Shown: piece by piece, positions 1 to 64,000 of the stretch | How positions within the stretch are numbered: position 1 is the first letter of the stretch | How the letters are laid out: the number at the start of each line of letters is the position of its first letter | Source of the DNA: Nannobrachium achirus | Lineage: Eukaryota; Chordata; Actinopteri; Myctophiformes; Myctophidae | Direction: 5' to 3' | Assembly (NCBI GenBank): GCA_963921795.1 | Contig: OY997654.1 | Coordinates: 1,381,867 to 1,445,866 of the forward strand | DNA length: 64,000 nt | The notes under the pieces: model-generated | The model's database searches: none | The model's input: only the letters and a program-made list of their open reading frames with translations | Told to the model about the DNA's origin: nothing | Position numbers and translations under genes: made by a program

Positions 1-105
1 ACAGCACTGTTCTGAGAACCCGTGGAAAGCTTTTCATCTCTGTCTTCCCAAAACCAGAGAAAGACACAATGGTCAGAAATAGGACTTTGTGAGGATAGAA
101 GGTGC
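1..105. repeat. Dispersed repeat fragment, copy 1
   Basis: About 100 bases that recur almost unchanged at 3315-3412 in the same orientation, with divergence only around the 'aatggtcagaaat'/'aatgtacataaat' segment and after 'gtgaggac'. No coding potential is seen. It may be the end of a longer element cut by the window edge, or one side of a local duplication. Family not recognised. Confidence 0.75.
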
Positions 106-183
106 CAGTGGGACCCCAAAAAAAGGTTTTAAAATAGAAAAAGTGAAAATTCATGGTGTAGGTCCTTTAAGATTTGTCAGAAA

Positions 184-256
184 CAGCAGATCTACCGGTA
201 CAAGCTCGCAAAGTGTTGCGATGTGAAGTGGTGTGAGCTTGTAGATTGTCTATTTT
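184..256. repeat. Degenerate copy of the shared hairpin
   Basis: Contains AGCAGATCTAC, then ACAAGCTCGCA, and on the other arm GTGAGCTTGTAGATTGTCTATTTT, so both arms of the window-wide hairpin are recognisable but separated by a diverged centre. No host element boundary is clear. Confidence 0.55.
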
Positions 257-389
257 GTTGTAGGGGTTAGCAAAGGGGCCACCAGCCAACTAAGTATATA
301 GTGGTTAGGCATTTGAGTTTACTGAAAACTACAGATTATATTTCTGTGGTGGCGGTCTGGGGTTGATTGAGGCTACCTCGTGTGATACA

Positions 390-644
390 GTAAATTGTCA
401 CTGTCTGGCAGAAACCTTGTATCCAAGTTTCAAATGTGTATGTTTTGTTTTGTTAAAGTAAAGCCCTGCTTCATCATACAAGACTGTTGCACAAAACTAG
501 TGAAAATAGCCGATCTGCAAGCACACAACGCCTCGCGACGCGAGGCGTTGTGTGCTTGCACATCGTCTATTTTCACTATTCTAGATCATTTTTAAAATGA
601 TAAATACAAAAGACATACAAGGTTTCCACCCGACAACAACGATA
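390..644. mobile_element. TA-flanked MITE 'D' with central hairpin
   Basis: Both ends carry the D terminal inverted repeat (GTCGGGTGGAAACCTTGTAT-like; left end somewhat diverged, 'CTGTCTGGCAGAAACC'; right end the complement of TCGTTGTTGTCGGGTGG next to TA). The shared hairpin sits at 500-577, with GCACAC/GTGTGC arm variant and centre CGCCTCGCGACGCGAGGCG. The two arms outside the hairpin are different sequences, so this is a MITE with a hairpin centre, not a simple foldback. No transposase is encoded. Confidence 0.7.
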
Positions 645-1423
645 TCCTATAGGGTTTTGAGACAACCTCTCCGGGCATGATCACCGGCCGCGGAAGAGAA
701 AAGCGGGGCAGGTGTTGCAAAATTGAACAGCTGCGACAGTAAATAAGGTTTATGTGGCACGGGGAGACCAGTCACTCATCGGTCTCCACGGCAACTGTGG
801 GCGTTGTTGATCCCTTGGGGAGGAAGAGGTGTCTCTTTCCTTCACGCCGCCGCGCTATAACTCTTCGCCGCACCAAATGGCCCCCACATCCAATTATAAT
901 CACAGTTGTTAAACAAAGACTTCCTTAATGAACAACACAGGCCATTGATGCTCAATTGAATCAAGACAAAATGATGCTACGGCGGTGCAAAGGGAGAAAG
1001 ACTCGCGCGGGCGGGCTAATGAAACTTCAGGAGCTTAAGATTTGGTTGCTGTTCAGGCAGAAACGGAAACCGAGTGAACTGGGTTCAAGTGAGCTTAAAG
1101 CAGTCAAGCTGATACTTAAACAAAATGTTCTTCACTGCCAGGAGAGGAGCTTGCTGGGGAGCCAGCAAACTAGCTTCACTTGGGGCTGTTTGCCAAGGCA
1201 CTGGATTTGGACCAGAATCACCTCCCTGCTATGAATCTGGAACAGCAATTATGTGTTGTGTTTGCTGTGTTATAGAGTATCACTCTCACAATATTCTTTT
1301 CGGGGGGGAAAATATAAACAATGTTGTCAATGACAGAGACGCTGCGATTGAGTTTTTTCTTCTGATCAGTGTGACACAACAGACTCCGACATTCTTCTAC
1401 CTTCACAAGATATTGTGAAGTTG
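645..1423. other. Unassigned sequence
   Basis: No gene, RNA or recognised repeat. Short open frames here lack family motifs and splice context. Confidence 0.5.
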
Positions 1424-1810
1424 TTTAGTTTTAGTCAACTGAAGAGTATTAGTTTTAATCAAATTTTAGTCGACTAAATATCATAAGATTTCAGGCGACT
1501 AAATCTACAGTTGATTTAGTCAACTGAAAATGCATTTTGGCAGGCCTTGATGGCATCGTAATGACTGATTTTACACTTGGCTGCGACGCGTTGTGAGCTT
1601 GTAGATCGGCTATTTTCAGCACGCAACACCTGAGAGCAACCAAACATAAAATGACCCTAACGTTTTAGTCTAGTTTTTATTTTGTTGACGAAATTGTCAG
1701 TAGGTATATTTTGTCTTAGTTTAAGTCATCATAGTTTAGTTTCTATTTCGTTCTGTCAGTGAACAAAAAAAAGAAAATCGTTGTAGTTTTAGTCAACGGA
1801 ATCAACACTG
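1424..1810 (-). mobile_element. hAT-like MITE, family C (copy 1)
   Basis: Family C is recognised by ends related to CAGTGTTGATTTTGTCGAC and by internal runs of ACTAAA/TTTAGTC. This copy reads in reverse, ending ATCAACACTG at 1810. It keeps only the right arm of the shared hairpin (1581-1620: GCGACGCGTTGTGAGC, then GTAGATCGGCTATTTTCAGC). Related copies are at 21738, 62037 and 63532. Left end is diverged. Confidence 0.65.
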
Positions 1811-2031
1811 GCCCTATTATGATCCAGGTCTTATGCCTTATGCCTTAACTTCTTTGCCTTTTTTTTACTATTTTGTTTTAGTTTTTTAAATATTTCAAAT
1901 AGCTGATCTGTAAGTTCACAACGTGCAGATGTAGATCAGCATTTGAAGTATTTAAAAATGTTTTCCAAAATAGTGAAAAAAAGGTAAAGAAGTTAAGGCA
2001 TAAGGCATAAGACCTGGATCATAATAGGGCC
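1811..2031. mobile_element. Palindromic MITE with long inverted repeats
   Basis: Arms of about 70 bp (from GGCCCTATTATGATCC at the left to GGATCATAATAGGGCC at the right) are nearly perfect complements, including the doubled TTATGCCTTATGCC. The centre (1894-1948) is a weak version of the shared hairpin: AATAGCTGATCTGTAAG and GTAGATCAGCATTT. Family not named. Confidence 0.75.
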
Positions 2032-2090
2032 CTGATTGTTATAAGAAATGCATTAATTCATAGCCTGGTACATGAGTAGTCAAAATGCGT

Positions 2091-2415
2091 TTAAAGGAGT
2101 AGTTCACCCCCAAAATGACTTTTTTTTCTATTGATTAGTCATGCCATGGAGACTAGAGTTCAATAATATTTTTAGTTTTTTGTCGCATTCCTAAGACAAA
2201 AATGTGATAACAATACATTTACCCCCATTCGTTCCGGATGGTGACCCGTTTCGAAACGGGTCACCATCCGGAATCAATGGGGGTAAATTTACTCGAATCA
2301 AATTTTTGTCTTAGGAATGTGACAAAAACCAAAAAATATTATTGAACTCTAGTCTCCATGGCATGACTAATCAATAGGAAAAAAAAGTCATTTTGGGGGT
2401 GAACTACTCCTTTAA
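2091..2415. mobile_element. TTAA-flanked foldback MITE (Angel-like)
   Basis: A near-perfect palindrome of 325 bp starting TTAAAGGAGTAGTTCACCCC and ending with its complement; the symmetry continues to the centre around CGTTTCGAAACG. TTAA ends with AAAGG termini resemble the Angel-type palindromic MITEs described from zebrafish; that assignment is from memory of the terminus. It does not carry the shared hairpin core. Confidence 0.8.
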
Positions 2416-3009
2416 CAGTTTGGCTGCTCTTTGGTAGCCAAACACGTTCACAGACGAGATAAGGTTTCCATGGTAACACGCATCTCAGACGCTTGCTACG
2501 GGTGCTGGTGAAAGAAAAAACTGCATACGTCATGACGCAACGCAGCCAGAAGCAACCGAGAGCGGCCATTATCCATTGACTCCTATTCTATACTGAAACA
2601 TAAAAACGGCTTTATCTCGAAATAAGGTGCAAATAACGCAGAGGAGGCCGAGATCAGCTTGTCTTCACGGCGACACTATGCCGTGATGGTCGGCCCCGGT
2701 TAGGATTTTAGTTTTCGCGACCGTTTGTAAACAAACAGATCTCCTTCCTGGATCGTCAGTGTATACCCACGTGCACACGCACGGAGCTTCCGGGGCTCTT
2801 CAAAATAAAGCGCAAGTGAATGGTGGCGTCCTGAGTGTTAAAGGGCCTACAACATGCTTTTAAAACTATATTTTTTGTATAAATATATGCTCAAAATTGA
2901 GTCTTAACCCTCAACAAACACTCTGACCATTCTTTTTGTTTGTTCTAGCTCTACTATAATGAGGCTCTCCAGCTGCAATACCAAAACGGCCTCTGTTTGC
3001 TCAGGGGCG
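2416..3009. other. Unassigned sequence
   Basis: No gene or repeat recognised. Confidence 0.5.
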
Positions 3010-3270
3010 CATCTAGTGGGGTTTTTCCAGAAAAAAAAGAAGTTTTTTGAAAAAAAAAGTTTTTTGAAAAAGTGTTTTGAAAAAAAAAAAAAAAGTTTTG
3101 TGAAAAAAAAAGTTTTTTGAAAAAAAAAAGTTTTTGAAAAAAAAAGTTTTTTGAAAAAAAAAGTTGAAAAAAAAATTGAATTTTTTTTTTTAATTTTTTT
3201 TGACTTTTTGACAGTTTTTGTTTAAATTTGAAAAAAATTCTTTTTGAAAAAAATTTTTTTGACTGAAAAA
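3010..3270. repeat. A/T-rich imperfect tandem array
   Basis: Repeats of a unit like AGTTTTTTGAAAAAAAA of variable length (about 14-18 bases), becoming T-rich and then A-rich to the right. Low-complexity expansion; no function seen. Confidence 0.85.
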
Positions 3271-3314
3271 AAAAACGGGAAACGCGTGTGACGTCACATG
3301 CGTCAACTCTCAGA

Positions 3315-3412
3315 ACAGCACTGTTCTGAGAACCCGTGGAAAGCTTTTCATCTCTGTCTTCCCAAAACCAGAGAAAGACACAATGTACATAAATAGGACT
3401 TTGTGAGGACTA
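3315..3412. repeat. Dispersed repeat fragment, copy 2
   Basis: Direct copy of 1-105. It is preceded by CTCAGAACAG, so its start forms a short near-palindrome with CTGTTCTGAG. Confidence 0.75.
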
Positions 3413-3929
3413 GCTCTTACCCGTTCAAAGATATGAGCTCCGAAATGATGTGCAGTGTGTGGGTTATGGGATGTGCACTGTGCACACAGTATGAGGGATG
3501 GAAAGTAACTTTAACTGGTGCTTGCATGCTAATATGTAGGAGCATCAATGTAAGAAATACCCGTTCCATTTAACGGCTACAGAGATACTGTGTACCGATC
3601 TGCATGATTTTTGGACAACATCTGTAACAGGGCCAGAACTCATTCATTAAATCCAAAGTGCTTTTTTGGGGGAATCTGCATTGACTGTCAAATCAATGCC
3701 AGTGCAGAGCTGAGGAAACTCCCCGCGGGGCAGAGCAACCAGCGTTCCTCTTGTTTCCCTGTTGATCTCTCCCTGTTTGACATGTCCCGTTTCCTTCCCT
3801 GACTCCTTCAAAGGCCAGTCCCTGACAGGTTCATTTGAGCCATTTCTTTAAGGGAGACATGAATGTAGTTGTTTGCAGGGGTGTCGCACCAAATGCTGGG
3901 CCCTGGGTAGTGGGTACAAGGATTCACTG
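3413..3929. other. Unassigned sequence
   Basis: No gene or repeat recognised. Confidence 0.5.
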
Positions 3930-4347
3930 GATTATTTTGTGCTTTAACTATTGAAAAATAGCAGATATACAAGCTCACAGCGCGGCACCGAGTGCCGCGC
4001 TGCGAGCTTGTAGATCTGCTAATTTTGAAATATTTAAAATCCTTCTAAGGTTTTATGAAAAACCTACGTTTCTATGTCAGTGGTGCTCAAACCTTGTGAA
4101 GGACCACCAAAATGATATGTATTTGGCCATGGACCCCCGTCTCAAAATATTTAGTTCCAGGGACCCCCCCAGAAGCAAAATTGGAGTTTCAAATGTCCGC
4201 TTAAAAAAATACACAAAGATTTGCACACATTTTCACGACTTTCCAAAAATAGCAGATCTGCAAGCTCTCAGCGCGGCACTCGGTGCCACGCTGTGAGCTT
4301 GCATATCTGCTATTTTTCAGCAGCTAAAGTATACAATAATTAAGGCC
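3930..4347. mobile_element. Family A element, degraded copy
   Basis: Carries the two inverted hairpins typical of family A (3955-4027 and 4245-4317) and the internal GTCAGTGGTGCTCAAACC...GGACCCCC segment, but the terminal CCCATTTAG sequences are lost. The left hairpin reads GATATAC...GTAGATC and the right one GATCTGC...GCATATC, so they are reverse complements of each other. Confidence 0.75.
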
Positions 4348-4711
4348 CCTCCACCTTGGGCCCTAGTAACTCAGTCCCACTTTTCCCCCCCTTGTGACGC
4401 CCCTGTTTGTTTGAATGGAGTCCCTTTGGACCAGCGAGTGGTGGTGGCATGGCTTCCTGCACATCGGGGCCAGTTCACGGTTGCTATGCGTGGAAGCATT
4501 GTGGCGTCTCCCCCGTCATCTGACCTCCTCGTCCAAGATGAATTAGCCATTGGACGAGCGCGTGCTTTTTTTCCGACCGCATTCACTGTGAAAGGAATAG
4601 ACGCCAGGGGAACGTGTCAAAGTGAAGCGAGCCTTGTAACCTTTTCTGATGTAAATGGCGTGATTTTACTGGAGGACCCAAGTGGGAGCGCTGTGTGTGC
4701 ATGTGCATTAT
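4348..4711. other. Unassigned sequence
   Basis: Contains an open frame on the plus strand from about 4411, but it has no recognisable domain, and it runs into the repeat at 4712. Not called as a gene. Confidence 0.45.
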
Positions 4712-5580
4712 TAGGGCATTCACGAATAGTGATTTTTTTAGTATTCGAATTATTCAACCTCAAAGTATTCGAATAGTCGAATATTCGAGAGGCGAACATT
4801 GTGAAAATAGCCAATCTACATGCTCACAACGCCTCGCAACAAGGCGTTGTGAGCATGTAGATCAGCTATTTTCACAATATGTATCTGCGGAACAGAGTCA
4901 CATGTAATGCCTACAATTCCAAGTGCTTGTCAGGGTGGGGGTCCCCAGTTCTAATATGTTTATTTTGGGTGTCACAGCCTAAAAAGGTTAGAGAACCCCT
5001 GGTATAGAGCATTAACAAATTCATCCACCAGGGGCATTGACAACTCATTCTTATGACTTCCTATCTAGCCAAGCTTTATAAACTATATGTATTTTTAAAG
5101 AGAAAACAATAAAAAATAATAATAATAATAAATAAGCGAATATTCTGCTTCGGTGAACAATGTCGAATAGTGACTTTGATATTCGAATAGTCGAACGCGA
5201 GGAGTTGTGAGCATGTAGATCAGCTATTTTCACAATATTTATCTGCGGAACAGAGTCACATTAAATGTAATACCTTCAATTCCAAGTTCTTTTCAGGGTG
5301 GGGGTCCCCAGTTCAAATACGTTTAGTTTGGGGGTCACGGCCTAAAAAGGTTTGAGAACCCCTGGTATAGAGCATTAACAAATTCATCCACCAGGGGCAT
5401 TGACAACTCATTCTTATGAATACCTATCTAGCCAAGCCTTATAAACTATATATATTTTTAAAGAGAAAACAATAAAAAAAAAAAATCTAAATAAGCGAAT
5501 ATTCTACTTCGGTGAACAATGTTGAATCGTGACTTTGATATTCGAATAGTCGAATATTCGAATATTCGGTGAATGCCCTA
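4712..5580 (+). mobile_element. hAT-like MITE, family B, compound copy
   Basis: Family B has ends TAGGGCATTCACGAATA and GGTGAATGCCCTA and several internal TATTCGAA/TTCGAATA palindromes. Here two partial copies are joined near 5195: the first has a complete hairpin (4798-4878, ACATGC/GCATGT variant), the second only the right arm (5196-5238). The inner GGTTCTCAAACC-related segment and the tail from ATTAACAAATTCATCC are present twice. Likely product of unequal recombination between two copies. Confidence 0.75.
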
Positions 5581-6294
5581 AGTGTGCAACATACTCATTT
5601 AACGGCATATAGGTCCAGTGCGGTTTCCTCATATCATTGACATTTACCTGACATACTGTTCTGCAGTAAACATAGTCTTTAACTGTGAGTGTACAAATGC
5701 AATCAAATAGACCCATATGAGTTAATTTACCCATTTATAGCCTAATGGATAAATTCACACTGATGATTTTAATGTGTACAGAACATTGCATTATGCAACG
5801 TTTTACATTGGCCTGACAGGAACTATACCAGGCGATTAATTGTATTGGTAGAATGCATAATTACTGAAGCATTTAACACAAACTTCAAACAACATAATGA
5901 CACTTAGGCCTACCTTGATTTGAAATGCATTTTTTATGACTGTATTATATTCTCTCCGGAGTCCACTTATTACATGCACTGCACCGCAGACACATAACAA
6001 GAGTCCTTCACTTAACAGAACTGGAGCACTAAACAGCTTTGCTAAGTCATTTCTCTGCATTTCATCATATTTGAGTGTCCAAAGTAACTGGCTCTCTAAA
6101 GCTGTGGACATGGATTCACACCTTTTTTGAGGGAGGACAAAGGAGGCACCAATAACATAAAAGTAACCACCAGGCAATTCAAACTAAGCTTATTCTACTC
6201 ATACACTAAACAGTAGTTGTCATGAGGATATGAGGAAATCATTTTTAAACAGTAAACGTCGGTTTACTCTTTGTGTGAAAGACAGCTCATTCTA
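5581..6294. other. Unassigned sequence
   Basis: No gene or repeat recognised; open frames on either strand lack motifs. Confidence 0.5.
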
Positions 6295-6298
6295 TTAA

Positions 6299-6843
6299 CC
6301 CATTTAGAATTATTGTATGCTTTAGCTATTGAAAAATAGCAGATATACAAGCTCACAGCGCGGCACCGAGTGCCGCGCTGCGGGCTTGTAGATCTGCTAT
6401 TTTTGAAAAATCGTGAAAATTCGAATTTTGACCCGATTCTATAAGTGTGTCTTTTGAGTCCTTCTAAGATTTTTTTGAAAAACATATGTTTCTATGTTAG
6501 CAATCTGGCCAGCCATCGTCAAAGAAAAGGTCCTTTTCACTTATCTGGAGCTCAGTTAGTCTGTTCTTGAGAGACTACTATGTCAGTGGTTCTCAAACCT
6601 TTTCATGTGAAGGACCCCCAAAATGATATGTATTTGGTCACGGACCCGCATCTCAAAATATTTAGTTCCAGGGACCACCCAGAAGCAAAATTTTAGATAC
6701 AAACGTTCGCACACATTTTCACAACTTTTTCAAAAATTGCAGATCTACAAGCTCGCGGCGTGGCACTCGGTGCCGTGCTGTGAGTTTGTATATCTGCTAT
6801 TTTTCACTGGTTAAAGCATTCAATAATTCTAGGCCTAAATGGG
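6299..6843. mobile_element. Family A element with TTAA duplication
   Basis: 545 bp starting CCCATTTAGAAT and ending CCTAAATGGG, flanked on both sides by TTAA (6295-6298 and 6844-6847), the duplication typical of piggyBac-like elements. Each terminal inverted repeat contains a hairpin (6330-6405 and 6732-6806), the right one being the reverse complement of the left. No open frame of interest, so non-autonomous. Confidence 0.85.
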
Positions 6844-6847
6844 TTAA

Positions 6848-7496
6848 AAAAAGGGGGGGGGGGGGAAATAACAGAAAGGAGTGGTTTGGTGAAAATTAGA
6901 TATGCAGACAGACATTGTTGAACTTAGATTGCTACCAATCAACATTATATTCATTATTTGCATATCATTGATTCAGCTCTGTCTTACAAGGTCAAAGCTC
7001 TATTACACCTACAGTACATGCTTGTAGTAAATAATCCATCACTTAAATGATTCCTTAGGGATAACTAGCAAGTGTATCGATAAATTATTAATTATTAGTG
7101 ATAAAGGGCGGGAATAATTCCTATTCTTATTATTATTTTTATGTTTTTTGTGCATTGGTTGAAGGACATAAAATAAGCAAGCTGTTTGGTGGCTTGTCCA
7201 ACAAGCCTCTGGCCATGTTGTAATGAAATTCCTGGCATTCTAAATATATGGCGGCAAATAATTATACTGAAACAGGGCTCGCAGTTAAAAATAAGAGAGA
7301 ATGTGGTGCACATACATAGTGGATGCTGGTTTCTATGACAATGTGCAATGTTACTGTTATTTAGTTTATATTTTTGTATGCTGTGGCCATTACTGTATGT
7401 GCTGCCCTGCTTATCATGTTTTAACAACAACAATGTGGTAACTTTAGCAACTTAGAAATTAAAAAAACAATAGAAAATACATTCTGAACAATATCT
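6848..7496. other. Unassigned sequence with short G run
   Basis: A run of about 13 G lies at 6854-6866. No gene or repeat recognised in the rest. Confidence 0.5.
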
Positions 7497-7500
7497 TTAA

Positions 7501-8097
7501 CCCATTTAGAACGGGTACACATTTCGTGTATCATTATTTTATGCTTTAACTATTGAAACATAGCAGATATACAAGCTCACAGCGTGGCACCGAGTGCCGC
7601 GCTGCGAGCTTGTAGATCTGCTATTTTTGAAAAATCATGAAAATTAGAATTTTGACCCAATTCCATAAGTGTCTTTTGAATCCTTCTAAGGTTTTTTTTG
7701 AAAAAGCTATGTTTCTATGTCAGCAATCTGGCCAGCCATCGTCAAAGAAAAGGTCCTTTTCACTTAACTGGAGCTCAGTTAGTCTGTTCTTGAGAGACTA
7801 CTATGTCAGTGGTTCTCAAACCTTTTCATGTGAAGGACCCCCAAATTGATATTTATTTGGCCACGGACCCCCATCTCAAAATATCTAGTTCCAGGGACCA
7901 CCCCCAGAAGCAAAATTTGAGTTACAAACGTTCGCTTTGAAAATACATATATTCAAAGATTTGCACACATTTTCATGACTTTTTCAAAAATAGCAGATCT
8001 ACAAGCTTGCAGCGCGGCACTCGGTGCCGCGCTGTGAGCTTGTATATCTGCTATTTTTCACTGGTTAAAGCATTCAATAATTCTAGGCCTAAATGGG
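7501..8097. mobile_element. Family A element, near-complete
   Basis: Starts CCCATTTAGAACGG, ends CCTAAATGGG; TTAA at 7497-7500 on the left and TTTAA on the right. Hairpins at 7553-7629 and 7986-8059 in inverted orientation, both with the GGCACCGAGTGCC/GGCACTCGGTGCC centre. The interior is about 90% alike to the copies at 6299, 10173, 32995 and 54049 by eye. Confidence 0.85.
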
Positions 8098-8102
8098 TTT
8101 AA

Positions 8103-8568
8103 AGTACAAGCCAAAAGGCTTTGCACTGCAGCATCAGAGACCAAGGGAATTATACAATAATTTATGTCAGGAAGGGTTTAGTTAGCATGCCATGCTAGCT
8201 CCCACTGATCCATCTCTCTTGTTTTTACGCACAGCGATAGGACTATACAAAGACTCCGATTCGCCAAGCATATCCACTTATCTTATACACATTCAACAAA
8301 CCCATTGGAGCATGCTCACGCATTCATTAACGGTCTCAAGTGGACTTGAGTCCTAAAGGCATAGAGAACATCATAACTTATGGATTGCTAGAGAGTCAGC
8401 AGTATTCTAAAGAAAGTTCAATTCAAATTCGAGCTTATGTTTTTCTATAATAGGCTTGATATCGTAGTGACACTATTTCTTTGAATCCCTTCTCGTCGCC
8501 TATTTTGATAGACGCTACTTATGCAGATATATGTTGGTTACTTGTCACAATTTTCTTGACTGCACGTT
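8103..8568. other. Unassigned sequence
   Basis: No gene or repeat recognised. Confidence 0.5.
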
Positions 8569-8576
8569 GTTTAGAC

Positions 8577-9134
8577 CAGGGGTTCCCAAACTTTTTTGTC
8601 TCAGGGCACCCCATGAATATTGTTTTAATCCGAGGCACCCCTACATTATATTTGTCACTCCCAGCACCTTATATTTATGGCATATTGTCGTTGTCGGGTG
8701 GAAACCTTGTATGTCCAAAACCGTTCGTTTTGTATTTATCATCTATAAAATGTACCAAACTAGTGAAAACAGCAGATCTACAAGCACACAGTGCTTGTAG
8801 ATCGGCTGTTTTCACTAGTTTTGTGCGACAGTCTTGTATGATGAAGCAGGGCTTTGCTTTACCAAAAGACGTACACATTTGAAACTTGGAAATACAAGGT
8901 TTCTGCCCGACAGTGACGGTATTTTAGTGACTATGATGCGAGGAAAACGTTGAGATAATAGCCATTTTGGTTAGAACTGACTGAAAATAACTTTGTACTT
9001 CAAGTTTAAAATGATACTAAATATTTTTTCAAGTGAATTCCAAATATTATCAAATGATCTCGCGGAGTCGCGGCACCCCTGGACTGCCGTCGCGGCACCC
9101 CAGGGTGCCCCATCACCCACTTCGAAAACCCCTG
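8577..9134 (+). mobile_element. hAT-like element interrupted by MITE 'D'
   Basis: Ends CAGGGGTTCCCAAAC and AAAACCCCTG, flanked by GTTTAGAC (8569-8576) and GTTTAAAC (9135-9142), a 7/8 match for an 8-bp hAT duplication. The element at 36935-37225 is an uninterrupted relative in reverse orientation. Against it, this copy carries an extra 235 bp (8685-8919). Confidence 0.85.
8685..8919. mobile_element. MITE 'D' nested in hAT, TA duplication
   Basis: The uninterrupted relative reads (reverse complement) GCATATTTTAGC at this point, whereas here CA-TA precedes and TA-TTTTAG follows the insert, giving a TA target duplication as in Tc1/mariner-like transposition. Termini are TTGTCGTTGTCGGGTGGAAA and the complement of CCGTCACTGTCGGGCAGAAA. 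The hairpin (8759-8818) has lost its GC centre and keeps ACTAGTGAAAACAGCAGATC-type arms. This is the best proof in the window that a hairpin carrier moved. Confidence 0.85.
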
Positions 9135-9142
9135 GTTTAAAC

Positions 9143-10168
9143 AAATGCAGTTTTGACGTTTACTTTAGGCCTATATCCTATAGTTTCTTTGAAGCACTAC
9201 AATGTTTTCTACTTACTCTCTACTTATATGACCGTCATTTGTTGAGTTAATGCCATGCGATCTGATCCCTCACTCGAGCCGCGAGTGGCCTCTATATGAG
9301 CATCTGCTAAATGCCTAAATTGTAAATTATGATTGTAAATTGTATTGTAGCATATAAAACCATACTCCATCCATCAAACCATTTGCACTTAAACTGACTT
9401 CCTCTCCACACACACTCAGCAATAAAGCCACCAAACACAGGGCCTAATTAGGCCAAAAGTCGTATAAATGCATGGCCTAAAACCTTCCCATTGTTGAAGC
9501 CGATGGCAAGTATGCTATGCATGCCATTTCATGAAACGAGTTTAATCAAAGTACAGATGCATATTCACAAAATTGATACAGCATTCCCCTTTGTTTTAAC
9601 AATGGATTCTTTTCAGAATTGCGAGCATTTTATATCTTATAAAGCCATGGTTGCAGCCAGCGCGTGCCAGGGTGCCAACATCTTTGCCAACAAGCCCATG
9701 ATTCTGTAAACCCTGACAAGAGCATCAAGGGAAAGGGGTCTTGATCTATTATTTCACACGATCATCTTCATTCCAAGCCGTAACTGTATGACTAATTGGT
9801 TGGTGTATGTTCTCATTTCAAACACAGGCAGTTGGTGTTGACTTTGCGCAGCAGGGGAGCGACACAGCAGTGATGTCAAGGAGGTGGCCTAAGAACTGTG
9901 TAGAAGCTACTATCACAATGAAGAACAGCCATCTTGTATATATAGCTCTGAGCACATCAAAGTAGCGTCAGAGTGGGTGATGAAACGGCAGAGAAGAATA
10001 ACTGAATAACTCATAAAATGTATGTTCTGGCTCCAGTAACAGTACCACTGAAGCCCTTCTGGGCGCTTGTAGATTTTTTTTTTTCACTTTTTCATTTTAG
10101 AAACAGGGTTTAAGTGGTTAATTTATCCAACTTTGCAGTGATATATCTCAGCTTTTTGTGATATTGTA
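9143..10168. other. Mostly unassigned; SINE-like tail
   Basis: At about 9290-9345 the words GAGCATCTGCTAAATGCCTA followed by TGTAAATT repeats resemble the tail shared by many teleost SINE/LINE 3' ends. The rest shows no gene or repeat I recognise. Confidence 0.4.
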
Positions 10169-10172
10169 TTAA

Positions 10173-10757
10173 CCCATTTAGAACGGATACACATTATGGT
10201 GTATCATTATTTTATGCTTTAACTACTGAAAAAATAGCAGATATACAAGCTCAAAGCGCGGCACCGAGTGCCACGCTGCGAGCTTGTAGATCTGCTATTT
10301 TTGAAAAATCGTGAAAATTAGAATTTTGACCTTATTCTATAAGTGTCTTTTGAATCCTTCTAAGACTTTTTGAAAAAAAACCTATGTTTCTGTCAGCAAT
10401 CTGGCTAGCCATCGTCAAAGAAAAGGTCCTTTTCACTTAACTGGAGCTCAGTTAGTCTGTTCTTGAGAGACTACCATGTCAGTGGTTCTCAAACCTTTTC
10501 CTGTGAAGGACCCCCAAAATGATATGTATTTGGCCACGGACCCCCATCTCAAAATATCTAGTTCCAGGGACCAACCAGAAGCAAAATTTTAGTTACAAAC
10601 GTTCGCTTTGAAAATACATATAGTCAAAAGATTTTCACGACTTTTTCAAAAATAGCAGATCTACAAGCTCGCAGCGCGGCATTCGGTGCCGCGCTGCGAG
10701 CTTGTATATCTGATATGTTTCACTGGTTAAAGCATTCAATAATTCTAGGCCCTAAAT
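10173..10757. mobile_element. Family A element
   Basis: Starts CCCATTTAGAACGG after TTAA (10169-10172); right end decayed to CCCTAAAT followed by TTAA. Hairpins at 10227-10304 and 10645-10722, inverted relative to each other. Interior shared with the other family A copies. Confidence 0.8.
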
Positions 10758-10981
10758 TTAATACCCAAGAAGAGAGAAATCATCTTTGTGCCTCCACAGG
10801 GAGGACAGAGGTTAAGGTCAGTGAGAGGGTGGTGTCCCTGAAGCAAAACCTAATTCAATATCTTGCCCAAGGTCACAACAGAGAGGGTCACACGGATCAC
10901 ATGTGGGACTTTGTGATTACAGCACATCCCCTCTGACTGACTCACACACACAGTGTGATTCTTACAATGCTTAGTGGGACC

Positions 10982-11070
10982 CAGGGGCGTCAATTGGGTA
11001 TGGCAGGGGTATGCAGCTGCCATACCCTGGGTACAGGGGGGAAAATAAAAGTTACTTTTATTTTTTAACA
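10982..11070 (+). mobile_element. hAT-like family G, 5' fragment
   Basis: CAGGGGCGTCAATTGGGTAT through the CTGCCATACCCTGG segment matches the left end of family G (complete copies at 37677, 45145, 49149). The remainder of the element is missing. Confidence 0.7.
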
Positions 11071-11313
11071 GTCACAAAAGAGAAACCTTCTTGCTCAAAC
11101 ACTGTCTTTACCTGACAGCAATAATAAACCGTCAAAAAGGCAATTTGTCAATCTCCAGATAACAACTTCATCAACAATATGATCTCACAAGGGTCTGACT
11201 AATATGATCCAGAAATGCTACCTCTTCACTGGGTTTAATCTTGGTGTAGGTGCTCTGGGACCCTTCTTGTTTCACTCTACACCATATTTGCCATAAAGTT
11301 AGCTGAACATAGC

Positions 11314-11799
11314 TGTACGGAATTTTACCGAAATAGGGCTATTTCTTCCTATCTTGGGAGTGTGAGTATCCCTCCGTAAGGGAGGCTTGGTGGTCAGTGG
11401 TTTAGGCATGAAACCACTCGACGGTTATGTCCTACAATAAATGATTCACAAACAAAGTGACGTGTCTTAAGTCTTTATGCCTTGCACGCACGCATTCACA
11501 CACAAAACACACACACGAATAAACCCTGAGTTAAACTGGAGTAAGAAAGAAGTAAAATAAATTGCCAATCTGCGCATAAGTAGCATGAATGCTATCCTTT
11601 GTTCATGTTGACTGTAGGTCAGTTGTCAGGTTATTTTACAGTTCCCATCCACCGTCCTCCAAACCTTTCTTCACACTGAATTACAAAGTATTGACGCATG
11701 CGCATAAGCCCCTGTAGAACGTGTATGCATGACTTCTTTTAGACGCTAGATGGTAGCAACTCCCCATGCATTATCTCAACCCTGGGCGAAAGTTCCACA
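11314..11799 (-). repeat. BEL 3' LTR
   Basis: 486 bp, beginning TGTACGGAATTTTACC and ending GTTCCACA on the plus strand, so TG...CA in both orientations. I compared it with 19493-19978 through its whole length and saw no difference. It contains an AATAAA-like word in both orientations, so no poly(A) site is assigned. Confidence 0.95.
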
Positions 11800-11809
11800 C
11801 CTCCCACTT
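11800..11809 (-). promoter_or_regulatory. Polypurine tract of BEL element
   Basis: Reads AAGTGGGAGG on the minus strand, immediately upstream of the 3' LTR, the position where plus-strand DNA synthesis is primed in LTR elements. Confidence 0.75.
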
Positions 11810-12191
11810 GGGCTGTGTAGTAAACAAACAGGCCACACATACTGTAGCAAATATGCATAATATGAGAATATGAGAAAGTAACAAAAGTAACTAGTTAGCT
11901 GTAACTTCAATAAGTCCTAACTATGAAAATATACAGAAAAATATGAACAAATTTGTCCACGCAGGCACTTGAAATGTTTTGCACACAAAAGATTAAGGTG
12001 GTTAAATATAGCTGAAATGAAGTAACCTTAACCCTACTTAAGGAGGTCGGCACCACCGCCTAACTCCTAACTGAGTGTTGGATTTGCCCTCTAACCACTC
12101 AGCGCCCTCAGGGATACCCACTAACTACAAAGTCAAAGCACACAAAAGTATTTTTTTTTCTTCTGGGTACCCTTCATGAGGACTTATCAAC
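11810..12191 (-). other. BEL 3' untranslated region
   Basis: About 380 bp between the stop codon of the polyprotein and the purine tract. No further frame of interest. Confidence 0.7.
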
Positions 12192-15100
12192 CTAAGGTTG
12201 ATCTTCCACCGGAATGAGGACCACCAGCCTCCGAACGTCGCGATGAAGGATGGTTGACTGCCACGACACCTCGTCCTTCTTCACCTGGGACCAGCTGATG
12301 GGTGCACACGGACATGTCTGGACCTTGACGTCTCTGACGACACCCCGACCATCTGGCACTGCTTCCACAACGCGACCCAGCCGGAATTTACCCCGCAGGG
12401 CGTTCTGGTCCGCTACCCACACCACGTCACCGACAGCCACGTTCCGGGATAGAGCGTGCCACTTCTGCCTAACGAACAGGTGGGGGCCTGCCAGCTGACA
12501 CCATCTCTTCCAGAACTTATCTACTTCCTGTTGAACTGCTCGGAGCCTACTGAAAGGATATGCAGGGAAGTCAAAACCCTGGGTATCTCCCACGGGGTCC
12601 ACTCGACCTAACAGAAGAGAGTTGGGATTGATGATGTCTACGGACTCCTCCTGGAGCTGGGTGCGGGCACCAATCGGTCTCTCGTTAGAGAGGTTGGCAG
12701 CGAGGAAGAGAAGAGTTTGGAATTCCAATGTCGTCAAGTCTTCCGTTTTCCCCACGCTGCTCAGAGCTCTCTTTATGATGCGGACAGCTGCTTCCGCTGC
12801 CCCGTTGCGGTGCGGTGAGTCTGCTGGGCTGAATTTCCATGCCCAGTCGGTACCAGCCACCGCTGCCTTGTGTTGGACTGTATCTTTATCTATGGCCGCG
12901 AGAAATGCGTAGAGGTCCTCCAGTGCAGGTCTTGCTCCCACGAAATTGGTCCCCGAGTCAGACCATAGTTTGCGTGGATGGCCCCTCAGAGCAGTGAATC
13001 GCTGGAAGGTCTGGAGAAAGCCCTCTGTCGACAGGTCAACGACCAAGTCCGCGTGAATGGCCCGGGAGGCCATACAGCTGAAAATCACACCCCAGACCTT
13101 CTTCTTTACGCGATTCCTCACCGAGTCCCTAACGGTATATGGCCCGAACAAATCCAACGCAGTGTATTCGAATGGACGTGCTGGGTTTGTACGCTCCACA
13201 GGTAGATCACCCATCACTTGAGAGCTTAATAGGGCTCTCCTCTTCCGGCACTCCACACATTTGTCGATCACACCGCGTACAACTCGCGGTCCCTGCACAA
13301 TCCAAGCCTTTCTCCTGACCCGCAGGAGTGTTCCAGCAACTCCCTCGTGGTTAATGGAGTGAGCTTCCACGGCAAGGAGGGTGCCAAGACGCTCACCATA
13401 CGGAACCAGGGGAATGCCGCTGTTCTTGCCAGCGGACTGGATGCGACCGCGGCACATCCACAAGCCTGTAGCTTGATCTTTCCCCACCACCAAACGATTC
13501 AGGGTAGTGGTTGGAAAGGACACGCCTGTTTGGGCAGCAAGACACAATTCCAGGAACGCTGCCTCTCGCTCCTTGACCAACAGAATAGTCCCTCGTTGTA
13601 CACGATGGTTGGGTTTGCTGCGCAACATATAGAGGAATCTGCGGACATAGCCTATAACCCCACAGAGGAACGACAGGGAGTGACTTTTCATCAAGTCCAC
13701 TTGATCCACAAGCTCCACGCCCCACAGCTTCTGCACTTCGTCGTCATGTACTGTAGTCGCAGATCCCATGTCCGGTTCTGGTGTAGGCCCAGTACCGTCA
13801 ACTGCCGACGACCCTCCATCGTTGACTTGTGAAGCAACTTTGTCGTTACCCTGGTGTTGTCGTAATGCTTGGGCTCTGGTGATGACTGCGGTGAACGCCT
13901 TTCGTTGTAACGTCCTCACTTCTTCCCTCGACGCAGCAGCTACCTCTGCAGCGGACTTTATGGGCCATTCCTCCAGTGGCTTGATTAGGAACGCTGGACC
14001 CTTCTGCCATGCAGAGTTTTCGTCTAGCTGTTCGGGAGAACACCCATCTCTGGTGACAAGGTCAGCTATGTTGTCCTTCTCGGAGACCCACCACCAATCT
14101 GTCACTGGCCCCGCTTTCTGGATCTCACCCACCCGGTTGGCAAAGAAAGTCTGGAAACCATAACTGTCTCGTTGTATGGCTCCCAACACTGTCTGGCTGT
14201 CAACTAGGTGAAACCACCTCTCAACCTCCAGACGGCCATGCTTTTCCATGAACTTTCTAAGCCGAGAGGCAAAGACAGCACCGCAAATTTCTGCCTTCAC
14301 GGCGTCGCCTTTTTGGTCTAGTGGAGCCAATTTAGCCTTCGACTCCACTAAACGCACTTTGGGCCCACTTTCAGTCTCCCAGCGAAGGTACAGCACAGCA
14401 CCATAGGACTCTGAGCTCCCATCGGAGAATGTGACTCCCCAGGGTTTACCCAGCCAGCCGGGTGGTGTAATACACCTGGGGAAGGTGACCGAACTCAAAC
14501 GTGCATACTCCTGAAACAGGACAATTGCCCTTCGTCGGAGCTCGTCAGGTAGCGGTGTGTCCCAGGTATCCTTGACTAATTGCCCGGCCGCCTGAAACGC
14601 CTTCCTGACCAGAATGGTACCCTTCTGCTTCATAGGTGTAGCAAGACCGATGGGGTCATAGAGCCCTGCCACCTGACTGAGTAACATCCGGCGCGTGAGA
14701 GGGTCCGGCGTCTTCTCCTCCACCTCTCCTTCGGCGAGGTCCTCTTCGACCCGCATTTTCCTCTTCCTCGAGGAGAAATTGACACCCACCATGATGAAGA
14801 GCCTGTCTTCACCGACATGGTAACCCACCCCCAAGGCCTTGTTGTCTTCTTCCCGCAACTGGTTGGGCAACACCAATGTCTCAGGCCTGGCAGGTCCTTT
14901 TTCTTCCCTCCCACTGTGGCCAGACCGCACCCAGGGCTTCAGATGGAACGCCCCAGCTGCCAGCATGGTCGTGACCCCCTCCAGAATCTCATCCAGTCTT
15001 TTAAGATCGTTGTGAGATGCGAACAGGTCGTCAACATACGCACCGTAAATGATGACATTCTTCTCTTCCACCCGATCGCCGAACTGAGGCAAGCAAGCTG

Positions 15101-18100
15101 TCTCACGCATGGCCACCTGCGCGATGCAACCTGCCGGCCTGTCACCCATGTTGACCCTCACCACGGCATAATCCCCGATCTCATCTGTTGGCGAGTCCCT
15201 CCAGAGGAACCGGTGAAGGTGCACTTCCCGTTCCTCCAACCACACAGAGTTGTACATTTTGGAGATATCTCCAATGGCGGCATGCTCTCCTTCGCGGAAC
15301 AGAAGCAGCACAGCACGAATGGGGTTCAAGACGTCCGGGCCCTTGAGCAAAATACTGTTCATACTCACGCCCTCGAATTCCTGGCTGCTATCCCATACAA
15401 TTCGTACTGGTGTGGTGACTGAGTGTGGGTTGGGAGCGACAAGATGGTTGATCCACCATACAGCACCGTTCCATCTATCGATCTCAGCCTGCGACAGTAG
15501 TACAGCAGCCCCTCTGTCTAGCATGTCATGCATTTGCCCTTTGTAAGCTTCTTTCCACGCAGGGTCTTTTTCGAGGCGCTTTTCGGATCTCTTAAAGGTG
15601 GCCTCGACAGCTCTGCGGTTGTTAGGAAGCGTAGAGGGATCTTCCCTCCATGGATAGCTAGCATCCCAGTGTGGCATCTTGCTGTGTGTGTCCTTCAGTC
15701 GGTAGGTTAAGCCACCCTTAATGACCTCGAGCTCTCTCTCGTCAGCCAACGACATCTCCTTCCCTCCAGGCGCACATCTACCACATCGGCAGCCGCCACA
15801 TTTCGGGTCGCACGCGGCTCCAATGCTATCCCATTCTAGCCACTTGAAGACTTCGGTGTTGCAAGTAGCCAAAGTCTTAGCAATCACACCGCTCTGCCTC
15901 GGACCGCGCTGGGGAACTTCGGCAGTGACCGCCTCCACTCTAACGGTTCGGGAGCAAAGGGTTTGAGTCAAGGTTGCTCTCTCGACGGCCTCCGACAGAT
16001 CAGGGTGCACTCCGCTGACAGTCTTGCCGAGAGGCCCATCCCACAAAACCAAGTCACCGTGCCTTCTCATCCGCCGAGGAGCGAGTCGGCCCTCCCTAGC
16101 ACTAATCAGAATTTCGACCTTGTCAGGGCGCTGCAGCTCGCCAGGTTTGACATCACCTGGGAAAAATGCCTCCAGACGCCCAGAGCCCACAGTGAAACCC
16201 ACCCTGGCAATCTCGTCCAACCCATAACAACACATGTCATGGTTGCTCCATGTCCCTCTTCTCGTCGCCACTTTCAGGCCCAAAGAGTACTTTTTGGTCT
16301 CAATTTTCGTTGTCATCCCACCCACCCCATGCACCATAAGCGTGACGGGCTCTCCATCCAGCCCAAGTCTTTCGGCTGCCTGGTGGGTGACATAATTGGT
16401 ATCAGATGCGAAATCAATCAACGCCCCTACCCAGTCCCCACGCTTAGTTGCTACGTTGAGTAGCATGAAGAGAACTGGGCCGTCATTCGAACTTTCCCCA
16501 GCTGCACAAACAGTCGTTGTTGTCTTGTTCGTAAAGGCTTTGCGTATGATGTCCAACTGCATTGGCGTCAGCTTAGCTGCAACCAACGCGGCCTCCTGCT
16601 GCTCTGTAGGCCCCGCGCGTTCCCCTCTTGCTCCTCCCTTCACGCTTGCGATGGTGTCACCAGGCGTTGGCACTTTAAGGCAGAGCATGTAGTGATGGTC
16701 AGGTGGCGCCTCGCCTTTTTTGCATTCCTCTTTTCTGCATAGGAAGTCCCTTTTGCAGGCTCCGTTATGCGTAGGGTCCAGGCACCTGAAACACGCCCTT
16801 GTCTTTTTGGCATGCTCCCACTTTTCAGCTACGCTGGCCTTTCGGAAAGATTTGCACCGATATAGTAGACCAGGGTGCCCTTCTTCCCCGCAGACCACAC
16901 AGGAACCTGGTGAGGAGCAGCTTTCCTCCCCGCTCACTGAGGCCCTGGTGTACGCGCGCCGTTCCTGTGGTTTGTCACCAGTCGGTCTGCTGGGAGGAGG
17001 TGGACGCTTGGTCTCTAATTGTTCATGCCGCTCCAGGATTGTTTTCTGGCTAGTCAGGAACCTTAACAACAGGTCAAACTGAGTCAACGCCGTGACCCCA
17101 TTTCCCGGGTCACAACTATAAACAAGCCATCGGTCCAGCAGGTAGTATGGTAATTTTCTCTCAAGCGTACGGACCACCAAAGGATTGTTAATAGCGCCTG
17201 CGCTCCTCAAAGCAGTTAAGTCCAGCACAGCTCGCTCCACTTCCTGAATCAAGTGTAACGTTTCCCTTGGTTGATTTGCGCGGGGTGCTGGTAGCTCCTG
17301 CAACTCCATGACAATGTCTTCAGCGATACGTGACACGTCACCATATCGGTCGTCTAACATGCGGAAAACATCCTGCGCGGTGTAACAATAATCCAGTCTG
17401 AGCTCGTTGGTCACCGTGTCAGTTAAACTGTCCCGCAGGTAATACAGCAGCAGATCTGGGGACCCTGTTGGGTCAGCCATTTGTTGTAGCCTGAGCCATT
17501 CCTCTCTCCAACGGAAATAGCTCCTTCTGTCACCGCTGAACTTGGGAAGAGCCATCGGTGCTATGGCGAACCTAGGCATTGCAGTGGCTACCGCAGCAGC
17601 GGCCTGTTGTGCAGCCCCACCATCACCCTGCTGGGGCTGCGCGCTGCCCGGTGAACCCCCGTTGCCTGATGGAGCCGCCACACTGCCTCCTCCTGGAGCT
17701 GGAACGCTGTTGTTGACCGGTGCAGTGGGAGCAGTCACAGGAGGAGGAGTCAACGGGGCGAGGTTGAACGCGGGTGCAGGTGGACCAAAGTGTCTATGGC
17801 GCCCAGCCAAGGGCGTTCCCCTCATGAGTCCTCTTTCGTGAACTTGGCCCTTCAATGCCCGCAAAACCTTTCTCGCTGCACGGTCAACGTCTTCAAGGGT
17901 CTCCTGCATCTCAGCACCATTCTCTTTAGGGACATATTTGGCCCACCTGTCTACCATCCCCCCGAGTTCAGCAATACTGGCATTCACATTATCCCGCACT
18001 GTTTCGTACTGTGTCTGGGTAACATCCGCTTGCTCAAGGCTCTGAGCGTCCCCAACCTCAGCATCTAATCTGAGTTTCACCTTAGTGTATCTGGCCAATA

Positions 18101-18422
18101 CTGTACCAGTCCACAATGTGTCTTTGAGCTTCTGCATTACCTCATCATACTTCGTCTTGCTGCCTGCCGTTGCCACATTTACACGATCCACCTCTGCCCC
18201 ATGGTCAGTGTTCTTGTCTTTATCAGGGATGTCTTCCAAGACGGCCAGATAATCCTCAGTGACACTCCATAATGCCTCATGATATGATGTAAGCTTTGTT
18301 TGTTCATCTGCTAGCGCGTCCACACTGAGCGCATCAAACCCTCTCAGAATCCTGCTTGCACACTTGGTGAATTCCCTCTGAATGTTAGTGCGCTTCAACC
18401 TTAAGTCATCTGTAGTTGCCAT
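12192..18422 (-). CDS. BEL/Pao gag-pol polyprotein (2076 aa)
   Basis: Encodes capsid-like and replication proteins of the retrotransposon as one frame. The start chosen is the ATG at 18420-18422 (MATTDDLRLK), with A at -3 and G at +4; the frame is open for about 20 further codons upstream but holds no other ATG. In order: helical Gag N-terminus; a Pro/Gly/Ala-rich linker (about 210-280); a Gag core of the DUF1759 type starting near PKFSGDRRSYFRW (about 294-480); two zinc-knuckle-like clusters (C508-C511-H516-C523 and C544-C547-H552-C556); an aspartic-protease segment with LIDFASD (D670) in place of the usual DSG/DTG; reverse transcriptase with YVDD at 1129-1132; the Pao-type region with LLSQVAGLYDPIG (about 1248); RNase H start SDGSS (D1334); integrase zinc site H1688, H1692, C1722, C1725 and catalytic D1757, D1822, E1877; a C-terminal DUF5641-like domain (about 1970-2070). 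All key residues apart from the protease G are present and no stop or frameshift interrupts it. Confidence 0.95.
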   Translation of the reverse strand: MATTDDLRLKRTNIQREFTKCASRILRGFDALSVDALADEQTKLTSYHEALWSVTEDYLAVLEDIPDKDKNTDHGAEVDRVNVATAGSKTKYDEVMQKLKDTLWTGTVLARYTKVKLRLDAEVGDAQSLEQADVTQTQYETVRDNVNASIAELGGMVDRWAKYVPKENGAEMQETLEDVDRAARKVLRALKGQVHERGLMRGTPLAGRHRHFGPPAPAFNLAPLTPPPVTAPTAPVNNSVPAPGGGSVAAPSGNGGSPGSAQPQQGDGGAAQQAAAAVATAMPRFAIAPMALPKFSGDRRSYFRWREEWLRLQQMADPTGSPDLLLYYLRDSLTDTVTNELRLDYCYTAQDVFRMLDDRYGDVSRIAEDIVMELQELPAPRANQPRETLHLIQEVERAVLDLTALRSAGAINNPLVVRTLERKLPYYLLDRWLVYSCDPGNGVTALTQFDLLLRFLTSQKTILERHEQLETKRPPPPSRPTGDKPQERRAYTRASVSGEESCSSPGSCVVCGEEGHPGLLYRCKSFRKASVAEKWEHAKKTRACFRCLDPTHNGACKRDFLCRKEECKKGEAPPDHHYMLCLKVPTPGDTIASVKGGARGERAGPTEQQEAALVAAKLTPMQLDIIRKAFTNKTTTTVCAAGESSNDGPVLFMLLNVATKRGDWVGALIDFASDTNYVTHQAAERLGLDGEPVTLMVHGVGGMTTKIETKKYSLGLKVATRRGTWSNHDMCCYGLDEIARVGFTVGSGRLEAFFPGDVKPGELQRPDKVEILISAREGRLAPRRMRRHGDLVLWDGPLGKTVSGVHPDLSEAVERATLTQTLCSRTVRVEAVTAEVPQRGPRQSGVIAKTLATCNTEVFKWLEWDSIGAACDPKCGGCRCGRCAPGGKEMSLADERELEVIKGGLTYRLKDTHSKMPHWDASYPWREDPSTLPNNRRAVEATFKRSEKRLEKDPAWKEAYKGQMHDMLDRGAAVLLSQAEIDRWNGAVWWINHLVAPNPHSVTTPVRIVWDSSQEFEGVSMNSILLKGPDVLNPIRAVLLLFREGEHAAIGDISKMYNSVWLEEREVHLHRFLWRDSPTDEIGDYAVVRVNMGDRPAGCIAQVAMRETACLPQFGDRVEEKNVIIYGAYVDDLFASHNDLKRLDEILEGVTTMLAAGAFHLKPWVRSGHSGREEKGPARPETLVLPNQLREEDNKALGVGYHVGEDRLFIMVGVNFSSRKRKMRVEEDLAEGEVEEKTPDPLTRRMLLSQVAGLYDPIGLATPMKQKGTILVRKAFQAAGQLVKDTWDTPLPDELRRRAIVLFQEYARLSSVTFPRCITPPGWLGKPWGVTFSDGSSESYGAVLYLRWETESGPKVRLVESKAKLAPLDQKGDAVKAEICGAVFASRLRKFMEKHGRLEVERWFHLVDSQTVLGAIQRDSYGFQTFFANRVGEIQKAGPVTDWWWVSEKDNIADLVTRDGCSPEQLDENSAWQKGPAFLIKPLEEWPIKSAAEVAAASREEVRTLQRKAFTAVITRAQALRQHQGNDKVASQVNDGGSSAVDGTGPTPEPDMGSATTVHDDEVQKLWGVELVDQVDLMKSHSLSFLCGVIGYVRRFLYMLRSKPNHRVQRGTILLVKEREAAFLELCLAAQTGVSFPTTTLNRLVVGKDQATGLWMCRGRIQSAGKNSGIPLVPYGERLGTLLAVEAHSINHEGVAGTLLRVRRKAWIVQGPRVVRGVIDKCVECRKRRALLSSQVMGDLPVERTNPARPFEYTALDLFGPYTVRDSVRNRVKKKVWGVIFSCMASRAIHADLVVDLSTEGFLQTFQRFTALRGHPRKLWSDSGTNFVGARPALEDLYAFLAAIDKDTVQHKAAVAGTDWAWKFSPADSPHRNGAAEAAVRIIKRALSSVGKTEDLTTLEFQTLLFLAANLSNERPIGARTQLQEESVDIINPNSLLLGRVDPVGDTQGFDFPAYPFSRLRAVQQEVDKFWKRWCQLAGPHLFVRQKWHALSRNVAVGDVVWVADQNALRGKFRLGRVVEAVPDGRGVVRDVKVQTCPCAPISWSQVKKDEVSWQSTILHRDVRRLVVLIPVEDQP

Positions 18423-18522
18423 AGTGTCACTTTGTTCCTTAAGTCTAGGACACTTATTAATAGGCAAGAGTAGTTCAAAAGTCAATAAAAGTCAATGCGC
18501 ACCAAACTTGATTACTCCACTT

Positions 18523-18700
18523 TGTGATCGAAGCCTTTGCTACAATGTACAACCGTGGAGCTTTCTCTCCACTTTCTGATTGAAGTCTTTGCTACATTTA
18601 CAACCGTAGGGCTTCTCTCCACTTTATGATTGAAGTCTTTGCTACGTTTACAACCGTAGGGCTTTCTCTCCACTTTATGATTGAAGTCTTTGCCACAAAT
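18523..18700. repeat. Tandem repeat in BEL leader, ~60-bp unit
   Basis: Three to four copies of a unit with CTCCACTTTATGATTGAAG, TCTTTGCTAC and ACAACCGTAGGGCTT. Such leader repeats often vary in number among copies and may bind host factors; that role is inference. Confidence 0.85.
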
Positions 18701-18835
18701 AGTATGAACAATTATAGGGTTTCCACTTGAGCCTTTACCACAAACAAAATGGCGACGACGACGTCACTCTCCAGCTCACCACGCCTTCCTCCTGGTCTCG
18801 AAATGGCCGCGATGACGTCACTTAGGGCCCGCCCA

Positions 18836-18960
18836 TTAGCACAACAAGTTTTAGCCTTTAGCAAGTGAGCATAGCAACTTTAGCACAATGACGTCTTCTG
18901 CTTGCGTTAGCACAACAAGTCTTAGCTTTAGCAAGTGAGCATAGCATGTAGCAACTTTAG
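18836..18960. repeat. Direct duplication in BEL leader
   Basis: TTAGCACAACAAGTTTTAGC and GCAAGTGAGCATAGCA occur twice, about 65 bases apart, separated by TTTAGCACAATGACGTC. Confidence 0.8.
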
Positions 18961-19492
18961 CATTGCCCACATAAGTACCGTCAAAAGCATCCCAGTCTGT
19001 CATGCACACTACACAGTTGCACTTTTCCACACTTTCAGCATCATTGTAGACAAGGCAGACTCGGTCGGTGGGTAGTTAACAGCATTCGTATAGCTGCCAC
19101 TACACGTGGATAATGGCGTCCACGAGCTCCTCGCAGGCGTCCTCGTGGTTGTCTCTAATGGCGTCCAGTGCTGTTCCCAAGTGCTCTCCTCTCGGGTGTC
19201 CCCATGGTTATCTCCGCTCTTGCGCTGCGTAGATGTATCTCGCCGTTGTTGCTGAGCAGGCTTGCTTCTTTTCCACCGGTCGTCCGCCCGGTCCACCCCC
19301 ACACGGCGAGGTTGGCACCAGCTCCCGTCCGACCCGTCGTGGTTATAACACCCTTCCCCTAACAAAAGGCGAGGCTAGCATATAGCTATCGCCGCGCAGA
19401 TTGGCCTGTTTCACCGCACGTCTTTGTGTCTCACTCCCCACGGGACACAAGACTCACATAACGGCTGGTTATGCCAGGTCGTGTAAAATAAC

Positions 19493-19978
19493 TGTACGGA
19501 ATTTTACCGAAATAGGGCTATTTCTTCCTATCTTGGGAGTGTGAGTATCCCTCCGTAAGGGAGGCTTGGTGGTCAGTGGTTTAGGCATGAAACCACTCGA
19601 CGGTTATGTCCTACAATAAATGATTCACAAACAAAGTGACGTGTCTTAAGTCTTTATGCCTTGCACGCACGCATTCACACACAAAACACACACACGAATA
19701 AACCCTGAGTTAAACTGGAGTAAGAAAGAAGTAAAATAAATTGCCAATCTGCGCATAAGTAGCATGAATGCTATCCTTTGTTCATGTTGACTGTAGGTCA
19801 GTTGTCAGGTTATTTTACAGTTCCCATCCACCGTCCTCCAAACCTTTCTTCACACTGAATTACAAAGTATTGACGCATGCGCATAAGCCCCTGTAGAACG
19901 TGTATGCATGACTTCTTTTAGACGCTAGATGGTAGCAACTCCCCATGCATTATCTCAACCCTGGGCGAAAGTTCCACA
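19493..19978 (-). repeat. BEL 5' LTR
   Basis: 486 bp, same sequence as 11314-11799 by reading. As the upstream LTR of the minus-strand element it should hold the promoter; I do not assign a TATA box. Confidence 0.95.
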
Positions 19979-20022
19979 ATAGCCGACCTACAAGCATTGG
20001 TAGCTCGCTGCTATTTCTGCTG
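19979..20022. repeat. Hairpin remnant that received the BEL element
   Basis: ATAGCCGACCTACAAGC followed by TAGCTCGCTGCTATTTCTGC. The left of the element ends GAACATAGC, so removal of the BEL and one ATAGC restores a degenerate hairpin core. Confidence 0.65.
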
Positions 20023-20130
20023 AATGCTCAGCAAAAGAATAGGGACGCTATAGGGTTCGTGTGGTTAAGCTGGGCTTCTATGCCTAAAGCTTCCTAGATC
20101 AATAATACATGTCAGAGCAAGGACATTTCA

Positions 20131-20250
<120 letters not shown>

Positions 20251-20280
20251 AGGCAGAAAGTGAGAAAGCTACGTTTATTT

Positions 20281-20444
20281 TACAGGACAGCTTTCCATTG
20301 ATTGTAATACTTTACGGTAATTAAAAAACATTAAAAAAGTATTTTTAAATATATTCATTGAAGCCTAATCTGTATTAAAGCACAGATTGCTTAAACATAT
20401 AGCTTTCAATTAAATAATTACAATCAATGGAAAGCTGTCCTGTA
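20281..20444. mobile_element. Short inverted-repeat element
   Basis: TACAGGACAGCTTTCCATTG at the left and its complement at the right; arms about 28 bp, AT-rich centre. A small MITE or foldback of unknown family. Confidence 0.7.
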
Positions 20445-20494
20445 CAATATTTGAGAATGTCACTTACGCCCTTTTTGCTCCAAGCCCTCGAAAT

Positions 20495-20827
20495 GCTCTA
20501 TACCAGGGGTTCTCAAACCTTTTTAGGCTGTGACCCCCAAAATAAACATATTTGAACTGGGGACCCCCACCCTGACAAGCACTTGGAATTGTAGGTATTA
20601 CATTTAATGTGACTTGGTACTGCAGATAAATATTGTGAGAATAGCAGATCTACATGCTCACAACGCGAGGCGTTGTGAGCATGTAGATCGGCTATTTTCA
20701 CAATGTTCGCCGCTTGCTTACTTGATATTTGACAGTTTGGACAGTCCTGTCGAATATTCAACTATTCGAATACTTTGAGGTTGAATGATTCGAATTCTAA
20801 AAATCACCATTAGTTGTGAATGCCCTA
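20495..20827 (-). mobile_element. hAT-like MITE, family B, 5'-truncated
   Basis: Reverse orientation, ending GTGAATGCCCTA at 20827. It carries a hairpin at 20631-20704 with the B-specific ACATGC/GCATGT pair and a shortened centre (CAACGCGAGGCGTTG). The part beyond CTCTATACCAGGGG is missing. Confidence 0.8.
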
Positions 20828-21737
20828 GTTGACAGTGGTATCTGCAAGTGGCGCCATAACCTCCACACATTTGGATATACAGTACACCTACACACAAATA
20901 AGCACGGGAAAGATGTGCAATACATGGCTCCAGGTGGAATCAACCAGAGACATTGCAACCGATGGCATTCACCCACTAGTTTGCCCTCAATTTCATGAGG
21001 TTTCATTCTTAGATTGAGACAACATTGTATTTTTTATTTGTTTTAGTCGAAGGTCTAAAAACTTTAGCAAAGAAGTTTCTTGCAAGGACTTTCACTCTCT
21101 CGGCTCATAAAACATCTTTGGAGAGATACTGTAACTGATGATTTGAATTAGTACAGTATACTCACTAAATATCCTTATCCTACAAATGAATAACATTTAA
21201 TTGGAATTATGCAATTATGAAACAATATGAAAACATAACACTTCAAATGATGAGAGCCCTGATTTGGGGGCCTATTTTCACTTTTTATTTGAGTTCAATA
21301 CATGAACAATAATCCTTCCATGTCCATTAATTACATTAACAGTCGCTCTGCCTATTGTTTAAGAACAAGAATCGCAATCAATTCTAACAAAAGATGTTTT
21401 GCGCAAGCCCAGACCTCTGTTCCAGAAAGCATTGCGTGTGAATAGGTGAAGCAGTGAAGGTTAGGACAAAATGCCCTTTTGTGTGGGAATAGAGGCAGAC
21501 ATCTCGGTGTCTGGCCCATGTGACAATGGGGAGGCAGACTGTTGTTGTGTGGCTCCATTATGATTCTTCCTTTGCAACTTAGAGAATATAGACAAACAAC
21601 AACAACATTGAATTTCACACACTCAAATATTATGTCTGCAATCCATCTACTTTCACTGCACTGGCACGCACAACATCTCCTATGCACAACTAAACCTTCA
21701 AGATTCAAAAATGTCTTGAAAGACTTTTGAATAAAAT
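20828..21737. other. Unassigned sequence
   Basis: No gene or repeat recognised. Confidence 0.5.
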
Positions 21738-22092
21738 GTCATTTAATTTTTGTCATAATTTAGTCACGTGAAAAGTTTTATTTTTATTTTGGCAGGCCTT
21801 GATGGCATCGTAATGACTGATTTTACACTTGTAGATCGGCTATTTTTCAGCACGCAACACCTGAGAGCAACCAAATATAAAATGACTTTCTTCTCCACTA
21901 GTCCCTCCCTAACGTTTTAGTCTAGTTTTTATTTTGTTGACGAAATTGTCAATATATTTAGTCTTAATTTTAGTCATCACAGCGTATTTTTTATTTCGTT
22001 TTTATTTAGTTTTTGTCAGTGAAAAAAAAAAACGCAGTCGGCAAACATTTTTCGTCATAGTTTTAGTCGACGAAATCGACATAACACTGTTT
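21738..22092 (-). mobile_element. hAT-like MITE, family C (copy 2)
   Basis: Shares GGCAGGCCTTGATGGCATCG, AGCACGCAACACCTGAGAGC and ACGTTTTAGTCTAGTTTTTA with copy 1. The hairpin is reduced to one outer arm (21827-21851, CTTGTAGATCGGCTATTTTT), so left arm and centre are deleted. Confidence 0.75.
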
Positions 22093-23794
22093 GTCACGCT
22101 CATGAAGTGCAGAATGGGTGAAATGTGTGGTGTGCACAAACAAAAACAAATCACACTCAATGTGACAGCGGTGAGTGCTTGAGCAGTTCATTTCATTATG
22201 CTATATATGAATTCTTATGTCGTCCATTAATTTCAAGGCTGCTCAAAGGTGCCACTTATGGTCACCCAGCGGTATTGCAGCTGTTGAGGCCCTCCTCATA
22301 CATACAGACATACACCGTACTCATACCCACACACACCGCTCAATAAAAGAGATACAAACTTAACAGAATCAATACAGTGATGGGTACGTCTATCAAGTGT
22401 GTAAAGTGTGCGTCAGTTTGATTAGAAAAGTGCAGAGAATTGAAAAAGAAAAAAAGGAAAAAGGTCTACAGATCATTTTGGATTGGACAAAGATGCACAG
22501 AATAGACATTGTTGTTACTCCAACCCTCCCTGTTTTATTTTGTCCACATGACACATAAGATACATAAAGTAGAAAGCTGGCCAAAGTACTAGTGCAAAAG
22601 TATAAAATAGTATATGTTGAACTGTAGCAATTCTGAGCAAGATATACAGTACCGTTTAAAAAAAATGCTATGTTTCAATACGTCCAGGGGATGTGCAAGA
22701 AAATGTGGTCATTGTTCAGGGCTCTGATAACCTGGAAAATAAAATAAAATAAAAATAATAAAAAACCCTCAGTGTCTCGCTTTAGTGACTTTGTGAACAA
22801 CACAAGCATTTGCATAACGGCAGAGGCACAAACAGTCCATTGCTGGGATGGTGTGAGTCCTTTAAAGTATGTTTTAGCTCTGCTCAAACACCTTCCATTA
22901 TGCTGTATGAGTCCAGCAGGGAAGGAAAGGAAATCCTCATGGTGCGTTTGAACGCACAGCTGGTTCCAGGAGGACTGTATGCCTGTACAAATGATAGGCC
23001 CAATCAGAGAGCTCTGGGTGGCAACCAAGTAGAATGATTTTAGACATCCAAAAATCTACAGTAGATTGTAATGCTTAAGGTCCCCCCCCCAACAGATCTG
23101 AAGAAGATTCATGATGTTGTCTATTAACCACTTACACCCCATATGGGAAGCCGGCTTCCCATAACCAGTCACACAACTGTTCATTGGTCAATAAATCAAT
23201 AGAGACCAAATCAAATTACAATTTCAATGTTTATTCTGCTACATGCTCCTACAGCACATCAGCTGCCATCGTCTTTTTCATCCATGCATTACTCATATTA
23301 CATTATTATTACACCTTATTTTACTCGTTATTATCATTACTCACCCTATACTTTTACATTACTTATATTACAGCACTACTCTCACTAAAACATCTGTAGA
23401 GTTTACATAGTTTGAAATATATTCATAAGATTTTGCCTATCAATTGATGACACCTTGATGGACAATTTCCCTATTCGCTATATATGGCTCCAATGAGGTC
23501 TTAAGTCTTTTTCACTATTCAGAATGCATAGGCAGAGGTCTTTTTCAATCCTCTTTTCAGTGGTAAGTGATCACAGCAGGACAATTTGGTAAGAGGAATG
23601 TGATGTTTTACACTGCATTTGTGAATTTTCAGGGGTTAGCTGACATTTGGTAAGTCAAGAGTAGCCACAATCATTGTAGTTTTGTGTCCACAACTGTTCC
23701 AATTTGGGCATGCATTTTAGGCAGATTTTTTCCCCTGGACCCCCCTGGGGTTCAACAAGTATTGTTTCATGGTTCATTTCATTTTATTTGGACT
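22093..23794. other. Unassigned sequence
   Basis: No gene or repeat recognised. A short A/T-rich run lies at 22738-22763. Short frames are unconvincing. Confidence 0.5.
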
Positions 23795-24418
23795 TAAAGG
23801 GATATTACACTTTCAAAGTCATTTTATCGTCTAATCAGGCTTTTATGAACACCCTGAACAGTTTTTAATTTGCTTGATTCAATATTTAGATATTTGATGT
23901 AAATGTTACCAGGCCCGACATGCCCAGGCCCTCTCCACATACACACCCATTGTAACTTCAAACTCCATTTTAACCATGATAGATTCATTAAAAACAACCA
24001 TTATTTTTTCTGGTGACTCAAACTACCCTCCTAATACGCGAGCAGGCCGTGTTTTTTCGATAACTTTTTTCATTTATTTTTAATAATCCATTTTTGTATT
24101 AAATATTTTTCATTTTCCCAAATAATTATTAAAAATGAATGAAAAAAGTTATCGAAAAAACACGGCCTGCTCACGTATTAGGAGGGTAGTATGAGTCAAC
24201 AGAAAAAACAACGGGTGTTTTTAATGAATCTATCATGGTTAAAATGGAGTTTGAAGTTACAATGGGTGTGTATGTGGAGAGGGCCTGGGCGTGTCGGGCC
24301 TGGTAACATTTACATCAAATATCTAAATATTGAATCAAGCAAATTAAAAACTGTTCAGGGTGTTCATAAAAGCCTGATTAGACGATAAAATGACTTTGAA
24401 AGTGTAATATCCCTTTAA
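23795..24418. mobile_element. 624-bp TTAA foldback MITE
   Basis: TTAAAGGGATATTACACTTT at the left and its complement ending CCTTTAA at the right. Arms of about 250 bp are nearly perfect, including CACGGCCTGCTC and the AATAATTATT-rich centre. A second copy lies at 50555-51455. No shared hairpin core. Confidence 0.9.
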
Positions 24419-24643
24419 CATGACAGTTACTGTATGCTGATCATAAGCTGATGTGTCTCCCCTGTGAATTCTGACTTGAAATCTATGCATTATTTTCATA
24501 ATTACACAACATTTTGGTTCTGACACAATCGTAATTTTCACGTCCTGTAAACTGAACATCTGTGGCATGACCATGTATTTCCCTTGCTGAGTCACAAGAA
24601 AAGCAGCCTGATAAACCATCACGGTCTGGGAATACACATTTAC

Positions 24644-24776
24644 TATCGCCGTTATCGGGTGGAAACCTTGTATCTCCAAGTTTCAAATTATTTCGCAAAG
24701 TAAAGCCCTGCTTCATCGCACAAGGCCGTCGCACAAAGTAGTAAGCAGCAGATCTACAAGCACACAACGCCGTGTT
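24644..24776. mobile_element. MITE 'D', left half only
   Basis: Begins TATCGCCGTTATCGGGTGG and runs to the left hairpin arm (24741-24776, CAGCAGATCTACAAGCACAC) where it stops abruptly at the hairpin centre. The breakpoint in the centre suggests deletion starting at the palindrome. Confidence 0.75.
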
Positions 24777-25611
24777 GTCCCTAAAGACGATACTATATGC
24801 CACATTCAATGCCGGGTCAAGACGCATGACCTTACAGTATGTAAGCATCGCTGGGAGTTCAGAGAGAAACCCCCTTTGGCCTTTTAACACAGTAGCAAGT
24901 GATTACACTGGTATTTATAATGCTACGCTCAGATGTTTCTAGCCTGTGCAGCAAACTCTTATTGTTGCTATTCTCCACTGGGCAATGTATTCTACTTTCC
25001 ATTCAGCAGATTCTTCATTGCAGGTACAGAATTATGTGTTGCATCTGTTGACAGATAATTTCTCAATGTAGGTTAATTATACTGTCCTTTTGCACCTGCA
25101 TACTAAACACAACTGCGGTTAGAAAGGAGGCACGTGTGCTACTTGTATCTCCAAGAGCGGATTTTTTACAGGAAACAGAAGAATAGCATGCTGACGAAAT
25201 GACTTTCACGACCAGAGAATACCTCATAAATACTTCAAATTAGCATTGTTTTGTTTTTCTCGCTAACACACACAAAATCCCCTAGTGTAACCTCTCTGAC
25301 ATTTCGAGCCTCTTCTCCAGATCGCATTCATTTCGCTTGCATTGAAGAAAGCAAGATGAATTAGATCTGCTTCTGCGTGGCAGCTGATTAAGGCCTCATC
25401 TTCGTCACCAACCTACGAAGACACTTCATCACCAGTGACACTTTATAGTGTGAAGACAAGCGACTTGCGCAAACACTTCTTTTGCTGGCTCTGAATTCCT
25501 CATGATGCAGTAAATACTTCATCGCTAATGATAGGTGCGCTGTAGCACTCTATAACTAAAACGTGTCCAGCAATCAATGCATATTGTTCAAATTTACAAA
25601 CATGATCTGTC
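24777..25611. other. Unassigned sequence
   Basis: No gene or repeat recognised. An open frame crosses from the D fragment into this stretch without any domain. Confidence 0.5.
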
Positions 25612-25619
25612 GAATAGAC

Positions 25620-25917
25620 CAGTGTTTCTCAACCTTTTTTTCTACATGGGTACACTTTTCATGTCCCAAGAATCCATGGGCACACCACGGGGGTGGAAAT
25701 ATCGTCATTGTCGGGAAGAACCCTTGTATCCCCAAGTTTCAAATTTGTAAGTTTCTTTGCAAAGTAAAGCCCTGCTTCATCATACAAGGCTGTCGCACAA
25801 CAGTAGTGAAAACAGCAGATCTACAAGCACACAACACCTCGCACCGCGAGGCGCTGTGTGCTTTAACATTTTAAAATGATAAATACAATACTGGCTTTCA
25901 GTGGTTGAGAAACACTG
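25620..25917 (+). mobile_element. hAT-like element carrying MITE 'D'
   Basis: Ends CAGTGTTTCTCAACC and GGTTGAGAAACACTG, with a perfect 8-bp duplication GAATAGAC (25612-25619 and 25918-25925). Inside, a D element begins after TA at 25700-25701 and has a hairpin at 25806-25865 (GCACAC variant, centre CACCTCGCACCGCGAGGCG); the D right end is missing. A different hAT terminus from the 8577 host. Confidence 0.9.
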
Positions 25918-26008
25918 GAATAGACATTTCAGACAATGCAATGTGAAACCTACCTAAATACATTGTTTCATTGCACCACAAGACAGAACAGACCGTGCAC
26001 GAGCACGA

Positions 26009-26009
26009 G

Positions 26010-26081
<72 letters not shown>

Positions 26082-26098
26082 CGCACACGCACGCACGT

Positions 26099-26175
<77 letters not shown>
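26009..26175. repeat. (CA)n microsatellite
   Basis: About 165 bases of CA with GC interruptions, the longest pure run at 26100-26170. Confidence 0.98.
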
Positions 26176-26176
<1 letters not shown>

Positions 26177-26730
26177 CCCGCCGGAGAGCCACGAGACAAA
26201 TGCAGGTAAATACCTGAGATGACAGAACCAATCCTGCACGTAGAACACAAATAGAGATGGATAGGCGAGGGCCTAAACAAAATATTAATAAGGAGTTGTG
26301 GTTCTTAGATGTGACGAGAGCTCGAGCATTAGACCCATTCATCTTCCACTTTGCCTTTCCTCCAGGCCATAATATTCCCCATCAATCAGCAAGTTGGGTG
26401 TCAAGTGAGAACAGTCCAACACAAAGTGAATATCAGGCACTCTTCTCTGGCCGTGTTCCAATTGCCATCAATAATGGCTCTCCGATGTTGATGAATATGT
26501 ATTGATGGGCCATGTGAAAACGGTGTATAACGGAGAGAGGGTGGCTTTAGTAAAGACCTCACATCGGTGTGTCTGTCTGATGGCAGAAGTACTGTATTTT
26601 GCTATAATGGATTCTGTTCTGAAATGAAATACAATTAATTGAAGCCACAACCTATTCCCTGCATGAAGATCTTATTTGCACCTTTCCTCCCTTGTTTCTC
26701 TGCTCTTTAGTCCCTGTTTCACACACGATA
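26176..26730. other. Unassigned sequence
   Basis: No gene or repeat recognised. Confidence 0.5.
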
Positions 26731-26977
26731 GGGCCTTTTCCACCGGCAAAGAACCGGTTCTGGTTCTTTCTCCCGCCTATGGGATGAACCAGAGGTGAGC
26801 TTTTCCACCGAGAACCGGAGTTGGTTCCGAACCGTAAAAGTCCACAAAATCCTTGGTTCCTCTGGTTCAATCATGGTTCAATCCATGGTGGAAACGCAAG
26901 CCAGTTCGCAAGAATGAACCAATAAGGTTCCAAGAAAGTTGAACTTGAACTGGTTCTTTGCCGGTGGAAAAGGCCCC
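26731..26977. mobile_element. MITE with GGCCTTTTCCACCGGC ends
   Basis: Terminal inverted repeats of about 27 bp: GGGCCTTTTCCACCGGCAAA and its complement at the right end. Interior also repeats GAACCGG/CCGGTTC words. Non-coding; probably a non-autonomous DNA transposon. Confidence 0.8.
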
Positions 26978-27573
26978 AATGTTGACCCAACATTAAGATA
27001 GATTTAGCTTTCATGTTCCGAAACCATATTTCACGTTTGTGTGTTTTTTTCATAGGATCCCAATGCCATATTGCCTGGCCCGTGTGAACAAAACAAAAGT
27101 GAAAAGAGCAGATCTACAAGCTCACAACACATCTTCTTCTTCCATTTCCTGAAAAAGAATGTAACATACAGGGTTTCTGTGGAACAGCAACATTATGCGA
27201 TAAAGGTAGCACAAATGTTTGGTTCGGCGCTCATTAGCAACTCTGCCCTAAACATACAGTCACACATCATACACCCCAGGGGTTGCATTATTGTTTAACT
27301 TTTAAATTAGCAAAGCAGCGAGAGCTTGTTTATGTCTCTGCTAGGTCGTCAGTTTTTAATTATGTTTTAATGTTAACAATTAGTACTGGAAGTCTGTGAG
27401 TCAGCAACTCTTGATTTGAATCTTATAAACAAGATAGATTATAAACAGTCATTCGGTAGCAAAAAGTTTCTCAAGTTTCTGAACCAATAATTATCTATCT
27501 GGAAAACAAAGATGAATCTTCCAAATTAACCAATATTTGTCACTTTTTGATAACGCAATTAGGACATGATCCA
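26978..27573. other. Unassigned, with a hairpin half
   Basis: At 27099-27130 the left arm only of the shared hairpin is present (GTGAAAAGAGCAGATCTAC then AAGCTCACAAC). No host element boundary seen. The rest is unassigned. Confidence 0.55.
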
Positions 27574-27581
27574 CTGTGTAT

Positions 27582-28009
27582 TAGGGCATTCGCGAATAGT
27601 GATTTTTAGTATTCAAATTATTCGACCTCAAAGTATTCGAATAGTCGAATATTCGACAGGACTGGCCAAACTGTCAAATATTATGTAAGCAAGAGGCGAA
27701 CATTGTGAAAATAGCCGATCTACATGCTCACAACGCCTCGCAAAATATATATCTGTGGAACAGAGTCACATTAAATGTAATACCTACAATTCCAAGTGCT
27801 TGTCAGGGTGGGGGTCCCCCGTTCAAATATGTTTATTTTGGGTGTCACAGCCTAAAAAGGTTTGAGAAGCCTTGGTATAGAGCATTAACAAATTCATCCA
27901 CTAGGGGCATTGAGAACTCAGAGAAAAAGACAAAAAAAGCGAACATTCGGCTTCGGTGAACCAACGTCGAATAGTGACTTTGATATTCGAATATTTGGTG
28001 AATGCCCTA
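27582..28009 (+). mobile_element. hAT-like MITE, family B, with 8-bp duplication
   Basis: From TAGGGCATTCGCGAATA to GGTGAATGCCCTA. Flanks CTGTGTAT (27574-27581) and CTATGTAT (28010-28017) match at 7 of 8, supporting hAT-type transposition. Only the left hairpin arm and part of the centre remain (27703-27742), then the copy resumes at the outer right flank. Confidence 0.85.
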
Positions 28010-28017
28010 CTATGTAT

Positions 28018-28437
28018 TTTGTAAGAAAATATTCGTTTTTAACTTTTTATACAATAAATGTAACCGCTTTTAAAACAATAATAATGCTAAGTACGGTAGA
28101 TTATAAACTACATGACAGTGACACACTCTACCGAGGCCTTAAGGACTACCATCAGCACTTTGTGGAGGATATGAATTATTATGTTGTTTACATGTCACAT
28201 CCTGACATACGTCAATAGTTTATCACCTGGGAAATTATTTGCAACCTATTTTTACAGTGTTTATGTAGCCTGATTAAACTAAAAGCAGTCAGGGGAATAC
28301 AATGGCTCTGCAGCATGCTGCGCGTGAAACGCCTCCCAGTCATGTGTCATGTGAGAAATATTTGACAGTATATTGTTTATGCAAAACAGAGCTCTTTGAG
28401 CCTCCTGTTCACACTCACAGATGACACCATTTTGTGC
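28018..28437. other. Unassigned sequence
   Basis: No gene or repeat recognised. Confidence 0.5.
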
Positions 28438-28445
28438 AAATAAAC

Positions 28446-29282
28446 CAGCGGTGGAAGAAGTACTCTAATGTTTTACTTAAAATAGGACTGTCATCTAAAG
28501 GGGTACTGTCACTTTCTTAAAATATTAGTTAATATGTTTATGATGTCATTGTGAGAATGCACAATTATAAGCCAATCAAGTTAATTGACTGTACTTAGAC
28601 TACTTACTGTACTGGTCAGCTGTTGTTGGGGGCGAGGGGCAGATTACACTGTGACATGAGTTTCAGACTATTTCAGACCGTTTTCAGAGTGACCACGTGA
28701 CCTACTGTATCATTTATTATAATTTCGGGGTGTGTTAGCGGGCCTTTAAGTAAAATAATCCATACTGCAATGTAGAAATACTCTGTTGCAAGTAGAAGTA
28801 CAGAATTCAAAATAGACTCGAGTAAAAGTATAACCTATTTAAGTAAAATTCGAAAAATGTTTTATGGTTTATGTAGCCTATGTTTTATAATATTAGAATT
28901 TATATCTGCAAAGTAACTATTAACTTAAGTTTTCATTTAAAAAAAAAGAAAGAAAAAAACGTAGTTTTGTGGGTCCGTTTTTAGCCCAAGGAATGTTTTT
29001 CGTGCAAAACAAAATCTTGCAATTGATTCAGAATCATGAAAAACCCCTAGTTTGACCCCTCACATGCTACTTAAAGAAGATTTTTTTTGGGGGGGGGGTC
29101 TTTTTTTCCTGTATAGTAAGTGAATGGGTAGGTGCAAGAAATCATTAAAAATGAACCACTTTGGACGATATTTCAGGATTAAGAAAAAACAGGTGGCGAA
29201 AAAAAAAATCCACCTTATGCGCGCGGACCCCCCTTTCCTACTAGATCATTAAGTAAATGAACTTAGTTACTTTATACCACTG
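28446..29282. mobile_element. hAT-like element, perfect 8-bp duplication
   Basis: Ends CAGCGGTGGAAGAAGTA and TTTATACCACTG flanked by AAATAAAC on both sides (28438-28445, 29283-29290). Contains AAGTAAAAGTA words typical of this common fish repeat type. A segment from about 28498 to 28750 may be a further insertion (AAAGGGGTACTGTCAC ... GGGCCTTTAAG). No hairpin core. Confidence 0.85.
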
Positions 29283-29290
29283 AAATAAAC

Positions 29291-29954
29291 TACACTTAAA
29301 AATTCTAAACCACCAAAGCCCTTACTTCCATAGGGAGAACAAGACACCGCATCACAGCACAGTGTGATGTGGTTAATGTAAATGTTTAGTTAAAATGTAA
29401 CATTTTTAAAATATTAATAAGACTGTTTACATTTCCCAAAAGGAAATGCATAGATTTCATCAAGTCTGACCAGGAGCAGGTATTACAAAGTATAGATTTC
29501 CCCCCATACACGACAGCAAATCGAACCCCTGCGACATGATAACTCTAGAACATTTACCCGACACCCATATACATTTTCATCTCAACGTTAATAATTCCTG
29601 AGTTCTATGTGAGAGATGGTTTCTTGGCTGACAAGCCCGAAGTCATTCATCACACAAGACATGTACTGTATACTTCAGAAGAGGCAGGAGGGATTGTCAT
29701 TTGATGCCGAAACATTTGTTCGCAACACACCCAAGAAAGTCAGTGTCACTATGACACTCAACAGAATGGCAAATAAGTGTCCTCAAGTATGTTCCTCCAT
29801 CCTACCAGCCCACCAACTCTATCCATCCATCCATCCATCCATCAATATTATGTCATGTACAAAATGTCCAGCAAAGTCATTTCTGACAAACACATGTTGG
29901 CCCCTCATGTTATTCTGCTGAAGACAATTTATAGCTTATTAGAGTGGACTGCAT
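29291..29954. other. Unassigned; short (ATCC)n
   Basis: ATCC repeats at 29819-29842. No gene recognised. Confidence 0.5.
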
Positions 29955-30104
29955 TTAATGGCAAATGGACTGCATTTATATAGTGCTTTTTCTCGTCTTT
30001 CCGCTCATCACTCTAATGCACTTTACAGCGTACTCCACAGTCAGTCACACACACACTCATGCACCGGTGGAACACTGCAGCGCACATTAAATGCTACACA
30101 CGCT
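29955..30104. repeat. Teleost 'GGACTGCATTTATATAGTGC' repeat, left part
   Basis: The words ATGGACTGCATTTATATAG and CTCTAATGCACTTTACAG belong to a repeat seen across teleost genomes (known from memory; class not assigned). It continues at 30872-30955 after the hAT insertion. Confidence 0.7.
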
Positions 30105-30871
30105 TAGGGATGGGACGATATGAACATTTTATATCATGATTATTGTGACAAAATAAATCATGATTTACGATATTACCGCGATAATCGAAATCCATTATCC
30201 TGGGGCGGAACATTTGCCAAAAAATAGCCGATCTACAAGCTCACAACGCGTCGCGCTGCGACACGTTGTGAGCTTTTTTAATAAAATGAATTAATTAATC
30301 GGAGGCCTCAACGAAGCCCCGGTCTAATTTTGGAACCAGGCCGCCTACCGCGCTCTCTTTCCACCGGCCCGTAATCGGGTAACGCCGCCACACCGCGCCG
30401 CCTAATCCAATACATTCTCAGATCTTTAGAGACCTTTTTCTCTGAACTGTGTTCCCAGGGCAGCGACAAAGTTTTTTTTGCGGCTAAATAGCCTCAGATC
30501 GGGCTTATAAAAAAAAAAGAGCCGATAGCTAACTCTTGGCTCTCCTCCTCCGGTCCACGGTCATAACACTGCATGCAGTGAAATCCCAATCCACTTCTGC
30601 CAGGGTACCCGGATGATACTATGAAGCCTTAGGGAGAAATGCCTCTTGTGGCCTTGGCACGAAGTGAGTTAAGTATGTATATTATAAGTACCTTTTACCA
30701 ATTATAGGGTTTAAATGGTACTGGATATGCAGCTCGGCAAATACAAGGTGAATTGATCCCAGTGCATGATGGAGGACGATATTGCGATAAATTAAATCTC
30801 CACGATACGATTATCGTGAGTGCTTTTTATCATCACGATAAACAATAATATCTCTTATCGTCCCATCCCTA
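30105..30871. mobile_element. hAT-like element with TAGGGATGGGACGATA ends
   Basis: Inverted ends TAGGGATGGGACGATA and TATCGTCCCATCCCTA. Flanks CACACGCT and AAGACGCT match at 6 of 8. It splits the repeat at 29955/30872. A hairpin lies at 30218-30275, with the right arm truncated after GTTGTGAGCTT. Centre variant ACGCGTCGCGCTGCGACACGT. Confidence 0.8.
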
Positions 30872-30955
30872 AAGACGCTATGCATTCACACACTGACGGC
30901 GGAGGCAACCATGCAAGCGATCCATTTGGTAATGATGGCAGACAAGTTCACACCC
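30872..30955. repeat. Teleost repeat, right part
   Basis: CATTCACACACTGACGGCGG and AGGCAACCATGCAAG continue the repeat interrupted at 30104. Confidence 0.6.
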
Positions 30956-31098
30956 AGACTCGACGGAAGAAAGTGTTCTAAAAACACTGTTTGGGATTGT
31001 CCCACAGGACAAAACGTCCTTGTCCTTGTTGTCACATGCCCCAACCAGGTCTACCATAATTTCATTTAAACAAAAAAACATTACGATAGTGTATAGGC

Positions 31099-32344
31099 CA
31101 GTGTTTCTCAAATGGGGGTACGCGAAGGTACTTAGACCCTAGGTGGTCCTCAGAGTTACTATAGGGGGTCCTCCAAATCTTTTTGTGATAGAAACTATTT
31201 TTTTCTCCTTTTTTATATTAACCGTGCACTTGAACCACTATTAACCACGTGTGCATATTCAGAATAGCTTAGCCAAAAATAGCCAATCTACAAGCTCACA
31301 ACGCCTCACAGCACGAGGCGTTGTGAGCTTGTAGATCGGCTATTTTTGGCTAGATATCTGAAAACACAAGTTTACATGAATCCAAAATACACTGATAATC
31401 GTGCTGTCAAACAATGAAACAATATGGAATCTATGAAAAGCTTGTGGGGGTCCCTGCTTCATCTCTCTCTCAACTAAGGGGTCCTTGGCCTGAAAACATT
31501 GAAGACTCCTGTTTTACACAGTTAAATAATTAACTACAATTGAATTAGAAGGAGAAACAAACATTTACTGTTATGATGACATTGGAGAAACCTATTGTGA
31601 GCCTGACAGTTGCTAACCCAGAATACATGTTACCAGGCAATGGGATGGGTTTGAATGTTGTTTGAATCTAAGTTATTGACATGAAAACTGGACTGAAATC
31701 ATGGCCACAGTGTTGAAAATAAATCTATACAGGAGGCACCGTTTGTGATGTTATATTCTTGAAAAGGGCGGTTATCACAGCATCATATACCACTAGCTAT
31801 GGTTTTAAAGTGCAGGTGCCATGATTTTCCCCTCTATAAAACATGATTATCTACTATTATGATTATACTAGGAGGAAGATTTTTTTTCCAAAAAAGTGTA
31901 CAGAAAGAGTTAAAATTATGTTTTTATGTGGCCACACCCACCAGTTCATTGGTATGCGTGGTTGCCATGGTGGGTGGTGACCAAGCTGAAGTTAGCCACA
32001 CCCACGTGTGTTGGGTGAATGGTAATTAGGGGAGGGGTTGATTCTGTGATGTAATAAGTATGGGTGTTTTTGGAACGGCACGTCTGACCCAGCAGGTGGC
32101 ATCCTCCAGCTAAAAACCCAAATAAAAAGAGAATGCATAATTGCTCATAACAACCACACCAGGGGGTCTAATGAAGTACGGTCAACCTCCTAGACACATG
32201 AAAACCAGAAAAAGTACAAAACTATGGCACCACCTCTTTAATTGCAGTTTTATATGGAAAATGTTGTTGTCGGGTAAAGGGGGTACTTGGATTCAAAAAT
32301 CAGGGAAAGGGGGTACTCAAGCCAAAAAAGATTGAGAAACACTG
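31099..32344. mobile_element. 1246-bp composite hAT-like element
   Basis: Ends CAGTGTTTCTCAAATGGGGG and GATTGAGAAACACTG, with perfect 8-bp duplication GTATAGGC (31091-31098, 32345-32352). The left part (31137-31515) is homologous to family F (56038-56488), including a near-perfect hairpin at 31270-31352 (TAGCCAAAAATAGCC with GGCTATTTTTGGCTA). The rest is unlike other elements here. No transposase frame. Confidence 0.85.
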
Positions 32345-32352
32345 GTATAGGC

Positions 32353-32597
32353 TAAACGGAGTCCAAGTGAACAGATTGATTATGATTTCCCCTTTCGTGT
32401 CAAGGTAAAGATCACTCCGTGCAGCACATTGCTCAGGGTGATGCATGTCCGTTCTCTGTACATTTTCAATTAATAGCCTGGGCTTTTAAAACCATGATAT
32501 TACCTAACCTTATTAAAATGAGGCTATAGAATAAGATATAAAGTATTAACCATTAATTTCGTCTCACAAGAGAGTGCATTTCTCAGCACCAAGCGTG

Positions 32598-32649
<52 letters not shown>

Positions 32650-32990
32650 CTTTAAATGAAGGTTTACTGCATAAATGTCTTTTTACAACAAATTATGAGA
32701 CATTTCTGTTAAATTCTGACAGCCTTATGGTAACTACTGTAAGAGATTCACAGAGAAAAAAAATCACTGACTTCTTACAATTTTCACTTCACCAGACAAT
32801 TCAGGCTTTCATGGTCAGAAGTGCTTCTGTTTCGTGACATTATGCATGTAGGAGAATGAGCCGTCATTGGTTACACACAGTACCGACAATCCCTATAAGC
32901 CGATTGGCCTACGGAGACCGGCCACACTGAAATAATTTTCAGCTCCAATACACCAAAAGCCTTCTGATTAAGGTTGCGCATTTCACCTTT
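32353..32990. other. Unassigned; (GA)n at 32599-32643
   Basis: One microsatellite of about 45 bases. No gene recognised. Confidence 0.6.
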
Positions 32991-32994
32991 TATA

Positions 32995-33584
32995 CCATTT
33001 AGAACGGGTACACATTATAGTGTAGCATTATTTCATGCTAAAAAACAGCAGATATACAGCAGATATACAAGCTCACAGCGCGGCACCGAGTGCCGCGCTG
33101 CGAGCTTGTAGATCTGCTATTTTTGAAAAATCTTGAAAATTCGAATTTTGACCCGATTCTATAACTGTCTTTTGAATCCTTCTAAGTTTTTTTTTTAAAA
33201 ACCTATGTTTTTATGTCAGCAATCTGGCCAGCCATCGTCAACGAAAAGGTCCTTTTCACTTAACTGGAGCTCACTTAGTCTGTTCTTGAGAGACTACTAT
33301 GTCAGTGGTTCTCAAACCTTTTCATGTGAAGGAACCCCAAAATGATATTTATTTGGCCACGGACCCCCATCTCAAAATATTTAATCCTGGGAACCCCCAG
33401 AAGCAAATATTTGCGTTACAAACGTTAAAAATACATATATTCAAAGATTTGCACACAATTTCACGACCTTTTCAAAAATAGCAGATATACAAGCTCCCAG
33501 CGGCACTCGGTGCCGCGCTGTGAGCTTGTATATCTGCTATTTTTCACTGGTTAAAGCATTCAATAATTCTAGGCCCTAAATGGG
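32995..33584. mobile_element. Family A element
   Basis: Starts CCATTTAGAACGGGTACA, ends CCCTAAATGGG followed by TTTTAA. Hairpins at 33040-33125 and 33472-33546 in inverted orientation. The left hairpin has an extra AGCAGATATAC word in front, a local duplication of the arm. Left TTAA has been lost. Confidence 0.85.
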
Positions 33585-33590
33585 TTTTAA

Positions 33591-33905
33591 AATAGCCACA
33601 CAATTATTTTGCGTCATTGCCACGAATCTGCTAATTCGATTTTCATCCGTTTGTTTTTTCATTCCTAATAAAAGTCACTGGGCCGAGCATAACTCAGTAT
33701 AACTTCATTTGAGAAGTTATGTAATCCTGCAGCATCCTTCAGCTAGGCTCCTGTATGAGTGATACATTGTTTAATTTTTTATAATTTAACTGCGCTTTGT
33801 TTCACTGTGTTTCCCGCACTGTAAAGTCTGACTGTAAAAATGGACCCCGGAATTTTGACTCACAGAGTGAAATGAACACTAAGGATGTTACTGTGTGGGA
33901 GGAGG
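33591..33905. other. Unassigned sequence
   Basis: No gene or repeat recognised. Confidence 0.5.
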
Positions 33906-34840
33906 TAGAGCATTCACCAACTATTAGAATATTCGAATATTCGAATATCAAAGTCACTATTCGACGTTGTTCACCAAAGTCGAATATTCGCTTATTTTTA
34001 TTTTTTTATTGTTTTCTTTAAAAAAAAAAGATACTTTATAAAGCTTGGCTAGATAGGAAGTCGTAAGAATGAGTTGTCAATGCCCCTGGTGGATGAATTT
34101 GTTAATGCTCTATACCAGGGCATCTCAAACCTTTTTAGGCCGTGACCCCCAAAATAAACATTTGAACTGGGGACCCCCACCCTCACAAGCACTTGGAATT
34201 GTAGGTTTTAACTCATTCCCTGCCAGGCCCGATAGTCCCGAGATTATTCCAATGTCTTTCCCCGCCAGGCCCGATAGTCCAGAGAATAAAAAAAAAAAAA
34301 AAAAAAAAAAAATCGAAATTTTTTTTTTTCAAAAAAAAATTTTGACCCCCAAAAATGGAGTAGGCATGATAGCAATCGCGAAATTGCATGTTTAACCCCC
34401 ATAGCAACCCCATCTTTCAAGCATGGCAGCCATTTTGGCAGCCATCTTTGTTAAACATAGTGGCTGTTATCTCATGAATGCCTGAACGGATTTCCATTCG
34501 GATTTTTTTGTTTGAAAGCTGTGAGCAATGTGGACACGACACACGTGGTGCATTATCTAGGCATGGGTGTGCATGATCCGTGCACACCCAATTACATGGA
34601 AGTCTATGGAGACGAATGGCAGGTGGGAGTACGGAGGTATGTTAAAATGGCGGTCAATGTGTTAATGTGACTCGGTTCCACAGATAAACATTGTGAGCAT
34701 GTAGATCAGCTATTTTCACAATGTTTGCCTCTTGCTTACTCAATTTGACAGTTTGGCCAGTCCTGTCGAATATTCGACTATTCGAATACTTTGAGGTCGA
34801 ATAATTGGAATACTAAAAATCACTATTCGTGAATGCCTTA
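33906..34840 (-). mobile_element. hAT-like MITE, family B, interrupted
   Basis: Reverse orientation from TAGAGCATTCACC to GTGAATGCCTTA. GTGGGAGG follows the right end and occurs just before the left end (with an extra AGG). The hairpin is reduced to its right arm (34690-34722). A TTAA element interrupts it at 34212-34661. Confidence 0.8.
34212..34661. mobile_element. TTAA element nested in family B
   Basis: Flanked by TTAA (34208-34211, 34662-34665). Ends CTCATTCCCTGCCAGGC and the complement of CACATTGACCGCCAT, an imperfect inverted repeat. Contains an internal copy of the terminal segment (CCCGATAGTCC twice) and a poly(A)/poly(T) run. Non-coding. Confidence 0.75.
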
Positions 34841-35518
34841 GTGGGAGGTTGAAAATGACTTAGTAAGACACTCTTTATGAAGGTCCAGTGGGACCGAAAC
34901 GCTTGTCAGTCGAAATAAAAGCAGAGGCTGCTGAGAAAGAGCAGTGTGCAGGATTTTTGTCTCCACCAGCCGAAGGCTTGGGGGAGAGTATGTTTTCACC
35001 CCTGTCCGTCCGTCCGTCCGTCCGTCCGTCCGTCCGTCCGTCCGTGTGTCCTCCAGTTTGTTACCAGCTAATCTCTGGCGCCGTTGGCCCGGTCGCTGCC
35101 AAACTGAGCACACACACTCCCTGGATGCCAATTCACCGTTTGTCAGCCTTCTGATTGGTCCATGAGACTCCCTGACTGGCCAACCAGAAAAATACATTCA
35201 CTTTTTGCAAGCGGGGGTGGAGTTCTGCAGTCGGAGAAAGTGGGAGCCGTCTTTCACCGGCTGTCCGCACTGCGGAGCACGGCCAGGCCGCTCGCGACCA
35301 TAGCGTTTGCGATCATTGTAATGAATAAGCTTCAACAGACTAGTTCACATGGACCTTATCAATGGTCTAACTTGTTACGTTTGGGTACATATATTTTAAA
35401 TGGGCAGAATTACGAAAAGCCAGCCTATTATGTGAGGAGATGTTGGAGGAGAACAGATTATAGTTCTCCTCTTCCTACCCAAGATGCAATGCGCGATTTC
35501 TATTCTCTCTGATCCAGA
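34841..35518. other. Unassigned; (CCGT)n at 35006-35045
   Basis: A tetranucleotide microsatellite of about ten units. No gene recognised. Confidence 0.55.
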
Positions 35519-35910
35519 GGATTAAACTAATTAAAACATATATTTTCGGGGGAAAATTACTGTTTTGCTATGTAATTACTGTACATTTTTCTTCCCTTTT
35601 TATTAATATCACGTAGATGTGTTTTTTTTGGTACTTTATATAGCTGTAATGAGGCTATGAAGGAAAAAAAAATCCCATCCACTTCCACTATAAAAGAATC
35701 TGCAATAGTGATTCTGTCCCACTGGGATTAAACAAATTAAAACATATATTTTCGGGGAAACCCCCTGTTTTGCAATGTAACTACTGTACCTTTGTCTTCC
35801 CTTTTTATTAATATCACCTAGATGTTTTTCCTTTGGTACTTTATATAGCTGTAATGAGGCTATGAAAAAAAAAAATCCCATTCACTGCCACTATAAAAAC
35901 AATCTGCCCA
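35519..35910. repeat. Tandem duplication, ~205-bp unit
   Basis: Two units (35519-35707 and about 35727-35910) share GATTAAACNAATTAAAACAT, CTTCCCTTTTTATTAATATC and TTTATATAGCTGTAATGAGG, with scattered differences. Old local duplication. Confidence 0.85.
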
Positions 35911-36926
35911 GGGTTAATGTACCAGCCTAGTAACAGGGCAGAATGGGGCGGGATTTGCAAACTAGTGAATTCAGAACCTCTGCCCCACATTTTTTCACAT
36001 GGGCCTGTTCTAGCACAACCAGGAGGCCAATTTCTGCAAAACTACCTTTTGGCCAGTACTCCTACAGATTTTGTCCAAAAATCACGCAAATCCCTAGACA
36101 GTATCTCTATAGTCATGTAATCGACATGGATCTGTCTGATTGTCCGCATATTCCATCCTGATTGGCTGAGATTGGCTTTGTAAGATTGGTCAGTTTTAAA
36201 CAAAATGCACCACGAACACAATGTGCAATTTTTCTGAAATTGTGCACGCACATTCCCAATAGGCAGACGAAGAAATGCCACTTCAAACTTTTCAAATCAG
36301 CCTCATGGTGGCGCTATAACAGGCCGCCTGGCCTGGTGGAGACCTGTGCTCGGAAGAGCACTGCTTCTAGTTTGTTCGTAATTTATTTTTTATTATTTGC
36401 TTCAGTGGTTCAAAAGACTTGCAATGCAATTACATTTTTTTGAAAGATGGCTTATGGTTTTGTTGATATTTATGTGATTATATCCATGTTTTGTTTTGGT
36501 GAGATACCTCTTTAACAGCAAATGGTGCAGTGACTGGAAAAAAAAAAAGATTAAGTTTCTGCCAGCAACACATTCTTTGTGGCATTACTGTCTTTGGCAT
36601 GTAATCCTCTTTGAAGAAGAGGAGAGAAAGTTAGGTGAAAACATCTCATGAAACATAAGCCAATCTTAATGGGATTTTGCTTAAAACCTGGCAGAAGTCT
36701 AACAAATTTTGACTAATTACTGCACCTTGCATTTGAAGTTGCTATATTGACGTCCTTAAGGATAAAACTACATTCAGCAGACTTAAGCTTAACCCTTGAG
36801 TGTCAGTAAAGAGCTCACTGTCTACTAGAAAGTCCCTACTATGTTGTATTTTCATACACTCTAAACAGCTACAGTACAATCAACAACAGTATATGTTAAA
36901 AAATAAAAATACATTGCCTTACATGT
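35911..36926. other. Unassigned sequence
   Basis: No gene or repeat recognised. Confidence 0.5.
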
Positions 36927-36934
36927 GTCTAGAA

Positions 36935-37225
36935 CAGGTGACAGGGCACCCTGGGGTGCCGTGACGGCAGTCCAGGGGTCCCGCGAGATAATTTGATAAT
37001 ATTTGAAATTTATTTGGACATTTAAAATATATATTTAGTATCATTTTAAACTTAAAGTACAAAGTTATTTTCAGTCAGTTCTACCAAAATGGCTATTATC
37101 TCGCTTTCCTCACAACATAATCGCTAAAATATGCTATCCAGTAAATATAAGGTGCTCGGATGGAAAATAAATATATATATTTATAGGGGTGCCCCGAGCC
37201 AAAAAAGTTTGGGAACCCCCCCCTG
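36935..37225 (-). mobile_element. hAT-like element lacking MITE 'D' (empty relative)
   Basis: Reverse orientation, from CAGGTGACAGGGCACCCTGG to GGGAACCCCCCCCTG-like end, with perfect 8-bp duplication GTCTAGAA (36927-36934, 37226-37233). It aligns with 8577-9134 on both sides of that copy's D insert, and reads straight across the insertion point. Confidence 0.9.
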
Positions 37226-37233
37226 GTCTAGAA

Positions 37234-37668
37234 AATCTGTTTATCACAAAGGGGCTGTTTAAAACGAGGAATAAATAGTAAACATACGATGTGTTGTTTT
37301 TCAAACAATATTACTGTTTTGCTTCCAACTGGTGTTTATGCAGCATCATGCCCAGGGCATGCTGCTGGGTAAATACAGTATCCTTGGCTTCTGGTGGCAT
37401 CTCCACTGAGCATGGTGTACTGCGGCGGGCAAGGCCAGAGGCCAAGCAAATACTGCTTATCTAGCCTATTGGATGAGAGGATAAACATGCTGGCCATGAG
37501 CAGAGTTTGAGCAGCCTGACATACATGTGATGCCCCGTTATGCAGGTGCTTGTATGGCGTTTAGGTGTGCATCATTCACGACGAATAAATCAATGTCCCA
37601 GGCGTGTGAATAATTAAAGCCGATATCAAGGTTCACCAACTTACTTTGTGCATGGATGGCTGGTTAAC
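37234..37668. other. Unassigned sequence
   Basis: No gene or repeat recognised. Confidence 0.5.
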
Positions 37669-37676
37669 CACTCAAG

Positions 37677-38217
37677 CAGGGGCATCAATTGGGTATGGCA
37701 GGGGTATGCAGCTGCCATACCCTGGGTCCAGGGGGGGAAATACAAGTTACTTTTAAATATAAATCCATGGATGTCTCTTTGTCTATCTGTGCTGGTTATT
37801 ATGTTGTTAAATTACAGTAAAATAACTACAAATGCAACATTTTACAAAATGGTCACTTTAACAAGGTAATATAATATTCTCCATTATTATATTTATATTC
37901 TCCACACTTTTAATATCCCCATTTTGACAAAATGGTATATTCCCAGGTTCCGCAGGTCAGCTGCACAGGTGCAATGCATTATTGTTAATTGTGGCACGTT
38001 TACTAACATGCCAAGTTTAGCTGTACTTGAACAACCATTCCAGGCTGCCATATCCAGCCCAAGAAACCGTAGAAACTGGGGAAAAAATAAAATGTACTTC
38101 TTAAAATAAATGTATCATGCCTGTTGCTAAGGTATGGCAACATGACTGGTGTCTTGCGCACATGCAAGACACCAGTCATGTTGCCATACCTTAGCTTTTT
38201 CTGAACTGACGCCACTG
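37677..38217 (+). mobile_element. hAT-like family G, complete
   Basis: Starts CAGGGGCATCAATTGGGTA and ends GACGCCACTG, with perfect 8-bp duplication CACTCAAG (37669-37676, 38218-38225). Near the right end there is a different hairpin: AAGGTATGGCAACATGACTG with its complement, centred at about 38161. This hairpin is specific to family G. Confidence 0.92.
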
Positions 38218-38255
38218 CACTCAAGCCCTACATACTTCATTGTACTATGAATAGC

Positions 38256-38325
38256 TAAAATAGCCGACCTACAAACTCACAGCACGTTGCATGACGCGTT
38301 GTAAGCTTATAGATTTGCTATTTCC
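38256..38325. repeat. Diverged shared hairpin
   Basis: AAAATAGCCGACCTACAAAC ... TTGTAAGCTTATAGATTTGC. Centre CAGCACGTTGCATGACGCG. Host element not identified. Confidence 0.65.
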
Positions 38326-38396
38326 GTTATTATTCAAAAGAGAAAGGGGAATTGAAAATGTTCACTTACAGTATAATGGCATATGCCAAAATGTAT

Positions 38397-38634
38397 AACA
38401 ATTATGTTAAGCCTAGAACCAAGCCATCCAGGATTGCAGTGAATCATGACCATAAACCTGTAGTTTCTATGAAAAGAACATTTTGAAAATCGCTAAACAA
38501 AGGGTAGTTATTAAATGTAGTGTATCAAATAATTTAATATTAAAATATGTTTTCACATAGGATCAAAGGTTTTATCGTCATGATTCACTGCAATCCTGGA
38601 TGGCTTATTGGTTCTAGGCTTAACATAATTGTTA
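38397..38634. mobile_element. Inverted-repeat element
   Basis: AACAATTATGTTAAGCCTAG through GTGAATCATGAC at the left is the complement of 38572-38634. Arms about 62 bp. Short non-coding element, family unknown. Confidence 0.75.
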
Positions 38635-38765
38635 TAAATACTTTTGTAAAAGTCTATGGGGAAAATAAATGGGAGATTTTTTTTAGTGGGACCAGTGAAC
38701 CACTTCCGCTGCGATGCTCTACAAAGTGTCAAAAGCACACTTCCATAGGGAATCAGATTGCCATG

Positions 38766-38928
38766 TGTGGCGGAGAGAATCGCAGCCCCAGCCTGAAGCC
38801 TCAAAAGTCTAGTATCTGCCCTCGTCCCATAGGGATACCCCTTTGGACTGATGGTTAAGATATTGGACTGTCACGCGGGACACCCGCGTTCGAAGCCGGG
38901 TGGGGAGGTTCGGATCACCTCCGTTACA
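38766..38928 (+). repeat. Unit 1 of tRNA-like repeat pair
   Basis: 163 bp from TGTGGCGGAGAG to CTCCGTTACA; the ends are imperfect inverted repeats (TGTGGCGGAG and TGTAACGGAG). Within it, TGGACTGATGGTTAAGATA resembles a pol III box A and GTTCGAAGCC a box B, with ACTGTCACGCGGG between them resembling a tRNA-Asp anticodon arm. The acceptor stem does not close, so this is a tRNA-derived repeat, not a tRNA gene. Confidence 0.7.
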
Positions 38929-38985
38929 TTGGTGCGGTGACCCGGATCCGGGCTTCTCCGTAGGAGGAGGTCAAAGGGGGGTGAG

Positions 38986-39148
38986 TGTGGCGGAGAGAGT
39001 CGCAGCCCCAGCCTGAAGCCTCTAAAGTCTAGTATCTGCCCTCCCTCCATAGGGATATCCCTTTGGAGTAATGGTTAAGATATTGGACTTTCACACGGGA
39101 GACCCGGGTTCGAAGCCGGGTGGGGAGGTTCGGATCACCTCCGTTACA
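38986..39148 (+). repeat. Unit 2 of tRNA-like repeat pair
   Basis: Direct copy of 38766-38928 of the same length, with changes in the anticodon-like loop (ACTTTCACACGGG) and box B GGTTCGAAGCC intact. A 57-bp spacer with CCCGGATCCGGG separates the units. Confidence 0.75.
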
Positions 39149-39794
39149 CATGCACTCACCAAGGCTCTTGGTGAAAGGTTAAAATGTAATCCCTTTCCCG
39201 TCTCTTTCTCTGCTTCACTGTTTCAAGATAACCACAACCTATGGTTGATCATTTTGAAATCGCCCAGATGTCCCTGCAATACTAAAGTCTTTGCTTGGTT
39301 GCATGACAGCATCCACGGACCGAAAATAACCGATCTAGAAGCTGACATCTGCAATGTGTTGTGAGCTTATGGATTGGCTATATTTTCCACACGTGACACC
39401 ATCGTACGATGAAGTATAAATCGAGCGTAAGACTACGTGTACCGACACTAAAGTCCCTTGTTTGGAGGATTGACAGTTACAGTCTAAAAACTGTCAACCG
39501 TCAAATGTAAATCCACAGCAATTCACAACCTGCTAGTCTAGAGCTAGCAGGAGCATACCAGGCGACCGCCGGTTGTTTGCTGGCGATGTGCATCCCATTT
39601 GTTACAGGTGTGCAGATGTGGTTCTATCTATCGAGTTTTGATTTTAATTATTATTATTTCAAAACATTTTCAAAAAAAATATTCCCCAAAAAGATTTTCA
39701 CGAATAGAAAAATGAATTCAATAATCTTTCTAATTAATTTAATTAATAAATGAAAGAGAAATTCCATAAATTTAAAAAACGAATGTCTAAGAAG
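39149..39794. other. Unassigned, with diverged hairpin
   Basis: A diverged shared hairpin lies at 39320-39388 (GAAAATAACCGATCTAGAAG ... GTGAGCTTATGGATTGGC). The rest is unassigned. Confidence 0.5.
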
Positions 39795-39945
39795 TAGTGA
39801 AAACAGCCGATCTACAAGCTCACAACGCGGCGCGAAGCGTCGCGTTGTGAGCTTGTAGATCTGCTGTTTTCACTAGTCGGGGTCCCGGGCAAACGTTTAA
39901 TTTCTCGTTTGGGTCTGGAGATGAAAGGTTTGGGAACCACTGATC
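39795..39945 (-). mobile_element. hAT-like end with perfect shared hairpin
   Basis: Hairpin 39795-39876 is complete (TAGTGAAAACAGCCGATCTA with centre CAACGCGGCGCGAAGCGTCGCGTTG). It is followed by the complement of CAGTGGTTCCCAAACC, a hAT-type terminus. The opposite end was not found. Confidence 0.7.
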
Positions 39946-39999
39946 TACAGTATGTCTGTTCAATCGAGGGCACTGTAAATGTTGGGGGCGTCCGGCTAT

Positions 40000-40110
40000 A
40001 GCACAGGGGTAACGTTCCTGCTCACCTCTGTGGAGACTGGGATTCTATTCATCCATGGACGCTCCGGTGAACACAATTGGCTGTGTGTGTGGGCGGGTGG
40101 GGAAGCCGGC
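40000..40110 (+). repeat. tRNA-related SINE-like fragment
   Basis: GGCTATAGCACAGGGGTAAC (box A-like), a decayed box B (GGGATTCTATTC), and then CACAATTGGCTGTG, shared with 49010-49140. Tentative. Confidence 0.4.
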
Positions 40111-41082
40111 GGGGGTGGGTGTTCCCTGTCGCTGCACTAGCGACTCCACCGATATCCTTAAAAGAGAAAGCAATGCCATCGTCATTCTTGCTGAGTACAG
40201 CGCTCTGACATCAATGTAATTGTGCTTAATTGTGTAATACCATAACATAATCCCTTTTTTTGATTAATTAAGTGTTGCTCTACAATGTCAGATGGCCCGC
40301 GGGGTGTAAAGATACAAACAAAGGCATTTTTTTTTCTGTCAGGAAGGCACGGGCATAGGGGGGATGCACCTGAAGGGAATTAAAGACACTTTCATGTTAT
40401 GCTCTTGTTCTACTGTTGCAATGCTTTTTTTTAAACACAAACACTCACAGAGAGAGACACAGTGTAACAGTGAACGACTTATTATGTGGAGGAATATGAC
40501 CTGACAAATGTAGTTATTTTTTAAGCGATAAACACAGATCATCTACAAGCTCAGGATGCATCACATTAAAGCTTTTTTAGATCTGCTATTTTCAGGTGCA
40601 TCTCTCCACTCCAACATGTCTCCTTTCCGACATGTCTCCATTCCGACACTAACCCTATCTCTAACCCTAACCCTAAACCTAACCCCTATGGGAGTGTCGC
40701 CACTCCGACAATTAGAAGTCAATTTCGGAGTGGCGACATGTCGTAATGGAGAGAGCCTCCCCTATTGACACCATTGTACGACGTAGTATAAATGAAACTG
40801 ATACTGTAACACAAAACACATAAGTAAACTTTTGTGTTAATCTACTCCTGAGTTGAAATACCCCCACTTAATCATTTGAATTGGATCCTTTTCAGTTGGC
40901 AGAATGGATAGCAAGTAGTACTCAGCATTCATGACCACATGCTTTTGTTGATTGGAGAGTTCTTGTTCTATATTTTCCCATTTGCAAAGTAGCCATATGA
41001 AATATTTTTGTACAACTGTTTTCTGTGCTATTTTATTCTGTAAATTGGACCTCACATCTAGTGGGACAGAATGAGCGGTTAC
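40111..41082. other. Unassigned; hairpin and telomere-like words
   Basis: Diverged shared hairpin at 40534-40594. At 40600-40760 ACATGTC/GACATGT words flank AACCCTAACCCTAA-type repeats (about 40648-40685) in a loosely palindromic arrangement. No gene recognised. Confidence 0.5.
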
Positions 41083-43084
41083 TTTACTTTATTTGTTTAT
41101 TTAGACGGGACAATGCATATTAATGAACACTACATGAATGCAATGTAAATAAGCCGGAATTAGCAAGAATGCTAAATTTCATCCGTAGTCCCCACATGAA
41201 GACAAAACAATACATACCAACAAACAGTAACCCTACATTAGGAGAGGGCGCCTAAGAACATACATACAAATACTATTTTTCCTGAACCAAGAAAAAACAA
41301 ACAAAAAAACAACACATATTACTAACAGTACCCTACATTAAAAAAGGATAGTTAAAAATATACGTACATGGCATGAGCTGTACTCTTAGAACTATACATG
41401 GTCACAGGTTTGATTGTCAACTAACCATTTTTTTTAGATTGAACTTGAAGGATGGAAATGACAAACAGTCTCTTATTGTTAGAGGTAGGTCATTCCAGAT
41501 TGAACATCCCTGCACTGAAAGGGTGTTTTTTCCAAAAGCGGTTACCCGGTACGGTACTTCGCAATCCCCTCTAGTGATTGCTCTAGTATTGAGTCCTCTA
41601 TCAGGCTTCCTTTTTATGAATTCCTTTAGGGGAGGTGGGCATAGACCATTTAGGGTCTTATATATGATACTGACCTGTTTAAAAACCTTAAAATTAGCGA
41701 AACTCAAAAAACGGTACCTCTGAAGAATATTACAGTGGTGATATGAGTGGGGTTTCCTATCGAATACCTTAAGCGCACTCTTATATAGCTGTTCAATGGG
41801 TTTGAGAGTCGTTATACCTGCGCAAGACCAGTTTGTGAAACAGTATTCAATGTGTGATAGGATCATGCATTGGAGATACGATTTAGGAGCACTAACTGCC
41901 AAAAAAGGTCTGATTTGTTTAAAGTTCTGAAGGTTGAACTTGATTGTGTTTGTAACCTTTTTTACATGTTTTTTAAAGGTTAGGGTTGAGTCTAACATGA
42001 CCCCGAGGTACTTGAACTCTGACACAAGTTCAAGTTCCTCTCCACCCAGAAACACATTTGATGATTCCATCACAACTGGTCTTTTGGAAAAAGCCATGCA
42101 GACCGTCTTTTTTGCATTCAGGAGCAGGCATGAGTCTGTAAGCCAGTCCTGAACGCTGGTCAGAACAGAAGTTAAAACCGTTGACACCTCTGCATAGCTC
42201 TTTCCATGAGTCAGTATAACAGCATCATCTGCGTACATCTGAATATGTACATCTTTACATACATCAGGTAGATCGTTTATAAACAGAGAAAACAGAATTG
42301 GTCCTACTATTGATCCCTGGGGGACACCAACCGAGCAAGTGTGATAAGGAGACTTGATGCCATTTATACTAACACACTGTTCTCTATTTGATAGGTATGA
42401 TGTAAACCATTTGATGGCCTCTGGGGACAAGTTGAAATGTGTTAGTTTGGACAAGAGGACCTGATGGCTGACAGAGTCAAATGCTTTCTTGAAATCCAAA
42501 AATACTGCCATTGCGCATGGGGCTTTGTTCAAAGCACACTTTAACTTTTCAATGAATAAGCAATTTGCTGACTCAGTGGAGTGGAAGGCTCGAAACCCAA
42601 ACTGCATAGGATGCAGAGGGGTGTAGCCTTTGTCTAGATGTTTAACAATAGACTTTACAATCCACTTTTCAGCCACTTTTGATATAACAGGTAAGATGCT
42701 TATGGGTCTATAGTTTGATATGTCCGTTTTTGAGCCAGATTTGAATATAGGTGTTATAACAGCAGCTTTCCACTGAGTTGGGACAGTGCATTTTCTTATG
42801 GACAGATTTACCAGATGTGTGATTGGTGCCACCAGAGAGTCAATATTTGTTTTAAGAAAGTTTGTGTCAAGCCCATGTGCATCTTTAGCTTTGGATGCTT
42901 TTAGTGATCTGACAATGTTTGTCACCTCGTTTTCTGTGACTTCCTCCAAATTAAAAATGGGGAGATCATTTTGAACAGGGCGTGGAACAAACTTAGAGGG
43001 TCTGAACAATTGTGTGATTTCATACACAGAGTTTAGAAAAAACAGCATTAGGTTGCTAGCAAGCGTGTGGGGATCTTTCACCAG
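41083..43084 (-). mobile_element. 5'-truncated LINE (CR1/L2/Rex-like group)
   Basis: Contains the RT-bearing 3' part of a non-LTR element with about 330 bp of 3' UTR. The 3' end on the minus strand is ATTGTCCCGTCTAAATAAAC followed by AAATAAAGTAAAG. The 5' part, including the endonuclease, is missing, as is usual after incomplete reverse transcription. It abuts a repeat beginning near 43088. Target duplications not resolved. Confidence 0.85.
41417..43084 (-). pseudogene. LINE ORF2 fragment, reverse transcriptase
   Basis: An open frame of about 555 codons ending in TGA at 41417-41419; a stop lies just upstream at 43085-43087. It has no native start (the first in-frame start-like codon is GTG), because the element is truncated. 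RT motifs in order: NYRPISILPVISK (about 123), FLDFKKAFD (194-202, catalytic D196), GVPQGSIVGP (252), YADD (283-286), then the C-terminal IWNDLPLTIRD segment (about 528) typical of CR1/L2/Rex/Jockey-group LINEs. The YADD and FLDF residues are intact and no stop interrupts the frame, so the copy is fairly young, but it cannot move by itself. Confidence 0.9.
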
Positions 43085-43087
43085 TTA

Positions 43088-43510
43088 GTGGTGGACAAAG
43101 TACACGTACAAGTAAACTCATCCCCAGTGCTTGAGACAAAGTATAGATGTTAGATACTCCTTGTGAAATACTACCCAAAGTGAGTAATATTCTAAATATT
43201 CAAAAGTACAATTACAAAGTAAATATAACTTTTAATATCACTGTTGTATTGAAATTTAGACATCCCTCGGCCCAAAACGCCCAGATTTACCAGGGGAGAA
43301 AAACATCATACAAGCTCACAACCCGTCACATCACGACACGTGAGCTTGTGGATCGACAATTTTCATATTTGAAATAGGAGACAAAGGTACCATATTTGTC
43401 TTGAAAATCACAAATGTCCAAAAATACAAATCTCAAGTAAAGTACAGATACTCAAAACATGTTAAGTAAATGTAGGCTACTTTGTTTCTTCAGTTATTTG
43501 AGTCCCACTT
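43088..43510. mobile_element. Decayed element 'AGTGGTGGACAAAGTAC' with hairpin
   Basis: Begins AGTGGTGGACAAAGTACAC, a terminus like those of fish hAT elements. A diverged hairpin lies at 43297-43366 (ATACAAGCTCACAACCCGTC ... GACACGTGAGCTTGTGG). The right end is unclear. Confidence 0.5.
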
Positions 43511-43576
43511 TGACTGTGCTGTGATGATGTCACTTAAAGTGTAGGATTTGAAGGTAAAATGGTTTTGCCTCAAAGG

Positions 43577-43820
43577 GTTAACCTTAACCCTAACCCTAAC
43601 CCGTTAGCAAGCAACTAATTAATGGCTACAGTTAATGTTATAGAAACGGTAACATGTCCTTGGTTCGAAGTCCCTTTGGTCCAACCACCTAAACCTAGCC
43701 TTAACCCTAACCCTAACCCTAACCTCAGTGAAACTATGCCTGAACCTAACCCTAACCCTAACCTCAGTAAAACTATGCCTAAACCTAACCTTAACCCTAA
43801 CCCTAACCTCAGTGAAACTA
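43577..43820. repeat. Telomere-like tandem array
   Basis: AACCCTAACCCTAACC words occur at 43577-43600, and then inside a ~52-bp unit with CCTCAGTGAAACTATGCC about three times (43690-43820). An interstitial array; similar words at 40648-40685. Confidence 0.85.
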
Positions 43821-43909
43821 TGAAAATGGAATGTTACTGTGTTAAAACATATTTTTTCTTATATAAATTTGCATATTTTACCCCTGTTGAAACATATTTT
43901 GTCTTATAT

Positions 43910-44425
43910 ACCCTGTTAAAACATAGTATTTTTGATGAAATATGCATAATACCCCCGCTGTCATGTTAATTAGTGAAGTATAGGGTTTTTTGCATTGAAA
44001 CCTGTTTAATTGAATTCCTAGACCCCAAAAATGTACACTTTGACACCAATATTATTATTAAAGCTCTAACAGAAGCAAAGATGGGGTCTGGTGTAATAGT
44101 GGTTTATTGTTGGCAGCCATTTTTAAAATGGCTATAGATAGAAAATGAAGGGTGATCTAACTTGTCTCTTTGGATAAATAGTTTCCTATGGACCTAAGGT
44201 ACTTCTATACCAAAGGAAGGGTGAATCGAAGTTTAGGGGGAGGGGTGGGGGGGTAACTTACCCTGTTAAAACGTGTTATTTTTCATGAAATTGGCATATT
44301 TTACCCCCCACTGTCATGTTAATTAGTGAAGTATTGCGTTTTTTTTAATTGAAACCTGTTTAATTGGATTCCTTGACCCCAAAAAGGTACACTTTGACAC
44401 CAATATTATTATTATAGCTCCAACG
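43910..44425. repeat. Direct duplication, ~160 bp
   Basis: 43910-44073 and 44268-44425 share CTGTCATGTTAATTAGTGAA, GAAACCTGTTTAATTG and CACTTTGACACCAATATT. Confidence 0.85.
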
Positions 44426-44487
44426 GGCCTACCCCCCCCCCCCTCACACGGGAAGCGCTCACTATCCCGACTATCCGCTGTTCCGAC

Positions 44488-44610
44488 ATGGTCGGCAGGT
44501 TAGTTACTTAGCGTCGGCAGGTTAGTTACTTAGCGTAAGGCTGGTTAGTTACTTAGCGTAAGGCAGGTTAGTTACTTAGCGTCGGCAGGTTAGTTACTGA
44601 GGTAAGGTTT
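44488..44610. repeat. 22-bp tandem array
   Basis: About five units of GGCAGGTTAGTTACTTAGCG with TC or TAA linkers, the last decayed. Confidence 0.92.
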
Positions 44611-44816
44611 ACTGAGGTTAGGTTTAGGGTTGGGGGTAGAGTTAGGGTTATAGTTTTAGTGTCGGAATACCGGACCGTCGGAACTCTGATGCGGACCCCC
44701 CTCACACGCACACGAACACAAAACCAAACACCACCCACTCCTGCCTTCTGTCTCTCAGTCTCTCTCTCTCTCACACTGACACACGCATGCACAGTTGCAC
44801 ACACGCATGGTCACCG

Positions 44817-44853
<37 letters not shown>

Positions 44854-44991
44854 GTTACACTCACAAGGGGAAGAAAAGGTGACATTTTCCAGCTAGCTTT
44901 GTTAGCCATCAGTCATTGTTAGCATGTGTCATGGAGAGAAAAGCCCTCGGAGCGCTCAGGGAGTCCAACAAGCTGTAGAGGGGAAACCATG

Positions 44992-45041
<50 letters not shown>

Positions 45042-45136
45042 CTGGTTTGTGTTTGTTGGGACGGTTACCAAGAGCTTTGGCATGTATGCGCGTTTTCAGT
45101 TGTGTGATTGTGTAGGAATGTGTGCACGATTTGTGT
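44611..45136. other. Unassigned with (CA)n and (GA)n
   Basis: (CA)n at 44818-44850 and (GA)n at 44994-45040. Frames across these are low-complexity. Confidence 0.6.
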
Positions 45137-45144
45137 GTGTGTGT

Positions 45145-45678
45145 CAGGGGTGTCAATTGGGTTATGGCAGGGGTATGCAGCTGCCATACCCAGGGGGTAA
45201 ATAAAAGTTAGGCTACTTTTAAATATAAATCTATGAATGTCTCTTTGTCTATCTGTTCTAGTTATTATGTTGTTAAATTACAGTAAAATAACTACAAATG
45301 TAAAATTTAACAAAACGGTCACTTTAACAAGATATTATAATTATATTCTACATACTTGTATTCTCCCCATCTTGACAAAATGGTATATTCCCAGGTCCCG
45401 CAGGTCAGCTGCACAGGTGCAATGCATTATTGTTAATTGTGGCACGTTTACTAACATGCCAAGTTTAGCTGCACTTGCACAACCGTTCCAGGCTGCCATA
45501 TCCAGGCCAAGAAACCGTAGAAACGGGGGAAACATAGAATGTAATTCTTAAAATAAATGTATCATGCCTGTTGCTAAGGTATGGCAACATGACTGGTGTC
45601 TTGCACGCGTGCGAAGGCGCGCGTGCAAGACACCAGTCATGTTGCCATACCTTAGCTTTTTCTGAACTGACGCCACTG
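45145..45678 (+). mobile_element. hAT-like family G, complete
   Basis: CAGGGGTGTCAATTGGG to GACGCCACTG, with GTGTGTGT on both sides (45137-45144, 45679-45686). Its hairpin near the right end is the longest of the family, GCAAGACACC arms with centre ACGCGTGCGAAGGCGCGCGT. Confidence 0.88.
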
Positions 45679-45686
45679 GTGTGTGT

Positions 45687-45737
45687 GAGTGTGAGTGTGA
45701 GTGTGAGTGTGAGTGTGCGTGTGCGTGTGCGTGTGTG
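45687..45737. repeat. (GTGAGT)n / (GTGCGT)n microsatellite
   Basis: Six-base repeats following the family G element. Confidence 0.9.
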
Positions 45738-45952
45738 GAAGGGTATTGAGAGTTGGAGGGTGTTGCGGACCCATCACTTCTCAGTCACCTCTTTGGTGCA
45801 ATCCGCAATCAAGTCCATATGGCACTTGAAAGCTGGTCCATCATAGGGGTGGGTGATACGATGATAAATATCGTGGAGGTGATACAATGTCTCCACAATA
45901 CGGTATATATCGTGACACAATGAATTAACTTTAATGGCAAGGTCTCCCCTTA

Positions 45953-46027
45953 ACTCTGACTGTATACAAATGAAACCAAATGGACCCGTAAGGGTCCATT
46001 TGGTTTCATTTGTATACTGTCAGAGTT
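45953..46027. repeat. Near-perfect 75-bp palindrome
   Basis: TAACTCTGACTGTATACAAA ... with centre GACCCGTAAGGGTC; the arms pair throughout except for one TCTGAC/GTCAGA offset. Unrelated to the shared hairpin core. Confidence 0.9.
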
Positions 46028-46172
46028 ACATACAGTACTTGTAAGGGTCAATGTAGTCCTCCCAAAATGAACCCAGAGAGTTCATGGACCCCACTTTGAG
46101 AACCACTGGTCTAAATGTTCTGTTACTCCTTTTTCTTTTAGCTTTAGTTACCTTGTAGGTGGTTACTGTTAA

Positions 46173-46636
46173 CTCTACTACTGCCAGATTATTTATTTAT
46201 TTATTGGTCTGGTGCCATCAAAAAGCGGCTTACCTTTGCGACGTTATAGTAGATAGACAGACATTTATTTATTTTATTTTTATTTATTTTTTTGATTGTG
46301 CAATAGTGCACTTTGGTCTGCCAGGCAGCAGAGGGCGGCGTCATGCAAGACTTAATGTGAATTTGCCTGTTATGTGTTGCCGTACATTCAGACCAGTCAC
46401 TGGCCACAGAGCCTCACGGCCAGAGGAAATCAACAAGGAAGTGAATTGGTCTCCGTTGATGTTAACGCATAATGGATTTTTTACACCATCACCGCGGAAA
46501 ATGTGTTTACAGTACACGGCCGCGCGACCCCTCATCAGCTTACAGTCATCAGACGAGGTAAACGAACGAGCGCCGTATTGGCGCGCCGCGACCTGAAAAA
46601 TTGGGGCGAACAGGAACGTTCAAAGCAGAATAAGAG
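46173..46636. mobile_element. TTAA element, copy 1
   Basis: Flanked by TTAA (46169-46172, 46637-46640). Starts CTCTACTACTGCCAGATTA and ends AAGCAGAATAAGAG. Paralogous to 60475-60939, where an empty site can be compared. Confidence 0.85.
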
Positions 46637-46639
46637 TTA

Positions 46640-46838
46640 AGTAACTTGAAAAATAAGCATAAAAACTATGAAAAATAATCGTGATAAGATTGTGTATCGT
46701 GATACAGCTTAGAAACATATCGTGATATTGTATTTTTTCCATATCGCCCACCCCTAGTCCATCAGTAAAAATAGGCTTTTTCAAATGTGTACTGCATTTA
46801 AAAGAAAGCAACAATCAACAACAATGTCATCTTCAGCG
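46640..46838. repeat. Arm 1 of 200-bp inverted duplication
   Basis: Reverse complement of 47652-47850, with about 800 bp between. The similarity covers the CCATATCGCCCACCCCTAG end of the 45843 element and continues into flanking sequence (AAAATAGGCTTTTTCAAATG), so it is a segmental duplication, not just two copies of one element. Confidence 0.85.
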
Positions 46839-47315
46839 TTCAGCCTACCACATGTGGGGGGCAATAAATGAATTATAAAGCAACAGGGTGGGCTGGACTA
46901 CAACATATAGAAAGGTTGGGCCGTGTTTGTGTTGGTTTGTGCAAACAACCAACTAGACAAGTCAGTCACTACACTTCACTCACCTAGAGAAGACAATTAA
47001 TCTCCCAACATGTGTTAAACTAAAAAAAAAAAAAAAAAAACATCTGCAACCATTCCAAAGTCTTTAGCGTGGTCATATTGGGTCAGGGACATGATTGGTT
47101 TCCAAAACAGAGGAGGCGTAGCTTTGTTAGAAGCTGTTCTCTCCATCGTTCTCGCAACCAGGCACGTGCACACATAGACATCAAAGGGGGCTTGAGCCCC
47201 TGCCCTTTTACCCGCCGGTAAAAAGTGCCCTCTCCAGACCATGAATGTAGTTTTTACTATGGTGAAAGAAATACAAATACCCTCTTCCATGCCATACCTG
47301 AAGGCAGCAATAAAG
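46839..47315. other. Unassigned; (A)n at 47021-47040
   Basis: No gene recognised. Confidence 0.5.
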
Positions 47316-47484
47316 AGAATTAGCCGGTAGCTATGCCTCTCCCTAAAAGCTTTTGTCCAATGCTAGCTTAGAATAACTTCCTGCTTGCCAAGGTTTGCCT
47401 TGGCAACAGCCTTGGCAAGCTGCTGGTTGCTAAGCTAGCATTGGACAAAAGCTTTTAGGGGAGGGGCATAGCTACTGGCTAATT
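47316..47484. mobile_element. Palindromic MITE
   Basis: AATTAGCCGGTAGCTATGCC at the left and GGGCATAGCTACTGGCTAATT at the right, with arms of about 70 bp including AAAAGCTTTTGTCCAATGCT and centre TTGCCAAGG/CCTTGGCAA. Family unknown. Confidence 0.85.
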
Positions 47485-47610
47485 GCCTTGTCCAAACTCT
47501 CCTGAATTGAATGTAGCATCTCATGTTGAAAGAATTGCCCTCTCTGTGTAGAAATCCATGCTGTACGTCACATTGCCTTTTTATGCTTAGTTTAGTGTGG
47601 TATCAAGTAG

Positions 47611-47653
47611 TACTGAAAATAGCCGACCTCCAAGCTCACAACACGTCGTGCCG
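47611..47653. repeat. Left half of shared hairpin
   Basis: CTGAAAATAGCCGACCTCC then AAGCTCACAACACGTCGTG; the right arm is replaced by arm 2 of the inverted duplication, which begins here. Confidence 0.7.
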
Positions 47654-47850
47654 AAGATGACATTGTTGTTCATTGTTGCTTTCTTTTAAATGCAGTACAC
47701 ATTTGAAAAAGCCTATTTTTACTGATGGACTAGGGGTGGGTGATATGGAAAAATACAATATCACGATATGTTTCCAAGCTGTATCATGATACACAATCGT
47801 ATCACGATTATTTTTCATGTTGGTTTTTATGCTTATTTTTCAAGTTTTTC
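47652..47850. repeat. Arm 2 of 200-bp inverted duplication
   Basis: See 46640-46838. The left boundary is the centre of a shared hairpin. Confidence 0.85.
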
Positions 47851-47870
47851 AATATTTTCACCAAAAGGCC

Positions 47871-48222
47871 CTTTTAGAAATGTCAGCCCCTGCCTCTCTA
47901 ACATTCTCTGCACGTCCCTGCTCGCAACTACCTTGAATTTAGAAGTCCCCGGTCCACCAGCATAGGTGGAGACGGCTGATCATGTGGCATCACATTCACT
48001 AAACTAACAACCAACAGAAACCTACTGTCTGCTGGAGGAGGGTGGCGGGGTCGCACAATGTTCCAGGGACGTGCTGGGCCCCTGATTCAGCCCGGGAAAA
48101 AGAGTTGGAGAGGCCCTCATTGCGCGCTATAGAGAGAGAGCTCTCTCTATAGCGTTGCTGCTACTTTGTCATTTCAGATCATGACAAGTGACAAGCAAGT
48201 GGGCCAATTACATGAGTTATAT
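47871..48222. other. Unassigned sequence
   Basis: Short palindrome AGAGAGAGCTCTCTCT at about 48132. No gene. Confidence 0.5.
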
Positions 48223-48223
48223 T

Positions 48224-48481
48224 TTGTTGTTGTCGGGTGGAAACCTTGTATGTCCAAAACCGTTTGTTTTGTATTTATCATTTTAAAAATTATTTAAACT
48301 AGTGAAAACAGCCGATCCACAAGCACACAACGCCTCGCACTGCGAGGTGTTGTGTGCTTGTAGATCTGCTGTTTTCACTACTTTTGTGCGACGGCCTTGT
48401 ATGATGAAGCAGGGCTTTACTTTGCGCAAAAAATTACAAATTTGAAACTTGAGACACAACGTTTCTGCCTGACAGTGACGA
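48224..48481. mobile_element. MITE 'D', complete with hairpin
   Basis: GTTGTTGTCGGGTGGAAACC at the left and GTTTCTGCCTGACAGTGACG at the right. Hairpin 48301-48378 is complete with the D-specific GCACAC/GTGTGC pair and centre CGCCTCGCACTGCGAGGTG. Confidence 0.85.
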
Positions 48482-48494
48482 TTTACTTTGTTGG

Positions 48495-49009
48495 CCGCCC
48501 AGCCCCCAACATGGAACGAAGGCCGACATTTTATTTTTATTTTTTTCCTAATGGCTGGCCTGGACCAGCCGGGAATGAACCGGCCGTTCGGGAACACTGT
48601 AAAAAATCTGTACTTTCCTCTCAGGCGAGGCATCCTTGAGCTATAGGCACCTGATGTGAAAATCTATTTCCTACTCTCTGGCCAGTGGGCAAGTTAAATT
48701 TACGTCCCCCCCGATGATAACAAAGTTTTGCTGAAAGGTATCCTGTTATCGGGAATTAATGAACACCCTCCGGACCGCCAGTACTGTGGCCATGCTGTAA
48801 TGCACAATATGCTCCCCAGTCCATGCCTATGACTGTAATGAACATGAATAAGATAATATTCCCGCTGAAATGAAGATGCTCTTTGGATTGCTGCTGAACC
48901 CCATCCTATTATCATTGCAACGTCCGCTGGAAAGAGAGAAATAAAGGGAGTAGCAGCGAAAGAGGGACCAAGGGGAGAAAAAATAAAGATTGAATAAAAG
49001 ACACATTTC
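48495..49009. other. Unassigned sequence
   Basis: No gene or repeat recognised. Confidence 0.5.
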
Positions 49010-49140
49010 TACAGCATCCGGGTTACACAGGGGTAAAGTTTCTGACCACGGCCGTGTAGAATGGGGTTCGATTCCTCCACTGTGCCTCTGGCTTGGCTCC
49101 AATTGGCCGTGTTCACGCAACCCAATCGGCAGAGGAAAAG
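49010..49140 (+). repeat. tRNA-related SINE-like head
   Basis: TCCGGGTTACACAGGGGTAA (box A-like), GGGGTTCGATTCC (a good box B), then TCCAATTGGCCGTGT shared with 40000-40110. The rest of the SINE is absent because family G inserted at 49149. Confidence 0.5.
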
Positions 49141-49148
49141 TCACAGAT

Positions 49149-49669
49149 CAGGGGCGTCAATTGGGTATGGCAGGGGTATGCAGCTACCATACCCTGGGTC
49201 CAGGGGGGAAAATAAAAGTTACTTCTAAATATAAATCCATGAATGTCTCTTTGTCTATCTGTGCTGGTTATTATGTTGTTAAATTACAGTAAAATAACTA
49301 CAAATGAGAAATGTAACAAAATGGTCACTTTAACAAGGTATTACAATTATATTCTCCACACTTGTATTCTCCCCATCTTGACAGAATAGTATATTCCCAG
49401 GTTCCGCAGGTCAGCTGCACAGGTGCAATGCATTATTGTTAATTGTGGCACATTTACCAACATGCCAAGTTTAGCTGCACTTGAACAACTGTTCCAGGCT
49501 GCCATATCCAGCCCAAGAAACCATAGAAACGGGGGAAAAAATATAATGTACTTCTTAAAACTAATGTATCATGCCTGTTGCTAAGGTATGGCAACATGAC
49601 TGGCTTCGCGCGCCTGCAAGACACCAGTCATGTTGCCATACCTTAGCTTTTTCTGAACTGAGGCCACTG
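49149..49669 (+). mobile_element. hAT-like family G, complete
   Basis: CAGGGGCGTCAATTGGG to GAGGCCACTG, 521 bp, with perfect 8-bp duplication TCACAGAT (49141-49148, 49670-49677). Carries the G-specific hairpin near its right end with a short loop. Confidence 0.92.
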
Positions 49670-49827
49670 TCACAGATACATTGCGTCTCAACGTTTCAAG
49701 GCAGGCGCTCCATTCAGCACGGGCTCGAACCAAGAGAGGCACATCTCAGCGAGTGCCCGAGCTGAGATGTGTCAAGCCTGCTGTGGCCGACGCAGCGCTT
49801 GCATACCGATAGGCTGGGAATAGTTTG

Positions 49828-50266
49828 ATTGATTGATTGATTGATTGAAGACTTTATTCGAAGTTTGCATAGAAAAAGGTACAGTTACATGACGGTACAG
49901 TTCACTGGTACAAGGTCAACTAAAAGGAGATCCTAGGAAAGCACTTGGCTTATTTACACAGGTAACCATTGAAGTATCTCATATAACATTGAATGACAGA
50001 CGGATAGAACACAATACTATGCAGTAGATAATATAGATATAGTAAAAAAAAAGTAAATACAAATTAAATAAATTAAATAAAAAAATATATACAGTATACA
50101 GTAGGTAAATACAAAGGAGGGTCAGGGGAGGCTGGGCTAGGTTTGTTATTGCCAGTTGCGAATGGCTGCCGCCTGTAAGTGGTTTTTTAGGGCTATTTTA
50201 AAGGATGCTAGGGAACCACACTCCTTTAAGGCCTTCGGTAGGGCGTTCCACATTGTGGTTGTTTAG
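49828..50266 (-). mobile_element. LINE 3' end (CR1/L2/Rex-like)
   Basis: The 3' terminus on the minus strand is a (TCAA)n tail (TTGATTGATTGA on plus), preceded by a ~290-bp UTR and the end of ORF2. Severely 5'-truncated. Confidence 0.8.
50146..50263 (-). pseudogene. C-terminus of a LINE ORF2
   Basis: Translates to TMWNALPKALKECGSLASF ... ending IRNWQ and a TAA stop at 50146-50148. The WNxLPxxL...SF pattern is the usual C-terminal end of CR1/L2/Rex-type ORF2. The frame is closed at the left by truncation (stop at 50264-50266). Confidence 0.8.
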
Positions 50267-50554
50267 CAGAAGAACGATTTTAACCCTTAGTAAGTGATAT
50301 GCTTTCAGGTCTCAGTTATAACGTATATAACATTGAAATGTAACTATCAATCTCTGTCACTGGTTCAAGTCTAACTTCATCTTTATTGTCACAGGACAGT
50401 TTATCAGGTAGGGTGAAATTCTTTGTTGTACAGGCTCCCATCATTTGAAGTTCTCAGGAAAGAATATTTATAGTAATAGAATTAGACTTAGTTCCTCCCT
50501 ATTAGGGAGGAATGCCCTCCTATTAGGGCCCTCCTCTTAGGGCATTAACGAAAA
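50267..50554. other. Unassigned; possible LINE tail
   Basis: TTCATCTTTATTGTCACAGG and GTGAAATTCTTTGTTG at 50378-50435 resemble the 3' ends of L2-type elements. No gene. Confidence 0.4.
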
Positions 50555-51455
50555 AGTTAAAAAGACTTTTTTCATTTATTTGTAATAATTATTTGGGAAA
50601 ATGGAAAAAATGAAATACAAACAAATAATTATTAAAAATAAATGAAAAAAGTTATTGAAAAAACACGGCCTGCTCACATATTAGGATGAGTATGAGTCAC
50701 CAGAAAAGATAATGGGTGTTTTTAACCCTCTAAGGCCCGCATTAAGAAATACTTGAAATAAAAAATTGAAAAAAATCAGATGGTGTTGTAGGAGTCATAT
50801 TAAGAGGAAAATGTAATGTTTTTTTCAAAAAAATGTTTTTGTAAGATTTTATAGCCATAAATCAAAAATCATAAATCATGCTCTAATTTACATATGGGGG
50901 ATATTTTTCACAATAATGACATATGTACATGTTCTAGACATTCTAATGATCACCAAAAAAATAGTACAGGCATTTTACTTATGTTTTTGTGAGGTATAGC
51001 TTCCATGAAAAAGTGAGATGTTGTTCGTCAAAACTCTGGAATTTCAGCGGGTGTGGCGGGTGTGAATGTCAGCCCCTGTGGGGGGTATTTATATGCAAAT
51101 ATTGTGGCCAATGGCATTGTAATACTAAACAATAGAATCCAATGGTGGTGTTTAGGTGGTAGGGGGAGCTAAAATAAAATGATTTAAACCTTTTTTTGGA
51201 TAAAATACAAACGTTGTAATATTACAACCGTGGGCCTTAGAGGGTTAATGAATCTATCATGGTTAAAATGAAGTTTGAAGTTACAATGGGTGTGTGTATG
51301 GGGAGAGGCCCTGGGCCTGGAGGACCTGGTAACATTTACATCAAATATCTAAATATTCAATCAAGCTAATTAAAAACTGTTCAGGGTGTTCATAAAAGCC
51401 TGATTAGATGATAAAATTACCAAAAGTTTTTTTTGAAAGTGAAATACCCCTTTAA
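50555..51455. mobile_element. TTAA foldback MITE, interrupted copy
   Basis: Homologous to 23795-24418 (CACGGCCTGCTCA, AACTGTTCAGGGTGTTCATA, right end ACCCCTTTAA). The left end is lost. It is interrupted by another TTAA element at 50726-51244. Confidence 0.88.
50726..51244. mobile_element. 519-bp TTAA element nested in a MITE
   Basis: Starts CCCTCTAAGGCCCGCATTA and ends GGGCCTTAGAGGG, flanked by TTAA (50722-50725, 51245-51248). The uninterrupted copy at 24212-24224 reads GTTTTTAATGAATC, so the empty site has one TTAA. Non-coding. Confidence 0.93.
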
Positions 51456-51839
51456 ATTGGCACTTTAGAAATGTTAAGATACCCTCTATACACTTAAACT
51501 TTATGTTGGTTTGTTCACAGTTGAGCGAGAAAACAATGTTTCACATTAAGTTAATCATCTGGGGACCCCCCAAAATAATTGGAGGGTCGTGTGTGATGTG
51601 ATGTGATTTGATGACGTCATCAAACGATAAAGTCGACTTCAACTCAACTTTTTACTGAGTCGAGTCGACTTGCAAAGATCACAAGTCGTTAATGACCTAG
51701 TTCCTATGACCCTGGCCACAATAGGCGATGTAAATGGCATGAATCTGCAGACACCGGAAGTGCCGCGGTTAACGGAAGTTACGCCATGCGTTGCAGTCTT
51801 CCGGTGAAATTTTCCCGGCGGAAGTAGCTCCGTTTCATG
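51456..51839. other. Unassigned sequence
   Basis: No gene or repeat recognised. Confidence 0.5.
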
Positions 51840-51913
51840 CCGTTTCAGCCTATGGTCGTAACCAGGCTTTTCTCTTCGCAGATGAGTAAACCTGGCTACG
51901 CGAGGCTAAGTTC

Positions 51914-52357
51914 CTATTGGAACATTGGGCGACGAGTCCCCTCCATTTGCTCCGGTCCCTGGCGACCCTTCTTGCTCCATGCTGGCTTGACTCCCATCTC
52001 ACTCAGGTCTTCCTTAGCTGTCCGTCTCCACGTCTTCTTTGGCCTCCCTCTCTTCCTCTTTCCACCCTCTGGCATCCAGTCCATTGCAACACTTGCCGGT
52101 CTCTCTCTTGACAGTCGGAGTACGTGCCCAGCCATTCTCCTTCTGCTGTCAGAGATGTCAATGTCCGACAGTGGTTGCACCCCTGCCCTTCTCATCACCT
52201 CCTCATTGGTGATGTGGTCTCTCCACGATATCCTCAAGATACTCTCCACGATATCCTCAAGATACCGTCTGTGGAAGACGTCCAACTTGTTGGTAATGCT
52301 GGCTGTCTTCAACCAGGCCTCACAGGCGTAGGTCGCTGTTGGGATCACCACTGACAT
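51914..52357 (-). pseudogene. LINE reverse transcriptase C-terminal fragment
   Basis: Open frame with TYACEAWLKTASITNKLDVF, ISWRDHITNEEVMRRAG, SRRRMAGHVLRLSRERP and KRKRGRPKKTWRRT, the conserved region downstream of the RT domain in an RTE-like or related non-LTR clade (clade not certain). The RT palm itself is absent. A 23-27 bp direct duplication (CACGATATCCTCAAGATAC twice, 52223-52266) adds residues in front of ISWRDH. It is a dead 3' fragment; the flanking 51840-51913 is probably its 3' UTR. Confidence 0.8.
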
Positions 52358-52635
52358 GTTGTTGTGATTTATTTCATGATGTGATTTATTTCATAATTAG
52401 GATGATGCCGTGATTAATATCATTTTAAGAATAATTTCATGATAATGATAAAAACATAAAGTTCATGATAAATAGTAATACACGGTTAAAAGGATACTAT
52501 TTAAAGTTTAAAACACATTTGAGAAACACATTTAGGCCTACTACATGATTGTATTTGTTACAGAATATTTCATAGTTATTTGGAACAAGCTTAGACGTTT
52601 TATTTTGATTACGTTTCTCTCTGTGTGTGATGTCA

Positions 52636-53051
52636 TAGTCTCGCGTAGCCAGACAACTATTCCACAATCTCCGAATGCTATATAGAGTCTGGAACGGCCG
52701 CTCCCGAATGGCGAGTATTGGAAGTAGCCAATGCTGCACTGAACTGTAGTCCCATCAGAAACACACTCGCACAGACAAAAGTCATTCGAGCGGCATATTC
52801 GTGTTATGGGTGTCATCATCATGGAAGTAACACCAACAACTCCAGATAAAGACAAAATAACATCCCAAAAAATGTTGAAAGGAGACAAACGCTTCCAGTA
52901 GGACATGTTATTGCTACTGCACCAAGGGAGCGGTAGCGTCACATCCGGTCTATCTCGCACTCATCGTATCCATTTCCGTGCCCCAGACCGTATGCCGGGA
53001 CTCCGGGAGCATTGCAAATCGCGGAGGCAACAGTCTGACCACGCGAGACTA
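52636..53051. mobile_element. hAT-like element with TAGTCTCGCG ends
   Basis: Ends TAGTCTCGCGTAGCCAGAC and GTCTGACCACGCGAGACTA, flanked by TGATGTCA (52628-52635, 53053-53060; one extra G on the right). Non-coding. Confidence 0.8.
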
Positions 53052-53060
53052 GTGATGTCA

Positions 53061-53383
53061 CAACCTAGAAAAAGACCGGTAAGAAATAGACTTCTTCTCT
53101 CTCTGTGACAGTGTTGTTGTTGTTGTGAAAAAGAGCAGACTAGCTATACAGACTCCCGTATGCTGTTAAACCCTACAAGCCATTTTTGTATTGCTTCTTT
53201 GTTTGTATTTTCACCCTGCAAGAAGAAGTTCAGTAAACTTTATAAAAACGTCCTTTGGACTATTATTTCACTTTAAAATAACTTTCAGTACACATGTAAA
53301 GTTAGTACAATTAGAATTCTGGACTTTTACTTGTAACAGAGTAGGCCTATTTCTACAGTATATTGCAGTATTGATACATTCAC
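53061..53383. other. Unassigned sequence
   Basis: No gene or repeat recognised. Confidence 0.5.
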
Positions 53384-53560
53384 TTAAAGGACCATTTCAC
53401 CTCTGGGACAACCAGATCTTATTTTTTGTGTTCAATCTGTGTTTTTTTTTAAGATATTTTAGTATTTCAGCATGTTACAAGGCTTCACATGATGCAACAT
53501 GCATCAATAAAATAAAATGAAATAAGATCTGGTTGTCCCAGAGGTGAAATGGTCCTTTAA
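53384..53560. mobile_element. TTAA foldback MITE, 177 bp
   Basis: TTAAAGGACCATTTCACCTC at the left and its complement ending CCTTTAA. Arms about 45 bp. Same terminus class as 2091-2415. Confidence 0.85.
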
Positions 53561-54044
53561 GTAAGAAATGTGAGCACTCTTTCCACCACTGCTCCATTAT
53601 GTATCGGAGGAGACATGTGGCCGAGACCAAACAGACCAAACAGTAGGGGCTGTCACTCAGTGACAGGGACTATAGGGGGAAATGGCAATGCTAATGATGA
53701 TCCCCCCCCAAATAAATAATAATAAATAAAAATAACAGCAACTACACAATTCATAAAAAAGAACAAGAAAAAAAACATTCTACAGCATCGACATTACTGT
53801 TAAATACATACAATCACAGACAGAGAAATGCCCAGAGGCCTGCAGGAGTGGCAGTACTTGACTCTCCGCTCTCATTCCCCCTCCATCCCTCTAGAATTCA
53901 CTTTCATAGCAGGTGTACTAGTGCATAAAGTCTTCCCTGGCTGAGACCTGACAGCCTCAGATGCCAAAAATCCATCTTCCAATGCAATTTAGCACAGAGG
54001 GAGCCGGGAAGATGGGGAAATTATACAGGACTCGAGTCTGAGTT
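53561..54044. other. Unassigned sequence
   Basis: No gene or repeat recognised. Confidence 0.5.
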
Positions 54045-54048
54045 TTAA

Positions 54049-54610
54049 CCCAGCCAGAACGGGTACACTATATTGTGTATCATTATTTTATGCTTAACCT
54101 ATTGAAAAATAGCAGATATACAAGCTCACAGTGCGAGCGCTGCGAGCTTGTAGATCTGCTATTTTTGAAAAATCGTGAAAATTAGAATTTTGACCCGATT
54201 CTAAGTGTTTTTTGAATCCTTCTAAGGTTTTTTGAAAAACCTATGTTTCTATGTCAGCAATCTGGCCAGCCATTGTCAAAGAAAAGGTCCTTTTCACTTA
54301 ACTGGAGCTCAGTTAGTCTGTTCTTGAGAGACTTCTATGTCAGTGGTTCTCAAACCTTTTCATGTGTAGGACCCCCCAAAAAATATGTATTTGGCCACGG
54401 ACCCCCATCTCAAAATATTTAGGTCCAGGGACCACCCAGAAGCAACATTTGAGTTACAAACGTTCGCTTTGAAAATACACATATTCAAAGATTTGCAGAC
54501 ATTTTCACGACTTTTTCAAAAAATAGCAGATCTACAAGCTCTAGCTGTGAGCTTGTATATCTGCTATTTTTCACTGGTTAAAGCGTTCAATAATTCTAGG
54601 CCTGAGTGGG
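54049..54610. mobile_element. Family A element with shortened hairpins
   Basis: Starts CCCAGCCAGAACGGGTACA, ends CCTGAGTGGG; TTAA at 54045-54048 and 54613-54616. Both hairpins (54102-54168, 54516-54572) have lost different amounts of GC centre: left keeps ACAGTGCGAGCGCTGC, right only CTCTAGCTGTGAG. Arms are kept. Confidence 0.85.
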
Positions 54611-54616
54611 TTTTAA

Positions 54617-55244
54617 GGTAGCATCGGAGGCCCCGCAGACACATTTGAAATGATGACAGCTTGCAAGAATCTGACAAGTCAAAAGTTAGTGACTCCAAAA
54701 ATACAATTTCAGTCACTTTCCTGAGACCCTGGTGACAAGGGGGGGGGGGAACGGGACCGGGGGTGTATTGACTCGCGGGCCGTGCTTGCCCTCTTGTCTC
54801 TGAAGGCTGGAGATAACCAGGCCGAAGATAACCAAGCTTCAGACCAATTTTCCCTCTGAAGCTTTCTCATTTCTCACCGCCGCTAAGGAAAATGACAGAG
54901 ACGAAGTAACGGCAATTGTTGAATGTAGACTTGGCAGAATAGAGAGGGCTTATTGTCAGGATGATGTGGGAGGATGATGAAAAGAATCTGCCAAATAAAT
55001 GGCATTACTGTGGCTCAATGTGTATTAACACCAGGTTTTATTTGGGGATTTTCTGTTATTTGTTTTTTTATTTGAGGAGGTTAAAGTTAGGGTGGTGGGG
55101 GTGTTGTTGTTCCAGTTGTTGATGGCTGGTTTGACTTTTATGCATTTCCAAAAGTGTTCTCTGGTTCATTTGAATACAATAACCAAGTGAAGTGCTATTA
55201 CTGACAGAATTCATTCTAGGGGTATAGAGAGATAGTAACTGAAT
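54617..55244. other. Unassigned sequence
   Basis: Short G run at 54739. No gene recognised. Confidence 0.5.
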
Positions 55245-55772
55245 AAAAAAAATGATTTTAATTTGCAATGATCTACTATATCTTTTGCAAAAGCTATATA
55301 TCGTACCTTTTTGGCTTTGTATTGTATCGTTTTAAAATGCGGTAATCGGTATCGAATCGTTTTGCAATGCAAATAATTGATTGTATGGAAACGAAGTATT
55401 TGTGCCTTGTATTTTGCAATTTTAAGGGGAAAATGAAAAAGAGGGGTCTAATTACCTTTCCATTCCATATAACTACTCTTGGTCTATCGATAAATGTGTG
55501 TAATCTCTGTGTTCATGTCAAGGTGGGTTTGTCCATACCGGTATGTGTTGAAATATCATCGTCCATGTATTTGCTAGATAATCACAGCGTTTACTTCCAT
55601 AATAATAGATTTGTTACATGTTTTACACAGATTAAATGTCTTTGCTAATTGGTTACTTGAATCGGATTGCATCGTATCGCCATGAATGAACCGATATCAT
55701 CCATGTATCGTATCGTTAATCATGTATCGTGATGCGTATCGTATCGCTGTTAAAATGTATCGTTACACCCCT
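55245..55772. mobile_element. Decayed hAT-like element
   Basis: Right end AAATGTATCGTTACACCCCTAA is a terminus common in fish hAT elements, and TATCGTATCG words fill the flanks. Left end is decayed. Confidence 0.55.
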
Positions 55773-56037
55773 AATTAATTCACATTAATCTATTAGAGGA
55801 AGTAACGTTAGATTGCTATGTGCACATGACCCCACATTCCAGCTACAATGTTGAGTGAATTTCTTTGATACCATTTAAATGCTACCAGAGTAGTGTGACT
55901 CTCACACCACATTGGTCAGTGAGGAGCAACTTTGTCAACAAGATCAGACATCTTTATATTCTGTCATACATTTCTACAGTATATGAAATCCAGTAAAGCT
56001 GCATTCATCATGTGCCTTTATTATGTATATTTTAGAC

Positions 56038-56488
56038 CAGGGGTCTTCAACAGGGGGTCCAGGACCCCCAGGGGGTCCTCAGAGTTACTACAGGGGGTCC
56101 TCCAAATCTTTGAGTGTTAGAAACCTTTATTATATTAACCACTTGAACCCTAGAGTCCATATTCTGAGAACTTTAGCCGAAAATAGCCGATCTACAAGCT
56201 CACAACGCCTCGCAGCGCGAGGCGTTGTGAGCTTGTAGATCGGCTATTTTCGGCAAAGAGGTTTGGTGTAGAGGGGAAAAAGAGCAAACTAAGAGTAAAA
56301 GGTCAAGTCCATTAAGTATTGGCGATTCAAGTGGTTAAATATCTGAAAACACAAATTGACATGAATCCAAAATACAAACAATGTCAAACAATGAAACTAT
56401 ATGGAATCTATGAAAAGGTTGTGGGGGTCCATGCTTCATCTCTCTCTCAACTAAGGGGTCCTTGGCCTGAAAACGTTGAAGACCCCTG
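56038..56488. mobile_element. hAT-like family F with perfect hairpin
   Basis: CAGGGGTCTTCAACAGGGGG to GTTGAAGACCCCTG, 451 bp, perfect 8-bp duplication TTTTAGAC (56030-56037, 56489-56496). The hairpin at 56176-56254 is a perfect palindrome through GCCGAAAATAGCCGATCTAC and the centre CGCCTCGCAGCGCGAGGCG. Confidence 0.93.
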
Positions 56489-56496
56489 TTTTAGAC

Positions 56497-57254
56497 TATT
56501 GCAATCAAAAAACATCGCCACGTTCTTGATATTGTCTGGTAAACATATAGATCAGACTTATCGATCTGACTTTGAATCTACAAGCTCTTATGTAAACACA
56601 ATGCCGTAGCCTCACAACAAGTATAGCATCAACACACCAAAGAGAATATTGATTTAATCCTAAATTAATATGCGTCATTGATTGATATGAATTTGACCAT
56701 TCAGCTAAAGTGTCTTTCTCCAAGTTGTTGTTTTAAACTTTTTAAACAAACTCTCCACAGTATTTATAAGAAATAACTCAGGACAGATTGAATCATTCTG
56801 TATAACTTGCCTCAATTAAAATGTTTTTCTCAACTTATTTGGGGACTTTGCTCTAATCAAAAGGCAATAAAGCAGGTTTTCAAGACATTAGCTTGTAATA
56901 TTTTCTGCTAGAATTCAAGTGACCTCTCACTTCACAGCATCTGCTGAGGCACTCGTGTCTGCAGATTTTGAAATATTAATTATGAAAAATCTATTCTTAT
57001 CTAATTTTAATAAAATGTCTCCACCTGGGTTCATTGTTATTTGATAAGAGGAAAAGCTTTCGCCAACATTTTAAATATTTACCCGTGTGAAAAGCTTCAG
57101 AGAGGCTTCTGTTCGTTCATTTCATAACTCTTGCTTTCACTTTGGTAAAAGGGCACTCCTCTCACACTAGATATCAATAATTACTGTCATGCTTATCTAA
57201 CACATCAAAATGCAAGACACCTCAATACTGCAGATCTGAGCCATATCTATATTC
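56497..57254. other. Unassigned sequence
   Basis: No gene or repeat recognised. Confidence 0.5.
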
Positions 57255-57266
57255 CTTCACATAGTG

Positions 57267-57730
57267 GAAGGGCATTCACAAATATAGATTTTTAGTATTC
57301 GAATTATTCAACCTCAAAGTATTCGAATTGTCGAATATTCGACAGGACTGGCCAAACTGTCAAATAGTAAGTACAAGAGGCGAACATTGTGAAAATAGCC
57401 GATCTCTGCGTTGTGAGGAACCGAGTCACATGAAATGTAATAACTACAATTCCAAGACAAGTGCTTGTCAGGGTGGGGGTCCCCAGTTCAAATGTGTTTA
57501 TTTTGGGGGTCACGGCCTAAAAAGGTCTGAGAACCCCTGGTATCAGAGCATTAACAAATTCATCCACCAGGGGCATTGACAACTCATTCTTATGACTTCC
57601 TATCTAGCCAAGCTTTATAAACTATATATTTTTTAAAGAAAAAAAAAAAGAAACGAATATTCGACTTCAGTGAACAACGTCGAATAGTGACTTTGATATT
57701 CGAATATTCTAATATTTGGTGAATGCCCTA
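57267..57730 (+). mobile_element. hAT-like MITE, family B
   Basis: From AAGGGCATTCAC to GGTGAATGCCCTA. CTTCACATAGTG occurs on both sides (57255-57266, 57731-57742), 12 identical bases, longer than the usual 8. The hairpin is almost deleted (57387-57417). Confidence 0.85.
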
Positions 57731-57926
57731 CTTCACATAGTGACAATGAGGACTAAAATACAACGCAATTGAAAATGCACAGGAATGGTGTGACGTGTGT
57801 CATGTGTTGCGCGAACATCCATTAGGGCCACAACTCGCGTTGCCCTCGTGAACCATTAGAGATGCATTTCAATGCCCGCTAATTTCAAAATAAAAACATG
57901 AGCCTTCTGGCCTTCTGGGATTAAAT

Positions 57927-58170
<244 letters not shown>

Positions 58171-58636
58171 AGCCAAGTGTAATGTGGGCAAAGTGCTCCC
58201 GTCCCTCAGAGGAACACATGACCCAACTGTCAGATGCTAAAATGCCAAGGGCTTGATTGACAGTCTTGTGTTAAACTGCATGTTTGAACTCATTAGCACA
58301 TTAAGAGCCTCGGTACTTCCAGAAGCCTGAGTCGCTGTTTATTAATGTTGAATGAATTCGGACACTCTTGGCGCTTCAGCAAGTAGAGATGGGATTTATT
58401 ATGGCTTTTTGAAGTGAGACGGATCTCTAGGATCCGTTCCTTTCCAAGAGCCGTTCGAAAAGACTAATTTTAGTTACTAGTTGCTTTGTAGATTTAGATT
58501 ATGATTACAAATCACTTTAACCCTATACATTTCCGCCATTTGAGAATAGCCGATCTACAAGCTCACAATGCGTCGCGTTGCGACGCATTGTGAGCTTGTA
58601 GATCTGCTATGTTCAAATACTTTTTCTACATTTTAG

Positions 58637-58950
58637 GCCATGGCTACACAGAGCTGGATATTTCTGAAGCTAGACATTTTTTTGTGCTGTTGGGGCTCGC
58701 AGCCACATGAAGCTGGATATTTCGGCCGCGAAGCTGGATATTTTTTAAACCAGATAAATAAGTGAAGACATTGAAAAATATCCGATTCACTGGATCCGTG
58801 TAGACAGGGAACCCAGATATCTCTGAAGATTTTACTGTGTGTGTGCTTGTTAGACCTAGATATCTTTGTCGTGTGGACCTAGATATTTTTCTATGTGGAT
58901 ATCTGAAAAACCTGGATATATGAAATATCCAGCTCCATGTAGCCATGGCC
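58637..58950. mobile_element. Palindromic MITE nested in hAT
   Basis: GGCCATGGCTACACAGAGCT at the left and AGCTCCATGTAGCCATGGCC at the right; GGATAT(T)T words repeat inside. 314 bp, non-coding. Confidence 0.8.
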
Positions 58951-59012
58951 TTATTCATTGGAAAACCTGTGAAAGTAACATTCTGCATGACGACTACTTT
59001 CTACCATTGGTA

Positions 59013-59518
59013 TTTTAAAAGGATCCCTGGCTAATACGACAAATATGCCTTAATACATTATAATTGTCCTCTACAATGTAAAATTAAAAACACCTTAAAT
59101 ATTTTATTTCTTCTAGAAATAGCTAATCTTTCACTCAATAGGGGAAATGCCCGTCGCAAGTTGATGATGTCATAAATGTAATGCGTGATCTATCCCTATG
59201 GAATTTATGGCATGCATGTGCAAATAAAAACAAACTTAATTCTTCCTATGGTTAATATGAGCATCAAATCAATATTTCAAATGTATTTGTGTTTTTTTTT
59301 CTTTTTTGCAAATGCATGCCATAAGTTCCATAGGTATAGACCACACATGACATTTATGACATCATCAACTTGCGACAGGCATTTCCCCTATTGACTGAAA
59401 GATTAGCTATTTCTAGAAGAAATACAATAATTGAGGTGTTTTTAATTTTACATTGTAGTTATAGAGGACAATTATAATGCATTAAGGCATATGTCGTATT
59501 AGCCAGGGATTATTTTAA
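59013..59518. mobile_element. ~505-bp foldback element nested in hAT
   Basis: Arms of about 190-200 bp (TGGCTAATACGACAAATATG with its complement; GGGGAAATGCCCGTCGCAAG with its complement). Centre is a T-rich run. Arms differ at several sites, so it is not very recent. Confidence 0.88.
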
Positions 59519-59763
59519 GTACACTGTGATACCAATACTTTTGTACTTTTACTCAACGAACATTTTCCTTTTACTTGTAACAAATGTTTCTACATTTGGA
59601 TTATTGATACTTTTACTTAAGTAAAAATGGACTCCCCCTCATAAAAAAAAGGGGGGGAACGGCTCCCTACTGCGAACCGGATCCCATCGTTCATTTCAAA
59701 GAGCCGTTAAAAAGACTCGATTCGTTCGCAAACGTCCCATCTCTACTCAGCAGGGCACTCATA

Positions 59764-59955
59764 TCGCCGTTGTCGGGTGAAACCTTGTATGTCCAAAACC
59801 GTTGGTTTTGTATTTATCATTTTAAAAACTATCTTACAACAGGGAAAATTTCAGATCTACAAACACACGGCTGCTTGTAGATCTGCTATTTCCACTAGTT
59901 TTGTGCGACAGTCTTGCATGATGAAGCGGGGCTTTGCTTTACTTTTCACATTTTA
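59764..59955. mobile_element. MITE 'D', 3'-truncated
   Basis: TA at 59762-59763, then TCGCCGTTGTCGGGTG. Hairpin 59841-59898 lacks its GC centre (ACAAACACACGGCTGCTTGT). Right terminus missing. Confidence 0.7.
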
Positions 59956-60207
59956 AACGGCAGCGGCAATATGAAAAATGAATAAATAAAATACAATGCA
60001 ATACATTGCAAGAATAAATTAAGGATAAAATGAAACCAAAGCACACCAAAATGTTAGCTATGTTTATATACAGTATGTTTATTCGCCAGGGGACTTTCTC
60101 CTTTAATTTTTTTTATTACATTTTTTTTTACTCGGACAGTTTGTGAGGATTAAAGGTTTTTATTCCCTGCAGCTTCGCACTATCTGTACTACATACAGAC
60201 CACAGTG

Positions 60208-61228
60208 CAGTGGCGTCAGTTCAGCAAAAGCTATGGTATGGCAAAGATGGGAGTCCTCATGGAAAAGAGGCATTACATTTTGGATAACACGGTTCTATTG
60301 TGAAAATAGCAGATCTACATGCTAGATCTGCTATTTTCACAATGTCTGAAAAAACCCCGACTTTTGGCAGTTTTTTAAACAGGTTTCTACGGTTTCTTGG
60401 GCTGGATATGGCAGCCTGGAACGGTTGTTCAAGTGCAGCTAAACTTAGCATGTTAGTAAACGTGCCACAATTAACTCTCCTACTGCCAGATTATTTATTT
60501 ATTTATTGGGTCTGGTGCCATCAAAAAGCGGCTTACCTTTGCGACGTTATAGTAGATAGACAGACAGACATTTTTTTTTTTTTTTTTGTTTTTTTTTGAT
60601 TGTGCAATAGTGCACTTTGGTCTGCCAGGCAGCAGAGGGCGGCCTCATGCGAGAATGAATGTGAATTGTCCTGCTATGTGTTGCCGTACATTCAGAGCAG
60701 TCACTGGCTACAGAGCCTCCGGGCCAGAGGAAATCAACAAGGAAGTGAATTGTTCTCCGTTGATCTAACGCATAATGGATTTTTTACACCATCACAGCGG
60801 AAAATGTGTTTACAGTAAACGGCCGCGCGACCCCTCATCAGCTTACAGTCATCAGACGAACGAACCGAACGAGCGCCGTATTGGCATCGAGGTTCTGTAA
60901 AAAATGGGGCGAGCGTTATCGTTCAAAGCGTGGGGAGAGTTAACAATAATACATTGCACCTGTACAGCTGACCTGCGGAACCTGGGAATATACCATTTTG
61001 TCAAGATGGGGAGAATACAAGTGTGGAGAATATAATTATAATACCTTGTTAAACCATTTTGTTAAATTTTGTATTTGTAGTTATTTTACTCTAATTTAAC
61101 AACATAATAACCAGCGCAGATAGACAAAGAGACATTCATGGATTTATATTTAAAAGTCACTTTTATTTTCCCGCCTGACCCAGGGTATGGCAGCTGCATA
61201 CCCCTGCCATACCCAATTGACGCCCCTA
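60208..61228 (-). mobile_element. hAT-like family G, reversed, interrupted
   Basis: From CAGTGGCGTCAGTTCAGC to AATTGACGCCCCTA, with perfect 8-bp duplication CCACAGTG (60200-60207, 61229-61236). In place of the G-specific hairpin it carries the shared hairpin core (60298-60343, centre lost, ACATGC arm). It is interrupted by a TTAA element. Confidence 0.9.
60475..60939. mobile_element. TTAA element nested in family G, copy 2
   Basis: Flanked by TTAA (60471-60474, 60940-60943). Other family G copies read (reverse complement) GCCACAATTAACAATAATGC at this point, so the empty site has a single TTAA. CTCTCCTACTGCCAGATTA at the left end, paralogous to 46173-46636. Confidence 0.95.
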
Positions 61229-61236
61229 CCACAGTG

Positions 61237-62024
61237 GTGTGTATACACACGCGTGCAGCCCTACACACACACGTGCGCACACATGCGCACGCATCAGTCA
61301 AACGTCAGCGCCGGCGCTTTCTTCACAACAGCCCGTAATTCCAATCTCGATCGTTTCAACCACTGAGACCTTAACATCAGTCAAGTCCACCCCACTTCTA
61401 TTCTCACATCTGTCACATCAAAGCGTCTTGTTGAATGGTGTCGGAGTCTCAGAGAAACAAACAACCAGAAACAAAACCAACAACAACACAAAAAACTAAC
61501 TTTCAAGCCTATCCCTGCTAGGAAGGTGTGTGAGGAGCGGGGGGACGTGCGAACACGACTGCGTTCGTCGTGCCAATTCAATTTAGCGTCAGAAGACGAC
61601 ATGACAACATACCAATGTCATACCATGCACTGCAGACAGTAACCTTTATCCGTTATTTATTTGTTTTGTCGTATGGAGGAAACTTGCATTTCCTTTTAAG
61701 TTTACGCCACAACTGTCACCATAATGCATCTTTTATAAATGTGATTGACGTGTGCTGTTATCATTCTCAGTGGCATTTTAAAGAGGGCTCGTGGCAGCCT
61801 CGATGCGCTCTTCATTCTTAACTAATAAGGACAGCGAGTGGCTGGAAGCTGTCGCCTTGTTGTTCCCTTTCTGACATTGATACATTTCATTCCCAACTGA
61901 AAATACTGGGCTCGTCAGTTATTAGTCACAATAAAAAAAAAAACCCTTGCGCCAACATGAACTCTGATGAAGACCAGAGCAAGTCATTGTTTCTCTATGT
62001 AAAATGCAAAAAGACAATTAGCAA
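61237..62024. other. Unassigned sequence
   Basis: No gene or repeat recognised. Confidence 0.5.
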
Positions 62025-62036
62025 TTCCCTACCTAC

Positions 62037-62471
62037 CAGTGTTGATTTTGTCGACCAAAACTATGACGAAAAATGTTTGTCGACTGTGTTTTTTTCACTG
62101 ACGAAAACGAAATAAAAACTAAATAATAAAAACTACGCTGTGATGACTAAAAATAAGACTAAATATATTGACAATTTCGTCAAACAAAATAAAAACTAGA
62201 CTAAAACCTGGGGGAAGGGACTAGTGGAGAAGAGAGTCATTTTATGTTTGGTTGCTCTAAGGTGTTGCGTGCTGAAAATAGCAATAGTAGATCTGCTATT
62301 TTCAGCACGCAACCAAGTGTAAACCAATCATTATGATACCATCAAGGCCTGCCAAAATACATTTCAGTTGACTAAATCAACTGTAGATTTAGTCGCCTAA
62401 AATCATATAATATTTAGTAGACTAAAATGCGACTAAAACTAAATCAATATTTGCTGTCAAAAACAACACTG
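62037..62471 (+). mobile_element. hAT-like MITE, family C (copy 3)
   Basis: CAGTGTTGATTTTGTCGAC to AAACAACACTG. TTCCCTAC follows the right end and occurs 4 bases before the left end (TTCCCTACCTAC). The hairpin is reduced to GTGCTGAAAATAGC ... GATCTGCTATTTTCAGCAC (62265-62313). Confidence 0.85.
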
Positions 62472-62565
62472 TTCCCTACACGGTATTCCTTGGATTTAAT
62501 GAAGGAGACTTGTGGTTTATAATCTCACTTTAGAAGAAATTATTTTATTCCATAAATCGGGATTA

Positions 62566-62800
62566 CCTCAAGGTTCAAGGTTCAACTTTATTGTCAACAA
62601 TACCAATTTACAAGTAAAAGGGCAAGTGAAATTCATTGTGCGCAAGCAAAGCAGCAGCTACAGTCTTAAGAATACCACATTAAAATCAGTGTTAAGTTGC
62701 TAAAAGAACTAAGCTACTTAATATGTCAATATGTTAAGATCTAAAGTGCAAAAACTCGAGTGCAAAATGCAAAATTGTGCAAAGTGCAAAATTGTGCAAA
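62566..62800 (-). repeat. Probable L2-type LINE 3' end
   Basis: TTCAAGGTTCAACTTTATTG, TGAAATTCATTGTGCGC and AGTGCAAAATTGTGCAAA resemble the 3' tails of fish L2 LINEs. No coding part. Confidence 0.5.
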
Positions 62801-63531
62801 TGCCAATACATAAGCCAACAGACATATGGCCATATAGTCTGGGCCGTGTAATTCAGTGTTTGTTATTACCTTATGTCTAACTTAACTGCAACACACCATT
62901 CAAAGAGCACCTATATGTGACAACATACCTAAACATCCAGCAGCACTTCTAACCTCTCGTCTTGTGCTGTTGTGAGTTTCCTTGACATTCTGCATAGCAT
63001 CTCAAGCCACAGAGTCTAAAGCGGAGACAGTATCATGGCAACGAGTGCAGCTATGGAATGCAAAGTCACTGTACACAGGAAAGTCCTCAGTCAGCTCTAG
63101 GTGCACTTCTCATAGAAGTAAAACATGCTCATGTGTTGATGACGCTCCCGAGGATGATACATGCACAATTTAGTCCAGTGAGTGACAAGAAAATGCCCTT
63201 TAGCGTAATGAGAATTTGACAATAAATTTCAGTGTGACACACTTGGCCAAGCCAGGTTATAAATAATTAATCTGAAGAAGAAGCATGCCGGGCTGTCAGG
63301 AGAATGTCATGTCTCATTTGGCGGTGTTGATCGGCGGCGACCAGCCTGCAACATGCAGTTTATAAAGGCTCCTCTAGATATCCTGTTTCATGGTAATGAT
63401 TGATGTGTTCATGCTGTTGGGCTGAAGTGCATTCATGGTTTTACATACACTACGTCATATTGCATTGTGTCAGCAATACATTTGTATTTGTGTGTATTAT
63501 GACATTGGGCAAGAGCATTGTATTACCAAAT
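62801..63531. other. Unassigned sequence
   Basis: No gene or repeat recognised. Confidence 0.5.
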
Positions 63532-64000
63532 CAGTGTTGATTTTGTCGACTAAAACTATGACAAAAAATGTTTGACGACTGCCAGTGAAAAAAATCACTG
63601 ACAAAAACTAAATAAAAACTAAGCTGTGAGGACTAAAACTAAGACTAAATATATTGACAATTTCGTCAATAAAATAAAAACTAGACTAAAATGTTGGGGA
63701 GGGACTAGTGGAGAAGAGAGTCATTTTATGTTTGGTTGCTCTCCGGTGTTGCATGCTGAAAATAGCAGATCTACAAGCTCACAACGCGTTGCGCTGCGAC
63801 GCGTTGTGAGCTTGTAGATCTGCTATGTTCATCACACAACCAAGTGTAAACCAATCATTATGATGCCACCAAGGCCTGCCAAAATACATTTCAGTTGACT
63901 AAATCAACTGTAGATTTAGTCGCCTTAAACCTTATGATATGTAGTCGACTAAAACTAGACTAAAACAAAAACTTTACAGGTGACTAAATTATGACTAAAA
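63532..64000 (+). mobile_element. hAT-like MITE, family C (copy 4), cut by window edge
   Basis: Starts CAGTGTTGATTTTGTCGAC and runs off the end. The only family C copy here with a complete hairpin (63755-63831, centre CAACGCGTTGCGCTGCGACGCGTTG), showing the ancestral state from which copies 1-3 lost parts. Confidence 0.88.

Follow-up and report, generated by a model that had tools for sequence, protein, structure and literature searches.

A palindromic hairpin that recurs about once per 2.4 kilobases in Nannobrachium achirus DNA is carried by transposons with TTAA, TA/TAT and 8-bp hAT target signatures, and the sharing of this module across transposon types is real. At ≤5 substitutions, the window, a stretch of 64,000 nucleotides (contig OY997654.1, positions 1,381,867 to 1,445,866), contains 43 loci with an arm, of which 28 have both and one (10063-10082) is a doubtful member, in agreement with an earlier note that had put the number at about 40. 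The hairpin was present at all 14 places where that note had located it, with both arms in 13; in the hairpin at 30218-30275 the left arm and tip remain and the outer half of the right arm is lost. The module combines arms roughly 26-30 bp long (AATAGC[A/C]GATCTACAAGCTCACAACG...) with a GC-rich tip and a stem base that differs by family. DNA folds predicted for four examples reached -36.5 to -52.5 kcal/mol (z -11 to -18), and by predicted fold only the palindrome has the stem-loop-forming ability that characterizes Angel elements.

Arms at ≤3 substitutions numbered 62 in the window and 0 in five Markov shuffles, and at ≤5 substitutions 71 against 1-2; shuffled-arm queries gave a mean of 0.7 matches (maximum 4) compared with 162 for the real arms. 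Exact 32-mers of one hairpin subtype occurred 24,054 times in the 1.66 Gb assembly containing the window and the reversed control 0 times, so that the shuffle and reversed-sequence controls rule out a chance origin. A further 28 stretches of 10 kb from arbitrary places contained 111 hairpin loci (0.414/kb), which, if these stretches are representative, extrapolates to about 5-9 x 10^5 loci genome-wide. A covariance model of the hairpin also matched unrelated palindromes, and its counts were therefore left unused.

Comparison with Rfam returned 32 matches at E ≤ 1, none of which reached its own gathering score, excluding identity with a known RNA family on that measure, and no tRNA was found in the window. 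Viral contigs gave 0 hairpin matches. Twelve prokaryote loci with one exact match each, compared with about 7.5 estimated by chance, were rejected as occurrences, and the hairpin model found nothing at E ≤ 1 on them; the 13-mer GATCTACAAGCTC printed in one Theileria paper was likewise taken as chance. Among the papers listed by searches of an open-licence library, we recognised none describing this hairpin or one palindrome common to several MITE superfamilies.

The host signatures differ, as the earlier note had described, its family letters not being mapped one to one onto the families of Table 1. Family A and element G have the TTAA target and inverted ends of piggyBac- or Kolobok-like MITEs, and a hand count found TTAA next to the expected end in 16 of 23 outer flanks of family A. 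For family B, the TA or TAT duplication was read from a single paralogous empty site (82% across 113 bp). The hAT-type hosts combine inverted ends with an 8-bp target duplication, which in L030:1144-1667 matches at 5/8 bp. Some hosts are nested, family B lying inside the hATs at 8577 and 25620 and element G inside the hAT at 56038, which leaves fewer direct hosts than types of flanking element. The duplication of family 5 is uncertain because 4 bp separate the left terminal repeat from an 8-bp repeat, TTCCCTAC, on its outer side.

Table 1. Hairpin-bearing elements of the window and their relatives.
Feature	Coordinates	Strand	Details
Family A element	6298..6840	+	TTAA at both ends; inverted hairpins 6335-6401, 6735-6801; ends approximate
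Further family A copies	about 7500-8100, 10173-10758, 32997-33594, 54047-54614		ends approximate; 33 kb copy has left end TATA instead of TTAA
Hairpins in further A copies	7559-7625, 7989-8055, 10233-10299, 10651-10717, 33055-33121, 33477-33541, 54108-54163, 54522-54568		
hAT	3876..4405	+	8-bp duplication 7/8; family A two-hairpin interior 3931-4341; hairpins 3957-4023, 4248-4314
Relatives of hAT 3876..4405	L030:3998-4499, L021:2159-2716, L030:1144-1667		duplications 8/8 (exact), 7/8 and 5/8, respectively
Family B element	8684..8918	+	TA/TAT target; tip-shortened hairpin 8768-8810; within hAT 8577-9134 (duplication 7/8); ends approximate
Other family B loci	505-571, 24744-24763, 25811-25830, 48307-48373, 59847-59890		
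hAT enclosing family B	25620-25917		exact 8-bp duplication
Empty hAT copy relevant to family B insertion	near 36937-37235		
Family 3 element	4712..5580	+	hAT-like; TAGGGCATTC ends; hairpin 4806-4870; single arm 5209-5228
Other family 3 copies	27582-28009; hairpin 20640-20696; arm 34695-34714		27582-28009 with arm 27710-27729 and 8-bp duplication 7/8
Family 3 copy	57268-57730		hairpin nearly lost
Family 5 element	62037..62471	-	CAGTGTTG ends; shortened hairpin near 62267-62310
Other family 5 members	1595-1614, 21825-21844, 63761-63827		
TTAA element G	56135..56338	+	hairpin 56182-56248; within hAT 56038-56488, exact 8-bp duplication TTTTAGAC
Damaged relative of G	hairpin 31278-31344		
hAT family E copy (E60)	60208..61228	-	exact 8-bp duplication CCACAGTG; replaced centre; tip-shortened hairpin, arms 60305-60335; also contains nested repeat resembling 46169-46626
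Family E copies without hairpin	37677-38217, 45145-45678, 49149-49669		
hAT	47159..47920	+	exact 8-bp duplication CTCGCAAC; one arm 47618-47637
Two-arm relatives of hAT 47159..47920	L015:2506-2557, L022:7701-7767		
hAT-like element	30105..30871	+	TAGGGATGGG ends; right-truncated hairpin from 30223; flanking 8-mers match 6/8 only
Flank relative of element 30105..30871	L017:1279-1345		
Element with TAGAGATGGG ends	58384..59745	+	hairpin 58545-58611; no clear duplication
Palindromic MITE, 91-bp arms	1810..2031	.	worn hairpin at centre (arm 1898-1917); related copy L022:834
Hairpin H31	39802..39868	.	nearest to B hairpins (distance 0.067); unrelated flank; flank family also in L023, L027

Transfer between element types with different ends was documented in two cases, the only ones with a visible partner. 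In the first, a 411-bp interior with two hairpins is common to the TTAA elements of family A and to 8-bp-duplicating hAT elements, with an identity of 0.844 between the two types compared with 0.900 and 0.858 within them (8 and 4 elements, chosen by hand). In the second, one of nine copies of the hAT family E (E60) has a replaced interior that contains a hairpin with foreign flank, and a 57-bp stretch of it is 98.2% identical to an L015 element, about 30 bp of that stretch lying outside the hairpin. These transfers and the recurrence of one palindrome in families with different signatures and mostly non-aligning flanks bear out the earlier proposal of a shared module; movement of the hairpin as an independent unit is not supported, and non-palindromic sequence is also common to the partners in both cases.

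The earlier note had named two observations that would speak against sharing, flanks that align across families and derivation of all hosts from one element, and such observations apply to part of the hosts. No alignment links the flank consensuses of most host families; families 3, L015 and E60, apparently unrelated in the window, have a common flank and are linked via intermediates. Besides the interior common to the TTAA and hAT elements, A, 3 and H31 have a hAT terminal motif in common on one side. All this would be consistent with common descent from a single ancestral hairpin-holding element whose ends were replaced and whose flanks eroded past recognition, and so would the difference between the arms described below. 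Against it, similarity among the flank consensuses of the remaining families shows no excess beyond these relatives (of 351 pairs, 7 exceeded the 99% null and 3.5 were expected), and the differing target signatures demand end exchanges, which already amount to module sharing, and we consider common descent unlikely.

If the hairpin were the inserting unit, whether folded as a single strand or as a palindromic element, and entered transposons in the manner proposed for Angel, its very high copy number would be expected, and the palindromic stem bases particular to each family could represent palindromic target sites. However, the earlier suggestion that it moves as its own unit found no support at its edges, where 12 contexts revealed no consistent target-site duplication (none in six, and 4-6 bp matches at varying offsets in six). 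The Angel model requires no such duplication, according to the available part of its description (PMC12628747). Nor was an unambiguously clean pre-insertion site for the bare hairpin found among eight hairpin-less copies in the window and the 28 stretches, six of which retain arm remnants and one of which has a larger deletion. The sequence common beyond the stem in both visible-partner cases argues in the same direction, and the reading of families 3 and E as a stem-limited transfer, at first plausible, was dropped when their flank proved to be common too. For the pair of H31 and B, sharing does seem restricted to the stem, judging from a common hairpin subtype, with H31 within B diversity, an unrelated flank, and a shared run of 7-10 bp that stops close to where the stem ends (7-8 bp). 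We consider independent insertion of the hairpin unlikely.

The two arms change in concert beyond chance, with transversions among the changes, as expected of a hairpin maintained by template switching. In 64 cells the change affected both sides of the stem, compared with 24.4 +/- 3.7 in shuffles, a value reached in 0 of 500, where 13 of the 16 sequences come from three families and related sequences inflate the cell counts; the "further pair types" measure showed no excess over shuffles (279/500). At the family level, six changes are present in both arms (0.19 expected), and nine differences are confined to one arm, so that arm matching is incomplete. No stem extension was seen in family A. 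The A/C difference between the arms at position 7 is retained in five of seven families, indicating that whole hairpins were passed on and implying one ancestral hairpin, and making it unlikely that families generally regrew the hairpin from one arm.

Paired two-sided stem changes would also be expected from selection on structure, had the hairpin been maintained in each family as a small-RNA precursor or protein-binding site. We regard such a function as very unlikely: no Rfam family reached its gathering score, and the core mismatches (G.T in 6 cells, A.C in 20, others in 25, strand choice being arbitrary) carry no wobble signature, since G.T does not exceed the other classes. Slower evolution of the arms was rejected on a mixed result, their identity relative to the flanks being higher in A, 5 and 6, equal in B and lower in 3. 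Loss is frequent as well, with short tips in 28 of 77 two-arm loci and a single arm only in 76 of 153 hairpin loci.

The explanation that we favour, with roughly even confidence, is a superabundant palindromic passenger of MITEs, spread by exchange of interiors or ends, with arms kept matched by template switching. The palindromic module, which the same explanation takes to be old, lies inside many non-autonomous DNA transposons, presumably moved by different transposases, and would multiply mainly as a passenger during transposition of the host family. A new family would acquire it by swapping its interior or ends with those of an element that has the hairpin; the most likely route would be post-excision gap repair involving template switching. 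Abortive gap repair is known from Ac/Ds, and Tol2 has internal inverted repeats. Foldback template switching would occasionally copy one arm onto the other, which may keep the arms matched and give rise to symmetric changes in stem base and tip, and the instability of palindromes would account for the loss of tips and arms. Several points weigh against the passenger explanation: with two visible-partner cases only, other families may differ in route; no element was caught both before and after a repair event; the H31/B run fits stem-limited transfer; and the incomplete arm matching, the lack of stem extension in family A, the result for further pair types and an arm evolution neither consistently slower nor consistently faster than that of the flanks count on the same side. 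Rather unlikely, in our judgement, is that the palindrome is a selfish element spreading by DNA repair, not by transposition, in which the foldback would be a preferred template-switch filler in the repair of three cut-and-paste transposon classes, having no transposase or ends of its own and being preserved as a palindrome by the same template switching.

MITE families are classed by their ends, yet here interiors cross between superfamilies, and repeat libraries clustered on internal similarity would merge unrelated transposons. The estimated loci constitute a large natural data set on how non-autonomous transposons acquire interiors and on how palindromes remain palindromic in a large genome. 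Were spread by repair the true reading, the palindrome would have joined the commonest sequences in a vertebrate-like genome without transposition of its own.

The rule invoked by the earlier note, that MITEs share ends and not centres, is too strict, as the available parts of two papers already report captured or shared interiors (PMC6887750, PMC5139131). MER6, a Tc1/mariner MITE bearing a V-SINE domain, resembles the present case as a module of foreign origin multiplying as a MITE passenger, and differs in involving, in the part of the report available, one host family and one inserted SINE (PMC6887750), whereas many families with different signatures are involved here. The pearl-family MITEs of molluscs are modular with common satellite-like cores, and DTC84 has a palindrome near its repeat junction, with interior repeats related to satellites elsewhere; their cores are, however, tandem repeats and not one hairpin, and cross-sharing among TTAA, TA and hAT elements is not described in the sections available (PMC5139131). 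Defective Galileo copies of Drosophila show a similar repair-type rearrangement of the interior, ascribed to aborted gap repair, slippage or template switching, within one superfamily and, in the available text, without description of a shared hairpin module (PMC4168063). Template switching gives multi-base matched changes and stem extension in the hairpins of RNA genes, as far as the accessible account goes (PMC8794818), resembling the matched arm changes and extended stems of the hairpins here, which occupy dispersed transposon interiors instead. The Angel MITEs of zebrafish, compared by description, are likewise abundant palindromic elements of a fish genome, for which a replication model by Izsvak et al., as partly available in PMC12628747, invokes foldback and nascent-strand copying with insertion aided by local homology; the palindrome studied here differs in lying inside transposons of three signatures, with no bare-palindrome insertion found.

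Searching the window for the arm AATAGCNGATCTACAAGCTC in either orientation returned 71 matches with at most five substitutions, which were grouped as 43 loci, 28 of them carrying both arms of the hairpin. With at most three substitutions, 62 arms were found versus none in five Markov shuffles. All 14 hairpin coordinates of the earlier note proved correct, the exception in completeness being 30218-30275, whose outer right arm is gone, and predicted DNA folding of four example hairpins gave energies between -36.5 and -52.5 kcal/mol, with z between -11 and -18. The assembly containing the window (1,658,514,493 bases) was sampled as 28 further 10-kb stretches at round coordinates (L-numbers below), touching 20 contigs of 60-90 Mb each. 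We found 111 hairpin loci (at most four substitutions) in their 268,273 unmasked bases, with at least one locus in 26 of the 28 stretches. The density of 0.414 per kb (bootstrap 0.316-0.516) corresponds to about 6.9 x 10^5 loci genome-wide (5.2-8.6 x 10^5) if the sampled stretches are representative. When the arm was shuffled thirty times, a mean of 0.7 and a maximum of 4 matches were obtained in the stretches versus 162 real arms, and an exact 32-base subtype of the hairpin occurs 24,054 times genome-wide (reversed control, 0).

The host elements differ in their target-site signatures. Family A uses TTAA targets and contains two inverted hairpins in each element, and comparison of a hAT copy near 37 kb lacking family B with the copy at 8577-9134 containing it indicates a TA or TAT target for B. 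Further hosts are listed in the table.

Hairpin hosts in the window, and relatives in sampled stretches, with their target-site signatures
Element	Coordinates	Signature
Element G		TTAA ends; nested in hAT with exact duplication TTTTAGAC
hAT host	60208-61228	8-bp duplication CCACAGTG
hAT host	47159-47920	8-bp duplication CTCGCAAC
hAT host	27582-28009	8-bp duplication, 7/8 matching
hAT host	3876-4405	8-bp duplication, 7/8 matching
Relative of hAT 3876-4405	L030:3998-4499	duplication CATGTATC, 8/8
Relative of hAT 3876-4405	L021:2159-2716	duplication, 7/8
Relative of hAT 3876-4405	L030:1144-1667	duplication, 5/8

Flanks were compared over the window and the 28 stretches (153 loci with at most four substitutions, 229 usable outward flanks). 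Clustering placed 158 flanks in 27 clusters of at least two and left 71 single, and 109 of the 153 loci could be assigned to labelled groups from their flanks, while 44 could not. Among 351 pairs of consensus flanks, 7 lay above the 99% null versus 3.5 expected, three of the four top pairs being A end variants or family 3 with the element of stretch L015. An earlier comparison within the window put 14 of 534 over threshold versus 2.67 expected; these matches included nested copies and a one-sided hAT terminal motif common to A, 3 and the single hairpin H31 (39802-39868), a possible sign of distant kinship.

The earlier note had proposed that one hairpin module is exchanged or captured among unrelated non-autonomous transposons, and two cases with a visible partner were found. 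A 411-bp interior with both hairpins (3931-4341) occurs in TTAA family A as well as in one hAT family; among eight TTAA and four hAT elements chosen by hand, its identity between types is 0.844 (32 pairs), compared with 0.900 within TTAA (28 pairs) and 0.858 within hAT (6 pairs). The second case lies in family E, a hAT family with exact 8-bp duplications in all four complete window copies. At the family E centre, eight of nine aligned copies lack the AATAGC-type hairpin, and several of these carry a different palindrome there. The centre of the copy at 60208-61228 is replaced, and 57 bp of it are 98.2% identical to the L015 element, about 30 bp of these lying beyond the hairpin. In both cases the partners have further sequence in common beyond the palindrome itself. 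In a third pair, H31 and B share a hairpin subtype (distance 0.067) with unrelated flanks, and their common run (7-10 bp) stops near the stem end (7-8 bp), which fits a stem-limited transfer. The stem base common to H31 and B may instead be ancestral, since the flank family of H31 also has TTTTCACTACTT adjoining the arm.

Direct repeats at the hairpin edges were sought in 12 contexts; six had none and six only 4-6 bp matches at inconsistent offsets. Joined flanks of two-arm loci (304 queries) were then searched as empty sites in the window and the 28 stretches, giving 33 spanning matches elsewhere, of which 19, counted by hand as eight sites, lacked an intact arm. Six of these eight retain 9-17 nt of arm, one is an A copy that has undergone a larger deletion, and one (L032:6632) is ambiguous, so that hairpin loss but no clear insertion of the bare hairpin is seen in this sample. 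Tips are shortened in 28 of 77 two-arm loci, and 76 of 153 loci (at most four substitutions) have a single arm only. Enlarged tips holding additional copies of arm pieces, at L029:2113-2203 and L025:4561-4636, could be the product of slippage or template switching within the tip.

A BEL/Pao-type LTR retrotransposon (11306-19985; near-identical terminal repeats 11306-11793 and 19485-19972; open frame 12192-18491 with Pfam Peptidase_A17) is inserted into the arm 19978-19997, with ATAGC flanking both sides. An inverted duplication (46668-46837 / 47650-47818, 96-97% complementary, about 0.8 kb between) adjoins at its inner right edge a half hairpin whose arm is at 47618-47637; a palindrome centre may have served as a breakpoint there.

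Matched change of the two arms was examined in sixteen full-length hairpins, each extended by 10 bp of flank and together representing 16 of the 28 two-arm loci (nine A, two B, two family 6, and the single hairpins H31, H39 and H43). Pairing cells make up 84.2%, and both-side changes occur at 19 of 43 pairs. Counted as cells, not events, 64 had both sides changed versus 24.4 +/- 3.7 in shuffles (0/500 reached the observed value), and slid controls were all much lower; the pair-type count was not above its shuffles (279/500). Comparison of family consensuses showed both-side differences at 10 core pairs, four by transversion. A larger sample of seven families gave six derived bases in both arms versus 0.19 expected under independence (two of the six being one base seen in both 3 and L015, which are related families), nine confined to one arm, of which five lie at position 7, and a single site changed in both arms but differently. 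Family-specific stem-base extensions (TTCACTAG, TTCACAAT, TTCAGCACGCAAC, TTTGGC and TTCGAT) were also found, family A having none of this kind. Matched multi-base changes and extended stems are described as traces of template switching (PMC8794818). Position 7 still distinguishes the two arms (A versus C) in five of seven family consensuses and 23 of 77 two-arm loci, so arm correction is occasional and hairpins were passed on whole.

Four of 23 short hairpins found in the window are not of the AATAGC type. Unrelated near-perfect palindromes of similar size lie inside other elements at 45948-46031, 2211-2294 and 45570-45659, the last being family E interior that recurs at 38123-38198 and 49577-49650. 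Long palindromic repeats without the AATAGC core are present at 23794-24418 (arms 294 nt) and 59071-59458 (arms 164 nt). A 555-aa frame for a non-LTR-type reverse transcriptase (Pfam RVT_1) lies on the minus strand at 41417-43084. Neighbouring copies of one stretch, 38765-38928 and 38985-39148, appeared tRNA-like by eye; ARAGORN found no tRNA in the whole window.

In a literature search judged mostly from the listed entries, no account of one palindrome common to TTAA, TA and hAT elements was recognised. The bold hypothesis that the palindrome spreads by repair is compatible with our data, its basis being the two cases in which a partner is visible. Composite MITEs and MITEs with modular interiors have already been published (PMC6887750, PMC5139131), as has a foldback replication model for the palindromic Angel elements (PMC12628747).
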